Assembly: GCF_000186865.1 (NCBI RefSeq)
Contig: NW_008705561.1
Span: forward strand, 2,938,490 to 3,002,489
DNA from: Aureococcus anophagefferens
Taxonomy: Eukaryota; Sar; Pelagophyceae; Pelagomonadales; Pelagomonadaceae
Length of the DNA stretch: 64,000 bases
Reading direction: 5' to 3'
This document shows positions 1 to 64,000 of this stretch, piece after piece. The stretch's first letter is position 1. Every line of letters begins with the position of its first letter. The notes beneath the pieces are model-generated. The model did no database searches. It was not told the DNA's origin and saw only the letters and a list, made by a program, of their open reading frames with translations. The translations under genes and the position numbers were made by a program.

Positions 1-1
1 A

Positions 2-304
2 ATCGGTCTCGAGCGTACCGCCATTGAAGAGCCCCGCGGCCGCTCGGACGCGCCGCCGAAGACCTCCGATCCGGCCGTGCGCCGCATCTTGCTGGCGTTC
101 TCCTCGAAGAAAACTGCCTACATCCGCTTCATCGATGGCGACGTCGGAAACTGCGCTTCCCGGAACCTTGAGTACGTCACGCTCCGAGACGCGCTGTTCC
201 ACGCCGCGGAGTGGAAGGTCGATTGGGACGCGGAACTGTCGGACGAAGACGCGGCCCTGGTCCGCGCGAACGGCCCCTGGTTCGCGGGCCTCGTAGGGGC
301 CTAA
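2..304 (+). CDS. C-terminal part of an unrecognised protein (5' end outside window)
   Basis: An open frame runs from the window edge to a TAA at 302-304, giving about 100 residues. The visible part has a basic start, then RRILLAFSSKKTAYIRFIDG and an acidic stretch, and ends WFAGLVGA. I recognise no domain. No convincing start lies inside the window, so it is best read as the last exon or 3' end of a gene beginning to the left. Codon choice is G/C-ending like its neighbours, which supports real coding. Confidence 0.45.
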   Translation: MGLERTAIEEPRGRSDAPPKTSDPAVRRILLAFSSKKTAYIRFIDGDVGNCASRNLEYVTLRDALFHAAEWKVDWDAELSDEDAALVRANGPWFAGLVGA

Positions 305-476
305 GGTTATGAGTCAGAGCCCGCCGCTCGGGAGGTCGTCCTGGTAGGCTATAGAGGGCTGCATGCCTGGCATAGGACGCCCAGAAGGGGGTGGATTTTG
401 CGCCCAGCGAGGTCCGGCCGAGCTCCGATCTCGGAGAACGCATCACGCCAAGCCGAGCTTAGATCAGAGACGCTAG

Positions 477-953
477 ATGGCGGGCGACTCGAGCGCCCCT
501 TCCCGTTTCCGCTTCGCGGAGCAAAAAGCGAAGGCTCAAGTCGAAGCCGGGCGACGGGACAGCGCCAAAGGCCGCAAGGGCTCGATCTTGGGGAAAGTCA
601 TCCGGTCGGCCTCGTTCGATAGCGCGCAGAAACGGGTGCGGCCTTCGCGCGAACCCTCCGCGCGCGGACCCTCCGCGCGCGACCCCCGCCACCCCGACCC
701 ACCCCCCGACGCCTTCGCGCCGCGCGATCGACGCTCGCGCTGACCGCCGTTCGACGTGTCCGACGCGCCGCCGTCCGCAGGAGGAGGAGTCGCGGCGCGC
801 TCGCGCGAACTGGAAGCGCTCCATCAACACGGTACGCGCGCCGGCGTCCCGCCCGGTACCCGCGCGGCGCGCGAGCCGAGCCCCTGGGTTCCCCCGCAGG
901 TCATCGCGTCGATTCGGTGGAAGAAGATCATCGAGGAGAAGCGAGAGGAGTGA
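477..953 (+). CDS. Small basic three-exon protein, family unknown
   Basis: Three short exons splice in phase 0 into an 87-residue protein: 477-635 (53 codons), 781-831 (17 codons) and 900-950 plus TGA 951-953 (17 codons). Introns 636-780 and 832-899 begin GTGCGG and GTACGC and both end in CGCAG after pyrimidine-rich tracts. Exon 1 starts MAGDSSAPSRFRFAEQKAKA; exon 2 reads EEESRRARANWKRSINT; exon 3 reads VIASIRWKKIIEEKREE. The product is highly charged with a probable helical C-terminus and no domain I recognise. The exon chain is inferred from splice signals and kept frame. Exons 2 and 3 being exactly 51 nt each is curious. An upstream coding exon cannot be excluded. Confidence 0.55.
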
Positions 954-1079
954 GAGCCACCCCCCCCCCCCCGCGCCGCGCCACTCTCGCCGAGGGGAGC
1001 GCCGCGCCGAGCAGTGCCGCCATCCGCGCGCGCACTGTCGCGTCTACTTCTGCCTCGCGACGTGGAAAGGGCGTTCGAC

Positions 1080-1179
1080 CTACGTCAACAGCGTCGCGGT
1101 GTTCCCAGCGGGCGACCGCGTCGTGTCCGGGTCTGCGGACAATACGCTCAAGTTATGGGGCGCGGCCAGCCAGACGTAA
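1080..1179 (+). pseudogene. WD40-repeat remnant or terminal exon
   Basis: The frame ending in TAA at 1177-1179 contains VNSVAVFPAGDRVVSGSADN followed by TLKLWGAASQT. This is a textbook WD40 blade (V-x-S-V-x-F, G-D-x-V-V-S-G-S-A-D, T-L-K-L-W). The frame stays open upstream but has no Met and no further repeats, and turns into C-rich low-complexity DNA near 960-972. One blade cannot form a propeller, so this is either the last exon of a gene whose other exons I cannot see or a gene fragment. Gene status is uncertain; the motif is clear. Confidence 0.5.
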
Positions 1180-1475
1180 ATCCGGGCGAGTAGGCGAGAT
1201 CCGCCACTCTGGGGAAGGACCCAATGCCGATGAGCGCCGGCTACTTCGCGGGCGGGCCGCCGAAGAGGTCCGCGGCCGCGGGGTCCGAGGCGGCCGGCGC
1301 CGCCGATCGCGACGGCGCCGGCGCGAGGCCCGCCGCAGAGGCGCGCCAGGTGCCGAGTTCAGCGGAGAGAGACTTGTCGTAAGGAAGCACAGGGGGGAGC
1401 GGGGGAAGACAGGCGAGCGACGACGGGGCCGGGGCCGGCGCGCGGTGGGCCGCGGCCGGCGGCCGATCCGCGCGC

Positions 1476-3022
1476 TCAGAGGTCGCCGAGGGACGGGCGG
1501 CGGCCGTAGTTCCGCTTCTTCGCGGCCTGCTCGGCGAGCATGGCCTTGTAGACCTTGGAGTGGTTGAGGCGGTGCGTGACCTTGTTGACCATGTGCTTGA
1601 AGGAGAAGCGGACGAGGAGGAACTTGAGCTTCTCCGTGTTGTCCATGTCGCGGAAGGGCTTCGCGTGCTTGATCGTGAACGCGTCCAGCGACTTGCGGAG
1701 GCGCTCCATGGCCGCGGACCCCGCGGCGCGCTCGACGGCCGCGGCCTCGCGGGCCTCGCCGACCTCCGCGGTCATCGCGTTGAAGTCCTCCATCGACGGG
1801 CGCCGCGACGTCGCGGGCGCGACCTGGAGCGCGTGGACGCCCGGGTTCTTGCGGTAGACGACGTCGCTCGCCTTGAGCTCGCCGTCGCTGGACAGCATGG
1901 CGAGCACGAGCGTCGACGCGTCGCCCGCGGCCGTGCCGACGCGGCGGATCACGAAATTCGCGAGCTCCTGCGCGACGACCTCGTCGCCGGCGGCCTGCTT
2001 CTCGGGCTTCCCGGGGGACGCGCCGCCCTGCTTCTTCGACCGGGCCTCGAGCTCCGCCGCCACGAGGCCGTCGAAGTGGTCCCGCTTCGCCTCGAGCACG
2101 CGCGTCGCGTCGACGAAGAGCGGCGCGAAGACCGTGTCGTCGGCGTCCTTGGCGCTCACGGCTAAAACCTTGAGCGTCTTCTCGTAGCCGATCTTGAGCG
2201 TGAGGAACTGCTTCGACTTCCAAAGGGGCTTCTGGCCCGCGTAGATCTGGTCGGGCGAGAGCCGCGACCGCTTCGGCGAGCTCGGCGGCTTCTTGATCCC
2301 GGGCGACCCGTCGGCGTCGACGAGCGGCGCGGCGAGCGCCTCGGGGGACGCGCCGTCCTCGGGCGCGTCGTCGCCCTCGTCGTCCTCGGGCGCGAGCCGG
2401 TCCTCGAGCGACGGCTTCGGCGCGCGCGCGGCGGCCTCGCGCTCGCGGCGGAGCTTCTCGGCCTTCCAGGCGAGGGTCGGGATGTGGAGGCAGTAGTGCA
2501 GGAACTCCTCCATGGACACGGTGCCGTTCTTGTCCTCGTCGAAGTGGTCGATCAACGCCGCGAGCTCGCCGGCCGAGATGGACCAGCCCAGCTTCTTCAT
2601 GGCCGCCTCGAAGTCGTCGGGCGTGATGTCGTCGTCGTCGCCCGCGCCCTCGGACTTGAAGTACTTGAAGATCTGGTCCACGCGGAGGCCCTTCTCCTTG
2701 GCGTTCGACATGACCTGCGGGCGGCGGCGCGGCGGTCCGACGCGGCGCGGCCCTCCCGAGGGCGGGGGCGCCGCGGCCGCGCCTGCTGCAGCTTCTTCTC
2801 CGGCGACAGGTTCTGGTCCACGTTGGCGAACTCGGCGAGGTCCACCATGCCCGTCAGCGAGAAGCGGCGCGCGGCGTCGTTGCGGCGCTCCTCCTTGGCC
2901 TTGGCCTGGGCCTGGGCGAGCACGATCTGCTCGCTCGGCGGCGTGTTGTCCTCCTTCGACCGCGAGAAGGACCGGCGGCGCATGGAGGCCATCGGGGGGG
3001 CGGCGGCGGCTGCCATTGTCAT
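1476..3022 (-). CDS. EF-hand protein with repeated RRPS phospho-site-like motifs
   Basis: Two exons: 3022-2783 (80 codons) and 2714-1476 (412 codons plus stop), about 492 residues. The 68-nt intron 2782-2715 is GC-AG and phase 0. The N-terminus is basic and Ser-rich (MRRRSFSRSKEDN). A degenerate EF-hand-like helix is followed by a canonical calcium loop DEDKNGTVSMEE with Asp, Asp, Asn, Gly and Glu in the expected places. A long helical C-terminal half carries RRPSMEDF and ends RRPSLGDL, both matching basic-directed kinase sites. Family beyond EF-hand unknown; a calcium-responsive scaffold or signalling protein is an inference. GGGCTGCC lies 38 bp upstream of the start codon. Confidence 0.75.
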
Positions 3023-3060
3023 GCGCTACACAACGTTCCTGGCGGAGTTCTGACAATCTG

Positions 3061-3068
3061 GGCAGCCC
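3061..3068 (-). promoter_or_regulatory. Start-proximal GGGCTGCC motif
   Basis: Read on the minus strand this is GGGCTGCC, 38 nt upstream of the EF-hand gene start at 3022. It is one of nine exact intergenic copies; the role as a promoter element is inference. Confidence 0.35.
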
Positions 3069-3216
3069 CAAACAAAACAACCGGTAGGCGATCGCTCTTT
3101 CTCTTGAAGAAGCACGAGTCCAATGATTCGACAAAAAAGTCAACTCTTGTCCTTGAAACACGACGAATTTGCCGCAGGAATGGAGCCGCTCCAGGCAGAG
3201 CCCTGAGCCGGCCGCG

Positions 3217-5136
3217 ATGGCGGACGACTGGCCCCTGGCGATCGCCCACGGTCGCGTGGCCTACTGCGCGTTCCGCGCCACGTCGGTGACCGTCGCCGCG
3301 GTCGACGGGGACGAGGTTCGCGTCGTCGCGCTCGGCGCGGTGCCCGAGGTGCCCTGCGCGTCCGTCGAGGCCTGCGACGTCGCCTGGGTCGGGCGGCGGC
3401 TCGTCGTCTGCGCGAGCGACGGCACCGTGCGGTGCTTCGACGGCGACGCCTGCAACCCGACGGCCTGCGTCCGCGTCGCGGCGTCCGCCGGGCGCCTGTC
3501 GGCCGCGCCGGGCGCGTCCGAGGCCGTCTTCCGCGCGCGGCCGGGGCTGGCGACGTTCCTGGCCTTCGACGGCGGCGGCGCGCCGCGCGTGAGCCACCAC
3601 AAGGTCGCGGCGCCGGAGCCGGCGGCCCTCGCGGCGTCGCGCGGCGGCAAAGCTTTAGGAGTCGGCTCTCGGCCGACGGTCGCCGAGTACGCGCTGGCGG
3701 ACCCGCCGCCGTCGGGCCTGCTGCGCGCCGCCGCCGGCGCCCTCCTCGGCTGGCTCGCGCCGGGCGCGCGGGCGCCCCGGGGCGACGGGAACGCGCGCGA
3801 CGGCTTCGCGGACCGGCGGCCCTACGAGGACCGCGAGGGCCCGCGTGCGAATCAAATCTTCAACCCGACTTCAATGTGCGCGTATTCGAATGATTTAACA
3901 CGAGCACTTCCGCTGTGCTTCGAGAATTCGATGAGAGCACTAGATTCATCCAAAAATCAGCCGAATCGACTTTGATTTGACCGAGCTCGAGAATTTCAAA
4001 GTTTGGTCGGGACGTCCCAGCTCACCGGTTGATTCGCACACAGGCGAGGGCGCGCGGCGCGAGGGCGAGCGCCACGGCCGCGCGGCGCGGTCGCGCGTCT
4101 TCTTCGACGACGCGGGCCGCGAGGCCCACGGCGTCGCCGTGTCGCCGCGCGGCGACCTCGCGGCCGTGAGCGACAACCTCGGCCGCGTGCTCCTCGTCGA
4201 CGTCGCGGCGGGGCGACTCGTGCGGCTCTTCAAGGGCGCGCGCCGCGCCCAGGTCGCCTGGGTCGAGGTCGACGACGGCGACGGCGCGAAAACGCCGGGC
4301 CTCTACCTCGCGATTTTAGCGCCGCAGCGGGCCCTCGCGCGCGTCTGGCGGTGCCGCTTCGGCCCGTGCGTCGCGGCGTTCCGCGTCCCGCCGGAGCTGA
4401 CGCGCCTCGTCGAGGCGCGGGGCGCGGACGGCCGCGCCGTCGCCTACGTCGCCGGCGGGCCGGCGGACCTCGTCCTCGAGCCGCTCGCCGTGGACGCGGC
4501 GCGGTGCGCGGCGGTGGCCGCCGCCGCGCGGCGCGACCTCGCGACGGCGGGCGCCGAGGCGCGCGCGAAGCGCGCGCTCGCGGCCGCGGACAAACGCGGC
4601 GACGCGTCGGACGCCGCGGCGCAGCTCGGCCGCCTCGACGGCGACGACGGCGCTTTGGCGCGCGTCGTGGACGACGCGTGCCGGTCCTGCGGCTCGCCGG
4701 CGGTCGTCGCGTCGCTCCTGGCGCACCTCGCGCGGCGCGGCGACGCCCTGGGCGCCAAGGCCGCGGCGCTCGCGGCGACGGAGCGCGTGCGCGCGTCCCT
4801 CGCGGGNNNNNNNNNNNNNNNNNNNNNNNNNNNNNNNNNNNNNNNNNNNNNNNNNNNNNNNNNNNNNNNNNNNNNNNNNNNNNNNNNNNNNNNNNNNNNN
4901 NNNNNNNNNNNNNNNNNNNNNNNNNNNNNNNNNNNNNNNNNNNNNNNNNNNNNNNNNNNNNNNNNNNNNNNNNNNNNNNNNNNNNNNNNNNNNNNNNNNN
5001 NNNNNNNNNNNNNNNNNNNNNNNNNNNNNNNNNNNNNNNNNNNNNNNNNNNNNNNNNNNNNAAGGACGACGGCGAGCCCCAGGTCCTCTTCGACTTCAAG
5101 CCCAAGGATGACGCGGCGGACGACGACGACTGGTGA
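3217..5136 (+). CDS. RAB3GAP2-like (Rab3GAP regulatory subunit N-terminal domain)
   Basis: The start at 3217 (GCCGCGATGG) is preferred to an in-frame ATG or alternative further up. The N-terminus is propeller-like (SDGTVRCFDGD). Exon 2 carries HGVAVSPRGDLAAVSDNLGR and then AQVAWVEVDDGDG, LYLAILAPQRALARVWR and GPCVAAF, which match the signature region of the Rab3GAP non-catalytic subunit family. That subunit partners the catalytic one to act on Rab18/Rab3 at membranes. An introner intron (3833-4043) is removed in phase 1. A 255-base N run (4807-5061) hides the middle, and the frame before and after it differs, so the gap length is wrong or an intron lies in it. The end, FDFKPKDDAADDDDW, arrives far earlier than in animal RAB3GAP2 (about 1400 residues), so this is a short version. 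Confidence 0.75.
3833..4043 (+). mobile_element. Introner element B1 acting as an intron of the RAB3GAP2-like gene
   Basis: The 211-nt intron is GC-AG. The 8-bp duplication GCGAGGGC lies at 3833-3840 and 4044-4051. The element (3841-4043) has inverted ends, GTGCGAATC near the left and GATTCGCAC near the right, followed by ACAG. Removing 3833-4043 joins DR|EGARREG in frame. The interior is AT-richer than the host exons and carries CATCCAAAAATCAGCCGAAT, the core shared with every other introner here. Confidence 0.93.
4807..5061. other. Assembly gap (255 N)
   Basis: A run of N inside the RAB3GAP2-like gene. The coding frame on the two sides is not compatible with a 255-base spacer, so the length is an estimate or an intron is hidden. 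Confidence 0.99.
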
Positions 5137-5222
5137 GGGCAACGTTTGAGATGGTGTAGTGCAAGATCTGTGCAACAGAGCAGTTTTGGGAGAGCCGATG
5201 TGTCGCAGCTTGCGCTGACCTC

Positions 5223-7901
5223 ATGAACCCGGAGGCGGTCGCCTTCGTGCCGGCGGCATCATTGCCGCCAGCGCCTGCGCAGAAGCGGCGCGCGCGCACG
5301 AGGCGAAAGCCGCCACCGAGCGCCGCCGAGCCCGAGGAGCCGCGGCGCAGGAGCCGGCGCAAGCCCCGCGCCCAGGACGCGGCGCCGGAGCCGGAGACAC
5401 GGCGCAGGCACCGGCGGAAGCCGAAGGGCGCGGCTCCGCCGGCGGCCGCCCAGGACGCGCCGCTCCCGGCGTGGCCCGCGCGCGACGCGCCGCCGCTGCG
5501 GCCGGCGCCGGCGCCGGCCGCGGCGGCGCCCGAGGCGCCCGCGTGCCGGACCGTGCGCCCGTCGGGCCGGCGCCTCGCCGCGGGCCGGGAGCGCTGGCGG
5601 CGCGAGGAGGCGGACTGGCGCCGCGCCGAGGCCGAGCGGCGCCGCGCCGAGGCGGAGCGGCGGGGCATGGCCGCGGAGGAACGGCGGACGCCGCCGCCGG
5701 CGCCGCCGCCGGCGCCGGACTACTCCTCCGACTCGTCGGCGACGTCCGTGTCCTCGCTCGGCTCCGCGGACCTCGAGGCCGCCGTGTCGCGCGGCGACGC
5801 GGCGGCGATCGCGGCGCGGCGCCGGCCGCCGCGCGCGGCGCTCTTCGTCGCCGCCGCGCGCCGCGGCGACGCGCGCGTCCTCCGCGCGCTGCTCCGGGCG
5901 CCGCGCGGCGGCGCCGTCGGCGCGACCGTCGACGGCGCGACGGCGCTGCACGCGGCGGCGGGCGCGCGCTGCGCCGAGTGCGTCGCCGCGCTGCTCGGCG
6001 CCGGCGCGGACGTTTTCGCGCGCGACCGCCGCAACGAGACGCCGCTCCACCGCTGCTGCGCGGGCCCGCCGGACGACGACGCCGCGGACGTCGCGCGGCT
6101 CCTGAGCCGCCATCCGCCGCGAGGCGCGCGCCGCTGGCGGCTCCTCGACGCGCGCGAGAAGGCCGGGGGCTGGACGGCGCTCCGCGTCGCCGTCGAGGCG
6201 CGGCGCGCGCGTTTAGACGGCGACGCGGGCCTCGAGGTCGTCGACGCGCTGATCGAGGCCGGCGCGTCGCCCGCGGTACCGGACGCGCGGGGCCGGTCGC
6301 CGCTCGCCGTCGCCGCGGCCGAGGGCGACGCGGCCCTCGCGGTCGCGCTCTGCGACGGCTCGCTGCGGCCCTTCGCCAGGGCCGAGGAGAGCCCCGCGGG
6401 GCCGCTGCCGCTCCAGGAGGCCGTGCGGTCCGGCGACGCCGCGACCGTGGACGCGCTCGCGGCGAGCGGCCGCGTCGACCTCGACGCGCGCGAGCGCGGC
6501 GGCGACATGGACACGGCCCTCACGGCGGCCGCGCGCGCGGGCCGCGACGAAGCGGTGCGCGTTTTGGTCGACCGCGGCGCGGACGTCTTCCGCGCGAACG
6601 GCCGCCAGCGGACGCCGCTCTTCCTCGCGCTCTCGCTCCTGCCCGAGGGCGACGGCCCCGCGCCGACCGTCGAGGTCCTCGCGCGCGCGGCCCTCGCGAA
6701 GCGCGCGGCCCGCCCGCGGGCCGGGGGCGCGTCCTTCTTCGCGACGCCGCTCTGCCCGGCGTCGTCGCGGACGCCGCTGCAGCACGCGCTCCGCTGCGGC
6801 CGCGCGCGAGCGGCCGCGCTCTTCGTGGGCCTCGGCGCGCCCGTCGACGTCCGCGCGGTCCTCGCGGGCGCCGACGCGGCCGAGGTCGAGTGGGATCGGC
6901 TGTCGGCCGACGGCGTCCTGAGCGGGAGCGCGCGCGACCTCCGGGCGACCATGGCCGCGCTCCTCGCGGCCACGGACGCCGGCGACGGCGACGTCGACGT
7001 CGAGCTCGACGGCGGCGCGGACCTGCCGGCGCACGCCTTCGTGCTCGAGGCGCGGTCCATGGGCGGCCCCTGGCGCGGCGTCGGCCGCGAGGCCGCGGTC
7101 GCCGCGCGCGAGTACGCGTACACGGACGCCGTCGACGGCGTCGACGTCGTCAACGCGGATCAGATCCACGCGCGGCCGTGCAAATACGGCGACGCCGCGC
7201 TCCTCGAACTGCTGTCGCTCGCGCGGCGCCTCGGCCGCGAGCGCGAGGACCTCGCCTACGTCGCGTGGGCGCGCCTCGTCGCCCGGGGCGTCGGGGCGGC
7301 GAAGCTCGGGAAGCGGCCGTGCTCTCACGGGTCGCCCCTCCTCCAGGACCTGTGGAGGCACGCGAGGCGGCACGGCATTCCCGTGTCGAGCCGCGGCGAC
7401 GTCGTCGGCCGCGCGCACGCGCCGATCCTCGCGGAGTGCCTACCCTTCGTCGGCGGCCTGCTGCGCTTCGGGGCGGGCGACGCCGTCGACGTCGGCGTCG
7501 ACGCCGTGTCGCTCAAGCAGGCCCTGCAGTACGCCTACGGCTGGGGCCCGGTGCCCCAGCTGGGCCCGGCCGCGCTCCTCAAACTTGTCAGAGCCGCCGA
7601 CCTCTTTTGCTGCGCGGGTCTCCGGGACGAGGCCGCGGCGCTCCTCGCGCGATGGGTCGCCGGCCTCGAGACGGAGCACGGAGCCCGGGACAAGTTCGGG
7701 CCGCGGATTCCGGACGTCGACCTCGCCGTGCGCTGCCTCGACGTCGCCGCGACGTTCGACCTGCCCCTCCTGCGGCGCACCTGCGCCCGCGTCGTCCTCG
7801 AGAGCCTCGACCGGCTCGGCGACGTCGACCTCGGCGGCGTCTCGCGGGCCGACCTCGTCTGCCTGGCGCTCACGGGGATCAGCGCGGTTGCAGCACGTTA
7901 G
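5223..7901 (+). CDS. Ankyrin-repeat protein with C-terminal BTB-like domain
   Basis: A single exon of 892 residues. Residues 1-165 are a disordered Arg/Pro/Ala-rich region with a charged coil (RRAEAERRRAEAERR). Ankyrin repeats follow from about 195 to 560 (for example DGATALHAAAGARCAECVAA and NETPLHRCC). From about 585 a BTB-like core is visible: DVDVELDGGADLPAHAFVLE, then AVSLKQALQYAYGWGP and a BACK-like helical tail (LVRAADLFCCAGLRDEAAAL). Ankyrin-BTB proteins usually serve as substrate adaptors for cullin-3 ubiquitin ligases; that role here is inferred from architecture. The stop lies 44 bp from the convergent stop at 7946. Confidence 0.8.
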   Translation: MNPEAVAFVPAASLPPAPAQKRRARTRRKPPPSAAEPEEPRRRSRRKPRAQDAAPEPETRRRHRRKPKGAAPPAAAQDAPLPAWPARDAPPLRPAPAPAAAAPEAPACRTVRPSGRRLAAGRERWRREEADWRRAEAERRRAEAERRGMAAEERRTPPPAPPPAPDYSSDSSATSVSSLGSADLEAAVSRGDAAAIAARRRPPRAALFVAAARRGDARVLRALLRAPRGGAVGATVDGATALHAAAGARCAECVAALLGAGADVFARDRRNETPLHRCCAGPPDDDAADVARLLSRHPPRGARRWRLLDAREKAGGWTALRVAVEARRARLDGDAGLEVVDALIEAGASPAVPDARGRSPLAVAAAEGDAALAVALCDGSLRPFARAEESPAGPLPLQEAVRSGDAATVDALAASGRVDLDARERGGDMDTALTAAARAGRDEAVRVLVDRGADVFRANGRQRTPLFLALSLLPEGDGPAPTVEVLARAALAKRAARPRAGGASFFATPLCPASSRTPLQHALRCGRARAAALFVGLGAPVDVRAVLAGADAAEVEWDRLSADGVLSGSARDLRATMAALLAATDAGDGDVDVELDGGADLPAHAFVLEARSMGGPWRGVGREAAVAAREYAYTDAVDGVDVVNADQIHARPCKYGDAALLELLSLARRLGREREDLAYVAWARLVARGVGAAKLGKRPCSHGSPLLQDLWRHARRHGIPVSSRGDVVGRAHAPILAECLPFVGGLLRFGAGDAVDVGVDAVSLKQALQYAYGWGPVPQLGPAALLKLVRAADLFCCAGLRDEAAALLARWVAGLETEHGARDKFGPRIPDVDLAVRCLDVAATFDLPLLRRTCARVVLESLDRLGDVDLGGVSRADLVCLALTGISAVAAR

Positions 7902-7945
7902 AGAGCTAGTTTAGTATGTCCCATCGCTGGTGGGAGCGGGAAGAC

Positions 7946-9244
7946 CTAAGAAGAAGTCGAGATTCTCCGAGTCGGCCGCCGCAAGAAGCAGTCCGAGAGA
8001 GCGGAGCACAAGCTCCTGGGCCGCGAAACTAGCGCGGCTTCCCAGGCCTTGATGTCGGCGATGTTTTGTGTGGACTTGACGAAGTCATCAAGGTATTTGG
8101 TCTCGGCCCCACGCAGCTCAGCGGCCCGTGCCGAGTCGCGCGCCACCTCCTCCGCCTTCTTCGCTGCCGCCACCGCGTACTTGGAAAGATTTTCCGAAGC
8201 CTTGGCAGCTTCGCGTGCCGACGTCACATGCCGCTTACTCTTCAGCATCGTGACCAAGGCCTTGGCGCTTTCATGCGCATCCTCGGCACATCGCGACGCT
8301 CGCTCGGCATGACCCACGGCCGTCGCCATGTCCTCAAGAGCTGCCGCCTCCTTTTCTGCCGCCGCCGTCGCCTCCTCCGTTGCCTTCGCCGCCAGCGACG
8401 TGGCACGGGAAATCAAGTTCTCATCCGCAGTTTTTGCCGCGTTCACCGCATTCTGCGCGTTAACCGCCGCCTCGCGCGCGGCGATCAAGACCGCGACGGC
8501 CCCTTTAAACGCCGCGGCCTCTGGGGGGCCGCTCGCCGCCGCGTCGCGCCAAAGCGCCTTTTGCCACTCGTCCCGCCGCGCGACAGAACTCGACTTCAAA
8601 AATTCGTGCGCGGCCGCCGAGACGCGGTCCGCCGCAGCCACGGCCGCCTACGAGAACGTCCGTCGGGGCACTGAGGCTTCAGGATCAAGACGCGGGAAGG
8701 ACACCTTCTCAAACGCAGAGTCGAGGACGTCGAAGAACTCGCTGAAGAGTTCCGATTTGATGCCATGCGACTCGATGGCGAACCACTCAGTTTCTATATC
8801 GATCTTCTCCTTACCGAACGCGGATTTGAATTCCTTGACGCGAATTTCTTGGAGACGAGGCAAATTCTTGAGCACGTTGTCGACTCCCATTTTCCCCGGT
8901 GCCTTGCCCTTGTTTTGCTGCTTATCTTTTTTAGGATCCGAACGGCCAACTTGCCACGGCCCACAAACGACGACGAGCCCGACGACCTCGAGACCCGGCG
9001 TGTGCGTCGTGTAAGCTTTGAAGCGGCCCTGTTGGCCACCATGACGAAAGAACCCCTTAACGCTGTCTTTGGCATGCCCGACTTTCAAGTAGCCCCCGTC
9101 GCGGATCATGTAGAACTTGTCGATGACGACGTCCTCGCTCTGGGAGGAAGCAGTAAAAGTCACATCGTCCTCGGCGCCGCCCAACACCTGGTCGCCAGTG
9201 AAGACGACGCATTGACCCGAACGGAGGGTGATTTCTCGCGCCAT
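7946..9244 (-). CDS. Two-exon protein: beta-rich N-terminal half, alanine-rich helical C-terminal half
   Basis: Exon 1 is 9244-8705 (180 codons, start MAREITLRSGQCVVFTGDQ); exon 2 is 8647-7946. The 57-nt intron 8704-8648 begins GTGTCC and ends TTCTCGTAG and is a multiple of three. If retained, its TAG stops translation after RRTFS; if spliced, DSAFEK joins AAVAAADRVS in the same frame, giving 413 residues. Exon 2 has no ATG of its own near its start, which favours splicing. The N-terminal half is probably a compact domain of unknown family; the C-terminal half is an Ala/Lys/Glu coiled coil. Base composition is clearly less GC-rich than the neighbours. An alternative start at 9367 is possible. 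Confidence 0.65.
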
Positions 9245-9390
9245 CGCCGACGATTTACGATGTCGAGCGTCCTCACTTACCCCGCCTCTTGAGCGCTTGC
9301 GCTGCGACCAAGTGCCCGCACGCACAGCTGTACAGTGGCGATTCTTGGCGACATCGGCGACATCCATATGTCCGTCCAGAGACGTTCCAA

Positions 9391-11176
9391 CTAACCGCTA
9401 TTACACCGCCGGAGGCTCGCCGAGTAGGCGCGGAGGAGCGCGGCGCCGAACTCGTCCGGGCTGATCTCGCCGTTGTGGTCGCTGTCCGCGCGCTCGAGGA
9501 TGTCGTCGACCGTGGCGTCGGAGATGCCCGGCCGGATGCGCTTGAGCGTGTCCCGCAGCTCCCCGGGCTGGATCGCGCCGTCGCCGTCGACGTCGAAGAA
9601 GGCGAAGGCGCAGGCCATCGACTCCCGGAAGGGGGCCTCCAAGAGGTATCGCCTTCCGTAGGCCTCCGCGAAGTCCTCCGCCGTGAGTTCGCGGCCGCGC
9701 TCGAAGAGCGCCTCGAAGGCCTCGCGCTCGCCGTCGCCGAGGAGGCCCGAAGCGCGGTCCGCGGCCTCGCGCGGCGTCGGCGCGCCGATGGCCTCGAAGG
9801 CCGCGGCGATGCCCGGCGCCTGGAGGGGCTTCGAGAAGTCGCCGCGGAGCGCGCCGCGGACGAAGCGGTCCGCGATGTGGCGACGCCGGCCCTCCCGCGA
9901 CCGGAATTCGAACTCGGCGGCGATGGGCACGTGGTCGGAGGGGTGCTGCTCGTCGGGGATGCAGCCGGCCGCGCGCGGCGCGTCGGGCACGGCGACGAGG
10001 CGCAGCGCCGCTTCGGAGTGCATGATGTAGTCCTACCGAGCACGACGGTGACGATTTTCCCCCCACCCCAAATCTCTCGAGACTCGTCACGGCCACGGGA
10101 CGCTGGTCGACGCGATCCTATTTCGCCTGAGCAACGTCGACGACGTGCTCCGCGTGGGCACGTCGACGGAGAAAAACAGGAGCGGGTGCACGGGCGCCGC
10201 CTCCAGGCGGCACGTCGCCTGCGCGACGGCGCGGATCTCCTCGAGCGACTCGGAGTTCCAGTCGCCGCCGACGATCGTCGCCTCGAGGGGGTCGACGCCT
10301 ACCGAGCACGACGGTGACGATTTTCCCCCCACCCCAAATCTCTCGAAGTTCGTCACGACCACAGGACGCCGGTCGACGCGGAAGTCGACGGCGAAAGCGC
10401 TGGAGCTCGTCCATGAGCTGGGCCACCTGGCAGAGCCGCACCGCGTGCTGCTCCCGGCTCTCCGGGTTCCTCGCCAGATGCGTCGAGATGAAGAGGCAGC
10501 GGTCGCCCGAGGGTTCGTAGCGGAGCAGACAGAGCAGCGCGCCGCGGTCGCGCGTCCGGCAGCCGTCGTCGTCGTAGTGGATGCCCCGGTGCGCCTCGAG
10601 GCTCCAGTCGTCCCTTCGCCACGCGACGCAGCAGCCGTCCGGCGAGCTCGACCGCGGCCGCTTGAAGAAGAGGCTCCCGTAGCCCTGGGCCTCGAGCGCG
10701 GGCCGCCAGAACGCGTCGTACTCGTCGACCTCGACGAGCGAGAGCAGCCCCGCGTCGAGGCGCCGGATCGTCTCCACGAGCTTGGGCCCGCGGACCTCGA
10801 ACGGAAAGTGCCGGCGGTCGATGTCCTCGACGCGGCGCACCTCGTCGTCGGTGAGGATGCCCCGGACGTAGTTCGGCCACCCGGCGTGCAGGAAGTTCCC
10901 GGCCTCGTCGCGCGCGCTGTGTTTTTTTGCAATTGCCACAGCTCTCGGGTCCTCGGAGCCCTGCAAAGCGCCGTAGAGGAACCAGGGCTCCGTGTTCGCC
11001 GCGTAGCGCTTCGCAAGGACATTGTATTGCGCTACTCTGAACGTCGAAAGGAGGCGCCGCGCCGGGACCGGCGGAGGCCACCGAGCGTGCCGCGCCAGGC
11101 AGCCCCTGTAGACCATCGTGTACGCAAGAAGCAAACGTTGGCTTCGCGCGCCAAAGCTGCCCCTCGCAAAGCGCAT
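9391..11176 (-). CDS. CCR4/nocturnin-like EEP nuclease with C-terminal EF-hands
   Basis: Exons about 11176-10380, 10298-10114 and 10032-9391 give about 540 residues. The endonuclease/exonuclease/phosphatase fold is read from FRVAQYNVLAKRYA, LLSLVEVDEYDAFW, LFISTHLARNP, IVGGDWNSES and the final DYIMHS...SDHVPIAAEFEF, which holds the catalytic Asp-His. After the nuclease come helices and two EF-hands, DVDGDGAIQPGE and DSDHNGEISPDE. CCR4/nocturnin enzymes shorten poly(A) tails or act on nucleotide cofactors; calcium control through the EF-hands is inference. The N-terminus is basic and could be a targeting peptide. Intron 10113-10033 is GC-AG (RI|DYIMHS). Intron 1 fits either 10379-10299 with one surplus C near 10390, or a donor at 10392/10389. 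The start lies only 42 bp from the divergent start at 11219. Confidence 0.75.
10033..10113 (-). repeat. 81-nt intron unit, copy 2 (in the CCR4/nocturnin-like gene)
   Basis: This GC-AG intron is about 93% identical to 10299-10379 (six mismatches in 81, the acceptor-side 48 nt identical). It contains the inverted pair CGTGACGA and TCGTCACCG around a G-rich core. It lacks a flanking target duplication but starts with the same GCGTCGACC as copy 1. Confidence 0.85.
10299..10379 (-). repeat. 81-nt intron unit, copy 1, flanked by a 9-bp direct repeat
   Basis: Same unit as 10033-10113. The perfect 9-mer GCGTCGACC (minus strand) lies at the donor (10371-10379) and again immediately after the acceptor TAG (10290-10298), as expected of an inserted element whose target copy became the donor. 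Confidence 0.8.
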
Positions 11177-11179
11177 GAT

Positions 11180-11187
11180 GGCAGCCC
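11180..11187 (-). promoter_or_regulatory. Start-proximal GGGCTGCC motif in a 42-bp bidirectional spacer
   Basis: GGGCTGCC on the minus strand, 3 nt before the ATG at 11176 and 31 nt before the plus-strand ATG at 11219. The spacer also holds TATATACC at 11200-11207. Confidence 0.35.
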
Positions 11188-11218
11188 AACGATTGTTGTA
11201 TATACCCTGAAAAAAACG

Positions 11219-14200
11219 ATGTACAAAGCCGTGGTGTTCGTGCTTGTTCTCGCCGCGCTCGTCGCGTTCGTCGCCTTCGAGTCGCACGTGGCGGCGATCT
11301 CGAAACCACGCGCCGCCGGCGACGCCGGCCCCTGGCTCGCGGCGCGCGAGGCGTCGGACGCCGTCGCGGCGTCCGAGGGCGGCGACGCGCCGCCGGCGGC
11401 GGTCGCCGCGTCGTCCGCGGCGCTCGACGACGACGAGGACGACCGGCCGCCCCTCGTCGCCGGCGCGCCGCCGCCCGAGGGCCCGCCGTGCGACGCGGCG
11501 CGCGTCCGCTACTGGGCCGGCGGCCTCCCGGGCGACGCGGCGCTCGTCGCGTCGGGCCGCGTGCCGCCGGCGACGGCGCCCGAAGCACCGCGCTACCTCA
11601 CCTTCGTGCCGGACCTCGGCGGCTGGAACAACGTGCGCCTCGGGCTCGAGAACGCGCTGGTCATCGCGCGGTCGTCGGGCCGGATTCTGGTCCTGCCGCC
11701 GCCCCAGACCTACTACCTCCTCGACGCGAGCGAGCGCCTGGGCCTCGAGGACCTGCTGCCCGCGCTCGTCGGCAGCCCGGACCGCGCGGCCGTCATCGCG
11801 GCCGCGGCCTTCGTCGAGGACGCGGTGCCGCGGCTGCGGCGCGAGGGCCGCTACGCGCGGCCCGCGGCGCGCGGCGGCGGTGCGCCCGGCCCGCCGCCGG
11901 CGAACGCGACGGCCTTTGTGCGCGGCTGCCACCCGACGCGCAAGGCGCCGGACAGCTGCTTCGGCTTCTACGATTGGCTCGAGGACGCGTTCGGCGACGG
12001 GGCACGAAAAGGGCGCGAAATTCCCAACTTCAAAGGCTCCTATCTCGGCCGGTTCCCACTCGTTTCGGCTGATTTTTCGACGAGCGATCATCCCTCGGAG
12101 AGTTCTCGAAGCGTGGATGTTTTCCTTTGAAACGCGCGCGCGCGGAACGCTCACGTTGAAGCGACGTTGAATCACCCGCCCAGGTTCGGGAACGGCTTCG
12201 CGCCGAACGTCGGCCGCGAGTGCCTCGCCTTCGGCGATCCGCCGGAGGCGCGCCTCGCCGCGGCCTGCGGGCCGCGGACGGCCGTCGACGGCACCCCGCG
12301 GGCGCGCATCGACGGCGACGCGCTCTTCGGCGGCCCGGACGCCGTGTTGCACGTCCGGTCGTCGGGCGCCGCGACGCACCACGCGGCGGCCGTGCGCGCG
12401 AACCGCGCGGCGGCGCTGCGCGGCGAGGCCGTCAAGCCCATCGAGCAGAACGCCCTGGGCCGCCTCCTCGCGCCGCCCTGCGCCTACGTCGTCCACGGCG
12501 ACGCGGCGACGGCGAACTTCTACAAGCGTCTCGTCCGCGACTTGGTCCGGCCCTCGGAGCGCGCGACGTGCGCGGCGCTGCGCGTCGTCCGCTGGCTGCG
12601 GGGCGTGCGAAAGCGCGGGGGCACGTTCTCGTCGGTCCACGTGCGGTCGACGGACTTCCAGTACGCCGAGGGCCGCGCGGACTGGGCCGTCGTGTCCCGC
12701 GCGCTGGCGCCGCGCGAGCCCGTCTTCGTGGCCACGGACGACGACACCGGCGCCGTCGCCGCGCCGCTGGAGCGCGCGGGCCACGCCGTCTTCACGCTGG
12801 CGCCGCTCGTGCGGGCGGCCCTCGGCGGGACGCGGCCGAAGCGCGCGACGCACTGGCCGGACAAGAAGGTCCTCGACGCGCTCAAAGCCGTCAAGCGCGC
12901 GGAGGTCGGCGTCGTCGACGCGCTGATCGCGGCCGAGGGGCGCACCTTCACGGGGGCCTGGTTCTCGACGTTCACGGGCTTCATCCACCGCGTCCGGGGC
13001 TACCGGGGCTACGCGGACAACAGCTCCTTCTTTAGCGCCGCGGGCCGCTGGGCCGCGTTCCAGGGCTTTGAGGCGCCGCGGACGCCGCTCTACATGCGCG
13101 AGTGGCCCGCGGCCTGGCGGAATATCGACTCCGACGGCGACGCGGCGCCCTATCCCGGCGAGCGCGTCTTCGACGAAATCGACCCGGCGGAGGGCTACCC
13201 GACGGACGCCGTGCCGGAGGGGTTGTTGGCGCCGAAGCTCGAGGCCTGCGTTTTACCACAATCCATGCGCTACTGGCGTGCGCCCGGGTCGGGCGCCGCG
13301 GATGCGCGCCTGCTCCGGGACCCGGAGGCCGTGCCGCGCCTCGCCGGCGACCGCTTCTTGACGTTCGTGCCGGACCTCGGCGGCTGGAACAACGTGCGCC
13401 TCTCCTTCGAGAACGTGCTCGTGCTGGCGCGGTCCACGGGGCGCACGCTCGTGCTGCCGCCGCCCCAGACCTACTACCTGCTGACGAACTGCAAGCGGAA
13501 CTGCGTCTTCGGCTTCGACGACTTCCTCCCGGCGCTCCTCGACGTCGACGATTTGGTGATCACCGCGGCGGCCTTCTTCAAAGACGCGCTCCCGGCGCTC
13601 CACGCCGCGGGGCGGCTCCGAAGGCCCGCGCGGCGCGACGACGGCGGGTCGCCCGTCGCCTGGCCGCCCGAGGACGCGCGGGTCGTCGACTACGCCGACG
13701 GCTGCACGCCGACGCATCTGGCGCCCGACTCGTGCTTCCCGGCCTACTTCTGGCTCGAGGACGCCTTCGGCCTGCCGGACCACATCCCGGACGTGGGCCA
13801 GCAGTGCGTCGTCTTCGGGGAGGCAAGGGCGCGGCGCCTCCGCGGCGACGGCTTCGTCGACGAAAGGCTCGACGACTTCTGCGCCGTCCGCACGTCCATC
13901 GCGCCCGGCGTCGAGCGGAGCCGCGTCGACGGCGACGCCCTCTGGGGCGACGCCGAGTCCGCCGTGCTCCACGTGCGGAGCTCCGGCGTCGCGACGCACG
14001 AGCACGACAAGTGGCGCGACAAGAAGGTCGGCCAGGGGGGACCGCAATTGGAGCCCGCGCGCATGGGAAGATTGCTGGCCCCCTGGTACGCCTACGTCGT
14101 CCACGCGGACCCGGCCGTGGCCAACTTCTACAAGCGCCTCGTGCGGGACGTCGTGCGCCTCGACGAGCCCCGCGTGACCTGCGCGGCCGCGGGCGTCGTC

Positions 14201-14875
14201 GCGTGGCTGAGGTCGGCCTACGGCGGCGCGTTCGCGTCCGCGCACGCGCGGCGCAACGAGTTCCAGTTCAAGGAGACGAACGCCCAGCTCGGGGCCGTGG
14301 GTTTGCGGGACGTGCTCCTGCGCGTCGCGCGGCCCGGCCAGGCGCTTTTTTTGGCGACGGACGAGAAGAACGCGTCGTTCTTCGACCCCGTGCGCGCGGC
14401 CGGGCGGCCCGTGGTGCTCCTGAGCGAGCTCCTGGCCTACGGGTCGAGCCGGCAAGACGGCGGCCGGCGGCCCGACGGCGCGCCCTGGCCGCCGCGGGAC
14501 CTCGCGGAGCGGCTGCTGGAGCTGAACGGCAACGAGCTCGGCTTCGTCGACGTGCTCGTCGCCTCGCAGGGCGCGACGTTCACGGGCTCCTGGTTCTCGA
14601 CCTTCACGTCCTTCATCCACCGCCTCCGGGGCTACGGCGGCTTCCGGGACGCCGACTCCTACTTCACGGCGCCGGACCGGTGGGCCGCGTTCCAGGGCTT
14701 CGAGAGGATCCGCTCGCCGCTCTACATGCGCGAGTGGCCGATGGCCTGGCGCGGCATCGACGGCGACGAGGAGGCGGCGCCCCTCCCCGGGGAGCGCGTC
14801 TTCGAGCCCGGCGTCGCCAAGGACGGCTACCCGACGGACCACCTCCCGCCGGCCGCGCTCTTGGCCGCCACTTGA
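11219..14875 (+). CDS. Tandem-domain O-fucosyltransferase-like glycosyltransferase, type II membrane protein
   Basis: Exons 11219-11988 and 12184-14875 encode 1153 residues. MYKAVVFVLVLAALVAFVAF is an N-terminal signal anchor. Two homologous catalytic units follow. Unit 1 (about 120-610) has LTFVPDLGGWNNVRLGLENA, a Pro-rich LVLPPPQTYYLL, FSSVHVRSTDFQY and FTGAWFSTFTGFIHR. Unit 2 (about 630-1150) repeats each landmark. GGWNN, the R-x-D/R-N-E basic motif and the S-T-F-T near the end fit the GDP-fucose O-fucosyltransferase superfamily. The acceptor is unknown; a Golgi lumenal location is inferred. Intron 11989-12183 is an introner. Both halves look intact, so the gene probably arose by internal duplication after which only unit 1 gained the introner. 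Confidence 0.75.
11989..12183 (+). mobile_element. Introner element A1, intron of the tandem glycosyltransferase gene
   Basis: A 195-nt GT-AG intron. The target duplication is decayed (GTTCGGCG at 11989-11996, GTTCGGGA at 12184-12191, six of eight). Removal joins LEDA|FGNGFAPN, matching the homologous LEDAFG of the second unit. The left end has lost the usual GGCAGGACAAGAG sequence, and the divergence suggests the oldest copy in the window. Sense orientation relative to the other A copies. Confidence 0.9.
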
Positions 14876-14955
14876 GGTAGATGTTTGAGCAAGTTTGCTG
14901 GCTTCTTGCCGTTTTTTGCTGGCGTCGTCACCCTGGTGAAGAGCCCCGTGCTTCG

Positions 14956-16731
14956 ATGGAAGCCCCCATTGTGGAAGACCCGTCGGCGGCCGCGGCCACG
15001 TCGCGGCGGCCGCGCGCCGCGCTCGCCGCCGCGTGCGTGTGCACGCTGCTCGTTTTCTGCGCGCGCATCGACGGGCTGCCCCGGGCGGCCCTCGCCAGCG
15101 GCACCAACGCGCTCACCTTCGACTGCGAGTCGCCCGCGGCCGAGCTCGTCTGCGCCGCGGCGCTCTCCGGCGCCGAGCCGGGCGCGACCTACGAGCTGAC
15201 CTTCGTCTACCGGCGCAAAGGCGCGCCGGCCGCGCTGCGGAGCCGCCCACTGAACGCGACGGCGGACGCGGCCGGGTCGCTCTCCGGCCACCTCTTCCGG
15301 CTCCGCGCGCGCGCCGCCTACCGCGTCGAGGCGACGGCGCTGCGCGGCGCGCGCGACATCCGCGCGTCGTCCACGCTCGTCGCGCCGGCGTTCCGCGGCG
15401 GCGCGACGTTCGACGGCACCGACCGCTTCGCGACGAAAGTCGACGGCAACGCGTCGGCCCTCGAGCTCGTGCTCATGGGCGCGACCGTCGGGGACGTGGC
15501 GTCCGACGGCTGGCGCGGCCTCGTCGCGGTGGACGCCGAGGGGTACGTGGTCTGGGGCCTCGCGAAGAACGCGTTGTGCGCGTTCGCGAAGCTCGAGGAC
15601 CACCGCTTCGTCGTCAGCTCCGTGCCCGCGATGGCGGGCGCGCAGCCCGAGTGCGCGTCGCAGAGCGTCTTTCGGGACGGGCGGTCCCTCACTTCCCGCC
15701 TCGAGGTCTTCGCGCCGTCGGGCGGCCTCGCCGGCGGCGTCTTCGCCGAGGCGTGCGTCGGCGAGCCGAAGAATTATAGAAGCCTGTCCCACCTCGTCGC
15801 GCCGTCCGTCGCCCTGAAGGAGGAGTCGATACTCACGGTCGAGAGCCGCGTCGAGCTCTACGAGTCCGGCGTCGTCGTCCAGAAGGCCGCGACGAGGGCC
15901 GCGCGCGTCGACCGCGTCGTCCGCTGGGTCCCCGGCAATGACGCCGTCGCGACGGTCGTCGACCTCGCGTCGACCTTCCCCGCGGGCGCGACGCGCGACT
16001 ACGAGCCGGCGACGATCTTCGAGGAGAACGACCTCACCTGCGACGGCGGCGAGCTCAGCCGCCACGTGCCCTACTGGATGCACGCGGACGGCGTCTACGA
16101 GACCGCGGCCGGCGGCGTGCTCGTGTCCGTCCGCAACTTCAACGCCGTCGCGCTCTTCGACGCAAACGGCGGGCTCGCGTGGACCCTCGCGGCGCCCCAC
16201 GGCGGCTCGGGCGGCGTCGCGTCGAACTTCACGTTCGCCGACGATGCCGAGGCCTTCTACGCGCCGCACGCGCCCGTGCTCTCGGCGGACGGAAACCGCC
16301 TCTACGCCGTCGACGACGGCACGGCGCGGCCGGGCTGCGCGAAGCAACGGGACCACGTCTTCGTCCAGTGCTGGTCGCGCGCGGTCGCCTACGACCTCGA
16401 CTTCGACTCGATGACGGCGGCGCTCGCCTGGGAGGTGGAGCTGCCCGAGGGCTTCGGCGAGGACGGTTTCGCGGCGGCGGACGCCTACAACCCCGACGGC
16501 GGCCGCGTCGTGCCGCTGGCGACGCCGGGCTACGTGCTCGTCGCCTTCGGCAACCTCCACGACAACGCGCGCGACGCGGCCTTCGGCCAGGACTCCGTCG
16601 TGCTCGTCTACGACGAGGTCGCGGCGCGCGTCGTCTTCGAGCTCCGGGCGCCGCGGAGCCACTGGCTCGCGGGCGACTTCACCTTCGAGGCCGTCGGCAG
16701 CATCGCGGGGGAGGCGAGGCACCGCGTGTAA
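14956..16731 (+). CDS. Arylsulfotransferase-like beta-propeller protein, membrane anchored
   Basis: Starting at 14956 (MEAPIVEDPS) the product is 591 residues; the frame is open back to 14881. RAALAAACVCTLLVFCARID is a membrane anchor near residue 25-45. The lumenal part is propeller-like with LVAVDAEGYVVWGL, VPYWMHADGVYETAAGG, LVSVRNFNAVALFDANGGLA and PHAPVLSADGNRLYAVDDG. The pattern H-A-D-G-V followed by SVRNFNAV and W-T-L resembles the arylsulfotransferase family (ASST/Arylsulfotransf_2). Those enzymes move sulfate between phenolic donors and acceptors; the substrate here is unknown. It follows the glycosyltransferase gene by 80 bp on the same strand and converges on the next gene with 14 bp between stops. 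Confidence 0.6.
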   Translation: MEAPIVEDPSAAAATSRRPRAALAAACVCTLLVFCARIDGLPRAALASGTNALTFDCESPAAELVCAAALSGAEPGATYELTFVYRRKGAPAALRSRPLNATADAAGSLSGHLFRLRARAAYRVEATALRGARDIRASSTLVAPAFRGGATFDGTDRFATKVDGNASALELVLMGATVGDVASDGWRGLVAVDAEGYVVWGLAKNALCAFAKLEDHRFVVSSVPAMAGAQPECASQSVFRDGRSLTSRLEVFAPSGGLAGGVFAEACVGEPKNYRSLSHLVAPSVALKEESILTVESRVELYESGVVVQKAATRAARVDRVVRWVPGNDAVATVVDLASTFPAGATRDYEPATIFEENDLTCDGGELSRHVPYWMHADGVYETAAGGVLVSVRNFNAVALFDANGGLAWTLAAPHGGSGGVASNFTFADDAEAFYAPHAPVLSADGNRLYAVDDGTARPGCAKQRDHVFVQCWSRAVAYDLDFDSMTAALAWEVELPEGFGEDGFAAADAYNPDGGRVVPLATPGYVLVAFGNLHDNARDAAFGQDSVVLVYDEVAARVVFELRAPRSHWLAGDFTFEAVGSIAGEARHRV

Positions 16732-16745
16732 CGTTTTTTGCCGGG

Positions 16746-17660
16746 TTACCCGTCCGGCGTCGCGCCCGCGGCGACCTGCCCCAGGAGCCACTGGACGAAC
16801 CAGGCGCGCGCGGCCAACGCGGCGACCCTCGCGCGCCGGTCGCGCCGGCGGCAGACGCGGGCGACGGCGTCGACGAGGCCGTCGAAGGACGACGAGTCCA
16901 GGTTCGTCTCCGCCACGCCGAGCCCGGCCCGGCGGATCCCGAGCGCCGTCACCGGCCCGTGGGCGACGACGTCGACGCCCGCGAACGCGTCGAGGTCGCA
17001 GGCCGCCGCCAGGGCGTCGATCTCCGCCGTGCTCGTCACGGCGACGACGTCGACGGTCCCCGCGCGGATCGCGCCCGCGGCGACGCCGTCGGCCGTCGCC
17101 CGCGTCTCGTAGGCGTCGACGCGCGCGACGCGAAAGCCCGCGGCGGCCAGCGCGTCGCAGAACTCGGGGACGACGGGCGGCTCGACGAGCGGCGGGACGA
17201 CGCGCGGCACGGGCGCGCAGACGACCGTCGCCGCGCGCGCTTCCGGAGGCACGCGCGCCGCGAGCGCCGCGACGAGCCCCTTCGGCGACGGGTCCTCCGG
17301 CGACACGACGTCGCCGACGCCCGCGGCGTCGAGCGCCTCGCGGTCCGCGCCGAGCGCGTAGCACGGCAACGCCCGGACGCGCTCGGGGGCCGCGGCGAGC
17401 GCCGCCTCGACGCCGCGGCGCGACGTGAACGCCACGATATCGACCGGCCCGCGCAGCGCCGCGCCGAGCGCCGCGAGGTCCGCGCCCTCCAAGTGGCTCG
17501 TGGCGATCGTCGCGCCGCGGCGCACGTCCACGTCATCGAGTCGCGCCAGCTTCGCCGCGAGGCGCTCGGCGTACGCCGGCGGCGACGTGATCAGCACCCG
17601 TTGCCGCTGCCTCGCGCACGCGCTTGTCGCGAGCAGCGCGAGCAAGAGCCGCTTTCGCAT
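16746..17660 (-). CDS. Uroporphyrinogen-III synthase-like (HemD family), plastid-type presequence
   Basis: Using the ATG at 17660 the product starts MRKRLLLALLATSACARQRQ, a signal-peptide-like leader of the kind algae with complex plastids use. The rest follows HemD: VLITSPPAYAERLAAKLA, VDIVAFTSRRGVEAALAA, a mid-region PEDPSPKGLVAALAA, VDVVAVTSTAEIDALAA and VVAHGPVTALGIRRAGL. HemD closes hydroxymethylbilane to uroporphyrinogen III on the heme and chlorophyll path. HemD sequences diverge strongly, so I rely on motif order. Another minus frame (17793-17533, MDLDALAYEEEALTDIVLAE) overlaps the start and also looks coding; it could be an upstream exon or a separate coil protein. Confidence 0.65.
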   Translation of the reverse strand: MRKRLLLALLATSACARQRQRVLITSPPAYAERLAAKLARLDDVDVRRGATIATSHLEGADLAALGAALRGPVDIVAFTSRRGVEAALAAAPERVRALPCYALGADREALDAAGVGDVVSPEDPSPKGLVAALAARVPPEARAATVVCAPVPRVVPPLVEPPVVPEFCDALAAAGFRVARVDAYETRATADGVAAGAIRAGTVDVVAVTSTAEIDALAAACDLDAFAGVDVVAHGPVTALGIRRAGLGVAETNLDSSSFDGLVDAVARVCRRRDRRARVAALAARAWFVQWLLGQVAAGATPDG

Positions 17661-17953
17661 GCGCGAGACGCGCCGTGGCGAGGACGAGGCGACTTTCGGC
17701 AAGTTCGATGTCATGGTCGATGAGGGCCGCCTCCTCGGCGAGCACGATGTCGGTCAACGCTTCTTCCTCGTACGCGAGGGCGTCCAGGTCCATAAGACGA
17801 CGGTTGATTACGCAGGGTTGTGGTTCTTCACGAATTCAAGCGACGACGGTGATTGCGCAGGGGCGCCCGGGATTCAGCGGCAGAATTCAAGCCCATGCGC
17901 TTCGAATTGCCTTCTCGTGTTGAAGGTCAACTAAAGTTCAACCGAGACGCATG

Positions 17954-17961
17954 GGCAGCCC
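17954..17961 (+). promoter_or_regulatory. GGCAGCCC motif upstream of a start codon
   Basis: Exact copy 12 nt before the ATG at 17974; the only one of nine intergenic copies in the inverse orientation relative to its nearest gene. Confidence 0.3.
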
Positions 17962-17973
17962 AAACACCGCCTG

Positions 17974-19002
17974 ATGGACGACGACGGCCTCGCGGCGCCG
18001 CCGGCGAACGCGAGCGCCTACGCCACCTTCGTGCAGTACGGCGACGTGCGCTCCGCGTCGACGTTCCAGTTCATGGCCGTCTGCCTCCTGGCCCACCTCG
18101 CCCACGGCCTCGGCACGTCCTCCCGGCGGCGCGTGGCCTGCCGCTTCGCCGGCGACGTCACGGCGGCGTCCCTCGCGACGCTGCGGCGCGGCGAAACCGC
18201 CGGCGACGACGTCGTCGTCGTGAAGACGCACCGGCTCAACGGCGTCGGGCGGACGTGCGTCGACGGCTGCGATCCGCGGGCGCCGCGGTGGGGCCGCGCG
18301 GCGCCGGCGCCGGCGCCGGCCGGCTACGCCGTGCCCGCGTCGCTCCTCTTCGTCTCCGTCCGCGCCGGGTCCGCGCGGGCCCAGCTCGCGGCCGCGGGGC
18401 CGCTGCCTCCCGCCATGCGGCTCGCGGCCGTGCAGCGCTACGAGACGCTCGAGCGCGGCGGCCTCGCGGCGCTCGACGCCTACGCGCCGCTCTTCCCCGC
18501 CGTGGCGCCGGCGCGCTTCGCGCTCCTGCGCGAGTACCTCGGCCACTGGCAGATTTTGAGACGGTGCTGCGGCGTCCAGGCGTCCAAGGCGCGGACGGAC
18601 GCGCTCCACGGCCTCCCGCCGCGGCGGCCCGACGCCTGCGCCGGCCGCGACCTCGACGCCGTCGAGGAGGCGCTCTTCAACACGTCGCTCTGGCGCTGGC
18701 GCTTCGCGGACGCGGGCGGCGACTTCTTCCCGGACGAGCGCGCGAGAGTGCGCCGCGGCGTCTGCTGCTACTCGACCGTCGCCCTCCGCAACGGCGCGGG
18801 CTTCCGGGGGAAGTGGCGGCCCGACGCCGACGCCGCGGCCTACCTCCGGGCCCACGGCGACCCGCGCGACGCGCCCGCGGACGCGGACGCCGCGTGCCGC
18901 CACCGCAACTTCCAGTCGACCCACGCCGACCCCGTCAAGTGCCTCGGCGCCGACGGGCGCGTCGCGGCGTGCCCCAGGCGGGAGCGCGCTAAGGTGTCAT
19001 GA
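17974..19002 (+). CDS. Sulfotransferase-like protein
   Basis: 342 residues in a single exon. VQYGDVRSASTFQFMAVCLL looks like the 5'-phosphosulfate-binding loop of sulfotransferases (R-S-x-S-T followed by a hydrophobic helix), and DVVVVKTHRLNG matches the K-T-H segment that follows. The centre has LREYLGHWQILRRCCG. Sulfotransferases move sulfate from PAPS to sugars or small molecules. There is no clear signal peptide with this start, so either it is cytosolic or an upstream exon is missing. The C-terminal 80 residues are Asp/Ala/Arg-rich. A related KTH motif occurs in the fusion gene at 26.5-30.9 kb. Confidence 0.6.
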   Translation: MDDDGLAAPPANASAYATFVQYGDVRSASTFQFMAVCLLAHLAHGLGTSSRRRVACRFAGDVTAASLATLRRGETAGDDVVVVKTHRLNGVGRTCVDGCDPRAPRWGRAAPAPAPAGYAVPASLLFVSVRAGSARAQLAAAGPLPPAMRLAAVQRYETLERGGLAALDAYAPLFPAVAPARFALLREYLGHWQILRRCCGVQASKARTDALHGLPPRRPDACAGRDLDAVEEALFNTSLWRWRFADAGGDFFPDERARVRRGVCCYSTVALRNGAGFRGKWRPDADAAAYLRAHGDPRDAPADADAACRHRNFQSTHADPVKCLGADGRVAACPRRERAKVS

Positions 19003-19105
19003 CGAGCGCGCCCCGCGCGCGGCGCTAGACCACACCCGTCCGTCCCTCGAGAGGAAAAGGCCGCGCACGCGCGCGCGCGATCGGCTGGGCGGCGGACCAC
19101 GGTCG

Positions 19106-19349
19106 CTAGACCTTTTTGACGTTTGCGACCATGTTATCCTTCACCTCATAGTAAGCCCCTCTTGGCGAAAGTCCCCCAGCCTTTGAGCATGACGGACGTG
19201 CCATCGTCCGCCGTGACGTCATCGTGCAGTACTCGGGCGTCACCTACCAAACGTGTCGGTGACGATGTGCCATTGTCTTACCGCCGGAATTCTCTCATAA
19301 TCGTCACGACCGCGCTGGGCGCCGCGTAGGTGATCGTGCCATAAGCCAT
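19106..19349 (-). pseudogene. Probable broken small gene (stop plus frameshift)
   Basis: On the minus strand MAYGTITYAAPSAVVTIMRE begins at 19349, hits an in-frame TAA at 19280-19278, and continues in the same frame as DNGTSSPTRLVGDARVLHDD and TSVMLKGWGTFAKRG. A one-base shift in a G run then yields AYYEVKDNMVANVKKV and a TAG at 19106-19108. The three pieces read naturally in order, as one protein of about 80 residues with two lesions. A 38-nt GT-AG intron (GTAAG...GGTAG) overlapping the stop is possible but leaves a wrong frame. Family unknown. Confidence 0.4.
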
Positions 19350-19642
19350 GTCGCTTCAAGGAATGCACTCGCCTGCTGACTTCGTTCGTTTTCAAACCGT
19401 TGGCGCGTCAAGATCGGCGGCGTGTTGCACTGAACTTGCAGCTGAGCGAACATAAACGGGGCCGATGAACCGTCCCTCGGCGCCAACGTGCTAGCGTGCT
19501 GCCCGGCATCCCGTCGCGCGCGTCGCAGTCGCGTCGCCGTCGCACCCGGCGCTCCATCCGGCACCGCGACGCGACGCGCGCGCGCGTCGCGCGCGCTCGA
19601 CGACCGCGACCGGGGCTGCCCCGCGCGCAACGGTTTAACGCC
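19350..19642. other. Gene-free spacer upstream of the U-box gene
   Basis: Moderate-GC DNA turning into a CG-dinucleotide-rich stretch (19560-19600). I see no gene. It contains one GGGCTGCC motif at 19613 and probably the promoter and 5' UTR of the gene at 19643. Confidence 0.5.
19613..19620 (+). promoter_or_regulatory. Start-proximal GGGCTGCC motif
   Basis: Exact copy in gene orientation, 22 nt before the ATG at 19643. Confidence 0.35.
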
Positions 19643-22011
19643 ATGGCGCTCGAGGCCGTCTGCGGCGAGCTCTGCTGCCCGATGACCGGCGAGCTCTTCG
19701 TCGAGCCCGTCATCTTCCTCGACGACGGCGCGACCTACGAGAAGAGCGCCGTCGAGCAGTGGCTCGCGTCGCTGCCGTGCCTCGGCCTCGGCGGCGCGGA
19801 CGTCGCCGCGCGGCTCGTCGCGGTCAAATGCGTGCGCCGCGCCGTCGAGCGCGCCGTCGCCCGCGGCGCGTCGCTGCCGCCGGGCGCCCGCGGCGCCTGG
19901 TGCGTCGCCGCCGTCGCCGCGGCCGCGCGGACCTTCGCGCGCGGCGCCGAGCCCGCGGAGCTCGACCGCGTCGTCGCCATCGTCCGGAACGTCGGCGGCG
20001 ACGAGCGCCTCTCCTACGGCACGGCCTGCGACTTGTTCGGCGACGCCCTGCCGACGCACCGGCGCGTGCGCCTCGCGGCGGCGCTCGCGCTCCAGGACCC
20101 GCGGTCGACGCGAGCGGCGCTCGCGCGCGGCGTCCGCCGGTTCCAGGCGGCCGCGCGCGCGGCGGCGTCGCGCCGGCGCCGCCCGCGCACGCCGCGGCGG
20201 ACGAGGCGCGCGGCGCCGCCGGCGTTCCCCGCGCGGCTCGCGGCCGAGGCGGCGCCGGGGACGGCGGACGGGACGCCGCCGCGGCCCGCGGAGACGCCCG
20301 TCCGCGCGCCGGAGCCCGTAGACGAGACGCCGCGGCGCGCGCGGCGGTCCGTGTCCTGGGCCGACAGCGACACGTGCTCGTCGCCCTGCTCGTCGCCGGA
20401 GCTCACGCCCCACCGGCCGCGGTCCGTGTCCTGGGCCGACTCGCCCCCGGCCCACTCGCCGGAGACGACGCCCGTCCGCGACCGGAGGCCCGCGAAGCCC
20501 GCGCCGCGCGACGAGCCCGCGGCGCGCGAGGAGCCCGCGCCGCGCGACGAGCCGGCGCACGACGAGCCGCCGGAAGAGCCGTCGCCGCCGCGCGAGGAGC
20601 CGTCGCCGCCGCGCGAGGAGCCGTCGCCGCCGCGCGACGAGCCGTCGCCGCCGCGCGACGAGCCGTCGCCGCCGCGCGAGGAGCCGCCGCCGCCGCGCGA
20701 CGAGCCGCGGCCGCCTCCGCCGGCGCCGCGCGCGGTCCCGCCGGCGCGGCGCCCGCCGTCGGAGGCGCCGCCGGCGCGGCGCCCGCCGCCCGAGGCGCCG
20801 CCGGCGCGCGAAGACCGCGAGCGCGCGGCCCCGCGGCGCCGGCCGCGGCCGAGGGCCGCGGCGCCGGCCGCGGCGCTCGACGTCAGCATCGACGTGCCCG
20901 CCGAGGAAGCCTACGCGGCCGCGGCGGCGCCCGCGGCCGCGGCGCCGTCGCCCCGGGGCGCGCCGTCGCCGCGGGGCGCCGCGTCGCCGCGGACGAGCCT
21001 CCGCGACGCCGTGCGCCTCGCGCGGCGCCGCGCGGCGGACGGTGAGCGCGCCGCGGCGACGGTGCAGCGCGCGTGGCGCCGCGGCCGCGTCCCCGAGGCC
21101 TTCGAGACGCTCTCGGAGCGGACGGAGGCCGCGTCCGACGCGGAGCGGACCGTCGCCGACGCGCCGGCGCCGCGGCCCGCGTCGTCGCCGCGCGTGCCGT
21201 CGCCGGCCGTCGCGGCGGCCGAGGCGAAGCGCGCCGCGGGCCGCGCGCGCCGCGCGTCGCGGACGGCGCGGCCCGCGCAGCCGCCGCCGCCGCCGCCGAA
21301 GCGCAAGGCGCGGACGGCGGCGCCGCAGAGCGTGTGGATCCCGCCGGAGACGCCGCTCCCGGCCAAGTCCGCGGCGGCGCCGGCCCCGGAGGCGGCGAAG
21401 GCGCGCCCGGTCGGCCCGATCGCCGCGAGCCCGGCCATGGACGAGTCCATCGACCTCGCGGGNNNNNNNNNNNNNNNNNNNNNNNNNNNNNNNNNNNNNN
21501 NNNNNNNNNNNNCTCCGCGTCGCCGCGGAACGCCGCCGCCCGCGCCGACGTGTCGCCCCCCGGGACGGCGCCGCCGCGCGCGCGGGGCCCGGCGCGCCGC
21601 GCGCGGTCCGCGTCGCCCGCGGGCCCCCCGGCGCCAGAGGCGGAGAACGCGAGGCCCCCTCGCGCGGAGACCGCGAAGCCCGCGGAGCCCCCGGCGCCCG
21701 CGGCGACGACGCCGGCGCGCAACGCGGGCGCCAAGCTCGCCGGCGGCGAGCGGCTGCCCATGGCCGCGCCGCGGCGGCCGCTCCGCTGCGTCACCGAGCC
21801 CGGCGAGCCCGCGGCGGCCGCGGCGCCGCGCGGCGCGCGGCGCAAGATCAGCCCGCGGTGCATCTCCGACTTCGACGAGTCGCGCACGCCGCCGCCGCCG
21901 CCGCCGAAGCCCGGGAGCCCGTCGACGCGCCTCTGCGACCTGCCCGCGCTCTCGATGCCCCACCAGGTCGAGTCGACGCCCTTCCTGGACCGCCTCGCCC
22001 ACGCGTCTTAA
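19643..22011 (+). CDS. U-box protein with long disordered region and IQ motif
   Basis: The start at 19643 (CGCCATGG) gives MALEAVCGELCCPMTGELF and VIFLDDGATYEKSAVEQWL, a U-box fold (P-M-T-x-E-L-F...P-V...G-x-T-Y-E...I/V-x-x-W-L) typical of E3 ubiquitin ligases. A helical region follows, then two copies of RSVSWADS, a heptad EEPSPPR/DEPSPPR repeat, and AATVQRAWRRGRV, an IQ-type calmodulin-binding site. A 50-base N run (21463-21512) interrupts the disordered part; the frame before and after differs by one, so the gap length is not exact. The C-terminus, RLCDLPALSMPHQVESTPFL, is read after the gap. Its stop interlocks with that of the convergent gene (TTAA at 22008-22011). Confidence 0.7.
20573..20710 (+). 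repeat. 21-bp coding tandem repeat (EEPSPPR/DEPSPPR)
   Basis: Six near-identical 21-bp units, GAGGAGCCGTCGCCGCCGCG plus C with A/C variants at codon 2, begin at 20573, 20594, 20615, 20636, 20657 and 20678, with a degenerate seventh at 20699. It codes for a Ser-Pro-rich heptad and is likely variable in length between strains. Confidence 0.9.
21463..21512. other. Assembly gap (50 N)
   Basis: A run of N in the disordered part of the U-box gene; the phase change across it shows that its length is only nominal. Confidence 0.99.
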
Positions 22012-22880
22012 GTGCCGTGGCACGTCGCGTCGAAGGCCGCGCGGTCGCGTTCGAAGCGCGCGCGGGCCGCGGCGTAGACCGCGGCGTCCGCGGCCGTGAG
22101 GTTCGCGACCGCGGCCGCGACGCGGTCGCTCGGCCGGTTCGCGGAGGAGTGGGTATGGTGCGTCGCCTTCTCCCCCCAGCTCGACGTCGGCGACGCGCAG
22201 GCGCAGTGCTTGTGGGGCTTGCCGTTCTTGCGCAGCCCCAGCACGCACAGGCCCGCGTCGTAGGCCTCGAGCACGCCCACGTGCCACGCGGCCGCGACGG
22301 TTCCGAGCGCGTCGCGCAGACACGCGTCGTCGTCGATGGGCCGCTTGGCGCCGCCGAAGGCCGACTCGTGGTCGTAGCGGTCGCAGAGCTTGCGGGCTTG
22401 CATGTTTATGGGATTGAAGTGGCAGATCGACTTGGCGGCTTCGAAGGCCTTCGCCCGCGCCCGCGCCGAGTCGCCGTAGGCCGCGCCGCGCCACGCCTCC
22501 ACCCAGTCCTCGAGGCTGGCCCTTTTATGGCCCCACTTCTTCAGGTCGCTGGCGAGCTGGCAGTGGCTGAACTGGCTGACGACGTGCGCGAGGGGCTCGC
22601 GCGCGAGGAGCAGCGGCCGCGGCGGCCGCGGGAAGACCCGCGTCCGCGCCGCGTAGCCGCCCTCGGTGTTGCCGAAGTCGCACTTGCCGTGGAGCATGGC
22701 CCAGGTCGTATTGTCGTAGGCCTTCTTCACCTGGCGGCCGAAGCAGGACACGAGGCCGAACTGGTTGACGAGGTCGCCGCTGAACGACACGCCGCCGGTC
22801 TTGGGCACGTGCCAGTAGTAGTAGAGCGGCGGGTCCGTCGCAAGCGCAGCGGCGGCCAGGGCCCAGAGCCGTCGCAGCAT
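22008..22880 (-). CDS. Secretory sulfotransferase (PAPS-dependent, carbohydrate type)
   Basis: 290 residues from the ATG at 22880. MLRRLWALAAAALATDPP is a signal peptide or anchor. YYYWHVPKTGGVSFSGDLV is the PAPS 5'-phosphosulfate loop (H-x-P-K-T-G-G) of Golgi heparan-sulfate-type sulfotransferases. LLLAREPLAHVVSQFSHCQL is the 3'-phosphate-binding R-x-P...S segment. Several Cys and one N-glycosylation sequon fit a lumenal enzyme. It probably sulfates polysaccharide; the acceptor is unknown. The stop codon overlaps that of the U-box gene. Confidence 0.8.
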   Translation of the reverse strand: MLRRLWALAAAALATDPPLYYYWHVPKTGGVSFSGDLVNQFGLVSCFGRQVKKAYDNTTWAMLHGKCDFGNTEGGYAARTRVFPRPPRPLLLAREPLAHVVSQFSHCQLASDLKKWGHKRASLEDWVEAWRGAAYGDSARARAKAFEAAKSICHFNPINMQARKLCDRYDHESAFGGAKRPIDDDACLRDALGTVAAAWHVGVLEAYDAGLCVLGLRKNGKPHKHCACASPTSSWGEKATHHTHSSANRPSDRVAAAVANLTAADAAVYAAARARFERDRAAFDATCHGT

Positions 22881-22944
22881 GCGTTCAGCCCGTCGCAACG
22901 AGCGATCGAGGCCCGCGGCCGCGCATTTTTAGCTCATCATGCTC

Positions 22945-22952
22945 GGCAGCCC
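22945..22952 (-). promoter_or_regulatory. Start-proximal GGGCTGCC motif
   Basis: GGGCTGCC on the minus strand, 64 nt upstream of the sulfotransferase ATG at 22880. Confidence 0.3.
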
Positions 22953-23100
22953 CTTCAACCAAGCCAGTGAGCTGCACAGATGCTGCACGACCGACCCCTC
23001 GCTCGGCTCTTGCCACCACGCATCGACGACGCCGCGCCCACCAAAACGTCGCGCCTCTTGCTGCTCGCTGCCGCGACGAGCGCGCTGCTCCGCCCGGACC

Positions 23101-24551
23101 ATGGTGACGACGCGGTCGAAGAACGGCGTCGCCGGCGGCGCGAGCCCCATCTCGCCGAACTCGAGCCCGCTGCAGATCGCGGCGTCGAAGCGGTCCTACC
23201 CGCCGGTGCCCAAGACCTGCGTCGTCACGGGCGGCACGGGCTTCGTCGGCCAGCGCCTCGTGGAGATGCTCGTCGAGCGCGGCGCGGCGAAGGTCATCTC
23301 GCTGGACATCGTGCCGGCCCCGAAGGACGCGTGGCGCCACCCGAACATCGAGTGGCGCGTCTGCGACATCACGGATGAGGCCAAGGTCGCCGCCGCGCTC
23401 GAGGGCGCCGACTGCGTCTGGCACAACGCCGCCGCCGTCGGGCCCTTCCACCCGAAGCCGCTCTACACGCGCGTGACAGGGCAGGACAAGAGAGCGAAAT
23501 TCCCAACTTCAAAGGCTCCTTTCTAGGCCGTTTTCCACTCGTTTCGGCTGATTTTTGGACGAGCGATCATCTCTCGGAACGGTCTCGAAGCGTGGATGTG
23601 TTTTCCGTAACGCGCGCGCGCGGAACACTCACGTTGAAGCGACGTTGAATCACCCTTGTCCTGCCCAGGCGCGTGAACTACGAGGGCACGCTCAACGTGC
23701 TCCGCGCGTGCAAGAAGCACGGCGTGCCCAAGCTCGTCTTCTCGTCGTCGCCGTCGACGCGCTTCACGGGCGCCGACGTCGACGGGCTGCGCGAGGACGA
23801 GATGCCGTCCCTGCCCCTGCCCAGCTACCTCCAGGAGTACGCGGGCACGAAGGCCGCCGCGGAGCTCGAGGTCTCGAAGGCGTGCTGCGACGACCTGCTG
23901 ACGGTGTCCGTGGCGCCGCACCAGGTCTACGGCCCCCGCGACAACCTCTTCCTGCCGAATTTGCTGGAGAACGCGGGCAACGGCCGCCTCCGCGTCTTCG
24001 GCCCGGGCTACAACCGCATCTGCTTCACGCACGTCGACAACTACTGCCACGGCCTCATCATCGCCGAGCGCGCGCTCGTGCCCAAGTCGCCGGCGCTGGG
24101 CAACTTCTACATCTGCACGGACGGCACGACGCACCCCGGCGGCGAGCAGTACCTCCTCTTCTGGAAGGAGCTCGACCGCGCGGTCGTCGGCATGGGCTTC
24201 TCGTCGCTCTGGGCCAAGTTCCACTACCCGACCTGGTTCCTCACGCCCATCGCCGCCGTCTGCGAGGTCATCGGCTGGATCTTGGGCACGACGCTCAAGC
24301 TCAACCTCTTCAACGTCCGCGTGCTGGTCATGCACCGCTGGTTCGACATCGCGAACGCGGAGCGCGACCTCAAGTTCAAGCCCATCATCGCCTACGAGGA
24401 GGGCTGGACGGAGACCATCGCCTGGTTCCGGGAGCACTGGCTCCCGACCTACGCCAAGTCCGCGTCCCTCTTCGGCATCGCGAAGCAGTCCCAGGCGAAG
24501 ATCGACATCCAGGAGGCGTCCCGCCAGGCGGACCTGAAGAAGACGAAGTGA
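23101..24551 (+). CDS. 3-beta-hydroxysteroid dehydrogenase / sterol-4-alpha-carboxylate 3-dehydrogenase-like
   Basis: Exons 23101-23468 and 23669-24551 encode 416 residues. CVVTGGTGFVGQRLVEML is the NAD(P)-binding Rossmann motif; WHNAAAVGPFH fits the extended SDR family; EYAGTKAAAELE supplies the catalytic Tyr-x-x-x-Lys. VYGPRDNLFLPNLLENAGNG and FTHVDNYCHGLIIAERAL are typical of the 3-beta-HSD/NSDHL/ERG26 group, which oxidises and decarboxylates C4-methyl sterols at the ER. A hydrophobic segment near TWFLTPIAAVCEVIGWILG may anchor it to the membrane. Intron 23469-23668 is an introner. Confidence 0.85.
23469..23668 (+). mobile_element. Introner element A2, intron of the sterol dehydrogenase gene
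   Basis: A 200-nt GC-AG intron. A perfect duplication GCGCGTGA lies at 23469-23476 and 23669-23676. Terminal inverted repeats GGGCAGGACAAG and CTTGTCCTGCCC are intact. Exact removal joins LYTR|VNYEG; only a cut at the GC gives both an AG acceptor and the right frame. Sense orientation. Confidence 0.96.
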
Positions 24552-24583
24552 CTTTCTGTGGGGCGTGGCCGTCTAACTCTTAG

Positions 24584-25342
24584 TTAGCACATGTAGTAGC
24601 CGCCGGGCGGGGTCCAGAAGCCCACGACGTGGCGCGCGGCGTCGTCGGGGAGCCGCTGCGCGCACTTGCGCACGAGGCCGGTGAGGACGCGCTGGTGCTT
24701 CCGCGCGTAGGCCTTCCAGTCGCCGGCGGCTTTGACGCGATCGTATACAGCGAGGGTGGCTTCGTTCTTGGGCCTGCGCACTGGAGGAAACTCCGTGGGA
24801 TTCTTTGCGCCAGCGCGGAGCAGGATTTTGACGGCTTCGCGGAGGCCATGACCAAGAGCAATGTCGAGGGCGCTCAGCCTCGCGTTGGTGACTGCGTCGA
24901 CGTCGGCTCCTGCTTCGATGAGAAGGTTGAGATTTGATAAGAATCGCCGTTTTATTTCAATAGGTGAAACAGTCCTGAGTCCAAGGCATACCAAATGTAA
25001 TGGAGTGCGTCCAAACCTGGACTTCGCGTTGACATCAATGTCCGGCGCCGCCAGCAGAAGCTCGAGAGTTTTAGTATCAGCATGACGCATCGCTGCTGTG
25101 TGCAGCGGCAGATGACCATCTTGGTCGAAAACGCTTGTCGACGCTCCATTTTGTAGCAAGCACTCAACCATTGTTGGATGGTATGGTACAGCGAGATGTA
25201 AGGCGGTTCGGCCCCCATGGCCGGGTCTAGGATCACGACTGTTGACGTCCGCGCCGCGCGCGACGAGCCTGCGAACCTCCGAAAGGTCTCCGCTGTAGGC
25301 GGCATTGCACAAGAGTCTCTCTAAGTCATCGACATCGTCCAT
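24584..25342 (-). CDS. Ankyrin-repeat protein (short, with conserved Trp-rich tail)
   Basis: 252 residues from the ATG at 25342. Four to five ankyrin repeats are visible: LVARGADVNSRDPRPGHGGR, DQDGHLPLHTAAMRHADTK, FGRTPLHLVCLG and LLIEAGADVDAVTNARLSAL. The tail has VKAAGDWKAYARKHQRVLTG and DDAARHVVGFWTPP, matching in layout the tail of the ankyrin gene at 53667-54539, so the two belong to one family. AT-richer codon use than neighbouring genes. GGGCTGCG lies 8 nt before the ATG. Confidence 0.8.
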   Translation of the reverse strand: MDDVDDLERLLCNAAYSGDLSEVRRLVARGADVNSRDPRPGHGGRTALHLAVPYHPTMVECLLQNGASTSVFDQDGHLPLHTAAMRHADTKTLELLLAAPDIDVNAKSRFGRTPLHLVCLGLRTVSPIEIKRRFLSNLNLLIEAGADVDAVTNARLSALDIALGHGLREAVKILLRAGAKNPTEFPPVRRPKNEATLAVYDRVKAAGDWKAYARKHQRVLTGLVRKCAQRLPDDAARHVVGFWTPPGGYYMC

Positions 25343-25512
25343 GCCGACCCGCAGCCCCTTCAACGAAGCAGCAAGTTAGCCGCACTGGACGCCCCCAAAA
25401 AGCTCGAGGAGCCCGCCTCGACCAAGCGCCTCCGCCGCGCGCGCCCGCACGGCTCGAACCGAGCCGCCGCCGCATTAGCGCCACACCGCTTTCGACAGCT
25501 CTCTACGCGACC

Positions 25513-26451
25513 ATGGTCTTCGGCCTCTTCGGCGGCGGCAACGACCGCGAGGCCCAGTCCAAGGAGTTATTGAGCGCCCTGGGCAACAGCGCGCGCGTCG
25601 CCGCGAGCGACGGGTCCATGATCGACGTGAGCGTCAAGGGCCTGGGCATGATGCGCGTCTTCCTGCCGCCCAAGTTCCCCGGCGAGCGGCCCGTGCTCCA
25701 GCTCATGCAGCCCTACGAGCACGAGCTCGTCGACAAGTACAGCCAGGTCCGGAGCCCCGCGCTCGCGCACTGGGGCGCCAAGTCGAAGCTCGCGGACGTC
25801 GTCGTCGCCGTCGTCGACGCGCTCGAGAGCCACGCGTCGCTCGTCGCCAACGAGCGCACCGTCGCCGACCTCGCGGCGCAGCGGTCGCTCGCGAGCGCGC
25901 CGGCGCCGGCGCGCGACGGGCCGCGCGACCACGCGCCCGTGCCCGAGATCCCCGGCGACTTCCCCGAGCTCTTCGACGGCCTGGACGACGCGCAGCTCGA
26001 CGCGCTCGTCGCGGACCCGGAGGCCCTCGAGGCGGCCGTGGACCGCGTGGCCGTGCTGGCGTCGATGGTGGGCCTCCGCGGCGAGCTCCGCGCGTCGAAC
26101 CTCGCGGCGGCCCGCGCGGCGCTGGCCGCCGCCGACGACGCCGACGCGGCGCAAAGGGACGCACAAACCGCCGCCGACGACCTCCGGGACGCGCTCGCGG
26201 CCTACGACGCCGCGAGGGCGGACGCGGCCCGCTTCGCGTCGTCGGATCCGGCGGGCGACGCGGCCGCGGGCGCCGCCGCGCGGTCGAAAGCCGCGGACGC
26301 CACATCGCTCGCGCTCCTCGACGCCTGGACCGGCGGCGACCGGGCCCAGTTCATCGAGGCCTACATCGCCGCGCGCAAGGAGCACCACCTCGAGGCCGCG
26401 CTCGCGGCCCAGTGCGGGAGGCCCGACGTCGCCGTCGAGGACGTCGCCTAA
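25513..26451 (+). CDS. VPS37-like ESCRT-I subunit (Mod(r) domain)
   Basis: 312 residues. The N-terminal 110 residues look like a degenerate UEV domain (VFLPPKFPGERPVLQLMQPY), as in VPS37A. The second half starts PELFDGLDDAQLDALVADPE and continues as long helices, the Mod(r) pattern used to assemble with TSG101 and VPS28. The end, FIEAYIAARKEHHLEAALAA, fits the Mod(r) C-terminus (F-x-x-Y-x-x-x-R-x-x-x-H). ESCRT-I sorts ubiquitylated cargo at endosomes. Convergent with the gene at 26533, with 81 bp between stop codons. Confidence 0.75.
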   Translation: MVFGLFGGGNDREAQSKELLSALGNSARVAASDGSMIDVSVKGLGMMRVFLPPKFPGERPVLQLMQPYEHELVDKYSQVRSPALAHWGAKSKLADVVVAVVDALESHASLVANERTVADLAAQRSLASAPAPARDGPRDHAPVPEIPGDFPELFDGLDDAQLDALVADPEALEAAVDRVAVLASMVGLRGELRASNLAAARAALAAADDADAAQRDAQTAADDLRDALAAYDAARADAARFASSDPAGDAAAGAAARSKAADATSLALLDAWTGGDRAQFIEAYIAARKEHHLEAALAAQCGRPDVAVEDVA

Positions 26452-26532
26452 AGTTTTTTGTGTGCACAGAGGCCTGCACAACCGATGCAGAGGCGGTGTC
26501 CTCTCTAGGCGCAGGCAATGTTCCTCCTCGCG

Positions 26533-29500
26533 TTACGGAAACGACGCGCGCATGAGCGACCGGCAGTCGCCGCGCTTCGCGGCGAGGCCGCCGTCGAAGG
26601 CGCGCCGGAGCGCGCCGACGAGGCTCTCCGCGTCGGCATCGTCGCGGCTCCGCGGCGTCGCCGGCGGCGGCGCCTCGCAGGCCAGGGGCGGCGGGTCCGA
26701 GAACAGGTCCCCCAAAGGCCCCGCGGCGCCCGACCACGGCGCGCGGCTCTCGAGGTCCTTCGCCGCCGCGAGCGCCGCGAGCGCCGCGTCGCGCCAGGCC
26801 GTCGCGTTGCAGTAGGCCGCCGCCGCCGCGGGCGCGAAGCGCGCGGCCGCCGCCGCGTCGAGCTTGCCGCCGTCGACGTCCAGCGGAACGAACGGCGCCG
26901 CGCGGCGCCGGAACGCGGCGAGCGCGTCGCTCCCGAGCCCGCGCGCGCCGTCGCGCGTCGTCGCCACGGGCAACCCGTGCTCCAGCGCGAGCCAGACCTT
27001 CGTCGAGATGCCCGACGCGACGACGGCCGGCGCGACGAAGAGCCTCGACCGCCGGAGCGCGGCCGACACGTCGTCGACGCGCCCCGGCGCCGACACGCCC
27101 GGCGACGCGTGGGGCGGCCGCTTGCGCATGTTGCCGCCCGCGGGGCGCCCGCTCGCGAAGACGTCGGGCGCGCACAAAAGCCGCGCGGCGCCGCTCCGCT
27201 TCGCTAAGGCATCATCACACGCCGCGCGCGCCTCGTCGGCCCACTGCGCGGAGCCGATCAAGAGCAGCTTCGCCGCCCGCAGGTCCGCACAGCCGCCGTC
27301 GGCGTCGCTCAGCGCGTGGAGCGCCGGGAGCGCGTGGCGCAGGAGCCACTGGACGGCCAAACGATTCGCGAAGGTGCCCCCGCCGACGAACGCCACGTCC
27401 GCGCGGCGCCCGAAGCTATCGCCGTGGGCCGTCCAGCCGTCCTTGGCCGTGCCGCCGTCGATCTTCGCGCGGTAGGGCAGCACGCCGAGGTCCGGCGCGC
27501 CGCGGCGCGCGGACCGCACGAAGTCGCCGCCGGGGAACTTGTCGCAGACGGCGTCCGCGTCCGCGTCGCGCGGCGCGGCCCGCAGCGCCGCGAAGGCGTC
27601 GCGGTCCTCGTCGGAGATGGCCAACACGGCCGCGACGTCCGCGTGGCCGTAGAAGGCCCGCTCGGCCTCGCGCACGAAGCGCCAGTAGGCCGCGTCGTCG
27701 CCGCGCGCGGCGCCGACGGCGCGCGCGCGCTCGTGCTGGACGTCGTCGGACGTCAGCACGACGGGGATCTTGCGCCGCCGGATGTCGCCGAGCTGCTTCG
27801 CCAGCGGGATGACGAGGGCGGGGATGGGCGGCGCGGACAGGCGGTAGAACCACGTCGTCGCGACCACGATATCGACGCGCTGCCGCGCGAGCTTTTGCGC
27901 CGACACGCCTTCCATCGTCTCGTCGAGGGCAAACACAGCAAAGTTGCTGTCGTCGCAGTGGGCGATGTTCAGGTCCTTGACGACGGCCGCGGGCTCGGGG
28001 TCGAACTTGGCGACGCGTTTCTTGACGTCGCGGTGCGCCAGTAAGACCCGGTGCCCCGCGGCGCAGAGCCACGATAGCAGCTGGCGCGTGCGCACGTGGC
28101 CGCCCTCGTAGGGCGTCGGCAGCTTTTCGTAGGCCACGAAGACGGTGAGCGCGGCGCCGTTCGTCCGCGCGTCCTCGCGCGATTCGCGCTCGAAGTCGGG
28201 CCGCGCGGCCGCGCGCGCGCAGTCGCTGTTGTTCCGGCGCGCGGGGCAGGTCACGTTATTGGTCGCGCACCAGCCGTCGACGGCGGCCTTGATCTGCGCC
28301 GGGGGCAGCACCTGGATGCCCGGGAGCGCCGCGCACCGCGAGAGGCCGACGTCCGCTCCGAGCCGGTCCCACAGGTACTGGTAGGACTGGATGCCCAACG
28401 CCTTGATCTTGGGCTTCTTCGGCCCGCTGAAGAAGTCCAACGCGTAGGACGACGACGGCGCCGGGAGCTTGATCGTGCCGTGGGGCGCCGCGGCCGTTTC
28501 GACGCCGCAGCAGCACCGGGAAGTCACGGGCTCGCCGAGCGTGCGGCTCAGGGCCTTGGCGCTCTCGAGGGCGTTGTAGAACGTGCCCGGCGCGTTCTCG
28601 CAGACCTCCGTGCGCTTCTGGAGGAGCGCCTCCCTGGCGAGTTTCTTCGCCTCGGCCTTTTTGGCGCCGTCGGGCGCGCCGTCGCCCGCGAGGTGGAACG
28701 TCCACCGCTTGTCCCCCAACACGACGGCGCGGCCGACGTGGGCGAGCATGGCCATGAAGGCGCCGCCCCAGGGCGAGAAGCCGGGCACCAATTGGCTCGC
28801 GTCGAGGCGGTCGAGCCAGTCGCGGGGAAATATCAACGCGTCGTGCCCCAGGTGCGCCTCGCCGGCCTGCTTGAAGATGGCGTCGACGTCGGCGAAGTCG
28901 CGGGGCGCGACCTGGCGCCGCGTCACGGACCAGGCCGTGCGCAACGGCAGCCGCTCGTCCAAAACCAGCTGCTGGAGGTGCACGTAAAAGTGCGGGTGCA
29001 CGAGGATGTCGGGGTTCGTCAAAACGACGTAGTGCGCGTCCGTCGGCGTGAGCCGCGCGCACTCGAGCAGGTCACCGAGGAGCGGCAGGCGCATGCCGTT
29101 CTCGACGTCGAGGCCGTTGCGCAGCACGCACGCGCGCCGCGTCGGCCACCGGCCCGTGAGCGCCTCCAGCTCGCGGTCGCCCTCGCGCGCGGCCGCGGCG
29201 ATCTCGACGCCGATGCCGCACCAGCGCGCGACGCGCCAGGCCTTGGACAGCGCCAGGTGGCTCAGCGCGTCCTCGTCGACGGCCGCGCCGCCGATCGTCG
29301 TCGCGCCGTGCGGCTTCGACCGCGCGAACGGGTTCACGACGTGGACGAAGCGCGGGAAGCCCACGGGCGTGCCGCCCGTCGGCGGGGCGCCCGAGGCGTC
29401 CATGACGGCGTCGCGCTCCGGCAACGAGTCGACGAAGGCGTTGCCCCAGCGGGGCCGCGCCGCGCGCGGCGCCGCGAGGAGCCGGCGGCGCCGCGCGGGC

Positions 29501-30942
29501 GCGTCGTCGCCGTCCGCGTCCGTCGTGTTGACGACCTCGAGGGACGCGTCCCGCAGGGCCAGCTCCGCGGCGGCGTCGCGCTCCTCGAGGCCGTCGTTTC
29601 CGTCGTCGTAGCCGTGGGCCGCGAGCCACCCGCCGAAGCCCTCGGTGACGCGCCGGAGCGCGAGGAAGACGTCGCAGCGCGGCACGCGGCGCTGCACCTC
29701 GTCGAGGACGACCTTCTTCGCGTAGGCGCGGGGCGCCGACGTCGCCGCGTGGACGTGCTTCGCCGCGAAGCCGCTCTTGGCGTCCCAGCACTCCCGCGGC
29801 TTGGACCCGCGGCCCTGGCGCTTGCCGACGGCGCATTTCGACGGCTTCGCCCTCGAGAGGGCGTCGACGGCGTCGACGACGGCGCCGGCGTCGACGGACG
29901 CGTCGGGGAAGCCGCGCAGCGCGACGGCCGCGAGGCGCTCGACCTCGGCCGTGTAGTTGGCCTTCATGCGCTCGTACTTCCCGTCGTAGCAGACGTAGGG
30001 CGCCCAGTGCGCGTACTGCTGGAACCGCAGGGCGACGCCGTGGGCGCGCTGCGTGCGCGTCGCGCCCGTCGGCGCGAAGCAGGCGCCGAACATGAGCATG
30101 GAGCTCAGGACGACGTCGCGGACGTCGCGATGGCTGCTAGAGCACGACGTCGACGCGCGCCAAGAGCCGCGGCACGAAGATGTGGGTCTTGAGCACGCAG
30201 ACGCGGGCCGCGAGGCAGCCGTCGAAGGCCGCGGAGTCGCCGTCGGCGTGGGCGCCGACGACGGCCCAGTCGTCGTCGGCGCCGGCCTCCGCGCGGCCCG
30301 CCGACCGCGCGGCCGCGACGCCCCGCTCGAGGATCTGCTTGACGGCGTTGTACTGCCACGTCGACCCGCTCCGGCTCAGGCCCGTGACGAGGACGTGCAC
30401 GCCGGCGAAGAGGCCGCCGGCCGCCGTCTTCGCGGCGCAGCGCACGCTGCCGCCGGCCGCCTGCGCGTTGGCCTCGGCGTGGCGCGCGTCGATCGTCGAG
30501 TTGACGGCGTGGCCCGTCTCGAGCCGCGAGATCTCGCGCCGCGGCCGCGGCTTCGGCGCCGCCGACGGCGCCGCCGACGGCGCGGGCGTCCTCGACGGCG
30601 CGGTCGGCGCGGGCGTCGGCGCGGGCGCGGCGCGGGCGTCGGCGCGGGCGTCGGCGCGGGCGTCTCGGGCGTCGCCGTCGGCGCGGGCGTCGCGCGCGCG
30701 GGCGTCGCGCGGCGCGGCGCCGCCGGCGTCGTGGCTTCCATTGGCGCCGCGGCCGCGGGCGCCGCCGCCGGCGGATCGTGTTTGACGACGACGTCGACGA
30801 CCGCCTGGCGCTTCGAGTGCAGCCGGAATAGCACGAAACAGTTGACGCCGAGGACGGCGACGAACGCGAGCCGGAACGCGCTGCGCCAGCACGGGCTCCG
30901 CTGCGCCAGCCCGCCGCTCCGCGGTGGCCTCGGCCGCATCAT
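26533..30942 (-). CDS. Sulfotransferase-glycosyltransferase fusion, type II membrane protein (two frameshifts in this sequence)
   Basis: Reading from the ATG at 30942, FRLAFVAVLGVNCFVLFRL is a signal anchor, followed by an Ala/Pro/Thr linker, a sulfotransferase unit (HVLVTGLSRSGSTWQYNAV, CVLKTHIF, then SHRDVRDVVLSSMLMFG), a middle domain with VVLTNPDILVHPHFYVHLQQ, and a C-terminal GT4-type glycosyltransferase (LTVFVAYEKLPTPYEGGHVR, VVLTSDDVQHERAR, AFVGGGTFANRLAVQWLLRH, GISTKVWLALEHGLPVATT). Total about 1469 residues. Two lesions break the frame: a missing base in the PAPT repeat near 30630 and an extra base making a TAG at 30139-30137. They cancel overall, which suggests sequencing error or a recent pseudogene. 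It probably builds and sulfates a cell-surface glycan in the Golgi. Confidence 0.65.
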
Positions 30943-30963
30943 CGTCGACAATAATATTTTTGC

Positions 30964-30971
30964 GGCAGCCC
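30964..30971 (-). promoter_or_regulatory. Start-proximal GGGCTGCC motif
   Basis: GGGCTGCC on the minus strand, 21 nt upstream of the ATG at 30942. Confidence 0.35.
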
Positions 30972-31079
30972 GAAGCGCGCTTTGTAAAATCTCACTTTGC
31001 ATTTATTTCCGTGCTCCGCGGTCCGGGAAGAGCGCAGGAATGATGTGCGATTCCGCAACCAACAACGCATTACGCGACA

Positions 31080-31568
31080 ATGCAATTCGGCAAGGCCTTC
31101 ATCCTCGTCGTCGTCGGCCGCGCCGTCGACCGCGCGTCGGCTGCGGCGCTCCTCGACGACCCGGCCGACGATGCGATAGCGGCGCCCACGACGGGGCCGA
31201 CGTCACTGGGGCTGCCCGTCACGGGATACACGCCGACTCGGACGTACGCGACGTACGCTCCATCGTACGCGCCCACGCCGCTGGACGATCATCCGTACGG
31301 CGGCGACGGGCCGCAGTCCTCGTCGTCGTCGTCGTCGGACAGGCCGCGCAAATGCGACACGTGCGTCTCCAAGGTCGTCGCGACGTCCGTCATCGTCTTC
31401 GTGGCGTCGCTCGCTGTTATCGGCTGCCTCCTCAACCGAGCGCAGAAGCCCGAGATCCTCCCGCACCACCATTATTTCTCCCCGGAGAAGGACGGCTTCG
31501 ACGCCAAGCGGGAGCTCTGCCTCGAGTCGCCGGCCGCGGAGTCGGAGGTCAAGCCCGGGTTTTTCTAG
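31080..31568 (+). CDS. Small single-pass membrane protein, unknown function
   Basis: 162 residues. An N-terminal hydrophobic leader (MQFGKAFILVVVGRAVDRAS) looks like a signal peptide. The lumenal part is Thr/Pro/Tyr-rich (YTPTRTYATYAPSYAPTP), followed by a Ser run, then VVATSVIVFVASLAVIGCLL as a transmembrane helix and a short cytosolic tail. No domain recognised. It is divergent from the fusion gene (137 bp between ATGs) and convergent with 31654-33714. Confidence 0.6.
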   Translation: MQFGKAFILVVVGRAVDRASAAALLDDPADDAIAAPTTGPTSLGLPVTGYTPTRTYATYAPSYAPTPLDDHPYGGDGPQSSSSSSSDRPRKCDTCVSKVVATSVIVFVASLAVIGCLLNRAQKPEILPHHHYFSPEKDGFDAKRELCLESPAAESEVKPGFF

Positions 31569-31653
31569 GCAGCGTGGTGCTGCCATGTCTCTCCGTCACT
31601 CGAGATTAGGAGCTCTCCCATAACCATGCTATTTGAGATCAGCACCCTGTCAT

Positions 31654-33714
31654 TCAACTTAGGTCGGCAAGAGGCGGAGGCGGCCGGCGGCGGAGCACGA
31701 GGTGGAACGTCGACTTGTTTGGGATATTGCAGTCGCTGAGCGTGAGGCCGTCCTCGAACTGCTTGCCCTTGAAGATCAAGCGCTGCTGGTCCGGCGGGAT
31801 GCCCTCCTTGTCCTGGATCTTCTGCTTCACGTTGCCGATCGTGTCGCTGGGCTCGACGACGAGCGTGATGGTCTTGCCCGTGAGCGTCTTGACGACGATC
31901 TGCTCGAGCTCAGACTCAGGTTCGGGTTCCGATTCCGGTTCGCGCTCGGGTTCCTTCAACAAGCGGAGCACGAGGTGGAGCGTCGAGTAATTCAGGATAC
32001 TGCAGTCGCTGAGCGTGCGACCGTCCTCGAACTGCTTGCCCTTGAAGATCAAGCGCTGCTGGTCCGACGGGATGCCCTCCTTGTCCTGGATCTTCTGCTT
32101 CACGTTGCCGATCGTGTCGGACGGCTCGACGTCGAGCGTGATCGTCTTGCCCGTGAGGGTCTTGACGAAAATCTGCGGGGGGCCGCCGAGGCGGAGGACG
32201 AGGTGGAGCGTCGACTGCTTCTGGATGTTGTAGTCGATGAGCGTGGGGCCGTCCTCGAGCTGCCTGCCACAGAAGATCAAGCGCTGCCGGTCCGGCGGGA
32301 TGCCCTCCTTGTCCTCGATCTTCTGCTTCACGTTGGCGATCGTGTCGGGCGGGTCGACGTCGAGCGTGATGATCTTGCCCGTGAGCGTCTTGATGAAGAT
32401 CTGCATCTGGCCACGCCGAGGCCAACGCTGTCGGTGGGGCGACCACGACGCCTCGCCGTCGACCGCGCAGCACGTCGCGGCCACGCCGAGCGCGTCGAGC
32501 TGGTCCCGCGTGAAGTACTCGGGCGCCGCGCGCGCGCGCGCCTGCTCCGCGGAGTCGGCGCCGGGCTCGGGTTCGGGCCCAGGTTCGGGCGCGTCGAGGC
32601 GCGTTAGATCGTCCAAAGCGAGGTCGCCTCGGTCCAGCAGGAGGAACCGGGCGATCTTGTCGATCTGCGCGTCGAGCATGCGCGCGCCGTCGTGGACGGC
32701 GCAGCCGTTCGCCGCCGCGGCTGCGAGGAACGGCGTCACGCGCGGCGTGTGGATGACCTCGGCGCAGATGAGCGGCGGTCGCAGGAGCTCGAAGGGGACG
32801 GGCCGGTCGTCGTCCGGCTCGTGGCCGCAGTTCGTGCACTGGACGACGACGTCGAAGCCGGCGAACGACTCCGGCATGTTGCCGACCGCGACGCCCTCGA
32901 TGTCCGCCGCGAGCGCCTCGGCGCGCCGGCGCGTCCGATTGACGACCATGACGCGGGCGGAGGCCCGCGCGAGGCTGTGCGCGACGGCCCGCGCGGCGCC
33001 GCCCGCGCCGACGACGAGGCAGCTCTTGCCGTCGACCGCGCCGTGCGCGGCCTCGAAGCCGTCGAGGAACCCCGGACCGTCCATGTTCGTGCCGACGATT
33101 TGGACGGCCGCCCCCTCGCGCAGCCGAAGCACGCGCACGACGTTCGCGCAGCCGACGGCGCGCGCCTCCGGCGTGACGTGCGTGCAGCTCCGCAGGATCG
33201 CCTCCTTGTGCGGCTTCGTGACGATGAAGCCGTCGACGTTGCGCGCGGCGACGAGGCCGGCGACGAGCGCGTCGAGGGCGTCGCCGGGCACGTCGAGCGG
33301 CAGCAGGACGGCGTCGCCGACGTCGGCGCCGCTGGCGCGGAGCCGCTGGACGGCGAGCGGAAAGATGATCGGGCTGCGCGTGACGCCGACGGGATCGCCG
33401 AGCATGAACAGCGCGCGGCATTTCGGATCGACGCGGCGCACGTCGCTGCCGTCGCCCGCGGCGGACGCCGTGGCCGTCGTCAGCCGCGCGACCTCCGCTT
33501 CGAGGCCGGCGACGCGTAACCCGAGGGCCTCCTCGACGTCGTTCGCCTCCCGCGGCGCCTCGCAGAGCGCGGCGGCGGATCGATGGTAGGCGACCTTTTT
33601 CAAGCAGGTGTCGCTCTCGAAGCACTCGGGCCCGCAGTAGCGGACGCCAAAGCAGCGGTCACATTTAAACGGAGCCTCCTCAGCGCCGCACACGGCACAC
33701 GGTGCGCGCACCAT
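31654..33714 (-). CDS. MYND finger - shikimate-dehydrogenase-like - triple ubiquitin-like fusion protein
   Basis: One uninterrupted 686-residue frame. Residues 6-50 form a MYND-type zinc finger ([18 protein letters not shown], then YCGPEC). Residues about 97-365 follow Aro[34 protein letters not shown] (catalytic Lys), [10 protein letters not shown] (catalytic Asp) and [16 protein letters not shown] (NADP loop). From 437 come three ubiquitin-like units: [18 protein letters not shown] ending LVLRLGG, a second starting [12 protein letters not shown] and ending LRLL, an acidic Glu-Pro linker, and a third starting [10 protein letters not shown]. Unit 1 lacks the Arg before Gly-Gly and is followed by Pro-Pro, so normal cleavage or conjugation looks unlikely. 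Function unknown; both enzymatic and ubiquitin-binding roles are inference. Confidence 0.85.
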
Positions 33715-33825
33715 GAGCTAGCCGACCTGCGCAGGCCCCTGTAAGCCGCTCTCAGAGACCGGACAGGGTGCTGAGTGGAGGGCACCGTTTTTGTTGAGTT
33801 TCAACATGCAGCCCCAAAGCAGGCT

Positions 33826-33833
33826 GGGCTGCC
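33826..33833 (+). promoter_or_regulatory. Start-proximal GGGCTGCC motif in an inverted pair
   Basis: GGGCTGCC in gene orientation, 26 nt before the ATG at 33860. An inverted near-copy, GCAGCCCC, sits at 33808-33815, giving CAGCCC...GGGCTG symmetry in this divergent promoter. Confidence 0.35.
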
Positions 33834-33859
33834 AAGGCTGTTGCTCCCGTCCAAACGCC

Positions 33860-36205
33860 ATGGCGTCCTGGGCCCACCCCAGCTCCTGCGCCGACATCGC
33901 CGTGGACACGGACGACGAGAGCGTGGAGCCCTGCGAGCCCCACGCGGCGCTGGACCTCGGCGACGACGCCAGCCCGCGGATGTACGAGAGCGCCGACTTC
34001 GGGGACCTCGAGCAGGTCGGCGGCCGGGACCCCGTGCCCATCTTCAACGCGAGCAGCCAGTGGCGGCGCCAGGTGACGTCGGCGAAATTGGCCGAGGGCG
34101 GCCGAAGGCCCGAGCGGCGCGGGAGCGACCCCTTCCACTTCATGGGCGAGGACAGCGACGACGGCGAGAGCGAGGGCGGCGGCGACCCGGCGCTCCAGTC
34201 CACGGAGGCGATGATGCGTTTCATGATGTGCGTCGGCGGCGAGGAGGGCAAGACCTACGACGAGGTCGTGTCCCACCACTACCGGCCCTGCGAACTGACG
34301 CCCGCGGACGCTTTCTACGACGAGATCGAGGAACTGAAGAAGCAGGTCGCGGCGCTCGACGAGCCGCGGCGGCGGGGCGACGCGCTGCCCTGGCAGCAGG
34401 GCGACGACCACTGCGCCGTGCCGGGCTGCACGGGGGCGAGCCCCGACGAGGGCCGCAGGAAGCGCGGGCCGCCGCACGTCTGCGAGGACTTCGAGGAGGA
34501 CGACTTCCCGGAGCCGCCCGCGCGCGACGCCGCGCCCGCGGCGAACCGCGGCGGCGACCGGCTCTTCGCGCTGAGCGAGGTGCTCGAGCTCCACGTCTAC
34601 GCCTTCCTCGACGGCGCGTCGCTCGCGCGCTTCGAAATATCGTTCCGCGGCGCGCGCGCGCGGTGCGCGCCGCGGTGGCCGCGGCTCTTCGCGGCGCGCT
34701 TCGGCGGCGACGCCGTCGCGGGCGGCCGCACGGCCTACGGCGCGGGGTGTCGCGACCTCGGAAACGCGTTGGCCTGGGCGCCGCTGGACGTGGACTGCGA
34801 CGGCGTATCGCTCGGTAGGGGGTCCGCGGCGGTCGCGTTCCGCTGGTCCGACGGTCAGCCCTTCGGGTGCGCGATCCACGGCGGCGGCGACGGCATCTTG
34901 GTGCTCGAGGACTGCTTCCGCGCGGGCGCGGAGACGCTCCGCGGCGGCAAGCTCGCGCGGGGCTCCATGGGCCCGCGGTCGCACGTCGACCTGCGGTCGC
35001 TCCGCCGCGGCGGCTCGTCGACGCACGCGCTGCTCGTCCACGGGGGGTTGGTGGATTTGGCGCGCACGGCGCTCGCCTACGTCGTCTGCCGCGACGAGCT
35101 CGAGGGCGAGGTCTACGTGACCGCGCGGGAAGTGAGGCCCCACGCGGACATGTGGCCGACCGTGCACCATTCGTTGGACGTGCTCGGGGGGCCGCGCGGC
35201 GAGGTCGCCGTGAAGCTCGGGGGCCAGCGCTTCGACGGCGAGCCCGTGCCCGACTGCTTCGCGCTCGCCCTCGACGGGTTGGGCCACCCGGCGGCGGGCG
35301 ACGGCTGGGTCGCGGTCGGCGACGGCGGCCCCGTGCCGCCCGCGCGCGCGTGCCACTGCACCTGCGCCGCGGGCGCCTCGCTCGTCGTCGCCGGCGGCTT
35401 GCGCCTCGACGCGCCGGGCGGCACGCTCACGGACGTCTGGGTCCTCGACGCCGGCTCGCTGAGCGAGCCCGCGGCCTGGGCCTGGTCGCGCTGCGCCGTG
35501 GACCCCGCGGCCGTGCGGCGGCCGCCGGCGTGGCGCGACGACGACGGCTCGTCGAACGGGCCCTGGGTCTTCGGCGTCGGCTACGGCGCCGCGCTCGCCG
35601 GGCCGCCCGTCGCCGTGTCGCAGCGCGTGCCGACGCGGGGCACGGCCTTCGCGCTCTGGCGCTGCTCCTTGCTCGAGGCCGCGCGGCGGGACAACGGCCT
35701 GGATTTGTACCTCGCGGGCGACGGCGGCGTCGCGGCGGTGTCGCTCGATTTATCGGACGGCGGCGGCCGGCCCGCGCCGGCGATCGCGCGCGCGCGGTCC
35801 CTCGTCGACGCGCCGCCGGCGCCCGAGGCCGGCGACGAGCGCCACGCGAAGCGGCGCTTCGACGCGGCCTTCTTCCGCGCGGGCAAGGTGCTCCTCTGCT
35901 TCGGGGGCAACGACGGCGAGCGCGACCGCGCGTGGTACGATCTGGCGGGCCACTGCTGGCTCGACTGCCACGCCCTCGACGCGGCGGCGGGACAGTGGCG
36001 CCGCGTCGACGCGCCGAGGCGGCGCGGCGACGTCGCGCTGCCCCTCGCGTCGCCCGCGGGCGACGGGTGCCTCCTCTTCTCGAACGGCGACGGCGACGGC
36101 GCGCTCCGGGCGGAGCGCCTCGCCTGGAAGCGCGAGCCCGAGGGCGACGGCGCCGGCGTCGCGCAGGACGCCGCGGCGGCCGTCGCGCGGAGCCTCCTCG
36201 GGTAA
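33860..36205 (+). CDS. F-box protein with kelch-like repeats
   Basis: 781 residues from the ATG at 33860 (CGCCATGG). The first 220 residues are acidic and disordered. LFALSEVLELHVYAFLDGAS followed by LARFEISFRGARARC and W-P-R-L-F fits an F-box. The C-terminal half has kelch-like signatures: LVVAGGLRLDAPGGTLTDVW, VLLCFGGNDGERDRAWYDL and AAGQWRRVDAPRRRGDVAL. F-box/kelch proteins are substrate receptors of SCF ubiquitin ligases; the target is unknown. The ATG is 145 bp from the divergent fusion gene. Confidence 0.7.
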   Translation: MASWAHPSSCADIAVDTDDESVEPCEPHAALDLGDDASPRMYESADFGDLEQVGGRDPVPIFNASSQWRRQVTSAKLAEGGRRPERRGSDPFHFMGEDSDDGESEGGGDPALQSTEAMMRFMMCVGGEEGKTYDEVVSHHYRPCELTPADAFYDEIEELKKQVAALDEPRRRGDALPWQQGDDHCAVPGCTGASPDEGRRKRGPPHVCEDFEEDDFPEPPARDAAPAANRGGDRLFALSEVLELHVYAFLDGASLARFEISFRGARARCAPRWPRLFAARFGGDAVAGGRTAYGAGCRDLGNALAWAPLDVDCDGVSLGRGSAAVAFRWSDGQPFGCAIHGGGDGILVLEDCFRAGAETLRGGKLARGSMGPRSHVDLRSLRRGGSSTHALLVHGGLVDLARTALAYVVCRDELEGEVYVTAREVRPHADMWPTVHHSLDVLGGPRGEVAVKLGGQRFDGEPVPDCFALALDGLGHPAAGDGWVAVGDGGPVPPARACHCTCAAGASLVVAGGLRLDAPGGTLTDVWVLDAGSLSEPAAWAWSRCAVDPAAVRRPPAWRDDDGSSNGPWVFGVGYGAALAGPPVAVSQRVPTRGTAFALWRCSLLEAARRDNGLDLYLAGDGGVAAVSLDLSDGGGRPAPAIARARSLVDAPPAPEAGDERHAKRRFDAAFFRAGKVLLCFGGNDGERDRAWYDLAGHCWLDCHALDAAAGQWRRVDAPRRRGDVALPLASPAGDGCLLFSNGDGDGALRAERLAWKREPEGDGAGVAQDAAAAVARSLLG

Positions 36206-36272
36206 AATTCTCTTTACTGACGGAGTCCTCCTCTGCTTGAAGGGCAACCTGCACACAGTGTGGCGAATCGAT

Positions 36273-36731
36273 ATGGAGCTGAACCGGAAGGAGCGGCGCC
36301 GACTGGCCGCCGAGGCCGCCAAGGCCGCAGCGGCTGAGGAGGCTGCAGCGGAGGCCAAAGCCGCCGCCGACGCCAAAGCCGCGGAAGCGAAGGCCGCGGC
36401 CGACGCCAAAGCCGAGGCCACAGCGGCCGCCAAGGCCGCCAAGGCCGCAGCGCCAGCGCCCGCAGCGCCAGCGCCCGAGGCGCCGGCGCCCGAGGCGCGC
36501 GCGCTCGCCGCCGCGAGCAAGCCCGCGATCGCCGGGCCGGAGTGCACCTCGAGAATCGTGATGGAGCTGAACCGGAAGGAGCGGCGGAAATTGGCCGCCG
36601 AGGCCGCCAAGGCCGCAGCGGCGGAGGAGGCCGCAGCGGTGGAGGAGGCCGCCGAGGCCGCCAAGGCCGCAGCGCCGGCGCCCGAGGCGCGCACTGCCGC
36701 GAGCAAGCCCGCGATCGCCGGGCCGGAGTGC
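36273..36731 (+). repeat. Two-copy internal repeat (MELNRKERR ... ASKPAIAGPECT)
   Basis: Unit 1 is 36273-36560 and unit 2 is 36561-36731. Both start with ATGGAGCTGAACCGGAAGGA and end with an identical stretch around AGCAAGCCCGCGATCGCCGG. Unit 2 is shorter by loss of Ala/Lys codons. Confidence 0.9.
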
Positions 36732-38054
36732 ACAACCGCGGAGATCGTGACCAGGACCCGCCGGCTCAGCACGGTCACGGAATGCGACACCCTCGGCGCC
36801 GTCTGCGTGGTCGGCGCGGGCCCTTTGGGCTCGGCCGCGGCGCGCCACCTGCTCGAGCTCGGCGCGGCGTCGGTCGTCGTGCTCGACGGCGCGGCGAGCG
36901 CGGCGACGCGGCGGCGGGGCTCGCACCACGACGGCGCGCGCCTCATCCGCGCCGCGGACGCCGAGGGCGACGAGGTCTGGAGCCGGCGCAACGCCGCGGC
37001 CCTCGCGGCGTTCCCGGCCCTCGAGGCCGCGAGCGGCGTGCCGTTCTTCACGAACAGCGGCGCGCTCGTGCTGGGGCCGGAGGCCTTCGTCGCGCGCGCC
37101 GCGCGCGCCGCGGAGCGCGCGGGCGCCGCGCTCGAGCGGCTCGGCGACGCGGCGTCGCGGTACCCGTTCCTCGCGCCGCGCGAGGGCTGCGGCGCCGCGT
37201 GCGTGGACGGCGCGGCGGGCTGGATCGACCCCGACGCGATGATCCGCGCGCAGCTCGCGGCGGCGGCGCGGGCGCACCCGGGGAAGCTCGAGGTTTTGGC
37301 GGGCGTCGCGGTCGAGGTGTCGCAGACCTGGGAGGGCGTGCGCGTGGCGACGGACGCGGGCGAGGACGTGCTGGCGGACCGGTGCGTGATCTGCGCGGGC
37401 GCGCACACGCGGACCCTCGCGGGCGGTTTGGACGGCGTGGTGGTGTCGCGGCGGACCGTCGCGCTGCTGGAGGTGTCCGAGGCGACGGCGGCCGAGCTGT
37501 CGCGCTCCATGCCGACGATCAAGTACTGCTTCGAGCTGGCGTCTGCGGACGGCGGCGGTGCGGACGAGCAGAGCCGCGTCGAGGCCGCGAGCGTTTATGT
37601 TTTGCCGCCCGTGCGATACGAGGACCTCGGCGGCGGCTGGTTCGTCAAGATCGGCGGCGGGCCGAACGACCCCATGGCCGAGGACCCCGGGTCCGAGGCC
37701 ATCGACGCGTGGCTCGCGACGGAGGGCGACGCCGCGACCGCCGACTGGCTCGCGGGCGTCGGCCGGGAACTGTTGGCGGGCGTGGCCTTCGTCGGCGACG
37801 GCCACCGGTCCAAGGCGTGCGTGACGACGATCGGCGGCACCGACGTCCGCGTCGCCTTCGCCGTGCCCCGCCGGCGGGTCGCCGCCGTCTCGCTCTGCTG
37901 CGGCAAGGCCGCGGGCCCCGCGGACGCCATCGGCCGCGAGATCGCCGCCGCCGTCGCCGTCGCGAGCCGGCTCGAGGACGCGGGCGTCTCGAAGCCCGCG
38001 CCCGCGGCCGCGAGCCGCGTGCCGGACGAGGGCGCCTCGAAGCCGGCCGAGTGA
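36273..38054 (+). CDS. FAD-dependent amine/sarcosine-oxidase-like protein with duplicated alanine-rich N-terminus
   Basis: 593 residues from the ATG at 36273. The enzyme part begins with AVCVVGAGPLGSAAARHLLE, a dinucleotide-binding G-x-G-x-x-G motif, followed by RRGSHHDGARLIRAAD and VICAGAHTRTLAGG and ending GWFVKIGGG...CGKAAGPADAIGREIAAA. This order fits the DAO family near sarcosine and pipecolate oxidases, which oxidise N-methyl or cyclic amino acids using FAD; the substrate is unknown. Ahead of it lie two copies of a MELNRKERR-Ala/Lys/Glu module, each ending ASKPAIAGPECT. The module is not part of the oxidase fold and its role is unclear. It starts 67 bp after the F-box gene, same strand. 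Confidence 0.75.
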   Translation: MELNRKERRRLAAEAAKAAAAEEAAAEAKAAADAKAAEAKAAADAKAEATAAAKAAKAAAPAPAAPAPEAPAPEARALAAASKPAIAGPECTSRIVMELNRKERRKLAAEAAKAAAAEEAAAVEEAAEAAKAAAPAPEARTAASKPAIAGPECTTAEIVTRTRRLSTVTECDTLGAVCVVGAGPLGSAAARHLLELGAASVVVLDGAASAATRRRGSHHDGARLIRAADAEGDEVWSRRNAAALAAFPALEAASGVPFFTNSGALVLGPEAFVARAARAAERAGAALERLGDAASRYPFLAPREGCGAACVDGAAGWIDPDAMIRAQLAAAARAHPGKLEVLAGVAVEVSQTWEGVRVATDAGEDVLADRCVICAGAHTRTLAGGLDGVVVSRRTVALLEVSEATAAELSRSMPTIKYCFELASADGGGADEQSRVEAASVYVLPPVRYEDLGGGWFVKIGGGPNDPMAEDPGSEAIDAWLATEGDAATADWLAGVGRELLAGVAFVGDGHRSKACVTTIGGTDVRVAFAVPRRRVAAVSLCCGKAAGPADAIGREIAAAVAVASRLEDAGVSKPAPAAASRVPDEGASKPAE

Positions 38055-38224
38055 ACGGAGCCCTGGGGTGACATAACGGTGCATAGGGCTTTTGACGAAA
38101 TTTTTGTGGCGATTTCTGAGATTCGGCGACGCTCGTCGTGCGAGGGCGGGTCGCCCGTGCGGAGAGCGCGCCCAATCGAGCCGCGCGACCTGCGGCGGTC
38201 AGGGCACAAAATATACAACACCCC

Positions 38225-39793
38225 ATGTCGGCCAGTGGCGCAGGCGAGTGGCCCAGTGATGTCCAGCTGTTGCTCGGTCAACTCAGCGATGATCCAGCTG
38301 GTACGATGCACGATCTCCTCGACACGAGCGCTTTCGCTAGCGACGCCACCGAGAGCGAGCGGCTCGGCGCGCGACAACACATTATTGCACGTCTTGCCGA
38401 CATCATGGAGCACGTGTCGAGCTACGACCGTAAGGACCGCGCGGCGGCTCAGCGGCTGGTCGACGCGCTTTGGCCTGCGGGGACGGGAGCGGCGTCGGAG
38501 TTGTGCGCGCCGTATATGGATTCGATCTTGGGTAGCCTCAGCCACGAAAGCGTGCCAGCCACACCCGGCCCCGAGGCGCCGTTGAGCACATGGGTCAAGT
38601 TCGTCGTCGGTGCCGCTGGACCGGAAGGGATCGTTGAGTGCCTTGGATCACCGAATCCTCACGGATTCGAGTATCCTTTCGAGGCGTCCAAAATTTTGAA
38701 GCATCTCGGCCCGGCTGTATTGGAAGAGCACGCGGGCACGCTCATCATGTACCTCGGCGATCCCGATATGAACTACGAGGATCACTACGACAGCCACGAT
38801 AGAATCACTCGGCTTCTACAGTCACTCGACCCTGACGTGCTGGCGTCGCATGCGTCCGATCTGATGGCTAATCTGTGCACTGCGCAACGCTGGGCCGCTC
38901 GCGATTGCTTTGTAGAGGTCCTCGGGGAGCTCGAGCTTCAGACGCAGGAGATGGTTGTCGTTCCGATGCTCTCGGTCATGGGTACGCACGATCACCCGAA
39001 CATTCGCGGCAACGCACTTTGTGTGCTCGAGGCCTTAGACCCGGTTTTGCGTGACAGGACGTGTAGAAAGATCGTCTTAGACGGCATCAATGATCCAATT
39101 GCGAGCGTTCGTGCGTGCGCGATGTGCGCGCTTCAGAATTTTGAGACGCCTCTGTTGTTAGCGCACGCACGAAAGATCTCAATGCTTCTCATGGATTCGG
39201 ATCTAGAAGTGCGTTTGGCAGCCATCGAAACGCTCTCACGGCTCGAGCCGCACTCCCTTGAACCTTATGCAGCGGCGATCGCGGGTTGCGTCGCGGACCC
39301 GTTCGAACGGGAGAGTGCCTGGGCCCTGCAGGTGAGGGCGTTAGGTACGCTTCGCCGAATTGGGCCACACATGCTCGAGAGACACTTACCGCTCATCGTG
39401 ATGGCACTCAAGGAGACACTCAACAAACCCTGTGACGAATATTATCTGAGGGTCAGAAGCTGCTGTCTGGAATGTATGCAGGAACTGCCCGGGTCGCAAG
39501 TTTTAGCGCCGCACGCGGCGCTCATCGCCAAGCTTTGTCGAGACGACCAGAGCCTCGCCACGATATGGGAAGCGCTCAAGCTCTTCGAAAAGCTCCCCCT
39601 TTCGCTTCAATTGGAACAGGTCCACGCGATCCAAGCCGTTTTGCAGCTGGACGTCCGCGCGCTCAGCCATATGCTGCATCAACAATACGCCGACGGCGTT
39701 CCAAAGCGAGCCGAAAGAATCATGGAGCAACTGTTCGCCCCCGGCGGCCCCGGCTTCCTCCAGGCGCAAGCCGACTTCCAGTCGCATGCCTAG
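38225..39793 (+). CDS. HEAT/ARM-repeat protein, atypical base composition
   Basis: 522 residues from the ATG at 38225. About eight helical repeats are visible, with recurring patterns such as ILKHLGPAVLEEHAGTLIMY, LLQSLDPDVLASHASDLMAN, CVLEALDPVLRDRTCRKIVL and LGTLRRIGPHMLERHLPLIV. The motif L-x-x-L-x-P-x-x-L-x-x-H-A recurs at the junction between helices. Likely a protein-binding solenoid; partners unknown. Codon use is much more balanced (many A/T third positions) than in flanking genes, so recent transfer or a young expanding family are both possible. It is the only gene of this kind between 25 and 53 kb. Confidence 0.7.
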   Translation: MSASGAGEWPSDVQLLLGQLSDDPAGTMHDLLDTSAFASDATESERLGARQHIIARLADIMEHVSSYDRKDRAAAQRLVDALWPAGTGAASELCAPYMDSILGSLSHESVPATPGPEAPLSTWVKFVVGAAGPEGIVECLGSPNPHGFEYPFEASKILKHLGPAVLEEHAGTLIMYLGDPDMNYEDHYDSHDRITRLLQSLDPDVLASHASDLMANLCTAQRWAARDCFVEVLGELELQTQEMVVVPMLSVMGTHDHPNIRGNALCVLEALDPVLRDRTCRKIVLDGINDPIASVRACAMCALQNFETPLLLAHARKISMLLMDSDLEVRLAAIETLSRLEPHSLEPYAAAIAGCVADPFERESAWALQVRALGTLRRIGPHMLERHLPLIVMALKETLNKPCDEYYLRVRSCCLECMQELPGSQVLAPHAALIAKLCRDDQSLATIWEALKLFEKLPLSLQLEQVHAIQAVLQLDVRALSHMLHQQYADGVPKRAERIMEQLFAPGGPGFLQAQADFQSHA

Positions 39794-39824
39794 CGTAACA
39801 CATAAACACCGACTTTAGAAGACA

Positions 39825-41180
39825 TCAGAGCCGCGCGAGGCCCGGCGCGGCGTGCTTCCGGGTGTCCGGTACGCAGCGGTAGGCGACGGTCGTGTTCGAG
39901 AGGATCTTGTGGGGATCCTCCCACGCGTAGGCCACCGTCGCGTTCGTGCCGTTGGGCCCCGCGACGGCGAAGGACAGCGCCCAGTCCGCGGCGTCGAAGT
40001 AGTCCTTCGACTGCGACGGCACCGCGGAGTTGCCCTTGTCGAAGCGGAAGAGGACGTAGCGGCCGTTGAGGCGCACGTCGCGCACGGTCACCGTCGCGCT
40101 GAGCTCCAGCGCCGCGACGTCGCCGACGTCCGTGTCCGGCTCGTAGTCCTTGTCCAGCGCGAGGGACACGGGCAGCGACGGGCCCGCGGCGTTGCCCGAG
40201 ATCGCCACGCCGAAGTCGTAGGCGACGTCGAGGCAGGGGTAGGCCTCGCCGCGCTTGTCGTCGGCTTTGGAGCAGTTGCCCCGCAGGTAGAGGGTGTCCA
40301 CGAGCGTGTCGAAGCGGCGGTAGTAGCCGAGGTTCGCGGACCCGTCGGGCGCCTTGCCCGAGCCTGGGCAGGACAAGAGAGATTAAACGTCGCTTCAACG
40401 TGAGTGTTCCGCGCGCGCGCGTCACGAGAAAAAACATCCACGCTTCGAGACCGTTCCGAGAGATGATCGCTCGTCCAAAAATCAGCCGAAACGAGTGGAA
40501 AACGGCCGAGAAAGGAGCCTTTGAAGTTGGGAATTTCGCTCTCTTGTCCTGCCCTTGCCCGAGCCGTGCGCGAGCACGTCGTCGTCGAAGACCTCCGACG
40601 CGTCGGCCAGGGGGTACTGGGAATAGATACCGAAAACGGGCTGGACGACGTCGTAGGTCGCGTTCGCGAGGCCGTAGGCGTCGTGCTCGCCGCCCGCGCG
40701 CATCGGGAACCACAGCACGGGCGCGCCGGCGGCGAGGCGCCGCTTGAGCCAGAGGAGGTAGGACCGCCACTGGGGGTAGGTAGGACCATCATACACCTCG
40801 TATTGAAACCTTAACTTGTCGAGCGCGCCCGCGACGTTCGTGTGCAGGATCTCGTAGCCGAGTTTGGGGCTCCCGTGGCCGCCGCCGTCGGCCGCGGCCC
40901 GCCGCGCGACGCCCTGGGACACGTAGACGCCGTAGGAGAGCGCGATGGCCTGGATCGCCGACGCGCCGCCGAAGACGCCCTCGGCGTCGACCCACTGGCG
41001 CCGCGGCGACACGGGCGCGACGCGCGCGTGGGCGTAGCCCGCGGGCGGCGTGCAGGTGCCCGGGGCGGCGCAGGCGCCGTTGCGGTCGGGCCGCCGCCGC
41101 GACGGGTCGTCCGGCGGCGGCCGCGCGTCCTCGGCGAGCGCGCAGGCGCAAAGGACCCCCCACGCGAGGCGCGAAGCCAT
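39825..41180 (-). CDS. Secreted protein, possibly C39-peptidase-like, unknown function
   Basis: Exons 41180-40565 and 40363-39825 encode 384 residues. MASRLAWGVLCACALAEDAR is a signal peptide. The first half has VFGGASAIQAIALSYGVYVS, NVAGALDKLRFQYE and LLWLKRRLAAGAPVLWFPMR followed by GGEHDAYGLA. This order (a small-residue motif before a helix, then a His in G-x-H-D) recalls peptidase C39-like proteins, but the Cys expected before GGAS is absent. The second half is beta-rich with several N-glycosylation sequons. Confidence in the family is low. The intron 40564-40364 is an introner. Confidence 0.6.
40364..40564 (-). mobile_element. Introner element A3, intron of the secreted-protein gene
   Basis: A 201-nt GC-AG intron on the minus strand. 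The duplication GCTCGGGC lies at 40557-40564 and 40356-40363. Terminal repeats GGGCAGGACAAGAG and CTCTTGTCCTGCCC are both intact. Exact removal restores LAHG|SGKAPDG (phase 1). Sense orientation. Confidence 0.96.
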
Positions 41181-41424
41181 CGTCGACCGCAGCCCGCCTA
41201 TCAGCATAAAAGGCACATAAAAGGCACGGGTCGACTCGGTTCAAATTGCAGTCGCAGTAAAAAATCTTTAAAAAAAAGCAAAGCTCCGTTGCTCGTCGCG
41301 GTGGACCCCTGAACGACACCGTCGCCGCGACTCGCGTGCGTCGACGCGGCGGCGTCCCCCGGGCGGCGTCCGCGGAGGAGCGTAGTACAGTGGGGGGGAG
41401 GGCGCCGCGCGCCGCGCGTCGGGT

Positions 41425-43014
41425 CTAGAGCTTGCGCTGGGGCACGGTCGTCGCGGTCGTCGCGGAGGACGCGTCCGTCGAGGATGAGGACGCGTCCTCC
41501 GGGTCGTCGGTGGAGTCGCCCGGCGAGTAGTTCTCGGATTTCCAGGAGCACTTGCCCTGGGAGCACATGTGGAAGAGCACGTTGGAGACGTTGTAGCAGC
41601 CGAGGTTGAGCATGTAGTCGATGCCCGGGTCCGTGAGGTAGCCGTCGAGCTGGATGACGTCGCCGGAGGGCTTGGTCGCGTAGATGTCGAGGGAGCCGAA
41701 GCCGACGCGGTTGCAGTGCCACTTGTAGCCGTAGTCCGAGAGGCGCGTCGTCCACTCGTCGACGGGGTAGTCGTACTGCGTGAGGTCGAAGTGGTTGTCC
41801 ATGTACTGGTCGAAGCCGCAGATGGGCGACTCGTAGGACTCCTTGTGGGCGCTGTTCTTGGCGACCTCGAGCTCCGTGACGCCGAACGCGTAGTTCGACT
41901 CGACGTGGCGCTGGACGACCTTGACGGGCATGGGCGCGCCCGGGAGGCGGAAGATCTTCATCGTGTAGCCGTCGATGGTGTCGTCGGAGTCCTCCGAGTC
42001 GTAGTCGACGTCCGCGGACAAAATCGTCGTGTAGTACTCCGTCACCGTCGCCATGTCGGACGTCGCCTCGGAGATGGCCAGCGGCACGAGGTCGTCGGAC
42101 CCCGGCGGCGCGGACCCGGCGAAGCTCAACGCGATGTGGGACATGCGCACCGTCGGGTCCTCGAAGATGGGCCGCTCCGACGCGCCGTTGCGCTCCTTCG
42201 CGTCCGTGACGTTCGCGTTGCCGCCCGCCGTCTCCGGCGCGAGCGACGACACGAGCTCGAAGTTGATCTGCGTGTGGGGCACGTGGACGATCAAGGAGAA
42301 GAAGACGGAGCCCTCCGTGCAGTCCGACGACACGCTGGACGCGGACGTCGCCGTGTCCGCGCAGTCGTCGATGATATTGGAACCGGAGTTGTCGCGCCAC
42401 TTCAGCAGCATGTAGGGGATGCCGTCGCGCTCGAAGGCCTCGACGTAGGTCTGGAGGGAGTTCGCGTAGAACATCATGGAGATGTCCATGAAGGGGTCGT
42501 AGGTCGACATGTCCGTCAACCGCGCGTCGAAGTGCGTCTCGACCTCGGAGACGCTGACGTTGCCCGCGGGGCGGTCCTTGGCGTTGACCATGTGGAGGCC
42601 GAAGCAGGGCACGTGCTCGCCCTCGTTCGTGCCGTTGAGGGCGAGGCGCACGTAGGAGCCGCACTCGCCCTGGCTGTGGTGGCAGAGGCTGTAGTCCGTG
42701 AAGCCGCCGTCCGTCTCGCACTCCACGGGGAAGTACTTGTACAAAAAGTCGGCGGCGGACGTCGGGTCGCTCACGGACCAGGTCTGCTTGCTGATCGTCA
42801 AATTGCAATACGCCGACTTGAGCGACCCCAGCTCCGTCGTCGCGTCCACGCTCAAGGTCGACCCGCGCGCGACGGCGCCGGACGCGAGCAGCGCGCCGGC
42901 GACGAGCACGCCCGCGGCGGCGGCGCGGCGGGCGTAGGACGGCCGCGACGCGACGTCGACGCCCTCGTCCGGGGAGGCCGGGGCCCGCTGGTAGCCTCCT
43001 TCGACGGCCTCCAT
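41425..43014 (-). CDS. Membrane-anchored or secreted glycoprotein, unknown family
   Basis: 529 residues from the ATG at 43014. A cytosolic tail of about 25 residues is followed by RRAAAAGVLVAGALLASGAV, a signal anchor. The lumenal part has many Cys and N-x-S/T sequons (NLTISK, NGTNEG, NVSVSE, NVTDAK, NVSNVL). The region VGFGSLDIYATKPSGDVIQL then DG looks faintly like a glyoxalase/VOC strand pair. The end is Asp/Ser/Thr-rich. No catalytic motif can be named. Codons and length suggest a normal expressed gene. Confidence 0.6.
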   Translation of the reverse strand: MEAVEGGYQRAPASPDEGVDVASRPSYARRAAAAGVLVAGALLASGAVARGSTLSVDATTELGSLKSAYCNLTISKQTWSVSDPTSAADFLYKYFPVECETDGGFTDYSLCHHSQGECGSYVRLALNGTNEGEHVPCFGLHMVNAKDRPAGNVSVSEVETHFDARLTDMSTYDPFMDISMMFYANSLQTYVEAFERDGIPYMLLKWRDNSGSNIIDDCADTATSASSVSSDCTEGSVFFSLIVHVPHTQINFELVSSLAPETAGGNANVTDAKERNGASERPIFEDPTVRMSHIALSFAGSAPPGSDDLVPLAISEATSDMATVTEYYTTILSADVDYDSEDSDDTIDGYTMKIFRLPGAPMPVKVVQRHVESNYAFGVTELEVAKNSAHKESYESPICGFDQYMDNHFDLTQYDYPVDEWTTRLSDYGYKWHCNRVGFGSLDIYATKPSGDVIQLDGYLTDPGIDYMLNLGCYNVSNVLFHMCSQGKCSWKSENYSPGDSTDDPEDASSSSTDASSATTATTVPQRKL

Positions 43015-43194
43015 GCTATGGCTGCCCCGATTCGCACACCCCAAAATGTGCAAGTGGGAGATACAGCAGCTCGTGTTGCCGCGGCACCTCCAAACCAGTC
43101 CTCGGTCCTCGTCAAGATTTCGTCGTCCTCGTCGGCACCGACGTGCTCGTCAAGAAGATGTTAGTCGCGTGACCTCCGCGCCGCCCAAAAACCG

Positions 43195-44229
43195 ATGCTC
43201 CGCCACGCGCTGCTCCGGCGCCGCCCCCCCGGGGGCGCCCCGGGCGCGCGCCCCGTGTCCCAGCTCGTGCTGCTACGGCACGGCCAGAGCGAATGGAACG
43301 CGTCGAAGCGCTTCACGGGCTGGGTCGACGTCGATCTGAGCGAGCAGGGCCGGAGTGAGGCCATCCACGCGGGCATCATGCTCAAGCGCCACGGCTTCGA
43401 GTTCGACGAGGCGCACACGTCGCTGCTGAAGCGCGCGACGCGGACGCTCTGGTCCGTCATGCACTCGTGCGACCAGCACTGGATCGTCGTCAAGCGGAGC
43501 TGGCGCCTCAACGAGCGCCACTACGGCGCGTTGACGGGCATGTCGAAGGCGGAGGTCGAGGCCCAGATGGGCACGGAGCTGCTGCAGAAGTTCCGCCGAG
43601 GCTACGACAAGGTGCCCATCGAGATGCGTCCGGACCACCCGTTCTGGACGGGCCGCGACCGGCGCTACCACGACCTCGGCGACGTCCACCCGCGGGGCGA
43701 GTCGCTGCGCATGTGCCAGAGCCGGGTTTTGCCCTACTGGGTCGACCGCATCGCGCCGTCGATCCGCCGGGGGAAGCGCGTGCTCGTGTGCGCGCACAAC
43801 AACGTGCTCCGGGTCCTCGTGCAGCACCTGGACTCCATCCCGCCGGACCAGATCCGCGAGATCGAGATCCCCACGGGGATCCCCCTCGTCTACCGCCTCG
43901 ACGACGAGCTCCGGCCCGTGGGCCCGCGCGACGCGGTCGGCTTCCGCGGCAAGTTCCTCGTCGACTCGGAGCGGCGCGACGCCGAGTACCTCGCCAACGC
44001 GGAGACCATCAACCACTTCAAGGAGCGCTTCGACCGCGTCGTCCACCCCGTGGAGCAGATCACGCGCGAGGAGATCGACGTCGAGTGCCGCGCGCACCAC
44101 ATCAAGCTCCCGAGCGCGTGGGCGAACCTCGACGAGAAGCCGGGCAAGGTCAAGCGCCAGACCATCAAGATCGACGCCACGCCGCCGGCGAAGCGGCCCG
44201 TCGACGTCACGGACAGCCTCGGCCACTAG
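43195..44229 (+). CDS. 2,3-bisphosphoglycerate-dependent phosphoglycerate mutase
   Basis: 344 residues. Interconverts 3- and 2-phosphoglycerate in glycolysis. LVLLRHGQSEWNASKRFTGW holds the phosphorylated His (R-H-G); LNERHYGALTGMSK and GDVHPRGESLRMC are family signatures; VLVCAHNNVLRVLVQHLD holds the second catalytic His, with Asn where Gly is usual. ITREEIDVECRAHHIKLP begins a C-terminal extension of about 80 residues beyond the standard 250-residue enzyme. The N-terminal 22 residues are Arg-rich and could target an organelle. Confidence 0.92.
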   Translation: MLRHALLRRRPPGGAPGARPVSQLVLLRHGQSEWNASKRFTGWVDVDLSEQGRSEAIHAGIMLKRHGFEFDEAHTSLLKRATRTLWSVMHSCDQHWIVVKRSWRLNERHYGALTGMSKAEVEAQMGTELLQKFRRGYDKVPIEMRPDHPFWTGRDRRYHDLGDVHPRGESLRMCQSRVLPYWVDRIAPSIRRGKRVLVCAHNNVLRVLVQHLDSIPPDQIREIEIPTGIPLVYRLDDELRPVGPRDAVGFRGKFLVDSERRDAEYLANAETINHFKERFDRVVHPVEQITREEIDVECRAHHIKLPSAWANLDEKPGKVKRQTIKIDATPPAKRPVDVTDSLGH

Positions 44230-44384
44230 GGCCGCGGCGCCTCGTACGATAACCGCGCCGCGAGTCGACGTGTTGAGTGCGGGAGCTGAGGCACCATTGC
44301 ACCGCGGCTGCAACATACGAGCTCGAGCTCCGGCGCTTCGCCAAGCTCAAGGCCGCCGACGCCGTCTCGACGCCTTGCGCCACC

Positions 44385-45914
44385 ATGGCCGCGTTCGACG
44401 CCCTCGACGTCGAGACCAAGGTCCTCGCGGCCCTCGGGTCGTCGGCGACGCTCGACAGTTACGCCCTGAGCGCGACCCTGGGCGTCGACCACCAGGCCCT
44501 CCTCGGCGTCGTCAAGAGCCTCTGGGCCGACGGCTACGTGACCATGGACCAGGCGTCGACGTCCTGGCTCTGCGCGACGAACGAGGGCGCCGGCATCGCC
44601 AAGGACGGGTCGCCCGAGTACCGCGTCTACGCCGCGGTCGACGCCGCGGGCGGGTCGCTGCCGCTCTCGTCCTTGGAGGCCGCCGTCGGCAAGGACGCCG
44701 CGAAGATCGGCCTCGGCGCCGCGATGCGCGAGAAGTGGCTGAGCAAGGGCAAGGGCGCCGACGGCGCGCCCGTGCTCGCCGTCGCCAAGGCGGGGGTCGC
44801 GGACGCGACGCGCGCGGCGCTGGAGCCGTTCGTCGGCGCGGACTCGCCGGGCTCCGCGCCCGACAAGCTCGCCGACGCCAACGTCGAGAAGCAGCTCATG
44901 CGCCGCAAGCTCCTGGCCCGCCACACGATGAAGCACTTCGCCATCGCGAAGGGCGCGTCCTACGCGGCGACGCGGACGAAGAAGGAGGCGGATTTTACGG
45001 TGGACATGCTCCGCGACGGCTCGTGGAAAACGGCCTCCTTCAAGGACTACAATTACGCCGCCGTCGGCGCGCCCGTGGGCGGCGGCTACGTCCAGCCTCT
45101 ATTGAAGGTGCGCGCCGAGTTCCGGAAGATCCTCATGGGCATGGGCTTCGAGGAGATGCCGACGGCCAAGTGGGTCGAGTCGTCGTTCTGGAACTTCGAC
45201 GCGCTCTTCCAGCCCCAGAGCCACCCGGCGCGCGACGCCCACGACACCTTCTTCGTCAAGGAGCCCGCGGAGACGGTGAAGTGGCCGGCGGACTACTACG
45301 ACCGCGTCAAGGAGATGCACGTCTCCGGCGGCGCCGGCTCCATCGGCCACAAGTGCGACTTCAAGGAGGGCGAGGCGCGCAAGAACCTCCTGCGGACCCA
45401 CACGACGGCCGTGTCCGCGCGCATGCTCCACGCCCTGGCGAACCAGCCCGGCGGCTTCAAGCCCGCCAAGTACTTCTCCATCGACCGCGTCTTCCGCAAC
45501 GAGACGATGGATTCGACGCACCTCTGCGAGTTCCACCAGGTCGAGGGCCTCATCGCCGACTACGACCTGTCCCTGGGCAACCTCAAGTGCGTCATCCGCA
45601 CCTTCTTCGAGGCCATCGGCATCACGCAGCTCCGCTTCAAGCCCGCGTTCAACCCCTACACGGAGCCGTCCATGGAGGTCTTCGGCTACCACCCGGACCT
45701 CAAGAAGTGGACGGAGATCGGCAACAGCGGCATGTTCCGCCCGGAGATGCTCGCGCCCATGGGCTTCCCGCCCAACGCCCGCGTCATCGCCTGGGGCCTC
45801 TCCCTCGAGCGGCCGACGATGATCAAGTACCGCATCGCGAACATCCGCGACCTCTTCGGCCACAAGGCCGACCTCGGCCGCACGCAGGCCGCGCCCATCT
45901 GCATGTTCCCCTAG
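44385..45914 (+). CDS. Phenylalanyl-tRNA synthetase alpha subunit, cytosolic type
   Basis: 509 residues from CACCATGGCC at 44385. Charges tRNA-Phe together with the beta subunit. The N-terminal half has winged-helix DNA-binding-fold repeats as in eukaryotic and archaeal PheRS alpha. The class II core shows ILMGMGFEEMPTAKWVESSF (motif 1), RNETMDSTHLCEFHQVEG (motif 2) and GNSGMFRPEMLAPMG and AWGLSLERPTMI (motif 3). The C-terminus is complete. The TAG stop overlaps that of the convergent gene within CTAG (45911-45914). Confidence 0.95.
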   Translation: MAAFDALDVETKVLAALGSSATLDSYALSATLGVDHQALLGVVKSLWADGYVTMDQASTSWLCATNEGAGIAKDGSPEYRVYAAVDAAGGSLPLSSLEAAVGKDAAKIGLGAAMREKWLSKGKGADGAPVLAVAKAGVADATRAALEPFVGADSPGSAPDKLADANVEKQLMRRKLLARHTMKHFAIAKGASYAATRTKKEADFTVDMLRDGSWKTASFKDYNYAAVGAPVGGGYVQPLLKVRAEFRKILMGMGFEEMPTAKWVESSFWNFDALFQPQSHPARDAHDTFFVKEPAETVKWPADYYDRVKEMHVSGGAGSIGHKCDFKEGEARKNLLRTHTTAVSARMLHALANQPGGFKPAKYFSIDRVFRNETMDSTHLCEFHQVEGLIADYDLSLGNLKCVIRTFFEAIGITQLRFKPAFNPYTEPSMEVFGYHPDLKKWTEIGNSGMFRPEMLAPMGFPPNARVIAWGLSLERPTMIKYRIANIRDLFGHKADLGRTQAAPICMFP

Positions 45915-47332
45915 GCGCGCACTCGTAAGGCGGAGATATACGGCGGGACGTAGTTATACGCGAGGGCCCGCGTCGCGTTCGACACGCGGGAAGAGACCGC
46001 TCCCCCACAACGGGACGTGGCCGCGCCCGGCGGCCGCGGCGGGTCGCGCGCCACGCAGGCGCACGCGGTCTGGCCGCGGCCCGGCACGCGGCAGCAGCCG
46101 TGCGTGCGGTCGCGGCAGCAGGGCTTCGGCGCCGCGACGGCGCGCCAGTCGGCGTCCCCGCGCGCGCCCTGGTCGGCGTCGAGCGCCGCGATCCGCGCCT
46201 CGAGCGCCGCGTCTTTCGCGCGCGGCGCCTGCGCGTCCAGCAGGTCCCGCCAGAAGTCGCGGACGTGGGCGACGCGCAGGTCCAGCTTGTGGCCGCAGAG
46301 TCGACCGGCGACCAAGCTCGGGTCGCTCGCCCAGCTCTGGGAGCAGCCCCAGCAGTCCAGGAAATCCTCGCGAAGTTGGAACCGCGCGGCGACGGCCCGG
46401 AGCACCGTCGGCACAGCGACCTCGTGGGACACGGCGCGGAACGCGGCGCAGCCGGCGGCCGCGGCGGCGAAGGCGCGCCGGGGCACGTAGAAGAGGTCCG
46501 CGTGCGTCGCGCAGATCCGCGCGAAGGTCGGGAAGAGCGTCGCGTTCGCCGCCGCGAGCGCGCCGAGCGCGAGCTCCCGCACGCCGTGGCCCCAGGTCCA
46601 GTCGCGCTCGCGCTCCGCGTCGTGAGGGTCCAAACACCCCTTGCCGTAGACGCGCAGGTGCTGCGGCGCCGGCGGCGGGCCGGCCGGCGGCGCGTTGAGC
46701 CCCGCGGCGAGCGTCCACGTCGCCTCCAAGGACAGCGCGCCTCCGTCGATTCGCCGCGCGAGCGGCCGCGGCTGGAGCCAGAAGTCGAGGTGCGCGACGA
46801 GGACGCCGGCCGGCGGCGCGGCGCGGGGCCACGCGGCCGCGAGCCAGGGCGGCCGCGCGTCCGCCGCGAGGTCCGCGAGGAGCGCCGCGTAGGCGCCGGT
46901 CCGCGCGCCGGTCGGGTCGTCGGCCGCGAGGCACGCGACGCCGCGCGACGCGCAGGCCGCGAGCTGCAGGTCGCTCCGCGGCCAGACGACGTAGGCGACG
47001 CCGCCGAAGAAGCGCTCGTAGCGCGCCGTCAGGTAGAGCCGGTCCTCGCGCGCGACCGTGAGCACGAGCAGCAGCTCCTCGAGCGGGCGCCGCGGCTTCG
47101 CGCCGCGCGCCGCCGACGCGCCGCGCTCCTTGCGCTGCGCCGCGCCGCGCTCCTTCGCGCGCGCGCGGACGGCGCGCTCCGCCGCGCGCGGGCCGCCATG
47201 CGCCGTCGTGCCGCCGGCGGGCCCGCCATCGATCTCGCGCGCGACCGCGAGGACGAGCGGCAGCCGCTCGAGCGGCGTCATGCTGCACGCTGCACGCGCG
47301 ACGACGACGGCGAGCAGTCTGAGCAGCACCAT
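45911..47332 (-). CDS. Secreted or Golgi protein, glycosyltransferase-like pattern, function unknown
   Basis: 473 residues from the ATG at 47332. MVLLRLLAVVVARAACSM is a signal peptide. An early duplicated segment reads PLERLPLVLAVAREID and PLEELLLVLTVAREDR. Later sections VLVAHLDFWLQPRPLARRID, DLFYVPRRAFAAAAAGCAAF and AVSHEVAVPTVLRAVAARF resemble glycosyltransferase folds in layout (acidic motif, then a D-L-F-Y strand), but I cannot name a family. The Cys-rich tail (CCRDRTHGCCRVPGRGQTAC) suggests disulfides. Confidence 0.55.
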   Translation of the reverse strand: MVLLRLLAVVVARAACSMTPLERLPLVLAVAREIDGGPAGGTTAHGGPRAAERAVRARAKERGAAQRKERGASAARGAKPRRPLEELLLVLTVAREDRLYLTARYERFFGGVAYVVWPRSDLQLAACASRGVACLAADDPTGARTGAYAALLADLAADARPPWLAAAWPRAAPPAGVLVAHLDFWLQPRPLARRIDGGALSLEATWTLAAGLNAPPAGPPPAPQHLRVYGKGCLDPHDAERERDWTWGHGVRELALGALAAANATLFPTFARICATHADLFYVPRRAFAAAAAGCAAFRAVSHEVAVPTVLRAVAARFQLREDFLDCWGCSQSWASDPSLVAGRLCGHKLDLRVAHVRDFWRDLLDAQAPRAKDAALEARIAALDADQGARGDADWRAVAAPKPCCRDRTHGCCRVPGRGQTACACVARDPPRPPGAATSRCGGAVSSRVSNATRALAYNYVPPYISALRVRA

Positions 47333-47644
47333 GACCCTCACGCGAGCGGAGTCATGCCGCTGGTCATGCTGCTAGTGGAGTCATGCTCCGCCATGCTCCG
47401 ACGCTCATCGAGGCTGCCCCGGCTGCCCCGATTCAGATCCCGGCGAAATCCATGTATCCACAACTCGAGAAAAGTGTCGGTTCTTGACCCCGAATCAGCG
47501 ATCTCGGTCGCTTGGTTCGAGGTTCGAAGCCGGTTCTTCCTCTTGCCGCGCTGAATGATACGATATCCTTCGAGCTCGGCAGGGGGTGCGATTGCGGTCG
47601 TCGCGGTCTGGCCACCAGCCGCGCCGGGCCTCGGTTGCACGCCT
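47333..47644. other. Gene-free spacer between a secreted-protein gene and the tRNA pair
   Basis: Moderate-GC DNA with two adjacent GGCTGCCCC blocks (47411-47428). I see no coding frame or RNA structure I can support. It probably holds the promoter of the minus gene. Confidence 0.5.
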
Positions 47645-47715
47645 CGGCGAGTGATGTAGTGGTAACATTAGTCGTTGCCATCGACTATCCCCGGGTTCGA
47701 TTCCCGGCTCGCCGA
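47645..47715 (+). tRNA. tRNA-Gly (anticodon GCC)
   Basis: A 71-nt cloverleaf without encoded CCA. Acceptor CGGCGAG pairs with CTCGCCG, D stem ATGT with ACAT, anticodon stem AGTCG with CGACT around TTGCCAT, T stem CCGGG with CCCGG around TTCGATT. A T6 run 24 nt downstream fits a Pol III stop. The C1-G72 pair is unusual. Confidence 0.93.
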
Positions 47716-47739
47716 TCTCATCTCATCAGACCCTCCTCC

Positions 47740-47745
47740 TTTTTT
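47740..47745 (+). terminator. Pol III T-tract after tRNA-Gly
   Basis: TTTTTT after CCTCCTCC, downstream of tRNA-Gly. Confidence 0.7.
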
Positions 47746-47750
47746 CTCTT

Positions 47751-47823
47751 GCTCAGTTCGTCTAGTGGTTAGGACGTGCGCTTGACACGCGCGAGATCAC
47801 GCGTTCGATTCGCGTACCGAGTA
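47751..47823 (+). tRNA. tRNA-Val with anticodon GAC
   Basis: A 73-nt cloverleaf. D stem GTCT with GGAC, anticodon stem TGCGC with GCGCG around TTGACAC (anticodon GAC), T stem ACGCG with CGCGT around TTCGATT. Acceptor GCTCAGT against ACCGAGT has one A-C mismatch and a G-T end pair. Eukaryotes usually decode Val GTC with AAC, so GAC is unexpected. Confidence 0.8.
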
Positions 47824-47828
47824 CTTTC

Positions 47829-47833
47829 TTTTT
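47829..47833 (+). terminator. Pol III T-tract after tRNA-Val
   Basis: TTTTT five bases past the tRNA, followed by a longer T run at 47836-47843. Confidence 0.7.
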
Positions 47834-48018
47834 GCTTTTTTTTGGCCCACTCTTGCTTGTGCATAAGCTATGGCTTGTTGGTTTCTTACATGTGCGACGA
47901 TGCGCGGTCTAGATGCGCGGACGATGCGCGCGCGGTCGCGCTCGACGCGCGCGGTGACGGCGACGGTCGCGGCTCGGAAGGCGCGCGAGAGGTCGGTCGA
48001 GCCTAACGCCGGTCGCGC

Positions 48019-48321
48019 TCAGCGAGCGTCGGGTCGCTCGGGCGTCGCGCCCGCCGCCGGCGCGCCGCCCGGCGCCGGCTCGAGCTCAAAGGCGTCGGCC
48101 TTAGACGCCTCGGACCGCGCGCCGACGGAAAACTCGAAGAGCAGGTAGCCCCCGAACAACCCGCCGACGAGCGCCCCCTTGCGGTCGTTCGTCGTCTTCG
48201 GGTTCTGGTCGCCGTCCGCGCGCAGGGCCGTGGACGTCGGCGCGCGGGCCGGCCGCGCCGGCGGCACGAGCGCGTCGGTCGACGCCGCGCAGAGCAGCAG
48301 CAGCGCTTTGCAGAGACGCAT
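48019..48321 (-). CDS. Small plastid-targeted membrane protein candidate
   Basis: 100 residues from the ATG at 48321. MRLCKALLLLCAASTDALVP is a signal peptide ending near an A-L-V-P-P motif, followed by an Arg/Ala/Ser/Thr transit-like stretch, which is the bipartite layout of stramenopile plastid proteins. KGALVGGLFGGYLLFEFSVG is a membrane helix. The tail is acidic then Pro/Ala-rich. No family recognised. Confidence 0.6.
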   Translation of the reverse strand: MRLCKALLLLCAASTDALVPPARPARAPTSTALRADGDQNPKTTNDRKGALVGGLFGGYLLFEFSVGARSEASKADAFELEPAPGGAPAAGATPERPDAR

Positions 48322-48349
48322 GGTTCCGACGATGTCGTGCACGCGCGGC

Positions 48350-48435
48350 AACACGCTGTTCCGACGAGCGCTCAAGCACGCTGTGTTCCGAGCGCACAAG
48401 CACGCTGTGTTCCGACGAGCGCAGCACGCAGAGCG
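48350..48435 (+). repeat. Imperfect 24-bp tandem repeat
   Basis: Three units at 48350, 48374 and 48398, each close to AAGCACGCTGTGTTCCGACG plus AGCGC, then a partial unit AGCACGCAGAGCG. It lies in the divergent spacer upstream of the genes starting at 48321 and 48609. Confidence 0.8.
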
Positions 48436-48608
48436 TCGTGCTCGGAGCGGAGATGCAACATCTATGCAGCGAGTAGATACTGAAGCACGGGGGAGTTGCT
48501 ATCCGATGGCCGCTTAGTTTGGGCAGCGCGCCCCCACTCGAGGAGCGCCGCGGGGCGGGCGGCGGCGCCGCGACCGCCCACGGGCCATCCCAACCGTAAA
48601 ACCCGACC

Positions 48609-50434
48609 ATGTTTTCGAAGCGCGCGTTCAACCAGCGGCGGAAGAAGGCCAAGGAGGCGGCGAAGCCCAAGGTGCGCAAGAAGAAGAACGTGCCGACGAC
48701 GGAGATCTACGTGAACGGCGTCGTCATCACCTACAAGAAGAAGTGCGACTTCTGCGAGAAGAAGCGCGCCGTCTTCCACTGCCCGTCGTGCGACAACGAC
48801 GGCGACGGCGACGGCGACTTCCTCTGCGACTCGTGCGACCTCGAGGTGCACCGCCACGTCAAGCGGCGGGGCCACATCCGGACGCAGCTGCCGGACGTGA
48901 CGCCCAAGGAGGCGATCCACAAGATCCTGGGCTGCTTCCGCTACCTCAGCGCGCGGCGCGCGCTCATCGCGCGGTGCCGGGCCGAGTTCCAGCGGTACTA
49001 CGACCCGCCGGCGAAGGCCTACTTCTACGCGCGGCCGCGCTTCGGGCTGACGACCTGGACGAAGCCCCTGTGCCTCAAGGACGCGGAGCTCTGCCCCTAC
49101 CCGTCCTTCGACGACTACGTCTTCCGGATCCAGGGCGGCGCGCGCGCGAAGGCGGCGCGGAACGCGCTCGTGACGCGCATCACGGAGACCTACGAGAAGA
49201 TCTTCTCGCGGGAGTACACGCGGTTTTATTATCATTTCAACGGCCGGTCGAAGCTCGTGCCGCGCGTGCGCTGGGAGAAGCCCCACTTCCTCTTCTGGCG
49301 GGACCTCAAGCCCTACAAGAACGACGACGTCGCCGCGCTCATGATCCAGTGCCAGTGGTTCGCCTGGAAGGCGCGGCGCTTCATCCAGGACGCCATCCGC
49401 AAGCAGTACGCCGCGAAGACGGACCCGCTCACGGGGCGCCTCATGTACACGAACTTGGCGAGCCACAAGCGCACGCTGAAGAAGCCGCCGCTGTTGGGCA
49501 AGGAGGAGTACGACCCCGACGACATGTCGCTCTGGGGCATCTACCGGCTGGGCGTCTGGTTCCGGCGGTTGGGGTACAAGTGGATCGTGCCCGAGCTCCG
49601 CAAGTTCGACGTCGACGGGAAGCTGCTGCTGGCCTTCGAGTGGCAGGATTATGTCGATTTGGGCTTCGGCATGGCGCACCAGATCAAGCGATTGTTGCTG
49701 GACATCGAGAAGCGGGCGTTTTTTCGGACGCACCGCGACCTGCCCGTGACGCTCGTGCGGCGGGACCGGCTCCGCTACCGGGCAGGACAAGAGTGATTCA
49801 ACGTCGCTTCAACGTGAGTGTTCCGCGCGCGCGCGTTTCGGAAAAAGCATTCATGCTTCGAGAACGCTCCGAGAGATGATCGCTCGTCCAAAAATTAGCC
49901 GAAACGAGTGGAAAATGACCGAGATAGGAGCCTTTGAAGTTGGGAATTTCGCACCCTTGTCCTGCCAGGCTCCGCTACCACCACAAGATCGAGAAGGCGA
50001 CGATCTTGATCCAGCGCGCCTACCGGCTGCGCTACGAGGCGCTCCAGCGCCGGCGCGAGGCCGAGCTCGCGCGCCTCGCGCGCGAGCGCGAGAAGGCGGA
50101 GCGGCTCCGCATCGAGGGCGGCATGTGGTGGTCGAAGAAGATCGCCGCGATCCCCGTGCCGGACCACGGCAAGCTCTACGGCAACGCGACCATCGACTCC
50201 GTCAAGGGCTGGGGGTCCTGGGTCGGCACGACCTGGGTCCCCGCGCCCGACGACACGCGGCCCGCGGAGCAGCGCTACGAGTTCCGCGACGCGACGCGCC
50301 ACGTCCTCGCCGCGCGCGGCCTCCACTTCCGCAACGACGACATGGTCATGGCCCGCCGCGCCCAGCTCCTCAAGGACCTCCGCGACAACGGCATCGACGG
50401 CGCGGGGCCCAACAAGGACCCCGCGACGGGCTAA
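48609..50434 (+). CDS. B-box zinc finger / IQ / SAM-like multidomain protein
   Basis: Exons 48609-49768 and 49969-50434 encode 541 residues. The basic N-terminus is followed by CDFCEKKRAVFHCPSCDN and DFLCDSCDLEVHRHVKRRGH, a B-box type zinc-binding pattern. FYARPRFGLTTWTKP looks like a WW-type strand. VAALMIQCQWFAWKARRFIQ and KATILIQRAYRLRYEALQRR are IQ motifs for calmodulin. IVPELRKFDVDGKLLLAFEW to IKRLLLDIEKR resembles a SAM domain. The combination is common in stramenopile scaffold or cilium-associated proteins, but the role is unknown. Intron 49769-49968 is an antisense introner. Confidence 0.75.
49769..49968 (+). mobile_element. Introner element A4, inserted antisense to its host gene
   Basis: A 200-nt GC-AG intron. 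The duplication GCTCCGCT lies at 49769-49776 and 49969-49976 (the identity runs 11 bases). Compared with A1, A2, A3 and A5 the body is reversed relative to the host, yet the other terminal repeat supplies CTGCCAG as the acceptor. Removal gives RRDR|LRYHHKIE in frame. Confidence 0.96.
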
Positions 50435-50475
50435 TCACGGGGGGGCGCGGCGATTGGTCGGACGGGGGCACCGCG

Positions 50476-50483
50476 GGGCTGCC
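50476..50483 (+). promoter_or_regulatory. Start-proximal GGGCTGCC motif
   Basis: Exact copy in gene orientation, 43 nt before the ATG at 50527. Confidence 0.35.
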
Positions 50484-50526
50484 CAATGGCATGGACCACC
50501 ATTGAGTAGCCTCCTCCGCGGCGGCC

Positions 50527-50924
50527 ATGGCGTTCGCGCTGACGGTGTCCTACGACCGCCGCACCTTCCGCCTCGCGCTGAAGCGGCCCGTGGCCGTGGC
50601 CAAGGTCAAGAAGACCCTCGTCAAGGCCCATCTGCGCGACGTCGGCGCCGAGGACCTCGTGCTGCGCGGCGACGGCGGCGACGCCCTCGACGACGGCGCG
50701 CTGCTGTCCGCGGACGCGCACCTCGTCGCCTCCGTCGGCGGCCGCGCGCCGCCGAGCGCTGCGCCGCCGAGCGCTGCGCCGCCGCCGGCTCCGCGACCGG
50801 CACAAGCGCCGACCAAACGGCCGACGGCTGCGAAACCCGCGTCGAAGCACAACAGCTTCGCCGCATTCCGCGCGGCGCGCGAGTCCGCCGGCGACGGCCC
50901 CCGGCGCGCACCCGCGCCCGCGCG

Positions 50925-50955
<31 letters not shown>

Positions 50956-52122
50956 GACGCGCCCTTCGACCGCTACTACCGCGTGGCGCACGTCTTCGTC
51001 TTCGTGCGGAGCGCGCCGCGCGGCGACGGCGACGTCGTCGGCTGGAAGAACGAGGACGGCCTCTTCCGCGCGCGCGCGGCGGGCGACGACAACTGGGTCG
51101 AGGTGGACCCGCGGGACCTCGACGAGGGCAAGGCGCCGGGCTTCATGATGGTCCACGGCGCGAGCGTCGGCCTCGGGCCCCTGCTGGAGCGGCTCGAGTT
51201 CCCGGCCTTCGTCGACGCGGTGCGAAAAGCGAAGGAGAAGGCCGACGCGGAGAAGGCGCGCGTCGAGGGCGTCGTCGAGCAGACGTTCCAGGCCGTCCTC
51301 GCGCAGGAGCGGCAGCGGGGCCCCGTCGACGCCGCGCGCGCGGCCCAACTTCGGGAGGAGGTGCGCAAGGCCGTGCTCCAGCGCTACATCGCGACGCAGA
51401 TGACGGACCAGCACCACCGGTCCACGCGCCACATCGGCGGCGCGGACGCGGCGACGGCGGCCTGCGCCGAGTCCGACGCCTTCGTGCGCGACGAGGACCT
51501 CGTCGCGCGGCTCCTGAGCGACGGCTACGCCGTCGTCGACGGCTTTTTGGACCCCGCGGCGTGCGTCGCGGCGCGGCGCGAGGCGGAGACGCTCGACGGC
51601 CGCGGCCTCCTGGAGCAGACGATCCAGGCCATGGCGGACACGCGCGACGACCGCATCAAGTGGGTCACGTCCGACGGGCTGCGCGACTGGGGCTGCCCGG
51701 TTTTAGCGCGCGTCGCCGCGTTCCAGCGGGGCCTCGCGGCCGCGATCAACGGCACGGGCCGCTGGCGCGAGACGCTCACGGTGCCCGAGTCGAGCATGCT
51801 CGCCTGCTACGGCGCCGGGGGACGGTACAAGTACCACCGGGACAACTCGTGGCACGACGGACAACCGACGAACGCGCGCGCGCTCACGGCCATCGCGTAC
51901 CTCAACCCGGGCTGGGACGTCGGCCGCGACGGCGGCGCGCTCAACATCTACGACGAGAACGAGCACACGGACAACGCCGACCGGCGCACGACGGCCGCGG
52001 TCGTCGCGCCGGAGGCGGGCCGCGTCGTCGTCTTCGACTCGTTCCGCGGCCACGAGGTCTGCCGGGCGAAGCGGGACCGCTTCGCGCTGACGTTCTGGGT
52101 CTACGCGGACCGGAAGAAGTAA
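50527..52122 (+). CDS. 2-oxoglutarate/Fe(II) dioxygenase, prolyl-4-hydroxylase (EGLN/PHD)-like, with ubiquitin-like N-terminus
   Basis: 531 residues. The N-terminal 75 residues look like a ubiquitin-like fold (ALTVSYDRRTFRLALKRPVA). A Pro-rich linker and a helical middle follow. The oxygenase core starts LVARLLSDGYAVVDGFLDPA. YKYHRDNSWHDGQPTNAR holds the His-x-Asp iron ligands, DSFRGHEV the distal His, and KRDRFALTFWVY the Arg that binds 2-oxoglutarate; all ligands are present. PHD-type enzymes hydroxylate prolines in oxygen sensing or on Skp1 in protists; the substrate here is unknown. Its stop lies 6 bp from the convergent stop at 52129. Confidence 0.85.
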
Positions 52123-52128
52123 ATTTTT

Positions 52129-52662
52129 TTACAAAATCGGGCAGAGGCCGATGGCGCCCCGCTTCGGCGGCGACGCGGCCTTGGCGCGGACGCCCGGCGG
52201 CACGTCGAGCGGCGGCAGGGACCGGCCCCGCAGGTGGGCGACCTGGGTCGCGTTCAACGTCGCGCCCAGCGTGAGGAACCGCCGCTGGACCGCGAGCGCC
52301 CCGACCGACGGCTGCGGGCCGCTGAGCTCGCGGACGACGGCGCCGTCGCTCAGGTCGCCCGCGTCCGTCTCGCAGCCGGCGAGGGCGAGGAAGACGTCGC
52401 CCATGGCGCGGTGCGCGCAGGCGAAGAGGAAGCCGTTGTAGAAGCCGTCGTCGTCCAGGAGGAGCGCGCGGCCGTCGACGACGTGGACGACGAGGACGGC
52501 GCCGCCCGCAAAGGCCGGGGGCACGCGCCCGCTCCCGCGCAGCTCGTCGCGCCGCAGCGGGAACGTGTGGACGTCGAAGTCACTCTCCAGCGCCGCGAGC
52601 ATGGGCCCGAGCGCGTCGAGCTCCAGGCTGCAGACGACGAGCGGGCGCCGAGGCGCGCCCAT
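52129..52662 (-). CDS. Hypothetical protein
   Basis: 177 residues. PLVVCSLELDALGPMLAALE, AVLVVHVVDGRALLLDDDGF and VFLALAGCETDAGDLSDGAV suggest a compact alpha/beta protein. No motif I can assign. The ATG lies 110 bp from the divergent RRP15 start. Confidence 0.6.
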   Translation of the reverse strand: MGAPRRPLVVCSLELDALGPMLAALESDFDVHTFPLRRDELRGSGRVPPAFAGGAVLVVHVVDGRALLLDDDGFYNGFLFACAHRAMGDVFLALAGCETDAGDLSDGAVVRELSGPQPSVGALAVQRRFLTLGATLNATQVAHLRGRSLPPLDVPPGVRAKAASPPKRGAIGLCPIL

Positions 52663-52772
52663 CGTGCCCGTGCTCGGGCTGCACGAGGTCGAACGTGCTG
52701 CCGTGCTTCCCTGCGAAGCGGGCGATGCAAAAAGCGTAGAGCCCGAAGCCTGCTCTCCTCTGCGCGCGAGCC

Positions 52773-53639
52773 ATGGTGAAGGGCGTGACGATCGACGAGG
52801 ACGACTCGTCGGACGACGAGGCGCGCTTCGCGAGCCTCGGCCGCACCGGCGACGTGCGGCGCGTCGACGCCAACGACGACGACGACGACGCCGGCTCCGA
52901 CGACGACGCGGCGCCGGCGATGGAGGAAGACTCCGACGACGACGCGGCGCCGGCGATGGACGCCGACTCCGACGACGACGAGCGCTACGAGCACAAGTCG
53001 CGCTACGAGGCCAACGACGGCGACGACAGCGGCGACGACGCGGTCGGCGCGACGGGCGCCGGCATGGGCGCGGCGATCTCGAAGATCCTGCGCAAGGACG
53101 TCGCCGGCGACCCCGTCCTCGCGAAGCGGAAGACGCCGCTCATGAAGGAGTTCGAGAGCGACAAGGAGGCGCGCCAGCGGCAGAAGCGGCGGCGCCTCGA
53201 GCGCGAGCAGCGCCGCGCGGTGGGAGCCTACGCGGCGCCCGAGGCCGAGCGCGTCGTCCGCGAGCGCGGCCTCAAGAAGACGGCGAGCCGCGCCGTCGTC
53301 GCCCTCTTCAACGCCATCGCCAAGCACCAGCACCCGAAGGCGGGCGCCGAGGCCGACGCGGCGCCGAAGGCGCCGAAGCAGCGGCGGCCCCGGCCGAGCC
53401 AGAACGGCCCCGCGGCCGACGTCCGCGAGGCCGCCGCCGAGGCCGTCGAGCAGACCGTCGCGCGGGACGCGCTCGCCAACGACTGGACGAACAGCGACTA
53501 CCTCCTCGACGCCAAGCCGGGCGCCTGGGACGACGACGAGCCCGCGCCGGCGCCGCCGGCGAAGAAGAAGGGCCCGAAGAAGGACGACGACAAGCCCCAC
53601 GCGTTCCTCTACGGCAAGACGTCCCGGCAGATGCGCTAG
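52773..53639 (+). CDS. RRP15: RRP15-like ribosome biogenesis protein
   Basis: 288 residues. An acidic N-terminus (ANDDDDDAGSDDDAAP) precedes AAISKILRKDVAGDPVLAKR and KTPLMKEFE, then a basic coil (RQRQKRRRLEREQRRAVG) and TASRAVVALFNAIAKHQ. This is the signature order of the Rrp15p family, nucleolar factors for maturation of the large ribosomal subunit. The C-terminus ends KPHAFLYGKTSRQMR. Convergent with the ankyrin gene (27 bp between stops). Confidence 0.85.
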   Translation: MVKGVTIDEDDSSDDEARFASLGRTGDVRRVDANDDDDDAGSDDDAAPAMEEDSDDDAAPAMDADSDDDERYEHKSRYEANDGDDSGDDAVGATGAGMGAAISKILRKDVAGDPVLAKRKTPLMKEFESDKEARQRQKRRRLEREQRRAVGAYAAPEAERVVRERGLKKTASRAVVALFNAIAKHQHPKAGAEADAAPKAPKQRRPRPSQNGPAADVREAAAEAVEQTVARDALANDWTNSDYLLDAKPGAWDDDEPAPAPPAKKKGPKKDDDKPHAFLYGKTSRQMR

Positions 53640-53666
53640 GGTGTCGTTATTTGAGTCCTTTGCGGC

Positions 53667-54539
53667 CTAGAGCTTTGCCGGGAATTCGTCGAGGCTCGAG
53701 CGCCAGAACGTGAGGATGTTCCAGAAGATCTCGTTGGGGAGCCGGCTGCTCGGCCCGCGCGGCGACCGCGTCGCCGAGGAGCCAAAGAGGCGCTCGAGGA
53801 TTTTCATCTCCGCCGAGGTGAGCGCGTGACACGCTTCAGCCAAGCTGAGCGCCGCCTGCAGCGTTCCAAGCTTCGCGGACGAGGCGGTGGAGGGCGGCGC
53901 CGCGCGGCCGCGATCGCAGAGCGACCGGAGACGCACGAGCTCGATGCGCGGGGCTCGCCAATACTGTTTCCAGCCACCCGCCCGTTTCACAGCCGCGAGG
54001 AAATCCGCCGATTTCTGGTTGTCAGTCCAGCATTGCATGAAATTCGGCCTTGTATCTGCCAATTGTGCGCGTGCTTCGGTTTCGGCGTCCCGACCAGCGA
54101 CATTTTTCGAAAATACGTTGGCCCCGCGACGCACAAGGAAATGCAAGACCGGAAAATGAGAGACAGCAAAATGGATCGGGCTCGTTCCTTGCACGGCCAG
54201 AGCCTCGATATCGGCGCCACGATCGAGAAGTAGAGCCGCCTCGTTCGGATGCTTGCACAAGTGGAGGGGCGTTACGCGAAACGTTAAAGTGACCGCGCTC
54301 ACATCCGCGCCATGGTCTAACAATAGCTCAAGAAGATGCGTTCTGTCTGGACGGCCCATGGGAAAGAGGGACAAGTGGAGCAGTGAACCGAGTTCATCCA
54401 TGTCATCATCTCCTACCTTGACGAGCTCGTTTAGATCACGCTCCGGGCCCCGATCGAGCCAAAGCCTCAACAAGCTCCAGGCCTCGGTGATTTCATTGTC
54501 TCCACTCTCGACAGCAAGACAAACGTCTCGGGGAATCAT
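53667..54539 (-). CDS. Ankyrin-repeat protein with conserved Trp-rich tail (same family as 24584-25342)
   Basis: 290 residues. Ankyrin repeats: LHLSLFPMGRPDRTHLLELL, HGADVSAVTLTFRVTPLHLC, LLLDRGADIEALAVQGTSPI and LVRRGANVFSKNVAG. The tail VKRAGGWKQYWRAPRIELVR and LPNEIFWNILTFWRSS parallels GDWKAYARKHQRVL and VVGFW of the gene at 24.6 kb. This tail is typical of a large algal ankyrin family, so the pair are dispersed paralogues. A/T-richer composition than the neighbouring RRP15 gene. Confidence 0.8.
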   Translation of the reverse strand: MIPRDVCLAVESGDNEITEAWSLLRLWLDRGPERDLNELVKVGDDDMDELGSLLHLSLFPMGRPDRTHLLELLLDHGADVSAVTLTFRVTPLHLCKHPNEAALLLDRGADIEALAVQGTSPIHFAVSHFPVLHFLVRRGANVFSKNVAGRDAETEARAQLADTRPNFMQCWTDNQKSADFLAAVKRAGGWKQYWRAPRIELVRLRSLCDRGRAAPPSTASSAKLGTLQAALSLAEACHALTSAEMKILERLFGSSATRSPRGPSSRLPNEIFWNILTFWRSSLDEFPAKL

Positions 54540-54840
54540 AAATCTCGACGACGCTATAAGTCCAGCCCGGTCGCTGCGCGCTGAGCGAGGACCGCCTCGT
54601 CCACTTTCGCGCCGTGGTCTTTCAGCGAGCCGATTTTAACCACTTCATGAAACGAAGACGCCTGACACCTCCTTGAGCGGGCTGAGGCTCGACTCAGCCT
54701 CGAGGACTTCGAGGCTGACTGTAGCCGACCTCGTAGTCCTGGAATCTACAAACACCAACACTGAATCACCAACACGCCGTCCCCATGCGAGGCGAACAGC
54801 GGGGAGTTTATATCGGAGTGGAACGGGGGACCGGGGAGAT
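54540..54840. other. Gene-free spacer between the ankyrin and Furry-like genes
   Basis: Lower-GC DNA. It holds an imperfect hairpin (GAGGCT-CGACTC-AGCCTC near 54690) and CA-rich DNA around 54745-54775. Likely the promoter of the ankyrin gene and the 3' end of the Furry-like gene. No coding frame supported. Confidence 0.5.
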
Positions 54841-57800
54841 TCAGGAGCTCGACCGCTTGTTGATGGGCGGCGGCGGCATCTTGGGCTGGAAGCCGGGCAT
54901 GGGCGGCGGCGGCTTCGCGGCCTTGTCGGGCATGGGCGGCGGCGGCTTGGCCTTGTCGGGCGGCGGCGGCTTGGCCTTGTCGGGCATGGGCGGCGGCGGC
55001 TTTTGCGGCGGCTTCTCGGCGAGCGGCGGCGGCGGCTTCGGCGGCGAGCCGGCCTTGGCCGGCGGCGGCGCGGGCTTCCGGGGCGGCGGCGGCGGCGGCT
55101 TCTTCTTCGACTCGAAGCAGCCCTCGGGCGGCGGCGCGTCCGCGTCGAGGTCGAGGACCTGGGCAGGACAAGGGTGATTCAACGTCGCTTCAACGTGAGT
55201 GTTCCGCGCGCGCGCGTTCCGGAAAAAGCATCCACGCTTCGAGACCGTTCCGAGAGATGATCGCTCGTCCAAAGATCAGCCGAAACGAGTGGAAAATGGC
55301 CGAGATATGAGCCTTTGAAGTTGGGAATTTCGCTCTCTTGTCCTGCGAGCTCGAGCACCGCGATGTTGAGGCCCTCGGCCGCGCAGCGGAGGCGGACCGC
55401 GCCGAGGGGCACGCCGCGCTTGAGGAGGTTGACGAAGGGCACGTAGTCGAGGTAGCGGTCGTCGTCGCGGAGCCGCGCGGCGGCCGCCGGCGCGGCGGCG
55501 CGCGGCGGCGGCGGCGCGGGCTTCTCCGGCGAGCCCCCCTTGGGCGGCGGCGGCCCCGGCGGCCCCTTGGCCGGCGGCGGCGGCGGCGCGGCCTGCTTCA
55601 GGGCCGGCGGCGGCGGCGCCTTGGCCGTGCCGCTCTTCGGAACGAACGTCGTCGCGCGGTCCGCGCCGGCCGCCGCCGCTTGGCCGATGGCGCCGAGCCG
55701 CGCGGCGACGACGTCGTCGGGCTCCCCCACGAGCGGCGGCGGCTGGTCCTCGCCGAGCAGCGCCGCGACGCCCGACGACCGCAGCGCCGCGCCGAGCAGC
55801 GCCGCGGCGACGGCCCGCTCGTCGGACGACGACCCGCCGCCCCGGGCCTCGAAGACGCGCTCGGACGCGGCCTGGGCCAGCCGCGGCAGCGCCGGCGCGT
55901 CGCCGGCGTCGCCGAGCACCGCGGCGCCGAGCCGGAAGGCCGCGCGCCGCACGTCGCCGTCGCCGCAGGACGCGGCGCGCGCGAGCGTCGCGTCCAACCG
56001 CAGCGCGGCCTCGGGATCCTCGCCGGCGACGCCGCGGAGCCAGGCCCCCGCGCCGCCTAAAAACGCGGCGACGTCCGGCGGCGCCGCGGCGACGAGGTGG
56101 TCCCGGAGCGCCGCCGCCGCGGGCGTTTGACCTAACGCGTCCGCCGAGTCGGCGAGCTCCGCGGCCAACTCCGCGGCCTCGAGCGCGCCGCTCCGCGCGA
56201 CGAGCCAGGGCCCCAGGGCGCCGAGCACCGTCGCGAGGGCGCGCGCGGCCTCGCCCGCCGGCGCGAGCCGCGCCACGGCGAGCGTCGGCGCCACGGCCGC
56301 GCGCGCGTCGCGCGCCGCGCGCGCGTCGTCGCTCAGCAGGCCCCTCGCCAACCGCGCGACCGAGTCGACGACCGCGTGCTCGCGGCCCGGCGCGTCGTCC
56401 TCGCGCCAGAAGGCCCGCAGGCTCGCCGCCGCCGCCGGTCCGTCGTCGCCCGCCGCGATCGCCGCCGCGTACATGGCGTGGAGCGCCACCCCAAAACGGT
56501 AGACCTTGCAGCGGACGTCGCCGGCCGCGGACGTCCGCAGCAGCGCGTCCGACGCCCAGAAGGCCGCGGCGGCCAAATGGGCGTCGCCGGCGTCGACGGC
56601 GGCGACGGCCTGGGCGCCGACGGCCCGCAGGAGGGCGCAGCAGAGCGCCGCGGCCTGGTACTCCTTCGTCGACCGCGCCTCCGAGCCGGTGGAAAACGCG
56701 CGCGCGTGCGCGTCGCCCAGCGCCACCAACAGATCCGGGAGCGGCCGCGGCGCGTCCGGCGCGCCTAAAGCCAGGTAGACGACCAGGGCCTTGAGCCGCG
56801 TCGGGAAGTCGCGGGACCGCGCGGCCCAGCTGAGCGCGGTATCGGCCCACCGCGCGGCGCAGCCGCCGTCGACGCCGCCGACGACGGCCGCGAGCGCGCG
56901 CGCGAGCGCCGCCGGGTGCGCCGCGCCCGCCGCCGCCGCCGTCTCCAGCGAGTCGCCCTCCCGGAAGGACGCGGCCGCGAGGTCGCCGAATTTTTGCGGC
57001 GGCTGCCCCAGGTCCGCGATGGGCCCGCTCCAGTCGAGCGCGAGGTGGTCCACGTCGACGCCGCAGCGCAGCAGCGCCAGCAGCGCGTTCACGGGCGCCG
57101 GGTCCGCGCCCAGCGCTAAAAAGCGCGGCTGCAGGTTGAGGACGAGCGTGTGGAGCAGGTTCGGCACGGCGCCCGCCAGCCGAAAGGCCTCGGCGACCGA
57201 GTGCGCGCCGCCGCCGAAGCGCGTCGGCGACGGGAAGTGGAGGACGCAGAAGTGGAGCACGGCGTGGAGGTGGGGAATGAGCGGCGCCGGGTCCGCGCCC
57301 CCGAGCGCGCAGAGCAGCGCGACGGCGCCCTCGGACGCGCCGAGCGGCGCCTCCCCGTCGCCGCCGCGCGCGAGCTCCGCGTCGACGGCCGCCTGCGTGC
57401 ACATCAAATCTTCAACTCGACTTCAATGTGAGCATACGCGACAGTTTCGACGCAGCCTTTTCGGCTTTGCTTCGAGAACTCGACGAGAGCCATCGATTCG
57501 TCCAAAAATCAGCCGAATCGACGTCGATGTGACCGAGCGAGAGAAGTCTCAAGTTTGGTCGGGACCACCCAAACCGGCGGTTGCATTCGGCACGGACGGC
57601 CGCGTCGTGCGCCGGGAACGACAGCGCCTCCACCAGGATCGCCACGACGTCGTCCGGCGACGCGCCGTAGGTCGCCAGCGCCGCCGTCTGGCAGGCCGCG
57701 AGCGCCTGTTTGCGCCCCGCGACCGCGTGCTCCGCGGCCGCGGCCGCGAGGTAGCGGACGACGGGAGGCACGTTCCGCGCGTCGAGGCAGAGGCGGCTCC

Positions 57801-60800
57801 AGATGGCCTCGCCCGCGGAGATGCCCGGGTGCCTCGCGGCGAAGGCGACGAGCCACTCGATGATGCGGTCGCCGCGGCCACTCGTCGCGCCGTCGCCGTC
57901 GACGAGCGTCACGCGCGCGCAGAGCGCGCCTAAAATCTTCGCCGTCACGTTCTCGCCGCCCCACTCGGGCCGGTTCCCGTGCTGGCCGTCGAAGATGCAC
58001 TCGAGGCAGTCGAAGATGCGGTCGCCGCGGCCCTGGAGCACGTCGAGCGCGGACGGCGCCTGTTTGTCGTCGCCGCCGCCGGACGACGCGGCGAGCACCG
58101 CGGCGACGCACTCGAGGATCTCGTCGGCCTCGGCGTCGCGCCGCGACGCGCAGTCCGCGCTGAAGTGGACCCAGTAGTGGGCCATGAGCTCCACGAAGTC
58201 GGCCGTGAGCTCGCCGCCGCCGTCGCCGGCGAGGTGGAGCGTCGCGGTCCGCACGAGCAAAAACGCGCGGACGCGCACGGCGACGTCGGCGTCGCGCACG
58301 GCCTTGAGCGCCAGCACGAGCACCGCCGGCGCGCCGAGCCGCTCCGGCCGGCCCGCGACGAAGCGGTCGTCGCCGAAGGCCGCCGCGACGGCGACGGCCG
58401 GCGGCGGCGAGCTCGGCTTCCTCACGTCGAGCTTCGCCAGGTCCGCATCCCGGCCGTAGGCCCGCACGGCCGCGTAGTAGGCCGTCGAGTCGCGCGTCGT
58501 GCCCGCCGTCGGCGCGTCCGGGAGCGCCGCCGCGGGCAGCAGCTGGTCCGCGACCGCGTGGAAGAAGGGCACCGCGCTCTCGCGCGGCGCGGACACGGCC
58601 CGCCGCAGGAACGCGGGCGACAGCACCTCCGTGTGGTGGGCCAGCAGCCAGGGCAGGCACCGCGCCGCCGCGCCGCCCAAGGCCTCCGCCGTCAGGAACC
58701 AGGACAGGTCCACGGGCGGCGCGGCCTCGTCCAGCAGCGCCGCGACCGTCGCGTGCGACAAGAACGCGCCCATGGCCAGGAGCTTCGCGGACGTGCGCCC
58801 CGCGAGCACGAGCGCCGCGCCGTCGGCGTCGGGCACGCCCTTGGCCGTCGTGCAGGGCGTGCCGTCGTGGCTCCGCGCGAGCGGCGGCTTCGCGGGCGGC
58901 ACGCCCCATTTCTCCGCCAGCGAGCCGCCCGGCCGCGGCCAGACGTGGGTCTGGCGGAGCCAGGCGTAGAGCCGCAACAACTCCGGCGCGGCCCAGCGGG
59001 GCAACGCGCCGAAACTCTTCCCGACCTGGCTCACGCGCTTCACCAGACCGCCGCCCGCGGCGGTCTCCTCGGCCGACGCCGCCGTGTGCGCCTCGAAGAG
59101 CGCGCCTGCGTGGACATCACATCTTCAACCCGACTTCAATGTTCGTGTATGCGACCGTTGTGACGCAGGCTCTTCGGCTATGCTTCGAGAACTCGACGAG
59201 AGCAATCGATTCGTCCAAAAATCAGCCGAGTCGACTTCGATTTCACCGAGATAGAGAGTTCTGAAGTTTGGTGGGGACCCCCCAAACCGGCGGTCGATTT
59301 CCACGCGGGACCGCGCCCGCGACGTTGTGCAGCAGGTGGAGCCGGTCCAGCAGGGCCGCCGACGACGTCGCGCCCTCGTCGCAGAACGCCGCCGACGCGA
59401 CGGCGCCCGCGAGGAGGCCCAGGAGGTTCCGGTCGCGCGCGGCCTCGCGGAATCTGGGACTTTCCGACGCCGCGCGGAGCAGGCTGTACGCGCAGGCCCG
59501 CTTGCGGCCCTTGGCGTCGCCGCCCGCGCCGAGCCACGTGAGCAACGACTTCGCCAGGGGCCCGCAGGCCGACGCCGACGCCGACCGGCAGCACTTGGCG
59601 AGCGCCGCGAGCGTCGGGTCCTCCTCGCCGACGCCGTCCAAGAGGCTCCACGCGTCCCGCGCGAGGAAGTCCTCGAGCTCCGGCGTCGTCTCGCCGACCT
59701 GGAGCGCCAGCAGCAGCGCCACCTGCGTGAGGAAGCGGCTCGGCTGCCGCTTGAAGGCGCTCGGCGCCCGTAGCGCGCCGTAGAGCAATCGCTGCGCGTG
59801 CGCGGCCGTCGCCGGCTGGTCCAGATCGACGAGCTCCGCCGCCAGCAGCGGCACGGCCGCCCCCCACAATGCCGCCCCCATGCGCGACACCTTGCGCAGC
59901 GTCGGCGCCGCCGTCGCCAGCGACCCCGCGGCGCCGCCCGCGTCCGCGACGAACGCGCGGATCGCGCGCTGCGCGACGTCGCCCTCTTTTTTTTCCAGCA
60001 TGGCCCGCACGGTGACGTGGGCGCCCAACGACGCCGACGCCGCCCGGCGCCGCGCGAGGTCGGTCCCGCCCTCGCCGTCGACGAGGCCCACCATCTCCAC
60101 GAGGCGCAGCTGCGCGTCGCGGATCTCGTGGACGCCGTCGAGCACGTCGAGCGCGACGTCGCGCGTCGCCGCGTCCTCGTCCGCGAGGAACGCCAGGGCC
60201 GTCGCCTCGGCCCGCGCCGTCCAGCCCAGCGCGCGCGACGGCGACGACCCCCCCGGCGCGGCCTCGAGGACCAGGTCGCTGTCGTCGGCGGCCGCGCGCC
60301 GGCTCCGGCCGTCCGCGCCGAATTTCACGGCCCGGCGCCAGACGTCTAAAAGCTCGGCGACGCACCGCAGCGCGTTCCCGCGGCTGCCGAGGCCCTTGGC
60401 GAGGCAGGAGCCGCAGTGCGAGAGCACGTCGACGACGATCGCGGGCCGCTCGCGCGGCCGCTTGAGCAGCGACCGCTGCAGCGCGACGCGGAGCGACCGC
60501 CGGAGCGCGACGGACGAGTGGTGGAGCAGCCCCGCGTTGAGGAGGGAACGTCCTAAAGTTTTCCAGGGCGCGAAGACGGCGCACCGCGCCGTCTCCTGCG
60601 CGACCTGCACGTGCAGGAGCTTCGTCTCGGTCGTTTTGCCGCCGTCGACGGCGCGCGCGTCGCAGCCTTCGCCGTCGGCGTCGTCCGGCGCCGCGTCGAG
60701 CACGGACCTGGGCGCGCCGCCGGCGTCGAAGCAGAAGGCGTCCTCCTTGTCCATGAGCTGGTCCAGCGCCTTCGAGAGCATCTCCGGCGCGGACGCGAGG

Positions 60801-62735
60801 AAGAAGCCCCGGACGTCGTGCTGGACCTGGCCCATGCCGCCCGCGAGAGCCGCGTTGACGCGCGTCGTCACCGCGTGGACCGCGAAGCCCGAGTCGTCGT
60901 CCAGGATCGTCGCGACGACGCGCAGGCCCACGACGAAGCGCTCGAGCTTCTCCCGGTCGCCGAGCTTCTTCGACCCGCCGCCGTCCCGCACGTCGAGCAG
61001 GGACCGCACGAAGGACGTCGTCATGGAATTCGCGAGCATGGCGAGCACGACGTCCGCGACCAAACGCGCGTTCGGCGCGAGGTCGACGCACTTGTAGTGC
61101 GCGTTGCCCGCGCCGAGCGACTTCTCGCGGATCCAGAGCAGCAGCTCGGGCCGGAAGAGCATGGGCGACTCGTCGAAGGCGGGCATGCAGCACGCGAAGG
61201 CGTGGGCCTCGGTTCTTCGGCCGCCGCGCGTCCGCGGCGCCGCGGCCCAGGGCGCGGCCGCCGCGGCCGCCTCCGACGGCAGCGCGGGCCGCGGCAGGTA
61301 CGCGGGCGCCTCGTCGTAGAGCTCCGGCCGGCGGTAGCGCGGCCCCCGTAAAAACAAAGCCAGCGCCCGGAGCGCGCGCGGCGCGTCGCGCTTGTCCATC
61401 GCGGGCTTCTGGAGCCGCTTGGAGACGAAGAGCTCGAGGTGCGCGCCGTACAAGTCCCGCGGCATGCGCGCGACCGTCGCGACCATCAAACGCAGCGCGG
61501 CGGCGCCGAGCCTCTCCCCGACCCTGGCCGCCTTGGACGGCTTGCGCACGTACCAGTCGTCGTCGAGCTTCCGGAAGAGGGCCTCGAGCGTACCGTCGAG
61601 GTCCGCGAGGTCCGCTGCCACCGCGCCGGAGCGGAACGGCTCCCAGTCCGCGCAGGCCACGAGGCGCTCGGCGAAGTGGGCGAGCGCCACGGCCCGCGCC
61701 TCGTCGCAGTCGCCGCAAAAGGCGACCTCGAGCGCCGGGAGCGCGACGTCGGCCAGGAGGCCGCGGAGCGCGTCCGCGCGACGCGGCGCACGCGAGGTCG
61801 CACCGCGCGACGCCGAGCGCCCGCAGCCAGGGCCCGGGCAGGTGCGTCGCCCCGAGGGCCGCGCTCCGCGCGAGGTACTTGGAGAAGACGGCGCCGCCGT
61901 GGTCCGGCGTCAGGTTCCCCAACACGGCCGCCCACTGGCGCCGCGCGAGCGCGACGCACGCGGACGCCACGGGCGACGCGAGCGCGTCGCCCCGCTCGCC
62001 GCCCGCGCGGTCGGGCCCCAGCGCGTCCAAAGCGAGGTCCGCGAGCTTCGCGGCCAAATCCCCGTCGGCGAGCGGCGCGTAGGACGTCGCCAGCACGAGC
62101 AGCTCCGCGGCGACGCACTCGACGAAGCCCCGGACGACGTCCAGGACTCGCTGCTCCCCGAGCTCGACGCCCTCGCCCAGGGCCCCGCGGAGCCACGCGC
62201 CGAAGCCGCACTCCGCGCCGGCGGTCGCGTCGACGAGGACGGGCAGCGCGGTCAGCGCGCCGCGCGCCGCGCGCGCGCCGTCGCCCGCGGCGACGCGCTC
62301 GAAGGCGTAGACGAGGCGCGCGGGCAGGCGGTCGCTGAGCTGCGCGAGGCAGTGGTGCGCGCCGGACGCCGGGTCCCGCTCGAGCTCGTCGAGGTGTTTC
62401 ACGACGCCCTTGAGCCCCGCGCCGAGCACGTCCTGGATGCCGCCGACGATCGCGAACGTCTCCGCGCGCGCGTCGTCGTCCGCGATGTCGAGCCAGGGCG
62501 CCACGAGGCCCGGCGCGACCTCGCGCGTGCTCTGGCGGTGCGGCGCGGGCGGCGCGCTCCGCTCGAAGAGCTCCGGCGCGCTCGCCGGGGCCGGGGCCGC
62601 GGCGGCCTCGCAATGCGCCTCGGAGTCGCGGGCGCCGGGGTGCTCCACGGACTCGGGCCGCTTGCTCTTCGCGCGGGAGAGCAGCGGCGGCGGGGCCGGG
62701 AGGGACTTGCTCAGGCGCCGCACGATGTTCGACAT
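54841..62735 (-). CDS. Furry/Mor2/Tao3-like giant scaffold protein with polyproline tail
   Basis: Exons 62735-59317, 59105-57604, 57392-55359 and 55158-54841, about 2423 residues. The N-terminal order (DARAETFAIVGGIQDVLGAG, HHCLAQLSDRLPARLVYAFE, LYGAHLELFVSKRLQKPAMD then APRALRALALFLRG, RPELLLWIREKSLG) follows the helical-repeat N-terminal domain of Furry-family proteins. The size also fits (yeast Tao3 about 2376). These scaffold NDR/LATS kinases for cell shape and polarity. The C-terminal exon is polyproline-rich (MPDKAKPPPPDKAKPPPP) and could bind profilin or SH3/WW domains. All three introns are introners and keep frame (phases 1, 0, 0). One surplus base near 61774-61790 breaks exon 1 (CAASR to ADALRGL), probably sequence error. 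An upstream ATG at 62825 is possible. Family call moderately sure. Confidence 0.65.
55159..55358 (-). mobile_element. Introner element A5, third intron of the Furry-like gene
   Basis: A 200-nt GT-AG intron. Duplication GTGCTCGA (55351-55358) against GTCCTCGA (55151-55158), seven of eight. Removal joins NIA|VLDLDAD. The left terminal repeat reads GCTCGCAGGACAAGAG, the right CTTGTCCTGCCCAG. Sense orientation. Confidence 0.94.
57393..57603 (-). mobile_element. Introner element B2, second intron of the Furry-like gene
   Basis: A 211-nt GC-AG intron. Perfect duplication GCGGCCGT at 57596-57603 and 57385-57392. Removal joins PAHD|AAVDAE (phase 0). Orientation relative to host is opposite to B1. 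Confidence 0.95.
59106..59316 (-). mobile_element. Introner element B3, first intron of the Furry-like gene
   Basis: A 211-nt GC-AG intron. Duplication GCGCGGTC (59309-59316) against GCGCGCTC (59098-59105), seven of eight. Removal joins HNVAG|ALFEAHT (phase 1). Same orientation relative to host as B2, opposite to B1. Confidence 0.94.
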
Positions 62736-62771
62736 GGCGCCCCCGGAACAGTAAAGAGAGGCTCGGTGGTC

Positions 62772-62779
62772 GGCAGCCC
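62772..62779 (-). promoter_or_regulatory. Start-proximal GGGCTGCC motif
   Basis: GGGCTGCC on the minus strand, 36 nt upstream of the Furry-like ATG at 62735, in the 187-bp divergent spacer. Confidence 0.35.
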
Positions 62780-62922
62780 GATTCGCGGCGGCCGCGGGCT
62801 TCTCGATTTGGGCTTCGGCATCCACGCTGCACCGTGAAGGGCAAGATTGGCTCAGCCAGAACTCTCTCTCACGATGGTTTGTGCTTGAGCAGCGCGTACT
62901 ACGAACGTACCACCGTCGAGCG

Positions 62923-63549
62923 ATGGTCGTCGAGGCCGAGGTCGTCGCCTTCCAGTCGCCGGAGCGGCACGTCGTGCGCGTCGACGCGGGCCCCGTCGAC
63001 GACTACGACGCCTTCGCGAAGATGTGCGGCCGCTACGGCGCCTTCCAGCGGTCCCGCCTCAAGCGCTCCGCGCTCGACGGCCTCCACTTCCTCCACTACT
63101 ACCAGGAGAGCGCCGCGAGGCGCGCGTGCCGGGGCCTCGACTGCGCGTCGTTCCGGGGCCGGCCCCTCGCGACGAGCCGCGGCACGGGCACGGGCGACGC
63201 GCGCAAGCTCGGCCGCGACGACTGCGTCGACCTCGCGAACGGCCTGCTCGGCGCCGCGGGCTGGTCGCACCGCATCGTGTCGCTCGAGCGGCGCGACGCC
63301 GACGGCGGCGGCAGCGAGAGCGTCGCCGTCGTCGCGCTGACGTTCGCGCTCGCGCCGCGCGGCTTCGAGCTCCGGGGCCGCGGCGTCGGCGTCGGCACGG
63401 GCGCCAGACCGGACGCCGTCGAGGCGTCGAAGAAGCGCGCCGTGAACCACGCCATCGAGGACGCGTTCGCCGCGCTGCGTCTCCGCGTGCGCCGGGGCGC
63501 GGCGGAGGCGGTCCTCGTCGACCCCGCGCGCGTCGACGCCGCGCGATGA
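62923..63549 (+). CDS. RAD52-like single-strand annealing protein
   Basis: 208 residues from the ATG at 62923. DDCVDLANGLLGAAGWSHRI then VSLERRD matches the RAD52/Rad22 core (A-N-x-x-F/L-G-x-x-G-W-S). A beta sheet follows, and GRGVGVGTGA...EASKKRAVNHAIEDAFAALR matches the G-x-G...K-x-A-V-x-D-A segment of the same fold. RAD52 anneals single strands during double-strand-break repair. The first 90 residues are not typical and the RAD51-binding tail of animal RAD52 is absent. About the length of a minimal annealing domain. Confidence 0.65.
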   Translation: MVVEAEVVAFQSPERHVVRVDAGPVDDYDAFAKMCGRYGAFQRSRLKRSALDGLHFLHYYQESAARRACRGLDCASFRGRPLATSRGTGTGDARKLGRDDCVDLANGLLGAAGWSHRIVSLERRDADGGGSESVAVVALTFALAPRGFELRGRGVGVGTGARPDAVEASKKRAVNHAIEDAFAALRLRVRRGAAEAVLVDPARVDAAR

Positions 63550-64000
63550 CCTTGCAGGGTCCTGTCGACGTCGACGCAGCACTCGCGGGCGCCGCAGTCC
63601 CGGGGTGTGTAGACCTCGGGGTAGCCGTAGACGTCCGCGGACACCGCCGGCCGCTGGAGGGCGACCGCGAGGCGCTCGGCCGCGGAGGGCGAGAGCGAGA
63701 ACACGAGCGCGGACGTCCAGTGCTGGCAGCCCTCGGTCCCGCACTGGGACTCCACGCCCCGGGCCTGGCGCGACACGGGCGTCCCGTCGTCGATGCCGTC
63801 GAAGGTCGCGCCGCGGACCGCGACGCCGTAGCGCGCGAGGTCGCGGTTCGCGGCGTCGCGCCACTCCCCGAAGGCCCGCTGGAAGGGATCGAGCTGCCCC
63901 CAGGGGCAGCACAGGCAGGCCAGGTACGGCACCATGCCCACCAAGGCCGGCGGGAAGCCCTGGCCGACGACGCCGCCCACCGCGGCGAGGCCCTGGAGGC
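63550..64000 (-). CDS. Partial membrane protein (5' end outside window, 3' end unresolved)
   Basis: The minus frame is open from the window edge. LVGMVPYLACLCCPWGQLDP includes a hydrophobic segment followed by FQRAFGEWRDAANRDLARYG and a Cys-containing region (ESQCGTEGCQHW, TPRDCGARECCVDVD). The frame continues without a stop to 63099, but there it runs antisense through the conserved RAD52 motif and turns Arg/Ser-rich, so the real end or a splice site is probably near 63560. Possibly a multi-pass or signal-anchored protein. Family unknown. Confidence 0.45.

Follow-up and report, generated by a model that had tools for sequence, protein, structure and literature searches.

Huff, Zilberman and Roy (2016) reportedly characterized the introners of Aureococcus anophagefferens and Micromonas pusilla as short non-autonomous DNA transposons that duplicate their target and are excised exactly, with the element contributing one splice site and the duplicated target the other. 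The units described below come from the same or nearly the same species and share that reported anatomy. A. anophagefferens introners are mentioned in PMC9860276, PMC7789003, and PMC9481584; they give a characteristic length of about 210 bp (PMC9481584) and describe direct repeats in every case, with inverted ends of constant length (PMC7789003). The eight units found in the 64,000-nucleotide stretch of A. anophagefferens DNA analyzed here (the window) are very probably introner elements, i.e., non-autonomous cut-and-paste DNA transposons that would be spliced as introns. Their mechanism is not new, being the same as that published for A. anophagefferens, and the window itself adds none beyond it.

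All eight units reported in the initial annotation were located again, with lengths of 195 to 211 bp, a lower GC content (0.50–0.58) than the window (0.72), and inverted ends and flanking 8-bp duplications on every one. On the gene strand, the duplication is perfect for the units beginning at 3833, 23469, 40364, 49769, and 57393, matches at seven of eight positions for those at 55159 and 59106, and at six of eight for that at 11989; this recount agrees with the original description of five perfect duplications and three with 6–7 of 8. Read on the same strand, six units start with GC and two with GT, the start lying in the target copy, and all eight end in CAG, which lies inside the element. 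Once the unit is removed, the frame stays open over the junction in each case. The units belong to two families, A (11989, 23469, 40364, 49769, and 55159) and B (3833, 57393, and 59106), which are related, as a family A profile matched the three B units at E values of 8.5e-11, 4e-10, and 5e-7. With the profiles of both families and an E cutoff of 10, a scan of the window returned these eight places and no ninth. The host genes number six, not the five first proposed: each of units 1 to 5 has a gene to itself, and the other three units share a minus-strand gene.

Unit 1 (3833–4043, plus strand, family B, GC...CAG) is flanked by GCGAGGGC at 3833–3840 and 4044–4051 (8/8), and the frame of a RAB3GAP2_N Pfam match carries on into exon 2. 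Unit 2 (11989–12183, plus strand, family A, GT...CAG; duplication at 11989–11996 and 12184–12191, 6/8) is a family A element shortened near its 3′ end; the frame at 10052–14872 is open across its junction and includes an O-FucT Pfam match in exon 2. The host of unit 3 (23469–23668, plus strand, family A, GC...CAG; GCGCGTGA at 23469–23476 and 23669–23676, 8/8) is a 3-beta-HSD-like gene, with positions 1–77 of the PF01073 profile in exon 1 and 90–255 in exon 2, and all nine aligned homologues, chosen from 120 listed, are continuous at the junction. For unit 4 (40364–40564, minus strand, family A, GC...CAG; GCTCGGGC at 40557–40564 and 40356–40363, 8/8), seven of nine aligned homologues (from 16 found) have no extra residue, with one residue added in P0144 and 24 in P0136. 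Unit 5 (49769–49968, plus strand, family A, GC...CAG; GCTCCGCT at 49769–49776 and 49969–49976, 8/8) is a family A element with its interior reversed, and the 10 homologues aligned, from 15 found, all run through its junction. The open junctions at all eight units and the mostly continuous homologues at units 3, 4, and 5 are consistent with the earlier proposal that removal would restore the protein. Two of the junction-continuous homologues, P0001 and P0121 (99% and 98% identical, on short ENA contigs), may be of transcript origin.

The three remaining units are unit 6 (55159–55358, minus strand, family A, GT...CAG; duplication at 55351–55358 and 55151–55158, 7/8), unit 7 (57393–57603, minus strand, family B, GC...CAG; GCGGCCGT at 57596–57603 and 57385–57392, 8/8), and unit 8 (59106–59316, minus strand, family B, GC...CAG; duplication at 59309–59316 and 59098–59105, 7/8). 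They interrupt a minus-strand gene at 54844–61909 (exons 61909–59317, 59105–57604, 57392–55359, and 55158–54844), whose outer limits run from stop to stop and do not mark the gene start or end. Once joined, these exons form a run of 2,148 stop-free codons. The junctions of units 6 to 8 are open in one further frame as well; the 2,148-codon frame is favored by a CCDC53 Pfam match in the frame of the exon upstream of unit 6, which stops approximately three residues into the unit when this is read through.

The whole-genome search with both families suggested by the initial annotation yielded 1,807 matches (904 + 903) to the family A core, with up to three mismatches allowed, and 1,675 (832 + 843) to the family B core, with control counts of 0. 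The elements are about 192 bp long in one family and 203 bp in the other, and their terminal inverted repeats have the ends CWGGGCAGGACAAG and CTGTGTGGAAATCAA. The sampled copies were not random: outside the window, 60 loci came from an exact 16-base end requiring a CTG end, 34 from the best match to the window units, 12 from unusual ends, and 6 further loci (short stretches) from a pattern search for family A ends with a different interior. After 17 of 163 copies had been dropped at stretch edges, including all seven matches in the six short stretches, a perfect 8-bp duplication was found at the fixed boundary in 117 of 146 sampled copies versus 0 of 730 mismatched pairs, a difference not attributable to chance; 18 of the 146 copies matched at fewer than seven of eight positions. 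Four exact patterns from both families, used to look for viral carriage, gave no match in IMG/VR.

The relation of these copies to coding frames was assessed in 138 of them with a codon model that ignores splice signals, the gene strand having been found without using splice sites. Exact excision gave one frame on both sides in 122 copies, whereas excision displaced by 1 or 2 bases did so in only 2 and 7, and 16 had no matching frame. Along with the three homologue junctions, these values suggest that excision would leave the message length unchanged. The units might instead be ordinary miniature transposons that are not spliced, the genes being broken or the frames accidental, as DNA of 72% GC yields long open frames by chance and two frames stay open across units 6 to 8. 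We regard this as extremely improbable because the shared frame depends on exact excision, homologues run through three junctions, and 120 of the 122 in-frame copies have CAG exactly at the gene-strand 3′ end (two lack it at the assumed position). Donors in the same 122 copies were GC (62), GT (57), or GA (3), with almost no consensus beyond GY. GY was present at the start of the target copy in 119 of 122 versus 33 of 122 at its other end (flank GY rate of 0.208); the absence of mirroring looks like selection, not target preference. An alternative, put forward for the introner-like elements of fungi, is that excised introns are reverse-spliced and so spread as RNA, which would likewise place near-identical introns at fresh sites in unrelated genes. 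Reverse splicing, however, is not expected to create 8-bp duplications, inverted ends, or interiors in both orientations (51:28 in family A and 23:20 in family B), and the fungal families are described in PMC9860276 as having neither duplications nor inverted ends. The two-way interiors argue for DNA transposition, and spread as RNA appears exceedingly unlikely. When two introns were folded, the inverted ends paired with energies that were not unusual (z of −1.42 and +1.16), so we base no claim on RNA structure.

We thus favor insertion as DNA, in which two related miniature families with inverted terminal repeats would generate 8-bp target duplications. On its downstream side the element closes in CAG, which would provide the 3′ splice site and is preceded in family A by a pyrimidine-rich repeat, while the upstream target copy would supply a GC or GT 5′ splice site; splicing out one target copy plus the element would then rebuild the old exon exactly. 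Insertions without GY, or family A insertions with the wrong end downstream, were probably purged from exons. The duplications, inverted ends, codon frame, and homologues fit the suggestion of the initial annotation that non-autonomous transposons serve as introns, with a donor from the target copy and an acceptor from the element. Mobilization would be carried out by an unseen transposase, perhaps hAT-like because of the CAGGG beginning of the CAGGGC-type ends and the 8-bp duplication.

The two families differ at their ends. Family A has the acceptor at one end only and occurs in two mirror-image forms, and family B is mostly symmetric. The non-splice end begins CAGGGC in 62 of 79 family A copies, of which 61 came from CTG-end loci and the remaining 18 show the same pattern; family B begins CTGTGTGG, not CAG. 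Acceptor-right (58) and acceptor-left (29) copies group in a tree of 92 family A copies, requiring 13 and 12 changes versus shuffled means of 27.7 and 24.9, with 0 of 500 shuffles as low. The forms do not emerge as two clean clades: they are grouped, but the resolution of the tree is low and none of its branches is starred, and each form may have had one origin or several.

An autonomous partner with the same terminal repeats, which the initial annotation had suggested looking for, was not found when the genome was searched for places where a family A end leads into some other interior. Three such searches gave 6, 22, and 10 matches. From the 22-match search, 12 were examined as 10-kb stretches, plus L026. 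Nine of the 12 continue into family A sequence, which is in part rearranged (L101–L103); in L108, other sequence lies between the end and a stretch of family A, and L104 has the end alone. L105 harbors a different element of 502 bp (L105:4548–5049) that begins CAGGGC; both of its sides carry the same end, its interior is unrelated, and its duplication is 8/8. At this length it is too short to encode a transposase and was rejected as the autonomous partner. A relative of it at C1:618576–619054 lacks a matching duplication; four matches of the 10-match search are both ends of these two elements, and the other six are family A copies. hAT transposons have 8-bp target duplications and CAGNG-type ends. 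Here the duplication is 8 bp; CAGGGC begins most non-splice ends in family A and also the 502-bp element, and CTGTGTGG begins family B. The P element, Merlin, KDZ, and MULE superfamilies also make 8-bp duplications, and an enzyme from one of these, with family B possibly using a different one from family A, is a serious prospect if not quite an even one. It would accord with family B ends that do not begin CAG and with the 0 genome matches to PF05699 (hAT dimerisation), for which control genomes gave none either; yet PF18758 (KDZ, searched without a positive control match) and PF10551 (MULE, for which the control did match) likewise had no genome match, and most non-splice ends of family A, like the 502-bp sister element, may resemble hAT ends.

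We tentatively propose, with rather less than even confidence, that the direction of splicing depends on one terminal-repeat base. An ancestor with CAGGGC...GCCCTG on both sides, as still retained by the 502-bp sister element, would have been unspliceable; a change of the second base, giving ...GCCCAG, would turn the pyrimidine-rich repeat into a ready-made 3′ splice site. Separate changes at each end of family A would produce mirror-image forms spliced on opposite strands, and changes at both ends of family B would make it spliceable either way. If so, the genome holds steps from transposon to intron-maker, and the family A asymmetry suggests that whether an insertion is harmful or becomes a silent intron turns on a single base of the terminal repeat. 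Part of the question of where new introns originate is answered plainly by this genome, in which the cores of two small transposon families match some 3,500 times and most sampled copies are readable as exact introns. With almost no donor signal beyond GY, the splicing rule would be exceptionally loose.

Among descriptions of known systems, PMC7789003 calls the splicing motifs of A. anophagefferens introners canonical, whereas GC donors are approximately as common as GT in our copies. The Gozashti et al. 2022 survey across eukaryotes (PMC9860276) reports duplications and inverted ends, as here, a type with the acceptor in the element and the donor from the duplication (Fig. 2B), as here, and GC donors reaching half in some families, akin to our units; the search in that survey included matching opposite ends, for insertion in opposite orientation. 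An Aureococcus sp. example in the same paper (Fig. 2F) has both splice sites in the element and adds 12 bases, unlike the elements here, which add none. The introners of Amoebophrya, as presented by Farhat et al. 2021 (PMC7789003), differ in having 3–5-nt direct repeats rather than an 8-bp duplication and many non-canonical splice motifs rather than GY...AG borders, but they resemble our units in their inverted repeats, direct repeats at the exon borders, and transposon-like spread.

The eight AT-richer units of the initial annotation were all present in the sequence, at 3833-4043, 11989-12183, 23469-23668, 40364-40564, 49769-49968, 55159-55358, 57393-57603, and 59106-59316 (units 1-8). On the gene strand, the units began with GC in units 1, 3, 4, 5, 7, and 8 and with GT in units 2 and 6, and all eight ended in CAG, directly after which the first eight bases of the unit were repeated. 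As described, this flanking duplication was perfect in five units; units 6 and 8 each differed at one base, and unit 2 at two. Excision left an open frame across the junction in every case. The hosts were six genes, not the five proposed, one gene being common to units 6, 7, and 8. Runs of N occupied 4807-5061 and 21463-21512 of the window, the former within the open frame 3' of unit 1.

At 72% GC, open frames arise easily and are poor evidence by themselves, and homologues were therefore brought in for three units. Unit 3 interrupts a 3-beta-hydroxysteroid-dehydrogenase-like gene, in which a single Pfam profile was matched at positions 1-77 before the unit and 90-255 after it. The junction was uninterrupted in 9/9 aligned homologues, picked by us from 120 listed and including two diatoms. 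The protein aligned over its full length with an A. anophagefferens record (P0002) at 88%, the mismatches clustering, as judged by eye, in a few stretches where the P0002 gene model departs. For unit 5, the junction was uninterrupted in all 10 aligned homologues (15 found). The unit 4 gene matches A. anophagefferens record P0145, and its junction showed zero extra residues in seven of nine aligned homologues (16 found); P0144 had one extra residue and P0136, from an ENA contig, had 24 precisely at the unit 4 site, which may reflect read-through of a short intron that a relative carries at this position. The P0002 and P0145 matches point to A. anophagefferens or a very close strain. The claim that removal restores the protein exactly was supported by homologues for units 3 and 5 and by most of them for unit 4; for units 1, 2, 6, 7, and 8 its basis is frame, nearby Pfam matches, and kinship with other copies.

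The units fall into two families related in their interiors: family A (units 2-6; ∼192 bp; ends CWGGGCAGGACAAG) and family B (units 1, 7, and 8; ∼203 bp; ends CTGTGTGGAAATCAA). Sampled copies (91 A and 47 B) had a median identity of 95-96% to the family majority sequence. Searching the 49.05-Mb genome (86 contigs) with core patterns allowing ≤3 mismatches gave 1,807 matches for A and 1,675 for B, sets that possibly overlap, and 0 for controls. Summed, both cores predict 4.5 copies per 64 kb, so the eight seen here are not unusual (P 0.09). Introners were closely spaced at three loci (L021, L031, and L014), separated by 51 to 341 bases of coding-like sequence; spacings near 140-185 and 300-350 recurred in this small sample.

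A profile search of the fetched loci and the window yielded 163 copies, or 146 after leaving out 17 at stretch edges. The tabulation of duplications proposed initially, run on these 146 copies and scored at a fixed boundary, bore out the pattern: 8/8 in 117/146 copies and 7/8 in 11/146, compared with 0/730 and 5/730 for mismatched control pairs. Three window exon sets backed by Pfam or homologues served to train a codon model, which was then applied to the 138 copies outside the window; blind to splice signals, it picked the best-scoring of the six frames separately for either side of a copy. The two sides agreed in frame for 122/138 copies upon exact excision, and for 2/138 and 7/138 when excision was shifted by one and two bases. 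Phases 0, 1, and 2 accounted for 37, 45, and 40 of the frame-consistent copies.

These 122 copies also support the proposed division of splice sites, with an acceptor from the element (3' CAG in 120/122) and a donor from the target copy (GC 62, GT 57, and GA 3). Beyond GY, with GC about as common as GT, donor consensus was limited to a weak preference for G at position three (0.52). A target preference for GY should be mirrored, because the element ends are near-symmetric; GY stood at the start of the target copy in 119/122 cases and the mirror RC at its end in 33/122, against a GY background of 0.208 of dinucleotides in the flanks. We infer that the unmirrored bias reflects selection on splicing.

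Interiors occurred in both orientations with respect to the gene (A 51:28, B 23:20). Family A ended 3' in CAG in 79/79 copies and began with CAG (62), CGG (14), or CCG (3), never CTG (0/79); each copy therefore bears an acceptor at a single end, and the physical end concerned varies from copy to copy. One CTG end per copy is partly a matter of choice, since 61/79 copies came from loci picked by a CTG end. The constant gene-3' place of the acceptor and the absence of CTG opposite are not due to locus choice; the 18 copies from other loci had 3' CAG in 18/18 and 5' CTG in 0/18. In family B, the 5' end was CTG in 38/43 and the 3' end AG in 41/43, which gives most B copies an acceptor on each strand. 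Literature searches, with the key 2016 paper outside their reach, returned no report of the family A asymmetry.

At L105:4548-5049 (-) lies a 502-bp element that carries CAGGGCAGGAAAAGGGC at each end, together with an 8/8 duplication and an unrelated interior; its terminal repeats are those of family A but without the AG acceptor. A relative lies at G000:C1:618576-619054, the 8/8 duplication being found only in the L105 copy. The L105 element may be a sister of the introners that does not form introns and, on the evidence of this single clean copy, may retain an older end form; in that case a single base substitution would have rendered family A spliceable. Four exact patterns from families A and B had 0 matches in IMG/VR, and PMC12768974 states that mirusvirus introns matched nothing in an introner database. 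Genome searches for the autonomous partner suggested initially, which were weak, found no transposase-bearing element.

The same mechanism in the same species has reportedly been published already by Huff et al. in 2016. Other papers agree: introners with duplications, inverted ends, and a donor drawn from the duplication (PMC9860276), A. anophagefferens elements always with direct repeats and inverted ends (PMC7789003), and a characteristic A. anophagefferens introner length of ∼210 bp (PMC9481584). The introner finding is therefore judged correct and already known.
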